A stretch of 64,000 bases of DNA from NCBI GenBank assembly GCA_026874595.1, contig CM049308.1, positions 96,210,624 through 96,274,623 of the forward strand. The letters run 5' to 3'. The notes beneath the pieces are model-generated. The model had not been told where the DNA came from. It worked only from the letters and a program-made list of their open reading frames with translations, and made no database searches. Shown piece by piece: positions 1 to 64,000 of the stretch; position 1 is the stretch's first letter, and each line of letters starts with the position of its first letter. Origin of the DNA: Sipunculus nudus (Eukaryota > Annelida > Sipuncula > Golfingiida > Sipunculidae). The translations under genes and the position numbers were made by a program.

Positions 1-1333
1 GGGTGCAGCAGTTCACATGTGACCTGATGATAAACCCAATTTGCTTAAAATGCAAACCAAGTTTTTTCTGAAAGATATAGTTCCAATAATCTGGGAATTC
101 TGCATCTATACATTGTGTCTAGACGTCTAGACGCTTTGTCTAGATGTCTAGACACATTGTCTAGACACCCACCAGAGCCAGGTCAGTTGCCATGGTGATG
201 TCCGGACCCCACCTGTTTGTACTGATTGACCCCTTGGCTTGGCTGCTGAAACTCAGCATGGGGTCAAATCTGTTTCAAACACAGAAAGCCTTTTTCAATT
301 GGCTACAATGCTTTTTTAAAGCTGTATTTACCCAATCTATTCTTATAAAACTGGCAGAACCCTACCATAGAATAATTCTTGTAAAGTTTAAACCAATCAG
401 CTTAACAGTTTCATCATAAATCAGGGTATAAGCTGGATAAGTTTAAAATTACATTTTCGCTAGTAAAAAACACATCAATGTAGGTGGCACCACCAATACC
501 TAAATTTCAGATATGACATATGTGACAAACATTGGTATAAAATTTGGTGATGATAGCTCTAGCCGTTTCTGAGATTATAATTTAAGTATGCTTTTTTGGA
601 CAGATGACTAAGTTTAACTTCTTGTAACTTGGCCAAAAATTACCGAACTTAAACCATTCGAACAAACTTGAGAGAGATTGTTCCAGGGATCATTTCTGTA
701 AAATATTGGACAATTTGGCTGAACAGTTTCAAAGAAGAAGATTTTTAAAGGTTTTTAAGCTTTTTCCCTATAAAATCTAAGAAAATGCAGTTAGCCAAAA
801 TATAAGCAAAATCCGATAGAGTTTTTTAGATGACTAATTTTTTGCATAAAATTTTGTAATGCTAACTCATGCCATTTTCAAGATAGTATGGGTTAACGTA
901 CAGACGCCTGACGCCGGACGACGGAACACCATCGCATAAGCTCACAGGTTCGCTAAAAATCATTACATTTAAATGGGACTGTTGACAGGTTCCTTGCCAA
1001 GGGATACTGCAGTACTCAGACAGAACACCAAAATATATGTCAGGGGTAATGCTAGAGCAACAGACAAGCTCTGGTAGCCAGATCACAGAGCCTTCACACC
1101 TAGGTTTCTTGTCAAGACTGCAAGCAACATCAGCCAGATTGAAGTAGAATCTCCTCTATATACATATAGTTTACCATTTTGTTTAAGCCATTTTTGTCTG
1201 TTCCATATTTGTCTGTACCTGCACTATTTAATTTTGTGCCATTTTTGCATATGCTGTTTTATTAGCAGACCTCAAGTACAACATGCCTAGCTCAAACAAC
1301 TAAGTTTTATAAAAGTGATGGTGTATGACTTAC
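1..1333. other. Non-coding, presumed EHBP1 intron downstream of the 1334-1515 exon
   Basis: The stretch follows the splice donor of the 1334-1515 exon on the minus strand, so it should be intron. I looked for the expected next EHBP1 exon (acidic linker after the NT-C2 domain) and did not find it. Positions 480-960 look like an interspersed repeat: GGTGGCACCACC at 483-494 and, near 898-960, a CG-rich tail resembling the GACGGAC-type tails of the repeats at 19500 and 58520. Short open frames here have no recognisable domain. Confidence 0.5.
119..172. repeat. Short cluster of TCTAGAC/GTCTAGA palindromes
   Basis: Five or so copies of GTCTAGAC-like palindromes (TCTAGA cores) occur within about 54 bases, spaced by short variable linkers. 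It looks like a degenerate micro-array able to form small cruciforms. No function can be assigned. Confidence 0.6.
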
Positions 1334-1515
1334 GTAGCTTTCCCTTCTCTGATAAAGACGCAGGATAAGGTGACAATAAGGTAGGCATCTACAATCTTCT
1401 TGGTGACTGGTCGTAATCGGATCTTCAGGTCCATCTGTATCGGTTCATCACTCACATAATTCTTCATGTTCAAGGCCTTAGTTGCAAGCACCTTCCTGCG
1501 ACCCTTTTTATCTTG
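1334..1515 (-). CDS. EHBP1: EHBP1-like coding exon (C-terminal part of the NT-C2 domain)
   Basis: Internal exon of an EH domain-binding protein 1 orthologue. On the minus strand it follows an acceptor (GTTTTAG, 1516-1522) and ends at donor GTAAGT (1333-1328). It is 182 bases: 60 codons plus two bases (phase 2 at its end). The peptide begins QDKKGRRKVLATKAL, contains MDLKIRLRPVTKKIV, and ends LSCVFIREGKA, closely matching the vertebrate EHBP1 segment with GRRKALAT and LSCIFLREGKAT. In known EHBP1 proteins this is the end of the N-terminal C2 domain (family NT-C2), followed by an acidic linker, a calponin-homology domain and a bMERB domain; none of these later parts is in the window. EHBP1 links EHD and Rab8/Rab10 membrane trafficking to actin (established knowledge). 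The join to the preceding exon is phase 0 (after ...VLED). Confidence 0.93.
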
Positions 1516-2112
1516 CTAAAACATAATGGAGTGCTTGAAATAAGAGAATTATTCATTGTATACAAAGACCTGCATATGCTACAAAGATACATATTTTTCC
1601 ATACATTAAAAAGCAAAAATGAAAGCACACAGTTTGGTTTTACTGATTTGTGGAGAGAGATAAATATATACTGTGGTTGGCTTCATATTTGCGAAAGTGA
1701 AATTTTGTTAAATTTTGCTTTCAGCATTTTGCAGAGGCTTCCTTTTTCATGAACACACCACAAACATATACTAAGATAATAAGGTTATAAACAAACTATT
1801 CTTCTTTTACTTGCATAGTTATGACTGGAGTCTATCCACCCCTAAATTAACTCACGCCTGGACAGTAAATAACTTGTGCTATCCTTGTCTGCTCCTAATT
1901 AAGGAGACTGTATGACCAAGGATGTTTACTGAACATCTCACCTATAACGGCAGGTGGTATAACTAATAAGGTGTTCATATAAGTGACTACTCAGCTGTGC
2001 TGAAATGCGTTCTCATTCACAAAGTTTTCTTTGGAATTCAACACTTTCACGAATACCAGAAACCCACACAAAGCTGAAGCCAACCATAGAAAGTTATGGA
2101 GTGATGGGAGTG
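1516..2112. other. Intron, unique AT-rich sequence
   Basis: This is intron between the 1334-1515 and 2928-3077 exons. Apart from the acceptor at its left edge I see no conserved coding potential; the short plus-strand open frame at 1513-1752 has no recognisable domain and overlaps the real exon edge. Confidence 0.6.
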
Positions 2113-2440
2113 AAAGCTTGAGGTACACTCACTGCCAATACTATGAGTCGTGGCTTAAAATTATATTTCCAGTCCCACAGTTCAAGGATTGCTATTGAAA
2201 GATTGTACAGAGCTGCATGTCAAAGCTTGAGGTACACTCACTGCCAATACTATGAGTCGTGGCTTAAAATTATATTTCCAGTCCCACAGTTCAAGGATTG
2301 CTATTAAAAGATTGTACAGAGCTGCATGTCAAAGCTTGAGGTACACTCACTGCCAATACTATGAGTCGTGGCTTAAAATTATATTGCCAGTCTCACAGTT
2401 CAAGGATTGTGATTAAAAGACTGCACAGAGCCATATATTA
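2113..2440. repeat. 109-bp tandem repeat, 3 copies, each with a GTGAGT donor-like site
   Basis: The anchor AAAGCTTGAGGTACACTCAC starts at 2113, 2222 and 2331, giving an exact 109-bp period; a fourth, diverged start is at 2440. Copies differ by a few bases. On the minus (gene) strand each copy contains GTGAGTGTACC (complement of ACTCAC at 2127, 2236 and 2345), resembling the true donor GTGAGTACATGG of the upstream exon at 2927. The right part of the unit (ACAGAGCTGCATGTCAAAGCTTGAG) is related to the adjoining 76-bp family. Confidence 0.9.
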
Positions 2441-2442
2441 AA

Positions 2443-2910
2443 GCTTGAGATGAAATTACCAGATAATGTCACAGTATGAGACATGAGATAAACAGACAGG
2501 ACAGAGCCACATGTCAATGCTTGAGATAACATAATTAGACAATGTCATAGTGTGAAGTATGAGATCAACAGACAGGACAGAGCCACATGTCAATGCTTGA
2601 GATGACATAATTAGACAATGTCACAGTATGAGACATGAGATAAACAGACAGGACAGAGCCACATGTCAATGCTTGAGATAACATAATTAGACAATGTCAC
2701 AGTATGAGACATGAGATAAACAGACAGGACAGAGCCACATGTCAATGCTTGAGATAACATGATTAGACAATGTCATAGTGTGAAGTATGAGATTAACAGA
2801 CAGGACAGAGCCACATGTCAATGCTTGAGATAACATAATTAGACAATGTCACAGTGTGAGGTATGAGATAATCAGACAGGACAGAGCCACATGTCAAAGC
2901 TTGAGATAAA
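2443..2910. repeat. 76-bp tandem repeat, about 6 copies
   Basis: The anchor GCTTGAGA recurs at 2443, 2519, 2595, 2671, 2747, 2823 and 2899, an exact 76-bp spacing. Units share TTAGACAATGTCACAGT and GACAGGACAGAGCCACATGT with few substitutions. The array ends about 12-18 bases from the splice donor of the 2928-3077 exon, so it fills the gene-downstream side of that exon. Confidence 0.92.
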
Positions 2911-2927
2911 ATGTGCCATGTACTCAC

Positions 2928-3077
2928 ATCTTCCAGAACAAATGTCCACTCCTTGTCCTCAAACTCTGTCGCTTTTGGGTCTCGGAACAACGTGCACATG
3001 ATTTCTACATTCTCTGGGACAGTCCAGGTAACGCTCCCTCTGTAAGGGTTTTCTATGCTTGGCTCCCATTGGTGAAG
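2928..3077 (-). CDS. EHBP1: EHBP1-like coding exon (central NT-C2 domain)
   Basis: Internal exon of exactly 50 codons, phase 0 at both ends. On the minus strand it follows acceptor TTTCAG (3083-3078) and ends before donor GTGAGT (2927-2922). The peptide starts LHQWEPSIENPYRG, passes through TWTVPENVEIMCTLFRDP and ends EFEDKEWTFVLED. Vertebrate EHBP1 has the same pattern (NPYRG, VPENIEI, TLFKDP, EFEDKEWTFV), so assignment is strong. This is the core beta-sandwich of the NT-C2 domain, proposed in the family to bind membranes or partners. The open frame runs on beyond both splice sites, but similarity stops exactly at them. It is squeezed between two tandem arrays: 76-bp repeats on the left and 60-bp repeats on the right. 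Confidence 0.95.
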
Positions 3078-3087
3078 CTGAAACAGA

Positions 3088-4165
3088 AACACTATAAAGT
3101 GAGCAGTATTGGAGGACGTCACTATGAACGATCTCATGATTACATATAAACTCATAAGTGAGCCGTATCAGAGAGCTTCACTCAGTATGTACTGTCTCAT
3201 GATTAACATACACACTAATAAGTGAGCAGTATCAAAGGGCTTCACTATGTACAGTGTTATGATTAACATACACACTAATAAGTGAGCAGTATCAAAGGGC
3301 TTCCCTATGTACAGTGTCATGATTAACATACACACTAATAAGTGAGCAGTATCAAAGGGCTTCCCTATGTACAGTGTCATGATTAACATACACACAAATA
3401 AGTGAGCAGTATCAAAGGGCTTCCTATGTACAGTGTCATGATTAACATACACACAAATAAGTGAGCAGTATCAAAGGGCTTCCCTATGTACAGTGTCATG
3501 ATTAAGATACACACAAATAAGTGAGCAGTATCAAAGGGCTTCCTATGTACAGTGTCATGATTAACATACACACAAATAAGTGAGCAGTATCAAAGGGCTT
3601 CCCTATGTACAGTGTCATGATTAAGATACACACAAATAAGTGAGCAGTATCAAAGGGCTTCCTATGTACAGTGTCATGATTAACATACACACAAATAAGT
3701 GAGCAGTATCAAAGGGCTTCCTATGTACAGTGTCATGATTAACATACACACAAATAAGTGAGCAGTATCAAAGGGCTTCCCTATGTACAGTGTCATGATT
3801 AAGATACACACAAATAAGTGAGCAGTATCAAAGGGCTTCCCTATGTACAGTGTCATGATTAACATACACACAAATAAGTGAGCAGTATCAAAGGGCTTCC
3901 CTATGTACAGTGTCATGATTAAGATACACACAAATAAGTGAGCAGTATCAAAGGGCTTCCTATGTACAGTGTCATGATTAACATACACACAAATAAGTGA
4001 GCAGTATAAAAAGGCTTCCCTATGTACAGTGTCATGATTAACATACACACTAATAAGTGAGCAGTATCAAAGGGCTGTACTATGTACAGTCATATAATTA
4101 ACATACACACTAGTAAATGAGAAGTAACAGAGGGTTTCACTCATTATGTACTGTCTCATAAGACC
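3088..4165. repeat. 60-bp tandem repeat (about 18 copies) with a 119-bp dimer order
   Basis: Units of 59-60 bases carry AAGTGAGCAGTATCAAAGGG followed by CTTCCCTATGTACAGTGTCATGATTAA. Units alternate between TTAACATAC with CTTCCTATG and TTAAGATAC with CTTCCCTATG across much of 3420-4000, giving a 119-bp dimeric period. Edge units are diverged and the centre is homogeneous, as expected from unequal exchange. The array begins about 10 bases from the acceptor of the 2928-3077 exon. Long open frames here merely reflect the near-codon-compatible period. Confidence 0.93.
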
Positions 4166-4470
4166 TCTGACCTTTGAGTCATGTACATAAACATGCAAAG
4201 TTTCACTGAAGAGCTTTATATATTATATTATCATTCTGTAAATGTTGTTTTAAATGGCAGCAATTGGGGATTTAAATTGCAAAAAAAATGGGGAAAAGAT
4301 TACATGTGCTGCCACAAGAAAGCTACAAGATAAATCTACCCAAGTTCTTTGGAATCACAAAACAAGATCAAATGTACTATTAAGCAAGGCCAAGGTCTGA
4401 AATTAATTATTTTTTAAACTCAATTTTTTATTTAATACAATGTCTGATGATCTTAACATTATGTAAACAG
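4166..4470. other. Intron, AT-rich, no feature seen
   Basis: AT-rich intron sequence between the 60-bp array and the donor of the 4477-4534 exon. Nothing recognisable. Confidence 0.6.
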
Positions 4471-4476
4471 ACATAC

Positions 4477-4534
4477 CTCAGAGGACTTTCTTCTGTTCCG
4501 CCTTGTCCAAACAATACACAGCTTGTTGGGCTGC
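4477..4534 (-). CDS. EHBP1: EHBP1-like coding exon 2 (NT-C2 domain, basic segment)
   Basis: A 58-base exon. On the minus strand it follows acceptor TGTTACAG (CAG at 4537-4535) and ends before donor GTATGT (4476-4471). Its first base G completes a tryptophan codon begun by TG at the end of the 59754-59854 exon; then 19 codons read QPNKLCIVWTRRNRRKSSE. The vertebrate protein has QPDKLVVVWTRRSRRKSSK directly after KKW, so both the sequence and the split-codon phase fit. The exon contributes a basic patch in the NT-C2 domain. The adjoining 47-bp minisatellite (4521-5345) is made of copies of this exon's first bases and its acceptor. Confidence 0.94.
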
Positions 4535-5345
4535 CTGTAACAGTAACAGTAAATAATACAGCTTCTTGAGCTGCCTGTAACAGTAACAGTTATATGTAAA
4601 TAATACAGCTTGTTGGGCTGCCTGTAACAGTAACAATTATATGTAAATAATACAGCTTGTTTGGCTGCCTGTAACAGTGACAGTTATATGTAAATAATAC
4701 AGCTTGTTTGGCTGCCTGTAACAGTGACAGTTATATGTAAATAATACAGCTTGTTGAGCTGCCTGTAACAGTAACAGTTATATGTAAATAATAGAGCTTG
4801 TTGGGCTGCCTGTAACAGGAACAGTTATATGTAAATATTAAAGCTTGTTGGGCAGCCTGTAAAAGTAACAGTTATATGTGAATTTTAAAGCTTGTTGCAA
4901 TGCCTGTTAAAGTAACATTTATATGTAAATAATACAGCTTGTTCGGCTGCCTGTAATAGGAACAGTTATATGTAAATATTAAAGCTTGTTGGGCAGCCTG
5001 TAAAAGTAACAGTCATATGTAAATATTACAGCTTGTTGAAATGCCTGTTAAAGTAACATTTATATGTAAATATCACAGCTTGTTGGGCTGCCTTCACAAT
5101 AACAGTTATATATAAATAATATGTTTGTTGGGCTGCCTGTAACAGTAACAGTTATATGTTTATATTACAGCTTGTAGCAAGAAAAGATACATTTACATGT
5201 AAATATCACAGCTTGTTGGAATGCCTGTTACAGTAATAGTTGCATGTAAATATTACAGCATGTTGGGCTGCCTGAAACAGTAACAGTTTAATGTAAATAA
5301 TACAGCTTGTTGGGCTGTCTCTAACATTAACAGTTATATGTAAAT
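4521..5345. repeat. 47-bp tandem repeat carrying the exon 2 splice acceptor, about 17 copies
   Basis: Units contain CAGCTTGTTGGGCTGCCTGT then AACAGTAACAGTTATATGTAAATAAT. On the gene strand this is a polypyrimidine-like stretch, TTACTGTTACAG, and then GCAGCCCAACAAGCTG, which is the real acceptor plus the first bases of the 4477-4534 exon. Anchors at 4561 and 4608 give the 47-bp period (the step from 4521 is 40). Right-hand copies are more diverged (for example CTTGTTGCAATGCCTG). Confidence 0.93.
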
Positions 5346-7170
5346 AATACCTGACCTCCTCATCTGTACCTAGGTACCTAGCTTGTACCTGGACCTTGAC
5401 CTGACCTTCTCATCTGTACCTAGGTACTCCAGATGGTACCTGGACCTGACCTCATCTGTACCTAGGTACTCCAGCTTGTACCTGGACCTGACCTCATCTG
5501 TATCTAGGTACTCCAGCTTGTATCTAGACCTTACCTTCTTATCTGTACCAAGATACCCCTGCTTGTACCTGGATCTGGACCTGACCTCATCTGTATTTAT
5601 ATAACCCTTCACCTACACCCCCACCCCTTGTACCTGGACCTAACCTCATCAGTACCTAGGTACCCAAGCTTATACTTGGACCTGACATTCTCATCTGTAC
5701 CAAGGTCCCCCAGCTTGTAGCTTGACCTGACCTTCTCTTCTGTACCTAGGTACCCTTGCTTGTAGCTTGACCTGACCTCATCTGTACCTAGATACTCCTG
5801 CTAGTACCTGGACCTGGACCTGACCTTCTCATCTCTACCTATGTACCCCAGCTTGTACCTGGACCTGGACCTGACCTTCACATCTGTATCTAGGTACCCC
5901 AGCTTGTACCTGGACCTGGACTTCACATCTGTACCTAGGTACCCAGCTTGTACCTGGACCTTGACCTGACCTTCTCATCTGTACCTAGGTACCCCAGCTT
6001 GTACCTAGACCTGACCTTTTCATCTGTACCTAGGTACCCAGCTTGTACCTGGACCTGACCTTCTCATCTGTACCTAGGTACCCCAGCTTGTACCTGGACT
6101 TGGACCTAACCGCATCTGTAACTAGGTACCCAGCTTGTACCTGGATCTGGACCTGACCTTCTCATCTGTACCTAGGTGCCCCAGCTTGTACCTGGACCTG
6201 ACCTTCTCATCTGTACCTAGGTACCCCAGCTAGTACCTGGACCTGACCTTTTCATCTGTACCTAGGTACCCCAGCTTGTACCTGGACCTGGACCTGACCT
6301 TCTCATCTCTACCTATGTACCCCAGCTTGTACCTGGACCTGGACCTGACCTTCACATCTGTACCTAGGTACCCCAGCTTGTATCTGGACCTGACCTTTTC
6401 ATCTGTACCTAGGTACCCAGCTTGTACCTGGACCTTGACCTGACCTTCTCATCTGTACCTAGGTACCTTAGCTTGTACCTAGACCTGACCTTTTCATCTG
6501 TACCTAGGTACCCAGCTTGTACCTGGACCTGACCTTCTCATCTGTACCTAGGTACCCCAGCTTGTACCTGGACTTGGACCTAACCGCATCTGTAACTAGG
6601 TACCCAGCTTGTACCTGGATCTGGACCTGACCTTCTCATCTGTACCTAGGTGCCCCAGCTTGTACCTGGACCTGACCTTCTCATCTGTACCTAGGTACCC
6701 CAGCTTGTACCTGGACCTGACCTTTTCATCTGTACCTAGGTACCCCAGCTTGTACCTGGATCTGACCTTCTCATCTGTACCTAGGTACCCCAGCTTGTAT
6801 CTGGACTTCGACCTAACCGCATCTGTACCTAGGTACCCAGCTTGTACCTGGATCTGGACCTGACCTTCTCATCTGTACCTAGGTACTCCAGCTTGTACCT
6901 GGACCTGACCTTCTAATCTGTACCTAGGTACCCCAGCTAGTACCTGGACCTGACCTTTCATCTGTACCTAGGTACCCCAGCTTGTACCTGGACCTGACCT
7001 TCTCATCTGTACCTAGGTACCCCAGCTTGTACCTGGACTTGGACCTAACCGCATCTGTACCTAGGTACCCAGCTTGAACCTGGATCTGGACCTGACCTTC
7101 TCATCTGTACTTATGTAACCCTTCACCTTCACCCCCACCCCTTGTACCTGGACCTGGACCTGATATATGC
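5346..7170. repeat. ~45-50-bp minisatellite with GTACCTAGGTAC palindrome, roughly 38 copies
   Basis: Units read approximately CTTCTCATCTGTACCTAGG, TACCCCAGCTTGTACCTGGA and CCTGAC, with optional insertion of an extra GGACCT. GTACCTAGGTAC is a perfect 12-base palindrome. There is higher-order structure: the variants GGACCTTGACC (from 5947 and 6421) and GGACTTGGACCTAACCGC (6096 and 6570) recur exactly 474 bases apart. Left-edge units are diverged. Open frames across it (YLDLTFSSVPRYPS-type repeats) are by-products. Confidence 0.93.
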
Positions 7171-8580
7171 CGAAGTACAAGACTGTGCCTGCCTGCATGC
7201 TTCCTTTTAATCAACCAATTCTGAGCCACACAGGTGGTCATTTTATCATCAGAGATGGATTTCAATTGTAACATACACAAAATAAAAGTCTGCACTCATT
7301 TTCTGCCCTACCATGATTTCCTGCATTTGACCTGGATGTATAAAAATCAGAAATCAAAATGTCATATAGTAGAAAGAGGGGGGGGGGATTAACACTTGAT
7401 AATCAATGGTCAGACTTTATAAAATGATCTGGACATCATGTATTCTACACGATGTGGTCATAACGTAACAGTTATATTAGAGTACTGTGAGTCACTTTTG
7501 AACCCTAAACAAAGCAGTGGAATATAATTATACAGGTCTAGCATGGGACTGTACAGAATGGTGAGTTACAGGTGACCACCAAGGTTTGTCCAGATCGCTC
7601 ACATGAACTGGCTAACAACAAACAGTACCTGGTAATCACCCCAAATTGTGGGGCAAGAATAAGGGGTCTCCCCACAGTTGGTCTCCCCCAGTCAGCCAAC
7701 ATGTTAAATTGGCCGGGAGAGTTGTTAGGACCAGAATACACCTATCTACTCCTGTCAGCTTCATGATGTTTACCCCCTACCCCTGACCTCACAGGGGGCA
7801 CCGTATGATATGATGACGGGTTACAGGGGCCAGGTCTCCAGTAACACCCCATCAAAGAAACCAGTCTGCTAATTGGCCGTCTGGACAAAGCTGAGGAAAA
7901 CCCCAGTTAGGCCATAATGTCTGCTGCATCTATTGGTGAGCCATCATGCATTAAACAGACATGGTGGGAGGGATTCAACAATTCCCACACCATGTCACTT
8001 GGGTAATTTCTTTGGGTTATTACTCTCTTTTACTTGTCTGTGATTGGCTGTCACTGACAGCGTCTATCAGTGTGACGAGGTATAAATGAGCAGCCTGGCA
8101 TGGATCTGAGGTGTTTCTCCACATCGACAGACAAATTGGTTTGTGATAGCGTAACCCCTGCTTCAGTATTGACCCCCATGGGAATATTGGTCTGCATGCT
8201 AAATGTAACCCGCCCTGGTCTTACTCAGACATTGGAGATCATTAATGGGTTTTGTGCATGCACCATTATTCAACATTTAATCCCCACACATAGTGCAAGA
8301 AGGGTCACCCGCTTGTTCACTTGCAGAGATTACAACAGATTAGCTCAGACTGAGGTCCCTGTCCTAAAGAAACATGTGAGAAAATCTGGTAAATTTACAG
8401 AGTCAGCGGATTGTAGTGACAAGATTTCAGCGTCTTACATAGGGGTCAACAGATTAAGTTGGTTCTATATCCTTGTAAGTTTCTGCTACACATCCGAACT
8501 GCTCAATGTGACAATTCATTCTGAGGGAGGATGAGGGCTTTCTATGATGGCTGTATAACAAATCACCTAACGTACTTATT
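7171..8580. other. Non-repetitive intronic sequence without recognisable gene
   Basis: A mixed-composition stretch containing a 10-base G run (7378-7387) and an open frame at 8100-8534 (144 codons) with no domain I recognise. The frame sits just after a TATA-like site but reads as low-complexity-free, unfamiliar protein; I do not call it a gene. Confidence 0.45.
8043..8087 (+). promoter_or_regulatory. Possible core promoter: inverted CCAAT box and TATAAAT
   Basis: ATTGG at 8043-8047 (CCAAT on the other strand), a perfect odd palindrome CTGTCACTGACAG at 8048-8060 and TATAAAT at 8081-8087 are spaced as in a classical core promoter reading rightward, antisense to EHBP1. No supported gene follows, so this may be chance. 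Confidence 0.2.
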
Positions 8581-8584
8581 ATAC

Positions 8585-9372
8585 TGTTATGGAGTAGGAA
8601 AGTGCATATTTGTGACTTAACACATATTTCAAGGAATATTTCACATTTCATATTTCACAAATTTAAGCTCAGTTTCAGGCATGTCAGACTAAACAATTAA
8701 TGACTTCTCATAATTGATGACAAAGACAACCAGCCATCCGGTCACATACATATAGGCTTCTCTCCCAATTTAATCAGAAAACAGTACACCAAACCATTAT
8801 AAGGTCTATTTTAAGTCTGTACAAACAGAAATAGTGTCACAGAATGACTTATGTGTTTAGTCTTTATGAGGGAATGGTAGAACACAATTAAAACATGTTA
8901 TTTTATGAGACTCCGCATGTGTATATAAGCACTGTCCTCCAAATAGGACTTGTAGGTCAGTCTATAACTGGATGTATGTCAGGTCAGACTTGGGATTTTC
9001 CATGGAACTTTTGTCGAATCAGATCTCACGAAAGTGAGGAGGAACACTTACAACTCTGATGTAATTGTGACCTACTTTGAGTCATCCAATAAGGTTTAGC
9101 TTTTATGACGAAATGCAGAAATATGGATATGAATGTCTCATATGTCACGTGAAAGCTGTGTAACAAAACTATCTGTAGTGCGCACAGAGAGTCAGAGAGA
9201 GAGAGGGACCATGTCTAGCTGGGCACTGCAGGGCCTCAGCAAAGACTGGCCCAGACTCTGTCCTGTGAATAAAGACTTCTATCATCAAACTGGTCTTGGA
9301 ACATTGTCTGCCACGCTCATCAACACCGCTTGTGATACAGGTGGGGACATCCCCGACCCCACCTTCGTATCA
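8585..9372 (+). repeat. 5' LTR
   Basis: 788 bases. It holds TATATAAG at 8922-8929 (likely promoter) and AATAAA at 9268-9273 (likely polyadenylation signal), consistent with a U3-R-U5 layout read on the plus strand. It is practically identical to the 3' LTR until about 9317, after which several differences cluster. Confidence 0.92.
8922..8929 (+). promoter_or_regulatory. LTR TATA box
   Basis: TATATAAG in the LTR, about 340 bases before the AATAAA signal; the identical site in the 3' LTR is at 12568-12575. This sets the element's orientation as plus. Confidence 0.6.
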
Positions 9373-9375
9373 TAA

Positions 9376-9392
9376 TGGTGGAGACCGGGTCC
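9376..9392 (+). promoter_or_regulatory. Candidate primer-binding site
   Basis: Three bases after the 5' LTR comes TGGTGGAGACCGGGTCC. It starts with TGG, as a site complementary to a tRNA CCA end should. I could not match it to a particular tRNA. Confidence 0.45.
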
Positions 9393-12192
9393 CGTATCAG
9401 TTTGGTGGATGAACCGGGATTCACTTCCAGCACATCAGCGCCAGAAAAACCGACAATGCTTCCAGCTGGAGTGAAGAATGAAGATCCCCTCTCGCAACCA
9501 CAGGTGCCATTGACTGGTCTACCAACCAATGCATTGGAACTACAACCCAGGTACCGGATCACAGCCTAACATCAAGAATGTAATCTCTTCTGCTGAAGGT
9601 ATCAAACTTTGCTATGAACTCTCTCTTCAAACTTTAACTTGGCTGCAGTTTCTCAATGCTCTGCTTGAGAAGATCAAAGACTCTCACTGTATCTTTAAAC
9701 CAGAAGGACACTGTAAATCAGCATATTGCTTTAACCGTGACTTCAAGTGCAAAAATGACATTTTTCGCTAAAAAAAAAGTGCTGTGATATCTCAACCTGA
9801 GATCATCATTGTTTGGACCAGCCACACAAAAAAATCAATATCGGGACAAGCCAGCTTGGGCCTATGTCAACAATACTACTGGCCATACCACGTGCACTGT
9901 GTTTTATCTCACAACAAGTTCCTCGCTATGTTCCTGCAACTACTAGAAGCAGATTTGCCGTTTTACCGCTATCTTCTGCACAACCTCCCATACCAAGACT
10001 CCAGGAAAAAAAAGAAGCCAAGTCAGCAGAGAAGACAACAGAAGACCCAAGGAAGACAAGATTTCCTGAGGTAATGAAAAACAAAACCAGAGACTCTGAA
10101 TTTTACATGCCCAATGTAAATTTGGGGCATTTCATAACATTTTGCATGTATATGTTGTAAACCTAAACACAAAAAAAATATGTATGTAGTAAACTATAAC
10201 TTTCTCTTATTGCTGTGTCATAATTGTAAAATGATATAATTTATAGTGTGTCTACTTTATTGATATGGTTAGGAATACGTTTACAAGACCACAGCAAAAG
10301 ATGTAGAACTGTCAATGTTAGATTTGACACAGTTATGTCTATCTCAGTTGTTAATATGTAATGTCACCAAAATGACTGTATTGATTCACATTAAAGAATT
10401 CCTAGAGTAGAGCGATATGCAAAACCATCAGCATGTTAGCATTCATTTATATTGAGATTTTCTCATGTGTTGTTCCATACCAAATCATCAGGTATCGAAA
10501 TGCTTTCTTGGCTATAAATTTAATGGAATGGTAGCACATTGTGTAACCAAAGCACAATGCGATGCTTATTTTCAATTGTCACAGTTTGGTCCTAAAACAC
10601 GGGTTCATGGGAAGCCCCCCAATATATAGGAAATTTGGACAAACTGGGGAGTTTGATGACTCCAAAAAAAAATCAATAATGCACTGACCTGTGGTCACAT
10701 TATTGCCTCAAACAAGGGTTTGATTTGGTTAACCTCATTAATAGCTGGAAATGCCAGGCAAAATATGTAGGTTAGCACAGGAATTCTTCTCACAGGAATT
10801 CACATTTACGCATACTATGACAGACATGTTCATGAGCAAATGCATTCTGGTCACTGCTTTCATGATACTGATAACCCATAAACCAAAATGTGGAGTGACA
10901 AGGATTTCAATCATTACCATTATTCATAATTCATCACTTTACAGATGCATGTTTGATCTTACACATAAATAGCTATAGCAATAAAGTTACCATCTTAATC
11001 TTGGGACTAGATCAGAACCTGCAACTGTCAGAGAAGTATTTCATTTATCATCATGTTTTCACACATATTTCGCCTTGTTCATGCACAAAAATGGGTAATA
11101 AATGGGAACCTATGTACAACATTCCTCTGTCGTTAGGAATGACATTATGTCTGTCAAGTACTTATCCGCTGGTAAGGTACACCAGTTGTGTTATGCTAAA
11201 GGAATAGCAAATCAACCTTCCATTATTCACAATTCAACTTGTCCCAATGGCAAGTATGAAAGCCAAATGTATTTTGAATCATTGGTACTGATCAACACAC
11301 AGAGCAGATAGTCATGTACATATGTATGTGTTAAACTCTTAGGCACAAGAGTATATAAACTTTGTCAGCTTAGGAATTCATTATCCATTTCTCAATGGAA
11401 ATATTTTGATTAGCTACAGGTATAGACTAATGTTAGGCATTGTTAGCAAATCACTTGTCATTTTTTTAAATGCACATTGCTGTTCAACAGAACATATTTA
11501 TGTAACATCACTTACTCTATGTTCAAAGGGTTCACATACTTTGACTTATTCCATTGCTTATACTGTAGGCATTGTACTTGTATAATCTGTGTATGATGTT
11601 ATCATCATATCTATTAAGATATTTATTTATTAATACTATTTAGATGCTGTCATACTTATATAATCTGATGTTGTCATCTTCGGATGTCAAATAATGTCAT
11701 CATGATTGCGATGTTGTTCCTGATTTTATTACAAATCAGCATTTTATCTTTTAGATAATGTTTAGGATTGTCATTTCACAAAAAAGATTGTCTTTAGAAC
11801 ATGTATGTATAGCTATAGACTTATTTATGTAGTTTCTCAGCTTATTTAGCTAATGCTACAGCATTGTGGTTGTACTACTACAAAAATTTCCAATAGGCAC
11901 TTCCTCAAATTCCTTACACTGTTCCATCTGGAACTGTGACATATGTTCCTGTAATTCACATCTATATTGATATGTGCAATCTATTACACCTCAGTGATGT
12001 AATACTTTACTCTCTACAGACATATATCCAACACACTGTCACTAGTGCCAGCTAGTTCTATTCACATTATGGCTACTGTTCTTGCAGTTAATGCAGACTT
12101 AAGCAGTATATCTTGATCTTTACACATGTATTTCTGTCATCTGTATCCCAGTTATATTTCCTGAAATAACTAAAATTTTCTCCGACTAAGCC
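9393..12192 (+). other. Retrotransposon interior without pol genes
   Basis: About 2.8 kb, AT-rich to the right. Short frames at 9375-9569, 9784-10074, 9813-10160 and 10953-11311 show no gag zinc knuckle and no polymerase signature. A weak possibility is that 9375-10160 is a decayed gag: the frame at 9784-10074 ends in a lysine/arginine/glutamine-rich tail (SRKKKKPSQQRRQQKTQGR). No function can be claimed. Confidence 0.55.
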
Positions 12193-12230
12193 AATGAGGC
12201 CGGAGCCTCATTCTGAATACCAGAGGGATA
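12193..12230 (+). promoter_or_regulatory. Stem-loop and polypurine tract before the 3' LTR
   Basis: AATGAGGC (12193-12200) pairs with GCCTCATT (12205-12212) around the tetraloop CGGA, a perfect 8-bp stem. It is followed 18 bases later by the 3' LTR; AGAGGGA just before the LTR is the likely polypurine tract priming plus-strand synthesis. Confidence 0.55.
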
Positions 12231-13019
12231 TGTTATGGAGTAGGAAAGTGCATATTTGTGACTTAACACATATTTCAAGGAATATTTCACATTTCATATT
12301 TCACAAATTTAAGCTCAGTTTCAGGCATGTCAGACTAAACAATTAATGACTTCTCATAATTGATGACAAAGACAACCAGCCATCCGGTCACATACATATA
12401 GGCTTCTCTCCCAATTTAATCAGAAAACAGTACACCAAACCATTATAAGGTCTATTTTAAGTCTGTACAAACAGAAATAGTGTCACAGAATGACTTATGT
12501 GTTTAGTCTTTATGAGGGAATGGTAGAACACAATTAAAACATGTTATTTTATGAGACTCCGCATGTGTATATAAGCACTGTCCTCCAAATAGGACTTGTA
12601 GGTCAGTCTATAACTGGATGTATGTCAGGTCAGACTTGGGATTTTCCATGGAACTTTTGTCGAATCAGATCTCACGAAAGTGAGGAGGAACACTTACAAC
12701 TCTGATGTAATTGTGACCTACTTTGAGTCATCCAATAAGGTTTAGCTTTTATGACGAAATGCAGAAATATGGATATGAATGTCTCATATGTCACGTGAAA
12801 GCTGTGTAACAAAACTATCTGTAGTGCGCACAGAGAGTCAGAGAGAGAGAGGGACCATGTCTAGCTGGGCACTGCAGGGCCTCAGCAAAGACTGGCCCAG
12901 ACTCTGTCCTGTGAATAAAGACTTCTATCATCAAACTGGTCTTGGAACATTGTCTGCCACGCGCATCAGCAACCGTATGTGATACAGGTGGGGACATCCC
13001 CAACCCCACCTCTGTATCA
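12231..13019 (+). repeat. 3' LTR
   Basis: 789 bases, same start (TGTTATGGAG) and end (ATCA) as the 5' LTR, with TATATAAG at 12568-12575 and AATAAA at 12914-12919. It is followed by ATAC, the target duplication. Confidence 0.92.
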
Positions 13020-13023
13020 ATAC

Positions 13024-14377
13024 TACCCTCCTTACATGGTCTTGATAATTTACAATTCAAGGTTTGAAACCCCTCCTTTTACGGTCTGGATATTGTACAA
13101 TTCGCATTTGATAAACCTCCTTATCTGGTCTTGATAAATTACAATTCAGGATTTTATAACCCTCCTTATATGGTCTTGATATTTGTGCCTCTGTTTTGGG
13201 GGGAAAATCACACATAATTCAGGGATGGTTTGTTGTATCAGCCTGAAAATTTGCAGGTCCCTCTATCTTGAATAGTTCTTTCTAATAAACAAGACTGGTG
13301 GCACCACCTTCAACCATTTTTGCGTGTTGTCCATCCACGCATCTATGCAAGGTAAGACGTACTCTTGACCACAGAGACACTCAGATGTATACTCTCTTAA
13401 CATAAATTGTGAAACAGGCATTCATCTTAAACAACTGAATAATTATAGATGGTAGACATCTAGAGAGATGGACTAGTATATAAAGTACTAATATATGTAC
13501 TTATATGTTACTAGTATATATAAAGAAGATGCATTCAAAGAAACAATAGAGAAACACATCTATTTAGTACATAGAATTACCTATAAATATATACCTGGTA
13601 TGCACAAGAGACCTTTACCCTGAATTGTGGCAGACTTTACCTGCTTGACATACATGTGTAATAATAAAATGAACCAAATGCAAAGCATTTATGCTAATAT
13701 GCATTTTCTTGCTTACATGATCTTTAAATATTGCATATTGTCATAAGAAACATCAAACAAAGTTTACAACACCTGCATACTTGCACAAATGCAGACATTT
13801 ATCAGAGTATGCATGCACTGCAATTTCTCTATAATAAATATATTATGTATTGATAAATTAACAATAGTTATAAAAATTTATTAGTATATAGCACAAAAAT
13901 ATAAATAACTTAATATAAACCCTTAATGTTCTGCATTCAACTCTTTTTTTTGGTGATATATATATAATATAACAATCTGTTAATATTAAAGTACGGGTAA
14001 ATATACTAGAAGTCTTTTAATTCCTTTCGCCAAAGCAGATGTTTATTAAGCTGATTATATGATAATCTGTTTACTGACTTTTCTGTACCCATTTCCTGAA
14101 TTCCAGGCAATGGGAACACAAAGTTAATCAATCAGTCCTAATGATTTAAACCAAATAATAGGAGAAATCTGATGTTGTCCAATTTCTGTGGGCCAGTGGA
14201 GCTGTAGGTTTCCAGGTGCGTGTGTCAGTTGAACCCTGTGGCCCCCATGCATAACTAATGTAGTTGCCGATTTCGTGAATATTGGGCAGTAGAACCACAA
14301 TATACTTATAAGAACTTTATATGTGCATTCCATCCATCCTTAGGAAAGAATGGCATGCATGCAGGGATCTATAAGAA
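13024..14377. other. AT-rich intron with a short decayed tandem repeat
   Basis: Positions 13025-13190 hold about three diverged ~50-base units with the theme CCTCCTTA...TGGTCTTGATA...ACAATTCA. GGTGGCACCACC occurs at 13307-13318. The rest, including an AT-rich stretch near 13800-13990, shows nothing recognisable. Confidence 0.5.
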
Positions 14378-15227
14378 TGTCAAGGTCCAGATCCCGATCG
14401 TTCGGAATTCCATACGGCCTAAACCTGGAACGGAATTTGAGCTGGACAAGGGCTGGACCAGATCCCAATTGGGGTTTAGGCCAGACTGAATCCTGATTGG
14501 CATTTGGTCTTGACCAATCACTGTATTGGTCTGGACTAATCAGGAATTGGTCCAGACCAAATCCTCAACGGGTTTCTGGCCAGTCCAAACCTGGATCCGG
14601 ATCTGGTCCAGCCAAGATCCTGATTCAGACTAAGTGACATAATACTAAATAATGCCTTCAGCACATACTTTTGATTTAATCAAGAAAAATTCACCTTAGT
14701 TCAGTTTATACTCATAAATTTAAGTCTATATCGTCATGATGAAATTTTATTTATGCCTTGCTAAAGTTCAAATACAGAGAGTTAGTTGAAGAAGTGACTA
14801 TTAGTAGGACGGACACCTGAAATGAATCAATAAATGGAATACTCCTGATTTTTGTGGCATGACTTGACTTTTGTAAGATGTTTGTAATTTGTTAAACCTG
14901 ATGAATAAAACATTTTTTCTGGCTTGTTTTACCTACATGCATCATATATGTATGATCAAAATAATTAAATTCTGTATCTAAACTTAACAAAACTTTTTAT
15001 AAATATAAAAAAATTTACACTGATTTGATAACTAAAAAGAGCCTTGTGGACAAGAAGATAGCAAGTATATACAGTTATGAGCTGGATCAGGGGTATGGAT
15101 AGCCATAACCTTCAACTAATAAGACAGGAAGTCACCCACTTTGTTATAAATAAAAGATCGGGATTTAGGCCGGGGTGAATCCCGGTTGGAATCTGGTCTG
15201 GTCCAGATCAGGATCTGGGCCTTGACA
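14378..15227. mobile_element. Small element with 17-bp terminal inverted repeats
   Basis: The left end TGTCAAGGTCCAGATCC (14378-14394) is complementary to the right end GGATCTGGGCCTTGACA (15211-15227) with one mismatch. The outer parts (14378-14620 and 15160-15227) are CAG/CTG-TCC rich with many short palindromes such as TTGGTCCAGACCAA, the middle is AT-rich. It looks like a foldback or MITE-type element. No clear target duplication and no transposase. Confidence 0.55.
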
Positions 15228-15503
15228 TGAACATGTATTACTGTATAAATTTTTTCTAGGATTGGTGATTGATTTTTTTTATAATCGGGAATATTTGGTA
15301 CATCCATTATGAAAAAATTACGCAGGACACGTAAGATAAAAGAAAAATTTATAGAGGATTTAAACATTTCAATAACACACAAAAGAGAAATCATACAACA
15401 ATCTCCATTGAATTTGCCCCGTAAAGGCAACATTTTAGAGAATGGAAAAAACATCTGGAGGCAAACATGCCAAGTGCCCCTAGGCTAGATGAATATCTAT
15501 TGA
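15228..15503. other. Intron, nothing recognised
   Basis: AT-rich sequence between the inverted-repeat element and the 17-bp minisatellite. Confidence 0.5.
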
Positions 15504-15846
15504 AGTGTGGATGAAGTAGTTTGGTGGATAAAGCGGTGTGATGGATAAAACAGTTTGATGGATAAAGCAGTTTGGTGGATAAAGCAGTGTGATTGATAAA
15601 GCAGTTTGATGGATAAAGCAGTTTGATGGATAAAGCAGTGTGATGGATAAAGCAGTTTGATGGATAAAGCAGTTTGTTGGATAAATCAGTGTAATGCATA
15701 AAGCAGTGTGATGGATAAAGCAGTTTGGCGGATAAGCAATTTGGTGGATAAAGCAGTTTCATGGATAAAGCAGTGTGATGGATAAAGCAGTGTGATGGAT
15801 AAAGCAGTTTGATTAATAAAGCAGATTGATGGATAAAGCAGTTTGA
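15504..15846. repeat. 17-bp minisatellite, about 20 copies
   Basis: The unit GCAGTTTGATGGATAAA repeats with a 17-base period (for instance starts at 15601 and 15618); alternates with GTGTGATGG variants. Because 17 is not a multiple of three and the unit lacks minus-strand stops, all minus frames stay open, producing long but meaningless frames of 17-residue repeats (LLYPSNCFIHHTALSIK type). Confidence 0.92.
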
Positions 15847-16468
15847 TGAATGGAGAGAAAGCCATGAAACATTTATCCAAATTTCTGAAATAGAAGTATT
15901 AAACATGCAGTCCAGTTTTTCACTGTAAATGTCCAAATCTAGTAAACAAGCAGCTTCTTCTTGCCCTAAGAAGCAAAACACAGAGATATATTTAAGCAGA
16001 AAAGGCTTGCAATGGATCAAAAGGCTTGCTGGCCTTCGAATCAGAGTGACATCTGCTGGTCACTTTATGAAGTAAAATGATTTACAGTCAAACAGCGGTG
16101 ACATCTATTGGTACAAAAGGGAACCACTTTACTGTGGATATAATTCTAATAAATGTGTCTGTGTTTACCAGACAATAAGGCCATACAGACACAGAGATGC
16201 ATACTGTTATTATTTTAAATATAGCAGGCTAAGAAAATTCTATCATTAGTATTCAACAATGTGTAACATCACAGACAGCAACAAGCAGAGGATACTCATC
16301 CTCGACGTGAAACCCTACATACAATGACTGCAATAAGAAATATTCATTCAAGGTGACTACTGACATAGAATATAGAAGATGAGTGACCCCTGGTTCACTG
16401 CCTTCTGATGATTACATACATGTGCTACTAAGGCCTGACGTCAACTGAGAAGTACAGACCAGCAAGAA
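15847..16468. other. Intron, nothing recognised
   Basis: Sequence of ordinary AT-rich composition with no repeat, RNA gene or coding signature I could identify. Confidence 0.5.
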
Positions 16469-19400
16469 ACAAGGGACCCATGGGTCACGGCACTCAGCTG
16501 ATAGTGATTGGACTATAAATGTTTCTCCACTGTGATCCTATATCGAGTCGATAAAGCTTATGAATATCATGTACATGTTAGGCTATTATAAAGGAATTTA
16601 ATGTAATATGTGAGTAAATGATAAATGAAATTACCTGACTGATGGATTAATAGAGTCAAATAAAGTGGTTTATTTTTTATTTATTTAGGAGGGGTTGAAA
16701 ATTGTGATATATTTGAGCAAATATGAATGCAATGACAGCAGTAATAAGCAGTAGTAGAATGATGATAAGGCTATTTGTTGAAGGATCTAAAGTGTATGGT
16801 AGTCTGCAAGCGTTCAATTTGACAGATATGATGTTATGATTAACTATGCTGATGAAGTGATTTATGAATATGTGACTGTATGACACAATATCTCTTTAGT
16901 CTTGACAAGGTACATTATTGTGATGCCCACTATGTCTACATATTACACAATATTGACATAATTTCTGGCATGTACATAGGTACCTATGGACGAATAGTTA
17001 TACAAAATATTAAAGTATGAATATATCTGATTCATCTTGTTCTTGCTTACTGAGGCTGACTTTGGGATGGGGTTCGGAGAAGGGAAAAGTGAGGGCAGCA
17101 CGAAGGTGGATGTAGAAATATTCTATTGTAATGTTTTTCATTTATATAAGAATATGAAAAGCTAAGAGGAAAGGGGCCCTCCTACTTGGTTATAGTAAAG
17201 TTCTAAATATATGATTGCAAACTAATACTCTGACAAGACTGTCATGAAGAAAAACAGTAAAAGTTTTGAGATACTGTGTTGCATACGAAAATTTATAGTT
17301 GGACAGGCAAGTGGACAGAATGGATTAATACCTTTATTTCACTTTCAAGAGAATAATGCATTTAAGTTTAAAGATAATCCTATTTTTTTAAGCAGATCCA
17401 CTTTTTCAATTAAGAAGTTTTTATCTGAATCATTTTTTTTATTTACAGGTTTATAAATTTTTAATTAAAAAACCTGAAAATAAAAGTTAAAATATTAGAA
17501 TTGTTGCAAAAGTTGCAATCATTATATATACATAGTAAAAAACATTGGGTCATATTATGCATACACATATATTTTATTATTTTTAAATCATAAATGTTTA
17601 AACTGATTTTAAAAGAAAATAATGCCACAACATGGCATCTACAAGAATATTCCTTGAATCACTATTAAAAAGTTTTGCACATTGGAGTTTTCAGGACATG
17701 CTTAATTTTATTCACCAAAATAAAATAAAAGTAAATTTGATAAAATAAAACATCTTTTCAAATAAAGTATACACACTGTTGGTTGAATGAGGGACAAACA
17801 ATATCATTGTGCTAATTACTATCCCAGTTTTAATTAATTACTGGAATTAATAGTCAATTTCACACCTGGTGAAGTTTTTACTCTTCTGAAGTAAGGAATT
17901 ACTTATCTCATGAACATCCACACTTTCACAGCAATACACCACTTTGTGGACACAATTAAATGTACACTTTAATCATTGTAACCCTGGTGGTACAATACAA
18001 AATCTAAATAGTAGCATGTCCAAGAATAAAATAAAATACAGAAAAATTATAACATTCATCTAGTTTATGCACCAGCTTGGGGGGGGGGATAGTGCAGGGC
18101 AAAGGGGAAGCCTGCTAGTAGTGGCCAAGCTGGGCCAAGGTAAGCTGCCTGGGGTGGGTTACATAATGCAAGTGAAGGCTGTACTACTAGGTGGGCTAGA
18201 TGTAAACAACACTTGACATGGTGTATGAAAACATGAATAAAAGCTATTCATTCCAATCAATTTCTTTTGAATGTTCAGATTTTAAAAGATTAAATCCTTA
18301 TGCATATATGCTGGGAAAATTAAATCAACAGTGCCAAAGTTGGACAAAATTTAAGGTATTGATTTTTTATTTATGCTAATAACTTGAAAAATTTGCAAAA
18401 TTCAGATCTAATTTTGGGTAAACAATTGAATCTTGATTAAATAAAGTTATATTCCTGAAAAAAAATCTCTAGGTTCAGCAATTCTCATGTTAGGTGAGTA
18501 AATATATTTCCTGATTTTTTAAAAAACTGCATTATGTTTTGGCCCATAACTTCAAAATAATACCCAATACTGACCTAATTTTTGGTATGTTCATAGAAAA
18601 TGTATAAAAGAATGTGATTACTAAATACGATCAAAAACAGATCAGTGGTTTTAATATTAGGCAGCCTTGAAGTGTAACAATGGCTTTTTTTAATGGAAAA
18701 CAGAGTTTTTTTCCTTAATATCTCGAAGGAACAAAGTCCTAATGACCCAATTTTCGGTATGGTAGGAGATTTTGGGGACATCTAAAATTATGTCAACAGC
18801 CTGGGGAGCATAGAGATGTGCACTGAATGACCTACAGTCATCAAAGTGGACTGCCTGACAATGTAAGGGAATACAACAAGAGCCTCCAAAAAAATTCAAT
18901 AACTAGCCTAATTTTGCAGCTTTTATTTTCAAATTTAAGATTTTTACAGATTAAATCCTTATGTATACATGGTGTGAAAATTAAACCCACAGTACTTACA
19001 GGAAAAAAACGTGCCATGGCCAAAGTTGGGCAAAATTTAAGGTACCAATTTTATATTTTTGCCAATATTTTAAAAAATTTAACAAATTTTGATCTAATTT
19101 TTGGTATACAATTAAATTTTTATTAATTAAAGTTGTATTACTAAAAAAAAAGTCCCTACCTTTAACACTTTTGGTCTTAAGTGACCAAATATCTTCCTGA
19201 TTTTTTTACAAAGTCCATTATGTTTGGGCCCATAACTTTTTTAAATTATATAATACTGACTTAATATCTGGCATGTACATAGGAACTATATAGAGGTATA
19301 TTTATGGTAAATATGAAAAAAACCAGATGAGTGGTTTTGATATTAGGCAGTCCTGAAGTGTGAAAATAGATTTCTAATAAAAAATTGAGGTTTTTCCTTA

Positions 19401-19585
19401 ATATCTCAAAGGAACGAAGTCCTATTGACCCAATTTTTGGCATGGTAGGAGATTATGGGGACATCTAACTGTATGCCGAAATTCAGATGTATGCCGACGG
19501 ACGGACGGACGGACAGACAGACGGACGGACGACGGACAATGGACCATGACTATAGCTCAGATGACTTATAGTCAGCTGAGCTAAA
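16469..19585 (+). mobile_element. Interspersed repeat, copy A (left of the satellite)
   Basis: It starts with AAGGGACCCATGGGTCACGG and CACTCAGCTGA (to 16501), and ends in a GACGGAC run (19496-19540) and a terminal hairpin (19554-19582). From 17116 on it is clearly homologous, in the same orientation, to copy B at 56770-58582 (shared AGGAAAGGGGCCCTCCTACT, TTGCACATTGGAGTTTTCAG). Its right part holds a diverged internal duplication: about 18280-18790 resembles 18930-19465 (CCTTAATATCTCGAAGGAAC versus CCTTAATATCTCAAAGGAAC). No transposase frame was recognised; class is unknown. Confidence 0.7.
19554..19582 (+). other. Terminal hairpin of repeat copy A
   Basis: AGCTCAGATGACT pairs with AGTCAGCTGAGCT around TAT: a 13-bp stem with one mismatch. 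The same hairpin ends copy B at 58549-58577; both are followed by AAAAA. Confidence 0.8.
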
Positions 19586-19711
19586 AAATCACACTCTGAC
19601 AATCACGTGCAGTTCAATGGTTGGACCAAATTTGAAATTATAAAAAAAAGTTATTCATCATATTTATGTCAGATACAGGTCCCACAGCTGTCCTTATTAC
19701 ACTGGTTTCAC

Positions 19712-22700
19712 TGTAGTTAAATGCTGATGTGCTCACACCTCTAGGTCACCTAGTCAACTTATCACTGTAGTAAGGTCAGTATACTGATGTGCTCACACCT
19801 CTAGGTCACCTAGTCAACTAATCAATGTAGTAAGGTCAGTATACTGATGTGCTCACACCTCTAGGTCACCTAGTCAACTAATCACTGTAGTAAGGTCAGT
19901 ATACTGATGTGCTCACTCCTCTAAGTCACCTAGTCAACTAATCACTGCAGTAAGGTCAGTATACTGATGTGCTCACACCTCTAGGTCACCTAGTCAACTA
20001 ATCACTGTAGTAAGGTCAGTATACTGATGTGCTTACACCTCTAGGTCACCTAGTCAACTAATCACTGCAGTAAGGTCAGTATACTGATGTGCTCACTCCT
20101 CTAGGTCACCTAGTCAACTAATCACTGCAGTAAGGTCAGTATACTGATGTGCTCACTCCTCTAGGTCACCTAGTCAACTAATCACTGCAGTAAGGTCAGT
20201 ATACTGATGTGCTCACAACTCTAGGTCACCTAGTCAACTAATCACTGCAGTAAGGTCAGTATACTGATGTGCTCACACCTCTAGGTCACCTAGTCAACTA
20301 ATCACTGCAGTAAGGTCAGTTTACTGATGTGCTCACACCTCTAGGTCACCTAGTCAACTAATCACTGCAGTAAGGTCAGTATAGTGATGTGCTCACACCT
20401 CTAGTTCACCTGGTCAACTAATCACTGCAGTAAGGTCAGTATAGTGATGTGCTCACACCTCTAGTTCACCTGGTCAACTAATCACTGCAGTAAGGTCAGT
20501 ATACTGATGTGCTCACACCTCTAGGTCACCTAGTCAACTAATCACTGTAGAAAGGTCAGTATACTGAGGTGCTCACACCTCTAGGTCACCTAGTCAACTA
20601 ATCACTGCAGTAAGGTCAGTTTACTGATGTGCTCACTCCTCTAGGTCACCTAGTCAACTAATCACTGCAGTAAGGTCAGTATACTGATGTGCTCACACCT
20701 CTAGGTCACCTAGTCAACTAATCACTGCAGTAAGGTCAGTATACTGATGTGCTCACTCCTCTAGGTCACCTAGTCAACTAATCACTGCAGTAAGGTCAGT
20801 ATACTGATGTGCTCACACCTCTAGGTCACCTAGTCAACTAATCACTGTTGTAAGGTCAGCATACTGATGTGCTCACACTTCTAGGTCACCTAGTCAACTA
20901 ATCACTGTAGTAAAGTCAGCATACTGATGTGCTCACACCTCTAGGTCACCTAGTCAACTAATCACTGTAGTAAGGTCAGTATACTGATGTGCTCACACCT
21001 CTAGGTCACCTAGTCAACTAATCACTGTAGTAAGGTCAGTATACTGATGTGCTCACACCTCTAGGTCACCTAGTCAACTAATCACTGCAGTAAGGTCAGC
21101 ATACTGATGTGCTCACATCTCTAGGTCACCTAGTCAACTAATCACTGTAGAAAGGTCAGTATACTGATGTGCTCACACCTCTAGGTCACCCAGTCAACTA
21201 ATCACTGTAGTAAGGTCAGTATACTGAGGTGCTCACACCTCTAGGTCTCCTAGTCAACTAATCACTGTAGTTAGGTCAGTATACTGATGTGCTCACTCCT
21301 CTAGGTCTCCTAGTCAACTAATCACTGCAGTAAGGTCAGTATACTGATGTGCTCACTCCTCTAGGTCACCTAGTCAACTAATCACTGCAGTAAGGTCAGT
21401 ATATTGATGTGCTCACTCCTCTAGGTCACCTAGTCAACTTATCACTGCAGTAAGGTCAGTATATTGATGTGCTCACTCCTCTAGGTCACCTAGTCAACTA
21501 ATCACTGCAGTAAGGTCAGCATACTGATGTGCTCACACCTCTAGGTCACCTAGTCAACTAATCACTGTAGTAAGGTCAGCATACTGATGTGCTCACACTT
21601 CTAGGTCACCTAGTCAACTAATCACTGTAGTAAAGTCAGCATACTGATGTGCTCACACCTCTAGGTCACCTAGTCAACAAATCACTGTAGTAAGGTCAGC
21701 ATACTGATGTGCTCACACCTCTAGGTCACCTAGTCAACTAATCACTGTAGTAAGGTCAGTATACTGATGTGCTCACACCTCTAGGTCACCTAGTCAACTT
21801 ATCACTGTAGTAAGGTCAGTATACTGATGTGCTCACACCTCTAGGTCACCTAGTCAACTTATCACTGTAGTAAGGTCAGTATACTGATGTGCTCACACCT
21901 CTAGGTCACCTAGTCAACTAATCACTGTAGTAAGGTCAGTATACTGATGTGCTCACACCTCTAGGTCACCTATTCAACTAATCACTGTAGTAAGGTCAGT
22001 ATACTGATGTGCTCACTCCTCTAGGTCACCTAGTCAACTAATCACTGTAGTAAGGTCAGTATACTGATGTGCTCACACCTCTAGGTCACCTAGTCAACTA
22101 ATCACTGTAGTAAGGTCAGTATACTGATGTGCTCACACCTCTAGGTCACCTAGTCAACTAATCACTGTAGTAAGGTCAGTATACTGATGTGCTCACACCT
22201 CTAGGTCACCTAGTCAACTAATCACTGTAGTAAGGTCAGTATACTGATGTGCTCACACCTCTAGGTCACCTAGTCAACTAATCACTGTAGTAAGGTCAGT
22301 ATACTGATGTGCTCACACCTCTAGGTCACCTAGTCAACTAATCACTGTAGTAAGGTCAGTATACTGATGTGCTCACACCTCTAGGTCACCTAGTCAACTA
22401 ATCACTGTAGTAAGGTCAGTATACTGATGTGCTCACACCTCTAGGTCACCTAGTCAACTAATCACTGTAGTAAGGTCAGTATACTGATGTGCTCACTCCT
22501 CTAGGTCACCTAGTCAACTAATCACTGTAGTAAGGTCAGTATACTGATGTGCTCACACCTCTAGGTCACCTAGTCAACTAATCACTGTAGTAAGGTCAGT
22601 ATACTGATGTGCTCACTCCTCTAGGTCACCTAGTCAACTAATCACTGCAGTAAGGTCAGTATACTGATGTGCTCACACCTCTAGGTCACCTAGTCAACTA

Positions 22701-24420
22701 ATCACTGCAGTAAGGTCAGTATACTGATGTGCTCACACCTCTAGGTCACCTAGTCAACTAATCACTGTAGTAAGGTCAGCATACTGTTGTGCTCACACCT
22801 CTAGGTCACCTAGTCAACTAATCACTGTAGTAAGGTCAGCATACTGATGTGCTCACACCTCTAGGTCACCTAGTCAACTAATCACTGTAGTAAGGTCAGC
22901 ATACTGATGTGCTCACACCTCTAGGTCACCTAGTCAACTTATCACTGTAGTTAGGTCAGCATACTGATGTGCTCACACCTCTAGGTCACCTAGTCAACTA
23001 ATCACTGTAGTAAGGTCAGTATACTGATGTGCTCACACCTCTAGGTCACCTAGTCAACTAATCACTGTAGTAAGGTCAGTATACTGATGTGCTCACACCT
23101 CTAGGTCACCTAGTCAACTAATCACTGTAGTAAGGTCAGTATATACTGATGTGCTCACACCTCTAGGCCACCTAGTCAACTAATCACTGTAGTAAGGTCA
23201 GTATACTGATGTGCTCACACCTCTAGGTCACCTAGTCAACTAATCACTGTAGTAAGGTCAGTATACTGATGTGCTCACACCTCTAGGTCACCTAGTCAAC
23301 TAATCACTGTAGTAAGGTCAGTATACTGATGTACTCACACCTCTAGGTCACCTAGTCAACTAATCACTGTAGTAAGGTCAGTATACTGATGTGCTCACTC
23401 CTCTAGGTCACCTAGTCAACTAATCACTGCAGTAAGGTCAGTATACTGATGTGCTCACACCTCTAGGTCACCTAGTCAACTAATCACTGCAGTAAGGTCA
23501 GTATACTGATGTGCTCACACTTCTAGGTCACCTAGTCAACTAATCACTGCAGTAAGGTCAGTATACTGATTTGCTCACACCTCTAGGTCACCTAGTCAAC
23601 TAATCACTGCAGTAAGGTCAGTATACTGATGTGCTCACACCTCTTGGTCACCTAGTCAACTAATCACTGTAGTAAGGTCAGTATACTGATGTGCTCACTC
23701 CTCTAGGTCACCTAGTCAACTAATCACTGTAGTAAGGTCAGTATACTGATGTGCTCACACCTCTAGGTCACCTAGTCAACTAATCACTGTAGTAAGGTCA
23801 GTATACTGATGTGCTCACACCTATAGGTCACCTAGTCAACTAATCACTGCAGTAAGGTCAGTATACTGATGTGCTCACACCTCTAGGTCACCTAGTCAAC
23901 TAATCACTGTAGTAAGGTCAGTATACTGATGTGCTCACACCTCTAGGTCACCTAGTCAACTAATCACTGCAGTAAGGTCAGTATACTGATGTGCTCACAC
24001 CTCTAGGTCACCTAGTCAACTAATCACTGTAGTAAGGTCAGTATACTGATGTGCTCACACCTCTAGGCCACCTAGTCAACTAATCACTGTAGTAAGGTCA
24101 GTATACTGATGGGCTCACACCTCTAGGTCACCTAGTCAACTAATCACTGTAGTAAGGTCAGTATACTGATGTGCTCACACCTCTAGGTCACCTAGTCAAC
24201 TAATCACTGTAGTAAGGTCAGTATACTGATGTACTCACACCTCTAGGTCACCTAGTCAACTAATCACTGTAGTAAGGTCAGTATACTGATGTGCTCACAA
24301 CTCTAGGTCACCTAGTCAACTAATCACTGCAGTAAGGTCAGTATACTGATGTGCTCACACCTCTAGGTCACCTAGTCAACTTATCACTGTAGTAAGGTCA
24401 GTATACTGATGTGCTCACTC
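19712..24420. repeat. Satellite, left domain: homogeneous 60-bp monomers, about 78 copies
   Basis: The unit is CTAGGTCACCTAGTCAACTA, ATCACTGTAGTAAGGTCAGT, ATACTGATGTGCTCACACCT, exactly 60 bases. Phase is kept without an indel from 19741 to about 23130, where two bases are inserted (ATATACTG), then again to 24420. Variable sites (CTGTAG or CTGCAG; CACACCT or CACTCCT; CAGTATA or CAGCATA) occur in runs of neighbouring units, a signature of unequal exchange or conversion. Each unit has two dyads (CTAGGTCACCTAG and TCAGTATACTGA) and two AGGTCA motifs. Confidence 0.97.
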
Positions 24421-27282
24421 CTCTAGGTCCCCTAGGCAACTAATTACTGTAGTTATGTCAGTACACTGATGCCCTCACTCCTCTTGGTCAACTAGTTGAC
24501 TAAACACTAAAGTTATGTCATTATACAGATATCCTCACTCCTCTAAGTCACCTACTCAGCTGATCACTGTAGTTATGTCATTCAAAAGATGCCCTCACTC
24601 CTCTAGGTCACCTAGTTGACTAAACACTGTAGTTATGTCATTATACAGATGCCCTCACTCCTCTAGGTCACCTATTCATCTGATCACTGTAGTTATGTCA
24701 GTATACTGAATTACTGATGCCCTCACTCCTCTAGGTTACCTAGTCAACTGATCACTGTAGTTATGTCATTATACAGATTCCCTCACTCCTCTAGGTTACC
24801 TAGTCGACTATTCACTGTAGTTATGTCATTATACAGATGCCCTCACTCCTCTAGGTCACCTAGTCAACTAATCACTGTAGTTATGTCATTATACAGATGC
24901 CCCCAATCCTCTAGGTCACCTAGTTGACTATTCACTGTAGTTATGTCATTATACAGATGCCCTCAATCCTCTAGGTCCTCTAGTTGACTTAACACTGTAG
25001 TTATGTCAGTTTACTGATGTCCTCAATCCTCTAGGTTACCTGGTCAACTGATCACATTATAAAGGTCAGTACCAGTATACATGCCCTCACTCCTCTAAGT
25101 CACCTATTCAGCTGAACACTGAAGTTATGTCAGTATACAGATGCCCTCACTCCTCTAGGTCACCTAGTTGACTATTCACTGTAGTTATGTCATTATACAG
25201 ATGCCCTCAATCCTCTAGGTCCTCTAGTTGACTAAACACTGTAGTTATGTCAGTTTACTGATGCCCTCAATCCTCTAGGTTACCTGGTCAACTGATCACA
25301 TTATAAAGGTCAGTACCAGTATACATGCCCTCACTCCTCAAAGTCACCTATTCAGCTGAACACTGAAGTTATGTCAGTATACAGATGCCCTCACTCCTTT
25401 AGGTCACCTAGTCAACTAATCACTGTAGTTATGTCATTATACAGATGCCCTCACTCCTCTAGGTCACCTAGTTGACTATTCACTGTAGTTATGTCATTAT
25501 ACAGATGCCCTCAATCCTCTAGGTCCTCTAGTTGACTAAACACTGTAGTTATGTCAGTTTACTGATGCCCTAAATCCTCTAGGTTACCTGGTCAACTGAT
25601 CACATTATAAAGGTCAGTACCAGTATACATGCCCTCACTCCTCTAAGTCACCTAGTCAAATAATCACTGTATTTATGTCATTATACAGATGCCCTCACTC
25701 CTCTAGGTCACCTAGTTGACTATTCACTGTAGTTATGTCATTATACAGATGCCCTCACTCCTCTAGGTCACCTAGTCAACTAATCACTGTAGTTATGTCA
25801 TTATACAGATGCCCTCACTCCTCTAGGTCACCTAGTTGACTATTCACTGTAGTTATGCCATTATACAGATGCCCTCAATCCTCTAGGTCCTCTAGTTGAC
25901 TAAACACTGTAGTTATGTCAGTTTACTGATGCCCTCAATCCTCTAGGTTACCTGGTCAACTGATCACATTATAAAGGTCAGTACCAGTATACATGCCCTC
26001 ACTCCTCTAAGTCACCTATTCAGCTGAACACTGAAGTTATGTCATTATACAGATGCCCTAACTCCTCTAGGTCCTCTAGTTGACTAAACACTGTAGTTAT
26101 GTCAGTTTACTGATGCCCTCAATCCTCTAGGTTACCTGGTCAACTGATCACATTATAAAAGGTCAGTACCAGTATACATGCCCTCACTCCTCTAAGTCAC
26201 CTATTCAGCTGAACACTGAAGTTATGTCAGTATACAGATGCCCTCACTCCTTTAGGTCACCTAGTCGACTATTCACTGTAGTTATGTCATTATACAGATG
26301 CCCTCAATCCTCTAGGTCCTCTAGTTGACTAAACACTGTAGTTATGTCAGTTTACTGATGCCCTCAATCCTCTAGGTTACCTGGTCAACTGATCACATTA
26401 TTAAGGTCAGTACCAGTATACATGCCCTCACTCCTCTAAGTCACCTATTCAGCTAAACACTGAAATTATGTCAGTATACAGATGCCCTCACTCCTCTAGG
26501 TCACCTAGTTGACTATTCACTGTAGTTATGTCATTATACAGATGCCCTCAATCCTCTAGGTCCTCTAGTTGAATGAACACTGTAGTTATGTCAGTTTACT
26601 GATGCCCTCAATCCTCTAGGTTACCTGGGCAACTGATCACATTATTAAGGTCAGTACCAGTATACATGCCCTCACTCCTCTAAGTCACCTATTCAGCTGA
26701 ACACTGAAGTTATGTCAGTATACAGATGCCCTAACTCCTCTAGGTCCTCTAGTTGACTAAACACTGTAGTTCTGTCAGTTTACTGATGCCCTCAATCCTC
26801 TAGGTTACCTGGTCAACTGATCACATTATAAAGGTCAGTACCAGTATACATGCCCTCACTCCTCTAAGTCACCTATTCAGCTGAACACTGAAGTTATGTC
26901 AGTATACAGATGCCCTCACTCCTTTAGGTCACCTAGTCGACTATTCACTGTAGTTATGTCATTATACAGATGCCCTTAATCCTCTAGGTCCTCTAGTTGA
27001 CTTAACACTGTAGTTATGTCAGTTTACTGATGCCCTCAATCCTCTAGGTTACCTGGTCAACTGATCACATTATAAAGGTCAGTACCAGTATACATGCCCT
27101 CACTCCTCAAAGTCACCTATTCAGCTGAACACTGAAGTTATGTCAGTATACAGATGCCCTCACTCCTCTAGGTCCTCTAGTTGACTAAACACTGTAGTTA
27201 TGTCAGTTTACTGATGCCCTCAATCCTCTAGGTTACCTGGTCAACTGATCACATTATAAAGGTCAGTACCAGTATACATGCC

Positions 27283-30200
27283 CTCTCCTCTAAGTCACCT
27301 ATTCAGCTGAACACTGTAGTTATGTCATTATACAGATGCCCTCACTCCTCTAGGTCACCTATTCAGCTGATCACTGTAGTTATGTCAGTATACTGAATTA
27401 CTGATGCCCTCAATCCTCTAGGTTTCTTAGTCAACTTATCACTGTAGTTATGTCATGTTACAGATTCCCTCACTCCTCTAGGTCACCTAGTCGACTATTC
27501 GCTGTAGTTATGTCAGTTTACTAATGCCCTCACTCCTCTAGGTCACCTAGTCAACTAATCACTGTAGTACTGTCATTATACAGATGCCCTCACTCCTCTA
27601 GGTCACCTAGTTGACTATTCACTGTAGTTATGTCATTATACAGATGCCCTCAATCCTCTAGGTCCTCTAGTTGACTAAACACTGTAGTTATGTCAGTTTA
27701 CTGATGCCCTCAATCCTCTAGGTTACCTGGTCAACTGATCACATTATAAAGGTCAGTACCAGCATACATGCCCTCACTCCTCTAAGTCACCTATTCAGCT
27801 GAACACTGAAGTTATGTCAGTATACAGATGCCCTCACTCCTCTAAGTCCTCTAGTTGACTAAACACTGTAGTTATGTCAGTTTACTGATGCCCTCAATCC
27901 TCTAGGTTACCTGGTCAACTGATCACATTATAAAGGTCAGTACCAGTATACATGCCCTCACTCCTCAAAGTCACCTATTCAGCTGAACACTGAAGTTATG
28001 TCAGTATACAGATGCCCTCACTCCTCTAGGTCCTCTAGTTGACTTAACACTGTAGTTATGTCAGTATACTGAATTACTGATGCCCTCAATCCTCTAGGTT
28101 ACTTAGTCAACTTATCACTGTAGTTATGTCATGTTACAGATTCCCTCACTCCTCTAGGTCACCTAGTCGACTATTCGCTGTAGTTATGTCAGTTTACTAA
28201 TGCCCTCACTCCTCTAGGTCACCTAGTCAACTAATCACTGTAGTACTGTCATTATACAGATGCCCTCACTCCTCTAGGTCACCTAGTTGACTATTCACTG
28301 TAGTTATGTCATTATACAGATGCCCTCAATCCTCTAGGTCCTCTAGTTGACTAAACACTGTAGTTATGTCAGTTTACTGATGCCCTCAATCCTCTAGGTT
28401 ACCTGGTCAACTGATCACATTATAAAGGTCAGTACCAGTATACATGCCCTCACTCCTCTAAGTTACCTATTCAGCTGAACACTGAAGTTATGTCAGTATA
28501 CAGATGCCCTCACTCCTTTAGGTCACCTATTCAGCTGATCACTGTAGTTATGTCAGTATACAGATGCCCTAACTCCTCTAGGTCCTCTAGTTGACTAAAC
28601 ACTGTAGTTCTGTCAGTTTACTGATGCCCTCAATCCTCTAGGTTACCTGGTCAACTGATCACATTATAAAGGTCAGTACCAGTATACATGCCCTCACTCC
28701 TCTAAGTCACCTATTCAGCTGAACACTGAAGTTATGTCAGTATACAGATGCCCTCACTCCTTTAGGTCACCTAGTCGACTATTCACTGTAGTTATGTCAT
28801 TATACAGATGCCCTCAATCCTCTAGGTCCTCTAGTTGACTAAACACTGTAGTTATGTCAGTTTACTGATGCCCTCAATCCTCTAGGTTACCTGGTCAACT
28901 GATCACATTATAAAGGTCAGTACCAGTATACATGCCCTCACTCCTCTAAGTCACCTATTTAGCTGAACACTGAAGTAATGTCAGTATACAGATGCCCTCA
29001 CTCCTCTAGGTCACCTAGTTGACTATTCACTGTAGTTATGTCATTATACAGATGCCCTCAATCCTCTAGGTCCTCTAGTTGACTAAACACTGTAGTTATG
29101 TCAGTTTACTGATGCCCTCCATCCTCTAGGTTACCTGGTCAACTGATCACATTATTAAGGTCAGTACCAGTATACATGCCCTCACTCCTCTAAGTCACCT
29201 ATTCAGCTGAACACTGAAGTTATGTCAGTATACAGATGCCCTAACTCCTCTAGGTCCTCTAGTTGACTAAACACTGTAGTTCTGTCAGTTTACTGATGCC
29301 CTCAATCCTCTAGGTTACCTGGTCAACTGATCACATTATAAAGGTCAGTACCAGTATACATGCCCTCACTCCTCTAAGTCACCTATTCAGCTGAACACTG
29401 AAGTTATGTCAGTATACAGATGCCCTCACTCCTTTAGGTCACCTAGTCGACTATTCACTGTAGTTATGTCATTATACAGATGCCCTCAATCCTCTAGGTC
29501 CTCTAGTTGACTAAACACTGTAGTTATGTCAGTTTACTGATGCCCTCAATCCTCTAGGTTACCTGGTCAACAGATCACATTATAAAGGTCAGTACCAGTA
29601 TACATGCCCTCACTCCTCTAAGTCACCTATTCAGCTGAACACTGAAGTTATGTCAGTATACAGATGCCCTCACTCCTCTAGGTCACCTAGTTGACTATTC
29701 ACTGTAGTTATGTCATTATACAGATGCCCTCAATCCTCTAGGTCCTCTAGTTGGCTAAACACTGTAGTTATGTCAGTTTACTGATGCCCTCAATCCTCTA
29801 GGTTACCTGGTCAACTGAACACATAATTAAGGTCAGTACCAGTATACATGCCCTCACTCCTCTAAGTCACCTATTCAGCTGAACACTGAAGTTATGTCAG
29901 TATACAGATGCCCTAACTCCTCTAGGTCCTCTAGTTGACTAAACACTGTAGTTCTGTCAGTTTACTGATGCCCTCAATCCTCTAGGTTACCTGGTCAACT
30001 GATCACATTATAAAGGTCAGTACCAGTATACATGCCCTCACTCCTCTAAGTCACCTATTCAGCTGAACACTGAAGTTATGTCAGTATACAGATGCCCTCA
30101 CTCCTTTAGGTCACCTAGTCGACTATTCACTGTAGTTATGTCATTATACAGATGCCCTCAATCCTCTAGGTCCTCTAGTTGACTAAACACTGTAGTTATG

Positions 30201-33200
30201 TCAGTTTACTGATGCCCTCAATCCTCTAGGTTACCTGGTCAACTGATCACATTATAAAGGTCAATACCAGTATACATGCCCTCACTCCTCAAAGTCACCT
30301 ATTCAGCTGAACACTGAAGTTATGTCAGTATACAGATGCCCTCACTCCTCTAGGTCCTCTAGTTGACTTAACACTGTAGTTATGTCAGTTTACTGATGCC
30401 CTCAATCCTCTAGGTTACCTGGTCAACTGATCACATTATAAAGGTCAGTACCAGTATACATGCCATCTCCTCTAAGTCACCTATTCAGCTGAACACTGTA
30501 GTTATGTCATTATACAGATGCCCTCACTGCTCTAGGTCACCTATTCAGCTGATCACTGTAGTTATGTCAGTATACTGAATTACTGATGCCCTCAATCCTC
30601 TAGGTTACTTAGTCAACTTAACACTGTAGTTATGTCATGTTACAGATTCCCTCACTCCTCTAGGTCACCTAGTCGACTATTCGCTGTAGTTATGTCAGTT
30701 TACTAATGCCCTCACTCCTCTAGGTCACCTAGTCAACTAATCACTGTAGTTATGTCATTATACAGATGCCCTTACTCCTCTAGGTCACCTAGTTGACTAT
30801 TCACTGTAGTTATGTCATTATACAGATGCCCTCAATCCTCTAGGTCCTCTAGTTGACTAAACACTGTAGTTATGTCAGTTTACTGATGCCCTCAATCCTC
30901 TAGGTTACCTGGTCAACTGATCACATTATAAAGGTCAGTACCAGTATACATGCCCTCACTCCTCTAAGTCACCTATTCAGCTGAACACTGAAGTTATGTC
31001 AGTATACAGATGCCCTCACTCCTTTAGGTCACCTATTCAGCTGATCACTGTAGTTATGTCAGTATACAGATGCCCTAACTCCTCTAGGTCCTCTAGTTGA
31101 CTAAACACTGTAGTTCTGTCAGTTTACTGATGCCCTCAATCCTCTAGGTTACCTGGTCAACTGATCACATTATAAAGGTCAGTACCAGTATACATGCCCT
31201 CACTCCTCTAAGTCACCTATTCAGCTGAACACTGAAGTTATGTCAGTATACAGATGCCCTCACTCCTTTAGGTCACCTAGTCGACTATTCACTGTAGTTA
31301 TGTCATTATACAGATGCCCTCAATCCTCTAGGTCCTCTAGTTGACTAAACACTGTAGTTATGTCAGTTTACTGATGCCCTCAATCCTCTAGGTTACCTGG
31401 TCAACTGATCACATTATAAAGGTCAGTACCAGTATACATGCCCTCACTCCTCTAAGTCACCTATTCAGCTGAACACTGAAGTTATGTCAGTATACAGATG
31501 CCCTCACTCCTCTAGGTCACCTAGTTGACTATTCACTGTAGTTATGTCATTATACAGATGCCCTCAATCCTCTAGGTCCTCTAGTTGACTAAACACTGTA
31601 GTTATGTCAGTTTACTGATGCCCTCAATCCTCTAGGTTACCTGGTCAACTGATCACATTATAAAGGTCAGTACCAGTATACATGCCCTCACTCCTCAAAG
31701 TCACCTATTCAGCTGAACACTGAAGTTATGTCAGTATACAGATGCCCTCACTCCTTTAGGTCACCTAGTCAACTAATCACTGTAGTTATGTCATTATACA
31801 GATGCCCTCACTCCTCTAGGTCACCTAGTTGACTATTCACTGTAGTTATGTCATTATACAGATGCCCTCAATCCTCTAGGTCCTCTAGTTGACTAAACAC
31901 TGTAGTTATGTCAGTTTACTGATGCCCTAAATCCTCTAGGTTACCTGGTCAACTGATCACATTATAAAGGTCAGTACCAGTATACATGCCCTCACTCCTC
32001 TAAGTCACCTAGTCAAATAATCACTGTATTTATGTCATTATACAGATGCCCTCACTCCTCTAGGTCACCTAGTTGACTATTCACTGTAGTTATGTCATTA
32101 TACAGATGCCCTCACTCCTCTAGGTCACCTAGTCAACTAATCACTGTAGTTATGTCATTATACAGATGCCCTCACTCCTCTAGGTCACCTAGTTGACTAT
32201 TCACTGTAGTTATGTCATTATACAGATGCCCTCAATCCTCTAGGTCCTCTAGTTGACTAAACACTGTAGTTATGTCAGTTTACTGATGCCCTCAATCCTC
32301 TAGGTTACCTGGTCAACTGATCACATTATTAAGGTCAGTACCAGTATACATGCCCTCACTCCTCTAAGTCACCTATTCAGCTAAACACTGAAGTTATGTC
32401 AGTATACAGATGCCCTCACTCCTCTAGGTCACCTAGTTGACTATTCACTGTAGTTATGTCATTATACAGATGCCCTCAATCCTCTAGGTCCTCTAGTTGA
32501 ATGAACACTGTAGTTATGTCAGTTTACTGATGCCCTCAATCCTCTAGGTTACCTGGGCAACTGATCACATTATTAAGGTCAGTACCAGTATACATGCCCT
32601 CACTCCTCTAAGTCACCTATTCAGCTGAACACTGAAGTTATGTCAGTATACAGATGCCCTAACTCCTCTAGGTCCTCTAGTTGACTAAACACTGTAGTTC
32701 TGTCAGTTTACTGATGCCCTCAATCCTCTAGGTTACCTGGTCAACTGATCACATTATAAAGGTCAGTACCAGTATACATGCCCTCACTCCTCTAAGTCAC
32801 CTATTCAGCTGAACACTGAAGTTATGTCAGTATACAGATGCCCTCACTCCTTTAGGTCACCTAGTCGACTATTCACTGTAGTTATGTCATTATACAGATG
32901 CCCTTAATCCTCTAGGTCCTCTAGTTGACTTAACACTGTAGTTATGTCAGTTTACTGATGCCCTCAATCCTCTAGGTTACCTGGTCAACTGATCACATTA
33001 TAAAGGTCAGTACCAGTATACATGCCCTCACTCCTCAAAGTCACCTATTCAGCTGAACACTGAAGTTATGTCAGTATACAGATGCCCTCACTCCTCTAGG
33101 TCCTCTAGTTGACTAAACACTGTAGTTATGTCAGTTTACTGATGCCCTCAATCCTCTAGGTTACCTGGTCAACTGATCACATTATAAAGGTCAGTACCAG

Positions 33201-33210
33201 TATACATGCC
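27283..33210. repeat. Satellite super-unit 1 (shortened, 5,928 bp)
   Basis: Marked from the first CTCTCCTCTAAG deletion variant of type a to the next. It has landmark a at 27283, c (ACTTAACACTGTAG followed by TATACTGAATTACTG) at 28051, and b at 30465. Compared with super-unit 2 it lacks 1,952 bases between a and c and 429 bases between b and the next a (7880 = 5928 + 1952; 8309 = 7880 + 429). Confidence 0.85.
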
Positions 33211-36200
33211 CTCTCCTCTAAGTCACCTATTCAGCTGAACACTGTAGTTATGTCATTATACAGATGCCCTCACTCCTCTAGGTCACCTATTCAGCTGATC
33301 ACTGTAGTTATGTCAGTATACTGAATTACTGATGCCCTCAATCCTCTAGGTTTCTTAGTCAACTTATCACTGTAGTTATGTCATGTTACAGATTCCCTCA
33401 CTCCTCTAGGTCACCTAGTCGACTATTCGCTGTAGTTATGTCAGTTTACTAATGCCCTCACTCCTCTAGGTCACCTAGTCAACTAATCACTGTAGTACTG
33501 TCATTATACAGATGCCCTCACTCCTCTAGGTCACCTAGTTGACTATTCACTGTAGTTATGTCATTATACAGATGCCCTCAATCCTCTAGGTCCTCTAGTT
33601 GACTAAACACTGTAGTTATGTCAGTTTACTGATGCCCTCAATCCTCTAGGTTACCTGGTCAACTGATCACATTATAAAGGTCAGTACCAGTATACATGCC
33701 CTCACTCCTCTAAGTCACCTATTCAGCTGAACACTGAAGTTATGTCAGTATACAGATGCCCTCACTCCTTTAGGTCACCTATTCAGCTGATCACTGTAGT
33801 TATGTCAGTATACAGATGCCCTAACTCCTCTAGGTCCTCTAGTTGACTAAACACTGTAGTTCTGTCAGTTTACTGATGCCCTCAATCCTCTAGGTTACCT
33901 GGTCAACTGATCACATTATAAAGGTCAGTACCAGTATACATGCCCTCACTCCTCTAAGTCACCTATTCAGCTGAACACTGAAGTTATGTCAGTATACAGA
34001 TGCCCTCACTCCTTTAGGTCACCTAGTCGACTATTCACTGTAGTTATGTCATTATACAGATGCCCTCAATCCTCTAGGTCCTCTAGTTGACTAAACACTG
34101 TAGTTATGTCAGTTTACTGATGCCCTCAATCCTCTAGGTTACCTGGTCAACTGATCACATTATAAAGGTCAGTACCAGTATACATGCCCTCACTCCTCTA
34201 AGTCACCTATTTAGCTGAACACTGAAGTTATGTCAGTATACAGATGCCCTCACTCCTCTAGGTCACCTAGTTGACTATTCACTGTAGTTATGTCATTATA
34301 CAGATGCCCTCAATCCTCTAGGTCCTCTAGTTGACTAAACACTGTAGTTATGTCAGTTTACTGATGCCCTCCATCCTCTAGGTTACCTGGTCAACTGATC
34401 ACATTATTAAGGTCAGTACCAGTATACATGCCCTCACTCCTCTAAGTCACCTATTCAGCTAAACACTGAAGTTATGTCAGTATACAGATGCCCTAACTCC
34501 TCTAGGTCCTCTAGTTGACTAAACACTGTAGTTCTGTCAGTTTACTGATGCCCTCAATCCTCTAGGTTACCTGGTCAACTGATCACATTATAAAGGTCAG
34601 TACCAGTATACATGCCCTCACTCCTCTAAGTCACCTATTCAGCTGAACACTGAAGTTATGTCAGTATACAGATGCCCTCACTCCTTTAGGTCACCTAGTC
34701 GACTATTCACTGTAGTTATGTCATTATACAGATGCCCTCAATCCTCTAGGTCCTCTAGTTGACTAAACACTGTAGTTATGTCAGTTTACTGATGCCCTCA
34801 ATCCTCTAGGTTACCTGGTCAACTGATCACATTATAAAGGTCAGTACCAGTATACATGCCCTCACTCCTCTAAGTCACCTATTCAGCTGAACACTGAAGT
34901 TATGTCAGTATACAGATGCCCTCACTCCTCTAGGTCACCTAGTTGACTATTCACTGTAGTTATGTCATTATACAGATGCCCTCAATCCTCTAGGTCCTCT
35001 AGTTGACTAAACACTGTAGTTATGTCAGTTTACTGATGCCCTCAATCCTCTAGGTTACCTGGTCAACTGATCACATTATAAAGGTCAGTACCAGTATACA
35101 TGCCCTCACTCCTCAAAGTCACCTATTCAGCTGAACACTGAAGTTATGTCAGTATACAGATGCCCTCACTCCTTTAGGTCACCTAGTCAACTAATCACTG
35201 TAGTTATGTCATTATACAGATGCCCTCACTCCTCTAGGTCACCTAGTTGACTATTCACTGTAGTTATGTCATTATACAGATGCCCTCAATCCTCTAGGTC
35301 CTCTAGTTGACTAAACACTGTAGTTATGTCAGTTTACTGATGCCCTCAATCCTCTAGGTTACCTGGTCAACTGAACACATAATTAAGGTCAGTACCAGTA
35401 TACATGCCCTCACTCCTCTAAGTCACCTATTCAGCTGAACACTGAAGTTATGTCAGTATACAGATGCCCTAACTCCTCTAGGTCCTCTAGTTGACTAAAC
35501 ACTGTAGTTCTGTCAGTTTACTGATGCCCTCAATCCTCTAGGTTACCTGGTCAACTGATCACATTATAAAGGTCAGTACCAGTATACATGCCCTCACTCC
35601 TCTAAGTCACCTATTCAGCTGAACACTGAAGTTATGTCAGTATACAGATGCCCTCACTCCTTTAGGTCACCTAGTCGACTATTCACTGTAGTTATGTCAT
35701 TATACAGATGCCCTCAATCCTCTAGGTCCTCTAGTTGACTAAACACTGTAGTTATGTCAGTTTACTGATGCCCTCAATCCTCTAGGTTACCTGGTCAACT
35801 GATCACATTATAAAGGTCAGTACCAGTATACATGCCCTCACTCCTCAAAGTCACCTATTCAGCTGAACACTGAAGTTATGTCAGTATACAGATGCCCTCA
35901 CTCCTCTAGGTCCTCTAGTTGACTTAACACTATAGTTATGTCAGTATACTGAATTACTGATGCCCTCAATCCTCTAGGTTACTTAGTCAACTTATCACTG
36001 TAGTTATGTCATGTTACAGATTCCCTCACTCCTCTAGGTCACCTAGTCGACTATTCGCTGTAGTTATGTCAGTTTACTAATGCCCTCACTCCTCTAGGTC
36101 ACCTAGTCAACTAATCACTGTAGTACTGTCATTATACAGATGCCCTCACTCCTCTAGGTCACCTAGTTGACTATTCACTGTAGTTATGTCATTATACAGA

Positions 36201-39200
36201 TGCCCTCAATCCTCTAGGTCCTCTAGTTGACTAAACACTGTAGTTATGTCAGTTTACTGATGCCCTCAATCCTCTAGGTTACCTGGTCAACTGATCACAT
36301 TATAAAGGTCAGTACCAGTATACATGCCCTCACTCCTCTAAGTCACCTATTCAGCTGAACACTGAAGTTATGTCAGTATACAGATGCCCTCACTCCTTTA
36401 GGTCACCTATTCAGCTGATCACTGTAGTTATGTCAGTATACAGATGCCCTAACTCCTCTAGGTCCTCTAGTTGACTAAACACTGTAGTTCTGTCAGTTTA
36501 CTGATGCCCTCAATCCTCTAGGTTACCTGGTCAACTGATCACATTATAAAGGTCAGTACCAGCATACATGCCCTCACTCCTCTAAGTCACCTATTCAGCT
36601 GAACACTGAAGTTATGTCAGTATACAGATGCCCTCACTCCTTTAGGTCACCTAGTCGACTATTCACTGTAGTTATGTCATTATACAGATGCCCTCAATCC
36701 TCTAGGTCCTCTAGTTGACTAAACACTGTAGTTATGTCAGTTTACTGATGCCCTCAATCCTCTAGGTTACCTGGTCAACTGATCACATTATAAAGGTCAG
36801 TACCAGTATACATGCCCTCACTCCTCTAAGTCACCTATTTAGCTGAACACTGAAGTTATGTCAGTATACAGATGCCCTCACTCCTCTAGGTCACCTAGTT
36901 GACTATTCACTGTAGTTATGTCATTATACAGATGCCCTCAATCCTCTAGGTCCTCTAGTTGACTAAACACTGTAGTTATGTCAGTTTACTGATGCCCTCC
37001 ATCCTCTAGGTTACCTGGTCAACTGATCACATTATTAAGGTCAGTACCAGTATACATGCCCTCACTCCTCTAAGTCACCTATTCAGCTGAACACTGAAGT
37101 TATGTCAGTATACAGATGCCCTAACTCCTCTAGGTCCTCTAGTTGACTAAACACTGTAGTTCTGTCAGTTTACTGATGCCCTCAATCCTCTAGGTTACCT
37201 GGTCAACTGATCACATTATAAAGGTCAGTACCAGTATACATGCCCTCACTCCTCTAAGTCACCTATTCAGCTGAACACTGAAGTTATGTCAGTATACAGA
37301 TGCCCTCACTCCTTTAGGTCACCTAGTCGACTATTCACTGTAGTTATGTCATTATACAGATGCCCTCAATCCTCTAGGTCCTCTAGTTGACTAAACACTG
37401 TAGTTATGTCAGTTTACTGATGCCCTCAATCCTCTAGGTTACCTGGTCAACTGATCACATTATAAAGGTCAGTACCAGTATACATGCCCTCACTCCTCTA
37501 AGTCACCTATTCAGCTGAACACTGAAGTTATGTCAGTATACAGATGCCCTCACTCCTCTAGGTCACCTAGTTGACTATTCACTGTAGTTATGTCATTATA
37601 CAGATGCCCTCAATCCTCTAGGTCCTCTAGTTGGCTAAACACTGTAGTTATGTCAGTTTACTGATGCCCTCAATCCTCTAGGTTACCTGGTCAACTGAAC
37701 ACATAATTAAGGTCAGTACCAGTATACATGCCCTCACTCCTCTAAGTCACCTATTCAGCTGAACACTGAAGTTATGTCAGTATACAGATGCCCTAACTCC
37801 TCTAGGTCCTCTAGTTGACTAAACACTGTAGTTCTGTCAGTTTACTGATGCCCTCAATCCTCTAGGTTACCTGGTCAACTGATCACATTATAAAGGTCAG
37901 TACCAGTATACATGCCCTCACTCCTCTAAGTCACCTATTCAGCTGAACACTGAAGTTATGTCAGTATACAGATGCCCTCACTCCTTTAGGTCACCTAGTC
38001 GACTATTCACTGTAGTTATGTCATTATACAGATGCCCTCAATCCTCTAGGTCCTCTAGTTGACTAAACACTGTAGTTATGTCAGTTTACTGATGCCCTCA
38101 ATCCTCTAGGTTACCTGGTCAACTGATCACATTATAAAGGTCAGTACCAGTATACATGCCCTCACTCCTCAAAGTCACCTATTCAGCTGAACACTGAAGT
38201 TATGTCAGTATACAGATGCCCTCACTCCTCTAGGTCCTCTGGTTGACTTAACACTGTAGTTATGTCAGTTTACTGATGCCCTCAATCCTCTAGGTTACCT
38301 GGTCAACTGATCACATTATAAAGGTCAGTACCAGTATACATGCCCTCTCCTCTAAGTCACCTATTCAGCTGAACACTGTAGTTATGTCATTATACAGATG
38401 CCCTCACTGCTCTAGGTCACCTATTCAGCTGATCACTGTAGTTATGTCAGTATACTGAATTACTGATGCCCTCAATCCTCTAGGTTACTTAGTCAACTTA
38501 ACAGTGTAGTTATGTCATGTTACAGATTCCCTCACTCCTCTAGGTCACCTAGTCGACTATTCGCTGTAGTTATGTCAGTTTACTAATGCCCTCACTCCTC
38601 TAGGTCACCTAGTCAACTAATCACTGTAGTTATGTCATTATACAGATGCCCTTACTCCTCTAGGTCACCTAGTTGACTATTCACTGTAGTTATGTCATTA
38701 TACAGATGCCCTCAATCCTCTAGGTCCTCTAGTTGACTAAACACTGTAGTTATGTCAGTTTACTGATGCCCTCAATCCTCTAGGTTACCTGGTCAACTGA
38801 TCACATTATAAAGGTCAGTACCAGTATACATGCCCTCACTCCTCTAAGTCACCTATTCAGCTGAACACTGAAGTTATGTCAGTATACAGATGCCCTCACT
38901 CCTTTAGGTCACCTATTCAGCTGATCACTGTAGTTATGTCAGTATACAGATGCCCTAACTCCTCTAGGTCCTCTAGTTGACTAAACACTGTAGTTCTGTC
39001 AGTTTACTGATGCCCTCAATCCTCTAGGTTACCTGGTCAACTGATCACATTATAAAGGTCAGTACCAGTATACATGCCCTCACTCCTCTAAGTCACCTAT
39101 TCAGCTGAACACTGAAGTTATGTCAGTATACAGATGCCCTCACTCCTTTAGGTCACCTAGTCGACTATTCACTGTAGTTATGTCATTATACAGATGCCCT

Positions 39201-41519
39201 CAATCCTCTAGGTCCTCTAGTTGACTAAACACTGTAGTTATGTCAGTTTACTGATGCCCTCAATCCTCTAGGTTACCTGGTCAACTGATCACATTATAAA
39301 GGTCAGTACCAGTATACATGCCCTCACTCCTCTAAGTCACCTATTCAGCTGAACACTGAAGTTATGTCAGTATACAGATGCCCTCACTCCTCTAGGTCAC
39401 CTAGTTGACTATTCACTGTAGTTATGTCATTATACAGATGCCCTCAATCCTCTAGGTCCTCTAGTTGACTAAACACTGTAGTTATGTCAGTTTACTGATG
39501 CCCTCAATCCTCTAGGTTACCTGGTCAACTGATCACATTATAAAGGTCAGTACCAGTATACATGCCCTCACTCCTCAAAGTCACCTATTCAGCTGAACAC
39601 TGAAGTTATGTCAGTATACAGATGCCCTCACTCCTTTAGGTCACCTAGTCAACTAATCACTGTAGTTATGTCATTATACAGATGCCCTCACTCCTCTAGG
39701 TCACCTAGTTGACTATTCACTGTAGTTATGTCATTATACAGATGCCCTCAATCCTCTAGGTCCTCTAGTTGACTAAACACTGTAGTTATGTCAGTTTACT
39801 GATGCCCTAAATCCTCTAGGTTACCTGGTCAACTGATCACATTATAAAGGTCAGTACCAGTATACATGCCCTCACTCCTCTAAGTCACCTAGTCAAATAA
39901 TCACTGTATTTATGTCATTATACAGATGCCCTCACTCCTCTAGGTCACCTAGTTGACTATTCACTGTAGTTATGTCATTATACAGATGCCCTCACTCCTC
40001 TAGGTCACCTAGTCAACTAATCACTGTAGTTATGTCATTATACAGATGCCCTCACTCCTCTAGGTCACCTAGTTGACTATTCACTGTAGTTATGCCATTA
40101 TACAGATGCCCTCAATCCTCTAGGTCCTCTAGTTGACTAAACACTGTAGTTATGTCAGTTTACTGATGCCCTCAATCCTCTAGGTTACCTGGTCAACTGA
40201 TCACATTATAAAGGTCAGTACCAGTATACATGCCCTCACTCCTCTAAGTCACCTATTCAGCTGAACACTGAAGTTATGTCAGTATACAGATGCCCTAACT
40301 CCTCTAGGTCCTCTAGTTGACTAAACACTGTAGTTATGTCAGTTTACTGATGCCCTCAATCCTCTAGGTTACCTGGTCAACTGATCACATTATAAAAGGT
40401 CAGTACCAGTATACATGCCCTCACTCCTCTAAGTCACCTATTCAGCTGAACACTGAAGTTATGTCAGTATACAGATGCCCTCACTCCTTTAGGTCACCTA
40501 GTCGACTATTCACTGTAGTTATGTCATTATACAGATGCCCTCAATCCTCTAGGTCCTCTAGTTGACTAAACACTGTAGTTATGTCAGTTTACTGATGCCC
40601 TCAATCCTCTAGGTTACCTGGTCAACTGATCACATTATTAAGGTCAGTACCAGTATACATGCCCTCACTCCTCTAAGTCACCTATTCAGCTAAACACTGA
40701 AGTTATGTCAGTATACAGATGCCCTCACTCCTCTAGGTCACCTAGTTGACTATTCACTGTAGTTATGTCATTATACAGATGCCCTCAATCCTCTAGGTCC
40801 TCTAGTTGAATGAACACTGTAGTTATGTCAGTTTACTGATGCCCTCAATCCTCTAGGTTACCTGGGCAACTGATCACATTATTAAGGTCAGTACCAGTAT
40901 ACATGCCCTCACTCCTCTAAGTCACCTATTCAGCTGAACACTGAAGTTATGTCAGTATACAGATGCCCTAACTCCTCTAGGTCCTCTAGTTGACTAAACA
41001 CTGTAGTTCTGTCAGTTTACTGATGCCCTCAATCCTCTAGGTTACCTGGTCAACTGATCACATTATAAAGGTCAGTACCAGTATACATGCCCTCACTCCT
41101 CTAAGTCACCTATTCAGCTGAACACTGAAGTTATGTCAGTATACAGATGCCCTCACTCCTTTAGGTCACCTAGTCGACTATTCACTGTAGTTATGTCATT
41201 ATACAGATGCCCTTAATCCTCTAGGTCCTCTAGTTGACTTAACACTGTAGTTATGTCAGTTTACTGATGCCCTCAATCCTCTAGGTTACCTGGTCAACTG
41301 ATCACATTATAAAGGTCAGTACCAGTATACATGCCCTCACTCCTCAAAGTCACCTATTCAGCTGAACACTGAAGTTATGTCAGTATACAGATGCCCTCAC
41401 TCCTCTAGGTCCTCTAGTTGACTAAACACTGTAGTTATGTCAGTTTACTGATGCCCTCAATCCTCTAGGTTACCTGGTCAACTGATCACATTATAAAGGT
41501 CAGTACCAGTATACATGCC
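33211..41519. repeat. Satellite super-unit 2 (full, 8,309 bp)
   Basis: Landmarks a at 33211, c at 35931, b at 38345. The next unit has a at 41520, c at 44240, b at 46654; every landmark is displaced by exactly 8,309 bases. Differences between units are rare single bases (for example GTTATGTCAG versus GTTATGACAG near 43763). Confidence 0.88.
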
Positions 41520-44500
41520 CTCTCCTCTAAGTCACCTATTCAGCTGAACACTGTAGTTATGTCATTATACAGATGCCCTCACTCCTCTAGGTCACCTATT
41601 CAGCTGATCACTGTAGTTATGTCAGTATACTGAATTACTGATGCCCTCAATCCTCTAGGTTTCTTAGTCAACTTATCACTGTAGTTATGTCATGTTACAG
41701 ATTCCCTCACTCCTCTAGGTCACCTAGTCGACTATTCGCTGTAGTTATGTCAGTTTACTAATGCCCTCACTCCTCTAGGTCACCTAGTCAACTAATCACT
41801 GTAGTACTGTCATTATACAGATGCCCTCACTCCTCTAGGTCACCTAGTTGACTATTCACTGTAGTTATGTCATTATACAGATGCCCTCAATCCTCTAGGT
41901 CCTCTAGTTGACTAAACACTGTAGTTATGTCAGTTTACTGATGCCCTCAATCCTCTAGGTTACCTGGTCAACTGATCACATTATAAAGGTCAGTACCAGT
42001 ATACATGCCCTCACTCCTCTAAGTCACCTATTCAGCTGAACACTGAAGTTATGTCAGTATACAGATGCCCTCACTCCTTTAGGTCACCTATTCAGCTGAT
42101 CACTGTAGTTATGTCAGTATACAGATGCCCTAACTCCTCTAGGTCCTCTAGTTGACTAAACACTGTAGTTCTGTCAGTTTACTGATGCCCTCAATCCTCT
42201 AGGTTACCTGGTCAACTGATCACATTATAAAGGTCAGTACCAGTATACATGCCCTCACTCCTCTAAGTCACCTATTCAGCTGAACACTGAAGTTATGTCA
42301 GTATACAGATGCCCTCACTCCTTTAGGTCACCTAGTCGACTATTCACTGTAGTTATGTCATTATACAGATGCCCTCAATCCTCTAGGTCCTCTAGTTGAC
42401 TAAACACTGTAGTTATGTCAGTTTACTGATGCCCTCAATCCTCTAGGTTACCTGGTCAACTGATCACATTATAAAGGTCAGTACCAGTATACATGCCCTC
42501 ACTCCTCTAAGTCACCTATTTAGCTGAACACTGAAGTTATGTCAGTATACAGATGCCCTCACTCCTCTAGGTCACCTAGTTGACTATTCACTGTAGTTAT
42601 GTCATTATACAGATGCCCTCAATCCTCTAGGTCCTCTAGTTGACTAAACACTGTAGTTATGTCAGTTTACTGATGCCCTCCATCCTCTAGGTTACCTGGT
42701 CAACTGATCACATTATTAAGGTCAGTACCAGTATACATGCCCTCACTCCTCTAAGTCACCTATTCAGCTGAACACTGAAGTTATGTCAGTATACAGATGC
42801 CCTAACTCCTCTAGGTCCTCTAGTTGACTAAACACTGTAGTTCTGTCAGTTTACTGATGCCCTCAATCCTCTAGGTTACCTGGTCAACTGATCACATTAT
42901 AAAGGTCAGTACCAGTATACATGCCCTCACTCCTCTAAGTCACCTATTCAGCTGAACACTGAAGTTATGTCAGTATACAGATGCCCTCACTCCTTTAGGT
43001 CACCTAGTCGACTATTCACTGTAGTTATGTCATTATACAGATGCCCTCAATCCTCTAGGTCCTCTAGTTGACTAAACACTGTAGTTATGTCAGTTTACTG
43101 ATGCCCTCAATCCTCTAGGTTACCTGGTCAACTGATCACATTATAAAGGTCAGTACCAGTATACATGCCCTCACTCCTCTAAGTCACCTATTCAGCTGAA
43201 CACTGAAGTTATGTCAGTATACAGATGCCCTCACTCCTCTAGGTCACCTAGTTGACTATTCACTGTAGTTATGTCATTATACAGATGCCCTCAATCCTCT
43301 AGGTCCTCTAGTTGACTAAACACTGTAGTTATGTCAGTTTACTGATGCCCTCAATCCTCTAGGTTACCTGGTCAACTGATCACATTATAAAGGTCAGTAC
43401 CAGTATACATGCCCTCACTCCTCAAAGTCACCTATTCAGCTGAACACTGAAGTTATGTCAGTATACAGATGCCCTCACTCCTTTAGGTCACCTAGTCAAC
43501 TAATCACTGTAGTTATGTCATTATACAGATGCCCTCACTCCTCTAGGTCACCTAGTTGACTATTCACTGTAGTTATGTCATTATACAGATGCCCTCAATC
43601 CTCTAGGTCCTCTAGTTGACTAAACACTGTAGTTATGTCAGTTTACTGATGCCCTCAATCCTCTAGGTTACCTGGTCAACTGAACACATAATTAAGGTCA
43701 GTACCAGTATACATGCCCTCACTCCTCTAAGTCACCTATTCAGCTGAACACTGAAGTTATGACAGTATACAGATGCCCTAACTCCTCTAGGTCCTCTAGT
43801 TGACTAAACACTGTAGTTCTGTCAGTTTACTGATGCCCTCAATCCTCTAGGTTACCTGGTCAACTGATCACATTATAAAGGTCAGTACCAGTATACATGC
43901 CCTCACTCCTCTAAGTCACCTATTCAGCTGAACACTGAAGTTATGTCAGTATACAGATGCCCTCACTCCTTTAGGTCACCTAGTCGACTATTCACTGTAG
44001 TTATGTCATTATACAGATGCCCTCAATCCTCTAGGTCCTCTAGTTGACTAAACACTGTAGTTATGTCAGTTTACTGATGCCCTCAATCCTCTAGGTTACC
44101 TGGTCAACTGATCACATTATAAAGGTCAGTACCAGTATACATGCCCTCACTCCTCAAAGTCACCTATTCAGCTGAACACTGAAGTTATGTCAGTATACAG
44201 ATGCCCTCACTCCTCTAGGTCCTCTAGTTGACTTAACACTATAGTTATGTCAGTATACTGAATTACTGATGCCCTCAATCCTCTAGGTTACTTAGTCAAC
44301 TTATCACTGTAGTTATGTCATGTTACAGATTCCCTCACTCCTCTAGGTCACCTAGTCGACTATTCGCTGTAGTTATGTCAGTTTACTAATGCCCTCACTC
44401 CTCTAGGTCACCTAGTCAACTAATCACTGTAGTACTGTCATTATACAGATGCCCTCACTCCTCTAGGTCACCTAGTTGACTATTCACTGTAGTTATGTCA

Positions 44501-47500
44501 TTATACAGATGCCCTCAATCCTCTAGGTCCTCTAGTTGACTAAACACTGTAGTTATGTCAGTTTACTGATGCCCTCAATCCTCTAGGTTACCTGGTCAAC
44601 TGATCACATTATAAAGGTCAGTACCAGTATACATGCCCTCACTCCTCTAAGTCACCTATTCAGCTGAACACTGAAGTTATGTCAGTATACAGATGCCCTC
44701 ACTCCTTTAGGTCACCTATTCAGCTGATCACTGTAGTTATGTCAGTATACAGATGCCCTAACTCCTCTAGGTCCTCTAGTTGACTAAACACTGTAGTTCT
44801 GTCAGTTTACTGATGCCCTCAATCCTCTAGGTTACCTGGTCAACTGATCACATTATAAAGGTCAGTACCAGTATACATGCCCTCACTCCTCTAAGTCACC
44901 TATTCAGCTGAACACTGAAGTTATGTCAGTATACAGATGCCCTCACTCCTTTAGGTCACCTAGTCGACTATTCACTGTAGTTATGTCATTATACAGATGC
45001 CCTCAATCCTCTAGGTCCTCTAGTTGACTAAACACTGTAGTTATGTCAGTTTACTGATGCCCTCAATCCTCTAGGTTACCTGGTCAACTGATCACATTAT
45101 AAAGGTCAGTACCAGTATACATGCCCTCACTCCTCTAAGTCACCTATTTAGCTGAACACTGAAGTTATGTCAGTATACAGATGCCCTCACTCCTCTAGGT
45201 CACCTAGTTGACTATTCACTGTAGTTATGTCATTATACAGATGCCCTCAATCCTCTAGGTCCTCTAGTTGACTAAACACTGTAGTTATGTCAGTTTACTG
45301 ATGCCCTCCATCCTCTAGGTTACCTGGTCAACTGATCACATTATTAAGGTCAGTACCAGTATACATGCCCTCACTCCTCTAAGTCACCTATTCAGCTGAA
45401 CACTGAAGTTATGTCAGTATACAGATGCCCTAACTCCTCTAGGTCCTCTAGTTGACTAAACACTGTAGTTCTGTCAGTTTACTGATGCCCTCAATCCTCT
45501 AGGTTACCTGGTCAACTGATCACATTATAAAGGTCAGTACCAGTATACATGCCCTCACTCCTCTAAGTCACCTATTCAGCTGAACACTGAAGTTATGTCA
45601 GTATACAGATGCCCTCACTCCTTTAGGTCACCTAGTCGACTATTCACTGTAGTTATGTCATTATACAGATGCCCTCAATCCTCTAGGTCCTCTAGTTGAC
45701 TAAACACTGTAGTTATGTCAGTTTACTGATGCCCTCAATCCTCTAGGTTACCTGGTCAACTGATCACATTATAAAGGTCAGTACCAGTATACATGCCCTC
45801 ACTCCTCTAAGTCACCTATTCAGCTGAACACTGAAGTTATGTCAGTATACAGATGCCCTCACTCCTCTAGGTCACCTAGTTGACTATTCACTGTAGTTAT
45901 GTCATTATACAGATGCCCTCAATCCTCTAGGTCCTCTAGTTGGCTAAACACTGTAGTTATGTCAGTTTACTGATGCCCTCAATCCTCTAGGTTACCTGGT
46001 CAACTGAACACATAATTAAGGTCAGTACCAGTATACATGCCCTCACTCCTCTAAGTCACCTATTCAGCTGAACACTGAAGTTATGTCAGTATACAGATGC
46101 CCTAACTCCTCTAGGTCCTCTAGTTGACTAAACACTGTAGTTCTGTCAGTTTACTGATGCCCTCAATCCTCTAGGTTACCTGGTCAACTGATCACATTAT
46201 AAAGGTCAGTACCAGTATACATGCCCTCACTCCTCTAAGTCACCTATTCAGCTGAACACTGAAGTTATGTCAGTATACAGATGCCCTCACTCCTTTAGGT
46301 CACCTAGTCGACTATTCACTGTAGTTATGTCATTATACAGATGCCCTCAATCCTCTAGGTCCTCTAGTTGACTAAACACTGTAGTTATGTCAGTTTACTG
46401 ATGCCCTCAATCCTCTAGGTTACCTGGTCAACTGATCACATTATAAAGGTCAGTACCAGTATACATGCCCTCACTCCTCAAAGTCACCTATTCAGCTGAA
46501 CACTGAAGTTATGTCAGTATACAGATGCCCTCACTCCTCTAGGTCCTCTGGTTGACTTAACACTGTAGTTATGTCAGTTTACTGATGCCCTCAATCCTCT
46601 AGGTTACCTGGTCAACTGATCACATTATAAAGGTCAGTACCAGTATACATGCCCTCTCCTCTAAGTCACCTATTCAGCTGAACACTGTAGTTATGTCATT
46701 ATACAGATGCCCTCACTGCTCTAGGTCACCTATTCAGCTGATCACTGTAGTTATGTCAGTATACTGAATTACTGATGCCCTCAATCCTCTAGGTTACTTA
46801 GTCAACTTAACACTGTAGTTATGTCATGTTACAGATTCCCTCACTCCTCTAGGTCACCTAGTCGACTATTCGCTGTAGTTATGTCAGTTTACTAATGCCC
46901 TCACTCCTCTAGGTCACCTAGTCAACTAATCACTGTAGTTATGTCATTATACAGATGCCCTTACTCCTCTAGGTCACCTAGTTGACTATTCACTGTAGTT
47001 ATGTCATTATACAGATGCCCTCAATCCTCTAGGTCCTCTAGTTGACTAAACACTGTAGTTATGTCAGTTTACTGATGCCCTCAATCCTCTAGGTTACCTG
47101 GTCAACTGATCACATTATAAAGGTCAGTACCAGTATACATGCCCTCACTCCTCTAAGTCACCTATTCAGCTGAACACTGAAGTTATGTCAGTATACAGAT
47201 GCCCTCACTCCTTTAGGTCACCTATTCAGCTGATCACTGTAGTTATGTCAGTATACAGATGCCCTAACTCCTCTAGGTCCTCTAGTTGACTAAACACTGT
47301 AGTTCTGTCAGTTTACTGATGCCCTCAATCCTCTAGGTTACCTGGTCAACTGATCACATTATAAAGGTCAGTACCAGTATACATGCCCTCACTCCTCTAA
47401 GTCACCTATTCAGCTGAACACTGAAGTTATGTCAGTATACAGATGCCCTCACTCCTTTAGGTCACCTAGTCGACTATTCACTGTAGTTATGTCATTATAC

Positions 47501-50500
47501 AGATGCCCTCAATCCTCTAGGTCCTCTAGTTGACTAAACACTGTAGTTATGTCAGTTTACTGATGCCCTCAATCCTCTAGGTTACCTGGTCAACTGATCA
47601 CATTATAAAGGTCAGTACCAGTATACATGCCCTCACTCCTCTAAGTCACCTATTCAGCTGAACACTGAAGTTATGTCAGTATACAGATGCCCTCACTCCT
47701 CTAGGTCACCTAGTTGACTATTCACTGTAGTTATGTCATTATACAGATGCCCTCAATCCTCTAGGTCCTCTAGTTGACTAAACACTGTAGTTATGTCAGT
47801 TTACTGATGCCCTCAATCCTCTAGGTTACCTGGTCAACTGATCACATTATTAAGGTCAGTACCAGTATACATGCCCTCACTCCTCTAAGTCACCTATTCA
47901 GCTGAACACTGAAGTTATGTCAGTATACAGATGCCCTAACTCCTCTAGGTCCTCTAGTTGACTAAACACTGTAGTTCTGTCAGTTTACTGATGCCCTCAA
48001 TCCTCTAGGTTACCTGGTCAACTGATCACATTATAAAGGTCAGTACCAGTATACATGCCCTCACTCCTCTAAGTCACCTATTCAGCTGAACACTGAAGTT
48101 ATGTCAGTATACAGATGCCCTCACTCCTTTAGGTCACCTAGTCGACTATTCACTGTAGTTATGTCATTATACAGATGCCCTCAATCCTCTAGGTCCTCTA
48201 GTTGACTAAACACTGTAGTTATGTCAGTTTACTGATGCCCTCACTCCTCTAGGTTACCTGGTCAACTGATCACATTATAAAGGTCAGTACCAGTATACAT
48301 GCCCTCACTCCTCTAAGTCACCTATTCAGCTGAACACTGAAGTTATGTCAGTATACAGATGCCCTAACTCCTCTAGGTCCTCTAGTTGACTAAACACTGT
48401 AGTTCTGTCAGTTTACTGATGCCCTCAATCCTCTAGGTTACCTGGTCAACTGATCACATTATAAAGGTCAGTACCAGTATACATGCCCTCACTCCTCTAA
48501 GTCACCTATTTAGCTGAACACTGAAGTTATGTCAGTATACAGATGCCCTCACTCCTTTAGGTCACCTAGTCGACTATTCACTGTAGTTATGTCATTATAC
48601 AGATGCCCTCAATCCTCTAGGACCTCTAGTTGACTAAACACTGTAGTTATGTCAGTTTACTGATGCCCTCAATCCTCTAGGTTACCTGGTCAACTGATCA
48701 CATTATAAAGGTCAGTACCAGTATACATGCCCTCACTCCTCTAAGTCACCTATTTAGCTGAACACTGAAGTTATGTCAGTATACAGATGCCCTCACTCCT
48801 CTAGGTCACCTAGTTGACTATTCACTGTAGTTATGTCATTATACAGATGCCCTCAATCCTCTAGGTCCTCTAGTTGACTAAACACTGTAGTTATGCAGTT
48901 TACTGATGCCCTCAATCCTCTAGGTTACCTGGTCAACTGATCACATTATTAAGGTCAGTACCAGTATACATGCCCTCACTCCTCTAAGTCACCTATTCAG
49001 CTGAACACTGAAGTTATGTCAGTATACAGATGCCCTAACTCCTCTAGGTCCTCTAGTTGACTAAACACTGTAGTTATGTCAGTTTACTGATGCCCTCAAT
49101 CCTCTAGGTTACCTGGTCAACTGATCACATTATAAAGGTCAGTACCAGTATACATGCCCTCACTCCTCTAAGTCACCTATTCAGCTGAACACTGAAGTTA
49201 TGTCAGTATACAGATGCCCTCACTCCTTTAGGTCACCTAGTCGACTATTCACTGTAGTAATGTCATTATACAGATGCCCTCAATCCTCTAGGTCCTCTAG
49301 TTGACTAAACACTGTAGTTCTGTCAGTTTACTGATGCCCTCAATCCTCTAGGTTACCTGGTCAACTGATCACATTATAAAGGTCAGTACCAGTATACATG
49401 CCCTCACTCCTCTAAGTCACCTATTCAGCTGAACACTGAAGTTATGTCAGTATACAGATGCCCTCACTCCTTTAGGTCACCTAGTCGACTATTCACTGTA
49501 GTTATGTCATTATACAGATGCCCTCAATCCTCTAGGTCCTCTAGTTGACTAAACACTGTAGTTATGTCAGTTTACTGATGCCCTCAATCCTCTAGGTTAC
49601 CTGGTCAACTGATCACATTATAAAGGTCAGTACCAGTATACATGCCCTCACTCCTCTAAGTCACCTATTTAGCTGAACACTGAAGTTATGTCAGTATACA
49701 GATGCCCTCACTCCTCTAGGTCACCTAGTTGACTATTCACTGTAGTTATGTCATCATACAGATGCCCTCAATCCTCTAGGTCCTCTAGTTGACTAAACAC
49801 TGTAGTTATGTCAGTTTACTGATGCCCTCAATCCTCTAGGTTACCTGGTCAACTGATCACATTATTAAGGTCAGTACCAGTATACATGCCCTCACTCCTC
49901 TAAGTCACCTATTCAGCTGAACACTGAAGTTATGTCAGTATACAGATGCCCTAACTCCTCTAGGTCCTCTAGTTGACTAAACACTGTAGTTCTGTCAGTT
50001 TACTGATGCCCTCAATCCTCTAGGTTACCTGGTCAACTGATCACATTATAAAGGTCAGTACCAGTATACATGCCCTCACTCCTCTAAGTCACCTATTCAG
50101 CTGAACACTGAAGTTATGTCAGTATACAGATGCCCTCACTCCTTTAGGTCACCTAGTCGACTATTCACTGTAGTTATGTCATTATACAGATGCCCTCAAT
50201 CCTCTAGGTCCTCTAGTTGACTAAACACTGTAGTTATGTCAGTTTACTGATGCCCTCAATCCTCTAGGTTACCTGGTCAACTGATCACATTATAAAGGTC
50301 AGTACCAGTATACATGCCCTCACTCCTCTAAGTCACCTATTCAGCTGAACACTGAAGTTATGTCAGTATACAGATGCCCTCACTCCTCTAGGTCACCTAG
50401 TTGACTATTCACTGTAGTTATGTCATTATACAGATGCCCTCAATCCTCTAGGTCCTCTAGTTGACTAAACACTGTAGTTATGTCAGTTTACTGATGCCCT

Positions 50501-51174
50501 CAATCCTCTAGGTTACCTGGTCAACTGAACACATAATTAAGGTCAGTACCAGTATACATGCCCTCACTCCTCTAAGTCACCTATTCAGCTGAACACTGAA
50601 GTTATGTCAGTATACAGATGCCCTAACTCCTCTAGGTCCTCTAGTTGACTAAACACTGTAGTTCTGTCAGTTTACTGATGCCCTCAATCCTCTAGGTTAC
50701 CTGGTCAACTGATCACATTATAAAGGTCAGTACCAGTATACATGCCCTCACTCCTCTAAGTCACCTATTCAGCTGAACACTGAAGTTATGTCAGTATACA
50801 GATGCCCTCACTCCTTTAGGTCACCTAGTCGACTATTCACTGTAGTTATGTCATTATACAGATGCCCTCAATCCTCTAGGTCCTCTAGTTGACTAAACAC
50901 TGTAGTTATGTCAGTTTACTGATGCCCTCAATCCTCTAGGTTACCTGGTCAACTGATCACATTATAAAGGTCAGTACCAGTATACATGCCCTCACTCCTC
51001 AAAGTCACCTATTCAGCTGAACACTGAAGTTATGTCAGTATACAGATGCCCTCACTCCTCTAGGTCCTCTAGTTGACTAAACACTGTAGTTATGTCAGTT
51101 TACTGATGCCCTCAATCCTCTAGGTTACCTGGTCAACTGATCACATTATAAAGGTCAGTACCAGTATACATGCC
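41520..51174. repeat. Satellite super-unit 3 with a different right part
   Basis: It follows super-unit 2 with an exact 8,309-base shift through landmark b (46654). Beyond it, a second periodicity of 4,521 bases takes over: b recurs at 51175, CTCACTCCTCTAGGTTACC at 48240 and 52761, and the one-base deletion TTATGCAGTT at 48891 and 53412. Confidence 0.8.
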
Positions 51175-54100
51175 CTCTCCTCTAAGTCACCTATTCAGCT
51201 GAACACTGTAGTTATGTCATTATACAGATGCCCTCACTGCTCTAGGTCACCTATTCAGCTGATCACTGTAGTTATGTCAGTATACTGAATTACTGATGCC
51301 CTCAATCCTCTAGGTTACTTAGTCAACTTAACACTGTAGTTATGTCATGTTACAGATTCCCTCACTCCTCTAGGTCACCTAGTCGACTATTCGCTGTAGT
51401 TATGTCAGTTTACTAATGCCCTCACTCCTCTAGGTCACCTAGTCAACTAATCACTGTAGTTATGTCATTATACAGATGCCCTTACTCCTCTAGGTCACCT
51501 AGTTGACTATTCACTGTAGTTATGTCATTATACAGATGCCCTCAATCCTCTAGGTCCTCTAGTTGACTAAACACTGTAGTTATGTCAGTTTACTGATGCC
51601 CTCAATCCTCTAGGTTACCTGGTCAACTGATCACATTATAAAGGTCAGTACCAGTATACATGCCCTCACTCCTCTAAGTCACCTATTCAGCTGAACACTG
51701 AAGTTATGTCAGTATACAGATGCCCTCACTCCTTTAGGTCACCTATTCAGCTGATCACTGTAGTTATGTCAGTATACAGATGCCCTAACTCCTCTAGGTC
51801 CTCTAGTTGACTAAACACTGTAGTTCTGTCAGTTTACTGATGCCCTCAATCCTCTAGGTTACCTGGTCAACTGATCACATTATAAAGGTCAGTACCAGTA
51901 TACATGCCCTCACTCCTCTAAGTCACCTATTCAGCTGAACACTGAAGTTATGTCAGTATACAGATGCCCTCACTCCTTTAGGTCACCTAGTCGACTATTC
52001 ACTGTAGTTATGTCATTATACAGATGCCCTCAATCCTCTAGGTCCTCTAGTTGACTAAACACTGTAGTTATGTCAGTTTACTGATGCCCTCAATCCTCTA
52101 GGTTACCTGGTCAACTGATCACATTATAAAGGTCAGTACCAGTATACATGCCCTCACTCCTCTAAGTCACCTATTTAGCTGAACACTGAAGTTATGTCAG
52201 TATACAGATGCCCTCACTCCTCTAGGTCACCTAGTTGACTATTCACTGTAGTTATGTCATTATACAGATGCCCTCAATCCTCTAGGTCCTCTAGTTGACT
52301 AAACACTGTAGTTATGTCAGTTTACTGATGCCCTCAATCCTCTAGGTTACCTGGTCAACTGATCACATTATTAAGGTCAGTACCAGTATACATGCCCTCA
52401 CTCCTCTAAGTCACCTATTCAGCTGAACACTGAAGTTATGTCAGTATACAGATGCCCTAACTCCTCTAGGTCCTCTAGTTGACTAAACACTGTAGTTCTG
52501 TCAGTTTACTGATGCCCTCAATCCTCTAGGTTACCTGGTCAACTGATCACATTATAAAGGTCAGTACCAGTATACATGCCCTCACTCCTCTAAGTCACCT
52601 ATTCAGCTGAACACTGAAGTTATGTCAGTATACAGATGCCCTCACTCCTTTAGGTCACCTAGTCGACTATTCACTGTAGTTATGTCATTATACAGATGCC
52701 CTCAATCCTCTAGGTCCTCTAGTTGACTAAACACTGTAGTTATGTCAGTTTACTGATGCCCTCACTCCTCTAGGTTACCTGGTCAACTGATCACATTATA
52801 AAGGTCAGTACCAGTATACATGCCCTCACTCCTCTAAGTCACCTATTCAGCTGAACACTGAAGTTATGTCAGTATACAGATGCCCTAACTCCTCTAGGTC
52901 CTCTAGTTGACTAAACACTGTAGTTCTGTCAGTTTACTGATGCCCTCAATCCTCTATGTTACCTGGTCAACTGATCACATTATAAAGGTCAGTACCAGTA
53001 TACATGCCCTCACTCCTCTAAGTCACCTATTTAGCTGAACACTGAAGTTATGTCAGTATACAGATGCCCTCACTCCTTTAGGTCACCTAGTCGACTATTC
53101 ACTGTAGTTATGTCATTATACAGATGCCCTCAATCCTCTAGGTCCTCTAGTTGACTAAACACTGTAGTTATGTCAGTTTACTGATGCCCTCAATCCTCTA
53201 GGTTACCTGGTCAACTGATCACATTATAAAGGTCAGTACCAGTATACATGCCCTCACTCCTCTAAGTCACCTATTTAGCTGAACACTGAAGTTATGTCAG
53301 TATACAGATGCCCTCACTCCTCTAGGTCACCTAGTTGACTATTCACTGTAGTTATGTCATTATACAGATGCCCTCAATCCTCTAGGTCCTCTAGTTGACT
53401 AAACACTGTAGTTATGCAGTTTACTGATGCCCTCAATCCTCTAGGTTACCTGGTCAACTGATCACATTATTAAGGTCAGTACCAGTATACATGCCCTCAC
53501 TCCTCTAAGTCACCTATTCAGCTGAACACTGAAGTTATGTCAGTATACAGATGCCCTCACTCCTTTAGGTCACCTAGTCGACTATTCACTGTAGTAATGT
53601 CATTATACAGATGCCCTCAATCCTCTAGGTCCTCTAGTTGACTAAACACTGTAGTTATGTCAGTTTACTGATGCCCTCAATCCTCTAGATTACCTGGTCA
53701 ACTGATCACATTATAAAGGTCAGTACCAGTATACATGCCCTCACTCCTCAAAGTCACCTATTCAGCTGAACACTGAAGTTATGTCAGTATACAGATGCCC
53801 TCACTCCTTTAGGTCACCTAGTCAACTAATCACTGTAGTTATGTCATTATACAGATGCCCTCACTCCTCTAGGTCACCTAGTTGACTATTCACTGTAGTT
53901 ATGTCATTATACAGATGCCCTCAATCCTCTAGGTCCTCTAGTTGACTAAACACTGTAGTTATGTCAGTTTACTGATGCCCTCAATCCTCTAGGTTACCTG
54001 GTCAACTGATCACATTATAAAGGTCAGTACCAGTATACATGCCCTCACTCCTCTAAGTCACCTATTCAGCTTAACACTGAAGTTATGTCAGTATACAGAT

Positions 54101-54960
54101 GCCCTCACTCCTCTAGGTCACCTAGTCGACTATTCACTGTAGTTATGTCATTATACAGATGCCCTCACTCCTCTAGGTCCTCTAGTTGACTAAACACTGT
54201 AGTTATGTCAGTTTACTGATGCCCTCAATCCTCTAGGTTACCTGGTCAACTGATCACATTATTAAGGTCAGTACCAGTATACATGCCCTCACTCCTCTAA
54301 GTCACCTATTCAGCTGATCACTGTAGTTATGTCAGTATACAGATGCCCTCACTCCTCTAGGTCACCTAGTTGACTAAACACTGTAGTTATGTCAGTTTAC
54401 TGATGCCCTCAATCCTCTAGGTTACCTGGTCAACTGATCACATTATTAAGGTCAGTACCAGTATACATGCCCTCACTCCTCTAAGTCACCTATTCAGCTG
54501 ATCACTGTAGTTATGTCAGTATACTGATGCCCTCACTCCTCTAGGTCAACTAGTCAACTAATCACTGTAGTTATGTCAGTTTACTGATGCCCTCAATCCT
54601 CTAGGTTACCATGTCAACTGATCACATTATTAAGGTCAGTACCAGTATACATGCCCTCACTCCTCTAGGTCATCTATTCAGCTGATCACTGTAGGTTATG
54701 TCAGTATACTGATGCCCTCACGCGTCTAGGTCACCTAGTCAGTTGATTACTGAAGTTATGTCAGTTTACTGATGCCCTCAATCCTCTAGGTTACCATGTC
54801 AACTGATCACATTATTAAGGTCAGTACCAGTATACATGCCCTCACTCCTCTAGGTCATCTATTCAGCTGATCACTGTAGGTTATGTCAGTAAACTGATGC
54901 CCTCACGCGTCTAGGTCACCTAGTCAGTTGATTACTGAAGTTATGTCAGTTTACTGATGC

Positions 54961-56320
54961 CCTCAATCCTGTATTAAGGTCAGTACCAGTATACTGATGT
55001 GCTCATTCCTAGGTTACCTAGCTGACTGATCACTGTTGCTAGGTCAGTATACTGATGCCCTCATGCGTCTAGGTCACCTAGTCAGCTGATCACTGTAGTT
55101 TGATTAGTAGCTGATGTGTTAATTCCTCTAGGTGACCTAGTCAGCTGATCACTGAAGTTGGGTCAGTATACTGAAGTGTTCACTCCTCTAGGTCACCTAT
55201 TCGACTGATCACTGTAGCTAGGTCAGTATACTGATGCTCTCACTCCTCTAGGTGACCTAGTCAGCTGATCACTGTAGTCAGGTCAGTATACTGACGTGCT
55301 CACTCCTGTAGGTCACCTAGTTGACTGATCACTGTAGCTAGGTCAGTATACTGATGCTCTCACTCCTCTAGGTGACCAAGTCAACTAATCACTGTAGTTA
55401 GGTCAGTATACTGACGTGTTCACTCCTCTAGGTCACCTAGTCGACTGATCACTGTAGCTAGGTCAGTATACTGATGCTCTCACTCCTCTAGGTGACCTAG
55501 TCAGCTGATCACTGTAGTCAGGTCAGTATACTGACGTGCTCACTCCTGTAGGTCACCTAGTTGACTGATCACTGTAGCTAGGTCAGTATACTGATGCTCT
55601 CACTCCTCTAGGTGACCTAGTCAACTAATCACTGTAGTTAGGTCAGTATACTGACGTGTTCACTCCTCTAGGTCATCTAGTCGACTGATCACTGTAGCTA
55701 GGTCAGTATACTGATGCTCTCACTCCTCTAGGTGACCTAGTCAGCTGATCACTGTAGTCAGGTCAGTATACTGACGTGCTCACTCCTGTAGGTCACCTAG
55801 TTGACTGATCACTGTAGCTAGGTCAGTATACTGATGCTCTCACTCCTCTAGGTGACCTAGTCAACTAATCACTGTAGTTAGGTCAGTATACTGACGTGTT
55901 CACCCCTCTAGGTCACCTAGTCGACTGATCACTGTAGCTAGGTCAGTATACTGATGCTCTCACTCCTCTAGGTGACCTAGTCAGGTGATAACTGTAGTCA
56001 GGTCAGTATACTGACGTGCTCACTCCTGTAGGTCACCTAGTTGACTGATCACTGTAGCTAGGTCAGTATACTGATGCTCTCACTCCTCTAGGTGACCTGG
56101 TCAGCTGATCACTGTAGTTAGGTCAGTATACTGACGTGCTCACTCCTCTAGGTCACCTAGTCGACTGATCACTGTAGCTAGGTCAGTATACTGATGCTCT
56201 CACTCCTCTAGGTGACCTAGTCAGCTGATCACTGTAGTCAGGTCAGTATACTGACGTGCTCACTCCTGTAGGTCACCTAGTCAACTGATCACTGTAGTCA
56301 GGTCAGTGTATAGATGTCCT
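54961..56320. repeat. Satellite, right domain: 240-bp tetramer of 60-bp monomers
   Basis: Monomers again keep exact 60-base phase from about 55130. Four types recur in order every 240 bases (starts near 55261, 55501, 55741, 55981, 56221): TCAGCTGATCACTGTAGTCA, TTGACTGATCACTGTAGCTA, TCAACTAATCACTGTAGTTA, TCGACTGATCACTGTAGCTA. The dyad alternates CTAGGTGACCTAG and TAGGTCACCTAG between neighbours. TCAGTATACTGA is intact in most units. Confidence 0.94.
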
Positions 56321-56703
56321 AACTCTTTGGTCACTTAATTTATCACACTGGTTTGTACTCTACCAGTTGTGACGCGGACAGATCCAGTAAATTTATAACA
56401 TTACAGGGGTAATGTCTGACAGAGTTGCTGATTTTCTATACCGTACTTCTGACTGATGAAGTTTTAAAAATTATACACTGAACAACTCCAGTGAAACTAT
56501 AAATTCCCTACCTGCATTACACTGCCTCATTATGTATTAAAATGGTTTGATTGATTATTGAATACATAAACCACAAAAGTTCAAATTTTAGTATTATGAA
56601 GGGCCCCTTTTTTAAACATGTTCATAATCCAGTGGCTTTATCCAGGGATAATCCTGTTTAACATGATTCCACAAACATTGTTTTTCCAAGTTTTTTCCTC
56701 AAA
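56321..56703. other. Intron, nothing recognised
   Basis: Short unique sequence between the satellite and repeat copy B, AT-rich, no coding signature. ACACTGGTTT occurs just outside both array ends (19702 and 56345), possibly residual monomer sequence. Confidence 0.5.
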
Positions 56704-58582
56704 CAAGGGACCCATGGGTCATGGCGCTCAGCTGAAGTTTGAAAAATATTTGCAAATGCAAAATATGCAAAATATTCTATTGTAATGTTTTTCATTTATA
56801 CAAGCATATGAAAAGCTAAGAGGAAAGGGGCCCTCCTACTTGGTTATAGTAAAGTTCTAAATATATGATTGCAAACTAATACTCTGACAAGACTGTCATG
56901 AAGAAAAACAGTAACAGTCTTGTGATACTGTGATGCATATGAAAAATTTACAGATGGACAGGCAAGTGGACCTTTATTTCACTTTCAAGTGAATAATGCA
57001 TTTAAGTTTATATATAAGCCTATTTTTTAAGCATATCCACTTTTTCCATTAATAGTTTTTATCTGATTCATTTTTTTTATTTTTATAAATTTGTAATAAA
57101 AAAACTGAAAATATAAGTTAAAATATTAGAATTCTAAGTTGCAATCATTATATCCAGAGTGTAGCTCATATTGGGTCATATTATGCATACACATATATTT
57201 TATTATTTTTAAATCACAAATGTTTAAACTGAATTTAAAAGAAAATAATGCCACAACATGGCATCTACAAGATTATTCCTTGAATCACTATTAAAAAGTT
57301 TTGCACATTGGAGTTTTCAGTACATGCTTAATTTTATTCAATGAATTGAAATAAAAGATTCAGTAAATTTGATAAAATAAAAGCATCTTTTCAAATAAAG
57401 TATACATACTGTTTGCTGAATAAGGACAAACAATATCATTGTGCTAATTACTATCTCAGCTATAATTTATTACTGGAATTAATAGTCAATTTCACACCTG
57501 GTGAAGTTTTTACTTTTCTAAAGTAAGGAATTACTTATTTGATGAACATCCACACTTTCATACTAATACACCACTTTGTGGACACAATTCAATGTGCTCT
57601 TTAATCATTGTAACCCTGGTGGTACAATACAAAATCTAAAATGTAGCATAGCCAAGAATAAAATAAAATACAGAAAATTATAACATTCATCTAGTTGATG
57701 CACCATCTGGGGGGGGGGGGGGGGGGGGAGGGGGGAGTTCAGGGCAGAGGGGAAGCTTGCTAGTAGTGGCCAAGCTGAGCCAAGGCAAGCTGCCTGGGGT
57801 CAGTTACATAATGCAAGTGAAGGCTGTACTACCAGGTGGGCTAGATGTAAACAAAACTTGACATGGTGTATGGAAACTTGAATAAAAGTTACTCTTTCAA
57901 TCAATTCCTTTGAAATTTCAGATTTTGAAAGATTAAATCCTTATGTATACATGTTGTGAAAATTAAATCAACAGTGCTTACAGGGAAAAAACGTGCCATT
58001 GCCAAAGTTGGACAAAATTTAAGGTATTGATTTTTTATTTATGCTAATAACTTGACAAATTTGCAAAATTCAGATCTAATTTTGGGTAAACAATTGAATC
58101 TTGATTAAATAAAGTTATATTCCTAAAAAAAAGTCTCCAGCTTCAGCAATTCTCATGTTAGGTGAGTAAATATATTTCCTGATTTTTTAAAAATTGCATT
58201 ATATTTGGGCCCATAACTTCAGAATAATACCCAATACTGACCTAATTTTTGGTATGTTCATAGAAAATGTATGGAAGAAAATGAATACTAAATATGATCA
58301 AAAACAGATCAGTGGTTTTGATTTTAGGCAGCCTTCAAGTGTAACAATGGTTTTTAATGGAAAACAGAGGTTTTTCCTTAATATCTCGAAGGGACAAAGT
58401 CCTAATGACCCAATTTTCGGTATGGTAGGAGATTTTGGGGACATCTAATGGTATACAAAGTTTTGGATTCGTAGGTCTAACGGTTTTAAAACGTGCCCTG
58501 TTAATGGCTGGCCGGCCGGACGGACGACAGACAAAGGACCACGACTATAGCTCAGATGACTTATAGTCAGCTGAGCTAAAAA
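56704..58582 (+). mobile_element. Interspersed repeat, copy B (right of the satellite)
   Basis: It starts AAGGGACCCATGGGTCATGG and CGCTCAGCTGA, joins homology with copy A at about 56770, and ends with GACGGACGACAGAC and the hairpin at 58549-58577. It carries only one of the two internal units found in copy A and has numerous small indels relative to it, so the two copies are old. The plus-strand frame at 58194-58448 has no recognised domain. Confidence 0.7.
57709..57735 (+). other. G tract (20 G, A, 6 G)
   Basis: A 27-base nearly pure G run in copy B; copy A has a shorter one at the same place (18080-18088). It is able to form a G-quadruplex on the plus strand. Length may be unstable or mis-sequenced. 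Confidence 0.85.
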
Positions 58583-58610
58583 TGTAAATTATAACTAGAT
58601 ATTGGTGCCA

Positions 58611-59552
58611 TAGTATCCCCAGACAATTAACCCCCCCCCCCCCCCTCCCCTTTAAGAATAAGCCCCCCCATCTTCGGCAACAATTAATATCAGACCACTC
58701 TCACAAAAAAGGTTACTCTCATAGAAAAGGTCATGACCCCAATTTCAATATACATCATCCCGTAACCCATGTCTATGTATATGCATAATATGAAAGAAAT
58801 CTGTCCATTAGTTTTTGACTTATAATGCTCACAGTACTGTTAAGTGGCAATGATGGGGTATAAAACGGCACAAAAACAAGTAAAAGAATAACAGGTGGCC
58901 CTACCAGTTTCCAGTACATGACAACACTAACCAAGATCTTCAGTCAAGTTGATTTTTGGACCAATCCATGCATCCCTTATTGAGGTATTAATGATTTTGT
59001 GTGATTTTTTACCATATATGGCAATATTCAAGGTCAAGGCCACTCTAATAGGATAGGTCATGACCCCAATTTATATATACATCATCCCATAACCCATGTT
59101 TATGTATATGCATAATATAAAAGAAACCTGTCCATGAGTTTTTGACTTATAATGCTCACAGTACTGTCAAGTGGCAATTTTAGGGGTATTAAAAGGCACA
59201 AAAACAAGTAAAGAATAATAGGTGGTGCCACCAGTTTCTGGAAAGTGACAACCCTATCCATGATCTTCAATCAACTTGATTTTGGGATCAATCCATGCAA
59301 GATTTTTTGAGATATTTAAGAATTTGTGTAATTTTCCCCAAAATTGGATCTATTCTAGGTCAAGGACACTCTTCCAGTAAAGGTCATGACCTCATTTTAA
59401 ATAGGTGTCGTCCTCCAACCCATATCTATACATATAACAAGTTTGGTAAAGATACGTGAAATATTTTTTGAATTATCGTGCCAACTAGATTTATATGAGG
59501 CGGCAGCGGCATTTAAACATAGTATCCCCCAACTTTGTCTGGGGATACAATA
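58611..59552 (+). mobile_element. Interspersed element with GTATCCCC ends and internal ~320-336-bp tandem units
   Basis: It begins TAGTATCCCCAGAC (58611) and closes with GTATCCCC, an 11-base loop and GGGGATAC (59522-59548), a hairpin. Inside, AGGTCATGACC recurs near 58728, 59064 and 59384 with the same following sequence, so it is built of about three diverged units. A 15-base C run lies at 58631-58645. A shorter relative occurs at 62796-63363. No coding capacity. Confidence 0.65.
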
Positions 59553-59747
59553 AACGTTTATTCTTTAATTATTAAACTTAAGTATGGAACTTTTGATCAT
59601 ACCAGTGCTGGCTGTATGGTGACTGCAATATGGTGTCATGCAGAGGGGGGAAGTGTTGCATAGGGTTTTTTTTAGATGTCTTTGTCATTTATTTAAAAGA
59701 GGAACTATTATTTTTACTTTTACACCAGTTTTCATGTTACATTTGAC
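59553..59747. other. EHBP1 intron 1, donor-proximal part
   Basis: Short unique intron sequence next to the donor of the start-codon exon. Nothing recognisable. Confidence 0.6.
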
Positions 59748-59753
59748 ACACAC

Positions 59754-59854
59754 CATTTCTTGGTACATTCCACAATGAGCTCTGTGTATGAAGCTGTGAA
59801 CTGGAACTTGGATGCAGACTTGCCGACCCTCTGGAGTCTCTTCCAGACACTCAT
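59754..59854 (-). CDS. EHBP1: EHBP1-like coding exon 1 (start codon, N-terminus of NT-C2 domain)
   Basis: The exon encodes MSVWKRLQRVGKSASKFQFT and then ASYTELIVECTKK, 33 codons plus TG, and is followed by donor GTGTGT (59753-59748). Vertebrate EHBP1 begins MASVWKRLQRVGK and continues SKFQFVASYQELMVECTKKW, so both the start and the exon end are fixed by homology. An in-frame TAA lies 27 bases upstream of the ATG, supporting this start. The split TG/G codon joins to the exon at 4477-4534, 55 kb away. The donor is poorer than the other three in the gene (GTAAGT, GTGAGT, GTATGT). Confidence 0.93.
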
Positions 59855-59933
59855 GATGATGGCAGGCTTGGGGTGTTTTTATTTAATGCTCTCTCAGTAA
59901 CCTGTTGCTGTCCTGGGCATACTTGATCACAAC
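59855..59933 (-). other. EHBP1: EHBP1 5'UTR part of exon 1, with upstream splice acceptor
   Basis: On the minus strand a T-rich tract (TTTTTTGCTTTAACC) leads to GCATTTCAG at 59942-59934, a good 3' splice site, then 79 bases to the ATG. This suggests at least one further non-coding 5' exon, and the promoter, outside or further right. A transcription start inside this segment cannot be excluded. Confidence 0.55.
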
Positions 59934-60484
59934 CTGAAATGCACATTCTAGGTTAAAGCAAAAAATAATATAATAATGTTAAACAGCTTGCTTTATGTTA
60001 ATGAAATAAATGCCCATGGGTCATGACACTCAGCTGATTGGTATGATATTTTGGCCTAACATACACAAGCGTTAGTCAATTCTTTTAAGAATTTAGTTCT
60101 GAATTTTAACTTCCTGGAGGACAGCTGTCATCTGTTCAAAGCACATTAATTAACAGGCCAGGGCAAAATATATTTAATTGCTGAGACAATACAATGACAT
60201 GATTGATAATTTGTCTGTATCAAAATAGCCATCAAGCCAGCAAAAGAATGGGGAGAAGAGCCCCAGAGGACAGTGGATTACTGTAAGATCGACATAAATA
60301 AATTTCAAGAAAATCCATATAAGAACCAGGATATGGGTGGTTGACATGCGACTTCAGGTATCTGTCAAAACTCAGAGGCATGAAATCCCTCCTGACGTGA
60401 CAGTCACAGCCCTCCAAATTTGTGGCATCAGAGATGCTGATGTATCCCAAGATGCAAAGATGGACATAACTAAAAAAAATGTTG
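59934..60484. other. Upstream intron or flank, nothing recognised
   Basis: AT-rich, with CCCATGGGTCATGACACTCAGCTGA at about 60013-60036, matching the start motif of repeat copies A and B. No other feature. Confidence 0.5.
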
Positions 60485-61385
60485 TAGGTGGCACCACCAG
60501 TCATGCAAAATTTCAAGCTGATAAGTACACCCTTAAGATATGTGTGATTTCATCCAAGACAGATGCATATGGGGACATCATGCAAAGACAATTGTAGGTG
60601 ATGCCATGTGTCTTGTATACAAGAAAAAGCAAATCCAAGATCTATGGCCATGCAAAATTTCAGGCTAATATATTCAACTACTCCTGTGATGAATACATGG
60701 ATGTATTCTACCAATATGGGATTATAGGTGGCGCACCCAGTCATGTGTACATGAAATCTACCTAAGATGGACTAACAAGCAAAAATTTCAGACGATTAAG
60801 CCACACCTCTCCTGAAAAAGGGCATCTGTATAATCTATGAAAAGATGAAGGTAGAGGGCACCACCACTCTTGTCTATGAAAAAAGCTATCCAAGATGGAT
60901 AAATGTGCAAAATTTCTGGTTGATACATCCATCCACTCCTGTGATGTGTGCAATTTCACTACAAAATTAGATGGACTCTACGTGTAGGTGGATTGTGTTT
61001 GAGATCAATGTACCCATTATCTTTAGACATGCAAAATTCCAGGCAGATAAGTCAAACCACTCCAGAGATAAATGCATTCTACAAATATGTAATTATAGGT
61101 GGTGCCACCTGTCATATGTATGAGAAAGCAACCACGATGAATGAACATGCCAAATTTCTGGGGATACAGGCCTCCAAAGCAAACACACAAATGGATGCCT
61201 CAAGAGAACATTTGCAGATGGTGCAACCTGTCTTGAGTATGACATAAATGAAACTAAGAACCATGGACATGCACAATTTTGGTGAAACATCAAACCACTC
61301 CTAAGATATGTCCTGTTATCAATAAAAAGATGCACAGATGGACATTACGCAGAAAGGATAATAGATGGTACCAAAAATCTTTATT
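60485..61385 (+). repeat. Old, diverged ~110-147-bp tandem repeat, about 8 units
   Basis: The theme TAGGTGGCACCACCAGTCATG followed by ATGCAAAATTTC recurs with anchors near 60485, 60595, 60725, 60852, 60985, 61096, 61215 and 61362. Units are strongly diverged, and short frames in it are incidental. Confidence 0.75.
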
Positions 61386-61479
61386 GGGAATGACTTCACA
61401 TGTGACTAAAATATACTGACACTTGGCATATTTATTGTTTCTTCCATCTAACAATCCACAATCTTGTTGAAGATGTTGG

Positions 61480-62765
61480 TCCTGTGACCTTGATCTTTTT
61501 AAAGATGTGTCCTGTGACCTTGATCTTTGACCTCATGACCCCAAAATCAATTCGCGTCTTGCTTTTCCAATGGGTCAAATACAAGTCAAGTTTGAAATCC
61601 ATACATCAATAAAAGAAGGAATTATCATCCAGAAACTAATTTTTGGACAGATGGCTCCTGTGACCTTCACCTTTGACCTTGTGACCTCAAAATTGATAGG
61701 GTTCTTCCTCTCTTGGCAGGTGAACTATATGTGCAAGATGAAAGATCTGAGATGAAATGTTTGGCTGAAAATGCATCCACATCTTTTTAAAGACTTGTCC
61801 TGTGAATTTGACCTTTGACCTCATGACCCCAAAATCATTTGGGTCTTCCTTTTCCAATGGGACATAAACAAGTCAAGTTTGAAATCCATACATCAATAAA
61901 AGTAGGAATTATCATCCAGAAACTAATATTTGGACAGATGGCTCCTGTGACTTTCATCTTTGACCTTGTGACCTCAAAATTGATAGGGATCTTCCACTCT
62001 TGGCAGGTAAACTATATGTGCAAGATGAAAGATCTGAGATGAATTGTTTGGCTGAAAATGCATCCACAATCTTTTTTAAGATGTGTCCTGTGACTTTGAC
62101 CTTTGACCTTTGACCTCATGACCCCAAAATCAATTCAGATCTTGCTTTTCCAATGGGTCATACACAAGTCAAGTTTGAAATCTATACATCAATAAAAGCA
62201 GGAATTATCATCCAGAAACTAATTGTTGGACAGATGGCTCCTGTGACCTTCACCTTTGACCTTGTGACCTCAAAATTGATAGGGTTCTTCCTCTTGGCAG
62301 GTGAACTATATGTGCAAGATGAAAGATCTGAGATGAAATGTTTGGCTGAAAATGCATCCACATCTTTTTAAAGATGTGTCCTGTGACCTTGACCTTTGAC
62401 CTCATGACCCCAAAATCAATTTGGGTCTTGCTTTTCCAATGGGACATAAACAAGTCAAGTTTGAAATCCATACATCAATAAAAGAAGGAATTATCATCCA
62501 GAAACTAATTTTTGGACAGATGGCTCCTGTGACCTTCACCTTTGACCTTGTGACCTCAAAATTGATAGGGGTCTTCCACTCTTGGCAGGTAAACTATATG
62601 TGCAAGATGAAAGATCTTAGATGAATTGTTTGGCTGAAAATGCATCCACAATCTTTTTAAAGAGGTTTCCTGTGACCTTGACCTTTGACCTCATGACCCT
62701 AGAACCTATAGGGTTCTTACTTTAGTGGTGGGCCATACATAAGTCATGTTTGAAATCCATATGGC
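61480..62765 (+). repeat. ~288-bp tandem repeat, about 4.5 copies, rich in TGACCT
   Basis: The anchor CAAGTCAAGTTTGAAATC occurs at 61582, 61869, 62165 and 62451, and a decayed version near 62739. Each unit has TTGACCTCATGACCCCAAAA, a GGACAGATGGCTCCTGTGAC block and a GTGCAAGATGAAAGATCT block. The short similar frames (61570-61755, 61839-62042, 62153-62371, 62421-62624) are the same frame of successive units and have stops at each unit end; I do not regard them as genes. Confidence 0.93.
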
Positions 62766-62795
62766 TATCAACACTGGAGATATCATAAGAGGTGT

Positions 62796-63363
62796 GTGAT
62801 TTTCACCATATATGGCAATATTCAAGGTCAAGGCCACTATCATAGGAAAGGTCATGACCCCAATTTAAATAAACATCATCCCATAACCCATACCTATGTA
62901 TATGCATAATATAAAAGAAATCTGTCCAATAGTTGTCGACTTATAATGCTCACAGTACTGTAAGGTGGCAATTTTGGGGGTATTAAACGGCACGAAAACA
63001 AGTAAAGAATAATAGGTGGCGCCACCAGTTTCTGGAACATGACAAACCTATCCATGATCTTCCATCAACTTGATTTTGGGATAAATCCATGCAAGATTTC
63101 TTGAGATATTAAAGAATTTGTGTGATTTTCCCCAAAATTGGACCTATTCAAGGTCAAGGACACTCTCCTAGTAAAGGTCGTGACCTCATTTTAAATAGGC
63201 GTCGTCCTCTTACCCATATCTATACATATACCAAGTTTGGTAACGTTCCGTGAAATATTTTTTGGGTTATCGCGCCAACAAGATTTATATGCGGCGGCGG
63301 CGGCGACGGCGGGAAAACATAGGAAAACATAGTATCCCTCAACTTTGTCTGGGGATACAATAA
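62796..63363 (+). mobile_element. Second, shorter copy of the 58611-59552 element
   Basis: It shares CATATATGGCAATATTCAAG, TAATGCTCACAGTACTGT, GGTGGCGCCACCAGTTTCTG and the closing hairpin (GTATCCCT...GGGGATAC, 63332-63358) in the same orientation. It carries about two internal units. A GGCGGC-rich tract (63291-63313) precedes the terminal hairpin. Confidence 0.7.
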
Positions 63364-64000
63364 TATAACAATGTCAGGTTTCAGACAGATCCATCCTTGG
63401 GTCTCACGGGAGTTCTTCCAAGATAAATGCAGCAGGGACGTAAATGGCATGAAAACAGTATCCACAAAACTCTTTTGGCAGATACAACAATACCAGCTGA
63501 TTTTGGGATTAACATAAGTTTAGGCTATACATGTGATTTACGAGTTTGATGTGACCATGTTTAGGTGTCACTTGGGTAACATTTTATATCATCATCATAC
63601 AGACATGACTAACACAGTAAGCAGGTGATGCGGGGCTTGTAATATGTAGGGGTACCTGACAAAAGAACAAAATATATTTAAAGAATGTGTAGAACATTTA
63701 TGCATGGTTTGGTGTGGTTTATATGGAGTCTTTCAACTGAGGGTGTGTGCTTGCTTCCTCCTGGTCCGTGATTATGACTTTCCATGAACTGATAATTCAT
63801 ATTTACCACAACAATCTGGCACAAGTTTGTTTTCATAGGATCCTGTGGTGTGATATGACATGGTCTACTTGGTATAAATGAATTCTGTAGATCAAATAAT
63901 GATACATACATATATATGTATATACTTTTCAAATATTTTTTTAGATCTACATGACTGGGCATTGCCACCCACTTCCCATCCAGTCATTTTGTATCCTTGT
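63364..64000. other. No feature recognised
   Basis: Unique-looking sequence. The minus-strand frames at 63220-63465 and 63678-63968 show no recognisable domain and the first overlaps repeat sequence. Confidence 0.5.

Follow-up and report, generated by a model that had tools for sequence, protein, structure and literature searches.

The first coding intron of EHBP1 in the annelid Sipunculus nudus contains a giant minisatellite, a single uninterrupted head-to-tail array of a 60-bp unit that runs for about 36,600 bases. We consider it very probable that this array is private to its locus, has grown by in-register exchange and is tolerated through splicing. The window, that is, the whole stretch of DNA analyzed, comprises 64,000 nucleotides (GenBank assembly GCA_026874595.1, contig CM049308.1, positions 96,210,624 to 96,274,623), and positions below refer to it; the array occupies 19732-56318.

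The host gene and its first coding intron

The coding exons flanking the array are the following:

59754-59854, minus strand, coding part of the ATG exon of EHBP1, ending in phase 2
4477-4534, minus strand, coding exon 2 of EHBP1, 58 nt
2928-3077, minus strand, coding exon 3 of EHBP1, 150 nt

Read on the minus strand (59854-59754, 4534-4477, 3077-2928), they join in frame to encode 103 amino acids, and the splice-site dinucleotides are present. The Pfam family NT-C2, described as "N-terminal C2 in EEIG1 and EHBP1 proteins," matched residues 12-104 (5.3e-12) across both exon joins, the query being a 105-residue version that is two residues too long at its end. The gene is presumably EHBP1 rather than EEIG1, a choice that follows the human N-terminus. 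The exons are single-copy, as the 105-residue query matched three places in the assembly, all of them the exons within the window. A PDB search with the EHBP1 N-terminus gave no match up to E=1.

An earlier note on this DNA had described EHBP1 exons joining in phase across the array, and this is borne out by their position on one contig and by the NT-C2 match that crosses the joins. The note was also right to place the array within a conserved gene's intron; "first intron" is better replaced with "first coding intron," as the ATG exon is itself preceded by an acceptor-like site. The array-bearing intron measures 55,219 bp, 73% of which is tandem repeat.

Organization of the array

Wrap-around alignment resolved the array into 602 units, 130 of them distinct, the final one being a 22-bp terminal fragment; 601 units (129 distinct) end by 56318. 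Unit lengths were 60 bp (464 units), 64 bp (109), 68 bp (11) or other (18). Such a unit of tens of base pairs, repeated head to tail, is that of a minisatellite. Tandem Repeats Finder (TRF) likewise reported a single array from 19732, with a right end between 54970 and 56325 depending on the period, and gave periods of 60 bp (578 copies, score 35278), 428 bp, and 244 bp. No reverse-strand monomer was matched in the window by two 28-mer patterns at up to 6 mismatches. The large nested array of the earlier note was confirmed, with coordinates that had overshot the regular array by 20 bp at its left end and by 2 bp at its right end, and its three domains of ~60-bp monomers (homogeneous, higher-order, and 240-bp) correspond to domains A, B, and C:

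19732-24413, plus strand, domain A, 78 near-uniform 60-bp units with little higher order
24414-54961, plus strand, domain B, 500 units with 184-bp (BAC) and 244-bp (DBAC) higher-order units
54962-55001, plus strand, truncated unit of 40 bp where domain B gives way to domain C (wrap-around alignment)
55002-56318 (start approximate), plus strand, domain C, 22 units with 120/240-bp higher-order units

Unit types, designated by letters, are average-linkage clusters at 4 edits. Type E and its close variants make up domain A, with 96.2% identity at lag 60. In domain B, the 184-bp and 244-bp higher-order units consist of three and four monomers, respectively; DBAC, found 72 times, alternates with BAC without a preceding D, found 32 times, and the pattern is broken seven times by an LKHI cassette and three times by its OHI variant. 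The periods of 184, 244, and 428 bp are explained by the longer units, type A at 64 bp and types K and O at 68 bp. Domain C consists of type J alternating with M or P. A degenerate unit in the left flank scored 40, compared with a maximum of 38 among 300 shuffles, and the right flank was without one (score of 22 against a shuffle mean of 19.9). Decay of units would therefore apply to the left edge alone; decay at both edges is not established.

The organization is that of a higher-order repeat, in which multimonomer blocks are more alike than neighboring monomers. In the four blocks of domain B between 30000 and 55000, identity was 0.725 to 0.794 at lag 244 versus 0.621 to 0.663 at lag 60. The order was reversed in block 24000-30000 (0.651 at lag 244 versus 0.690 at lag 60) because this block takes in the end of domain A. 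A deeper tier, overlooked in the earlier note, is a 7.6-kb block duplicated in tandem within domain B:

32085-39722, plus strand, first copy of the tandem segmental duplication, lag 8309
40394-48031, plus strand, second copy of the tandem segmental duplication, lag 8309

The two copies are 99.37% identical across 7638 bp. Further ungapped blocks were found at lag 7880 (4754 bp, 98.97%) and lag 4521 (4653 bp, 99.01%), and the high-identity multi-kilobase lags in the array are 2746, 4521, 7880, and 8309 bp. A tandem block of such identity is the type of region in which assemblers gain or lose copies, and the array might for this reason be an assembly artifact with a wrong copy number or a wrong gene junction. 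We regard this as very improbable, as the window has no N, the domains are structurally different and merge gradually into distinct flanks, and the exons on either side are single-copy in the assembly.

The variation among units differs between the domains. Of the 73 E-type 60-mers in domain A, 32 are distinct, and their mean pairwise distance is 0.034; the main types of domain B have mean pairwise distances of 0.011 to 0.028, with 10 to 14 distinct sequences among 81 to 114. From this, we infer that domain B was amplified later and in large blocks and domain A by smaller steps. The array would have begun with the tandem duplication of a single 60-bp sequence; blocks of three to four units would have been duplicated next and then blocks of several kilobases, probably driven by in-register unequal exchange or by gene conversion between misaligned copies. 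Units of 60, 64, or 68 bp make up 584 of the 602, so the register was kept, which favors homology-based exchange over end joining. The array would be transcribed within the EHBP1 pre-mRNA and spliced out, and it is probably near neutral for the most part. One private intronic locus thus displays several duplication tiers in readable order.

Confinement to one locus

We searched the 1.43-Gb assembly with three patterns, two of 28 bases (2 and 3 mismatches) and a degenerate one of 33 places (2 mismatches). Assembly-wide matches equaled those in the window for all three (205 of 205, 177 of 177, and 474 of 474), all in forward orientation, and reversed control patterns gave 0 matches. The array is therefore confined to the window at the thresholds used, at which the patterns together recover 478 of the 602 units; similarly diverged relatives elsewhere would escape them, and assembly gaps might conceal further copies. 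A single genomic place, within the same limits, again accords with a minisatellite.

That the array is a centromeric or pericentromeric satellite partly seated in a gene was rejected on these counts, and we consider it exceedingly improbable. Its nested higher-order organization does resemble that of centromeric satellites generally, and neither of the tested contig ends carries a telomere run, as a terminal centromere might have it. A monomer abundant at other loci or chromosomes, however, is not what we found: the three patterns match nothing beyond the window, a search of the array for the CENP-B box gave no match, and the array is seated within a gene, with 1.67 Mb remaining to the end of its 97.9-Mb contig. 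The appeal to centromeric satellites in the earlier note is thus unsupported, the monomer search pointing to a locus-specific array at the thresholds used. Nested higher-order repeats need not imply a centromere, which corrects an inference made from a single window. Nor were dispersed copies of the unit seen, as would be expected of a repeat carried by Helitrons of the mollusc type with their dispersed carrier, judging from the unit alone.

Large arrays elsewhere in the genome

We surveyed twenty 8-kb stretches on contigs C3 to C6, placed nonrandomly at chosen round coordinates. Tandem repeats with a period of at least 10 covered 47,612 of the 160,000 bases (29.8%). The share was 16% in the 14 internal stretches (18,086 of 112,000 bases) and 71% in five stretches from the last 3 Mb of contig C3 (28,348 of 40,000 bases); a stretch near the other end of C3 had 1,178 of 8,000 bases. 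Density was uneven, with just 189 bases in one of the five distal stretches and fewer than 1,300 in 11 of the 14 internal ones. An array longer than 4.5 kb was present in 6 of the 20 stretches.

Several of these arrays were followed further. On contig C3, a 27-bp array was present in six of six probes between 96.940 and 97.025 Mb and seems to span at least 85 kb, and a 48-bp array at 96.50 Mb was found in none of eight surrounding probes and is hence under 25 kb. All 82 matches to a 78-bp array fell inside 97.489-97.505 Mb of C3, in two clusters ~10.6 kb apart with the same variant order; these look like duplicates, which would be a large-block duplication as in the main array. For a 44-bp array, 24 of 24 matches lay inside 30.001-30.005 Mb of contig C4, and for the 47-bp array next to exon 2 of EHBP1 (see below), 12 of 12 lay inside the window, so that each of the three other arrays tested (78, 44, and 47 bp) occupies a single place. 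The EHBP1 array itself lies in the repeat-dense distal portion of its chromosome. Large single-place arrays are common in this genome, and it is striking yet ordinary there. There are apparently many such loci, especially near a chromosome end, and they would suit the study of how minisatellites originate, acquire tiers, and are tolerated by splicing.

Other repeats and contigs were noted in passing. A 287/288-bp tandem repeat occurs both in the window (61461-62761) and in a sampled C4 stretch (3347-5474), with a near-identical consensus start, and is therefore dispersed, unlike the main array. AT-rich repeats that look alike, with TTGAA/CAACTTA motifs, lie at the two ends of contig C3, neither of which has a telomere run; (TTAGGG)8 runs near 404 kb of contig C2 were among the matches listed. 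Ten stop-free matches to the COX1 family lie on small contigs (C60 to C89 and C123), and one of them was read by eye as a cbb3-type oxidase, which would suggest that these matches are bacterial oxidases and that bacterial contigs are present in the assembly.

Splice sites on the two strands of the array

Thresholds for splice sites were taken from the real ones, with the exon-1 donor at 3.54 and both real acceptors at 10 of 15 pyrimidines, using an untrained splice-site matrix. Counting donors that score at least 3.5 and acceptors with at least 10 pyrimidines in 15, we found 0 donors and 12 acceptors on the sense strand of the array, and 190 donors and 923 acceptors on the antisense strand. 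Such counts would be expected if splicing acted as an orientation filter, allowing intronic arrays of tens of kilobases only where the sense strand is without competitive splice sites, an idea we think unlikely. Looser thresholds do reveal sites on the sense strand (296 donors of at least 2 and 352 acceptors with at least 9 pyrimidines). Its silence at the stricter ones is not significant, since 659 of 798 tandemized 60-mers from the flanking intron (82.6%) were equally silent at near-identical thresholds (no sense donor of at least 3.5 and no acceptor with at least 11 pyrimidines in 15), and the splice-poor sense strand of the array is therefore weak evidence. The idea motivates a genome-wide count over intronic arrays.

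Possible functions of the array

No result demands a chromatin or transcript-level role for the array, and motif counts and low CpG are the sole positive hints. The motif is AGGTCA, which we take to be a nuclear-receptor half-site and of which 428 plus-strand copies occur in 600 units (146 in domain A, 251 in B, and 31 in C). It is quite unlikely that these hundreds of copies serve as an enhancer or a factor sink. Any motif turns frequent through amplification alone, and AGGTCA thins where amplification was strongest (251 in the 500 units of domain B versus 146 in the 78 units of domain A), which weakens the reading as a nuclear-receptor array; in addition, units of types B, C, and D read ATGTCA at the second half-site, and those of types A, B, and C have a changed first half-site.

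The array might also be a heterochromatic or transcript-level device that slows or gates EHBP1 transcription, as has been proposed for the gigantic satellite-filled introns of Drosophila Y genes, and the large share of tandem repeat in the intron would fit this. CpG observed/expected is 0.0 in domain A and 0.05 in domain B, against 0.24 and 0.23 to the left and right. PMC6508621 reports transcription of the satellites in the kl-3 and kl-5 introns and their dependence on dedicated RNA-binding proteins. The array is, however, far smaller than the megabase introns of Drosophila, low CpG may merely mirror the unit sequence, and the frequency of large arrays genome-wide speaks against a device peculiar to a single gene; we judge such a device highly unlikely.

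Comparison with known intronic arrays

The locus-private minisatellite of EHBP1 is a further case of intronic tandem arrays already known in kind. Human intronic variable-number tandem repeats (VNTRs), as presented in PMC8096271, are alike in having tandem units of more than 6 bp at a single place in introns, including first introns, and may hold enhancers or alter splicing. The EHBP1 array differs in its 36.6 kb and several tiers, and it is known from one assembly, whereas the name VNTR needs length variation. The gigantic introns of Drosophila kl-3 and kl-5 (PMC6508621) likewise place long tandem arrays within protein-coding genes, but these are simple satellites, megabases in extent, in male-fertility genes on the Y chromosome, in contrast to 36.6 kb of a private 60-bp unit. 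Euchromatic tandem families of Tribolium castaneum are similar in their noncentromeric higher-order structure and intronic repeats; the TCAST families, according to PMC5844308, are dispersed through the genome and mainly single repeats, whereas the EHBP1 array occupies a single place. In Caenorhabditis elegans, an intronic minisatellite has been linked to splicing, according to PMC4039745.

Minisatellites next to exons 2 and 3

Three smaller arrays lie close to coding exons 2 and 3:

3097-4138, minisatellite with 17.4 copies of a 60-bp unit whose sequence is unlike that of the main array, ~20 bp between its end and the acceptor of exon 3
4537-5350, minus strand, 47-bp minisatellite, 17.5 copies (TRF), with repeats of the 3' splice acceptor and of the first part of exon 2
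5349-7110, minisatellite with a 45-bp unit and higher-order periods of 232 and 474 bp, within the array-bearing intron

Exon 3 (2928-3077) has minisatellites ~20 bp from either splice site (2414-2909 and 3097-4138). In the 47-bp array, tandem copies span the intron-exon boundary: it holds 11 TTACAG sites, including the true acceptor, and its units run on into the start of exon 2. Its last unit is the acceptor actually belonging to the 55-kb intron. It has the structure called "mirages" in amphioxus, where, according to PMC3087553, Adh3 data and globin RT-PCR indicate no interference with regular splicing. The likeness lies in the repetition of an intron end with an exon start, and the main array is not concerned. 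Compared with amphioxus BflGb6, for which PMC3087553 gives 6 and 3 units in two haplotypes, the EHBP1 array with its 17.5 TRF copies is longer in units, and this side finding may interest more than the main array.
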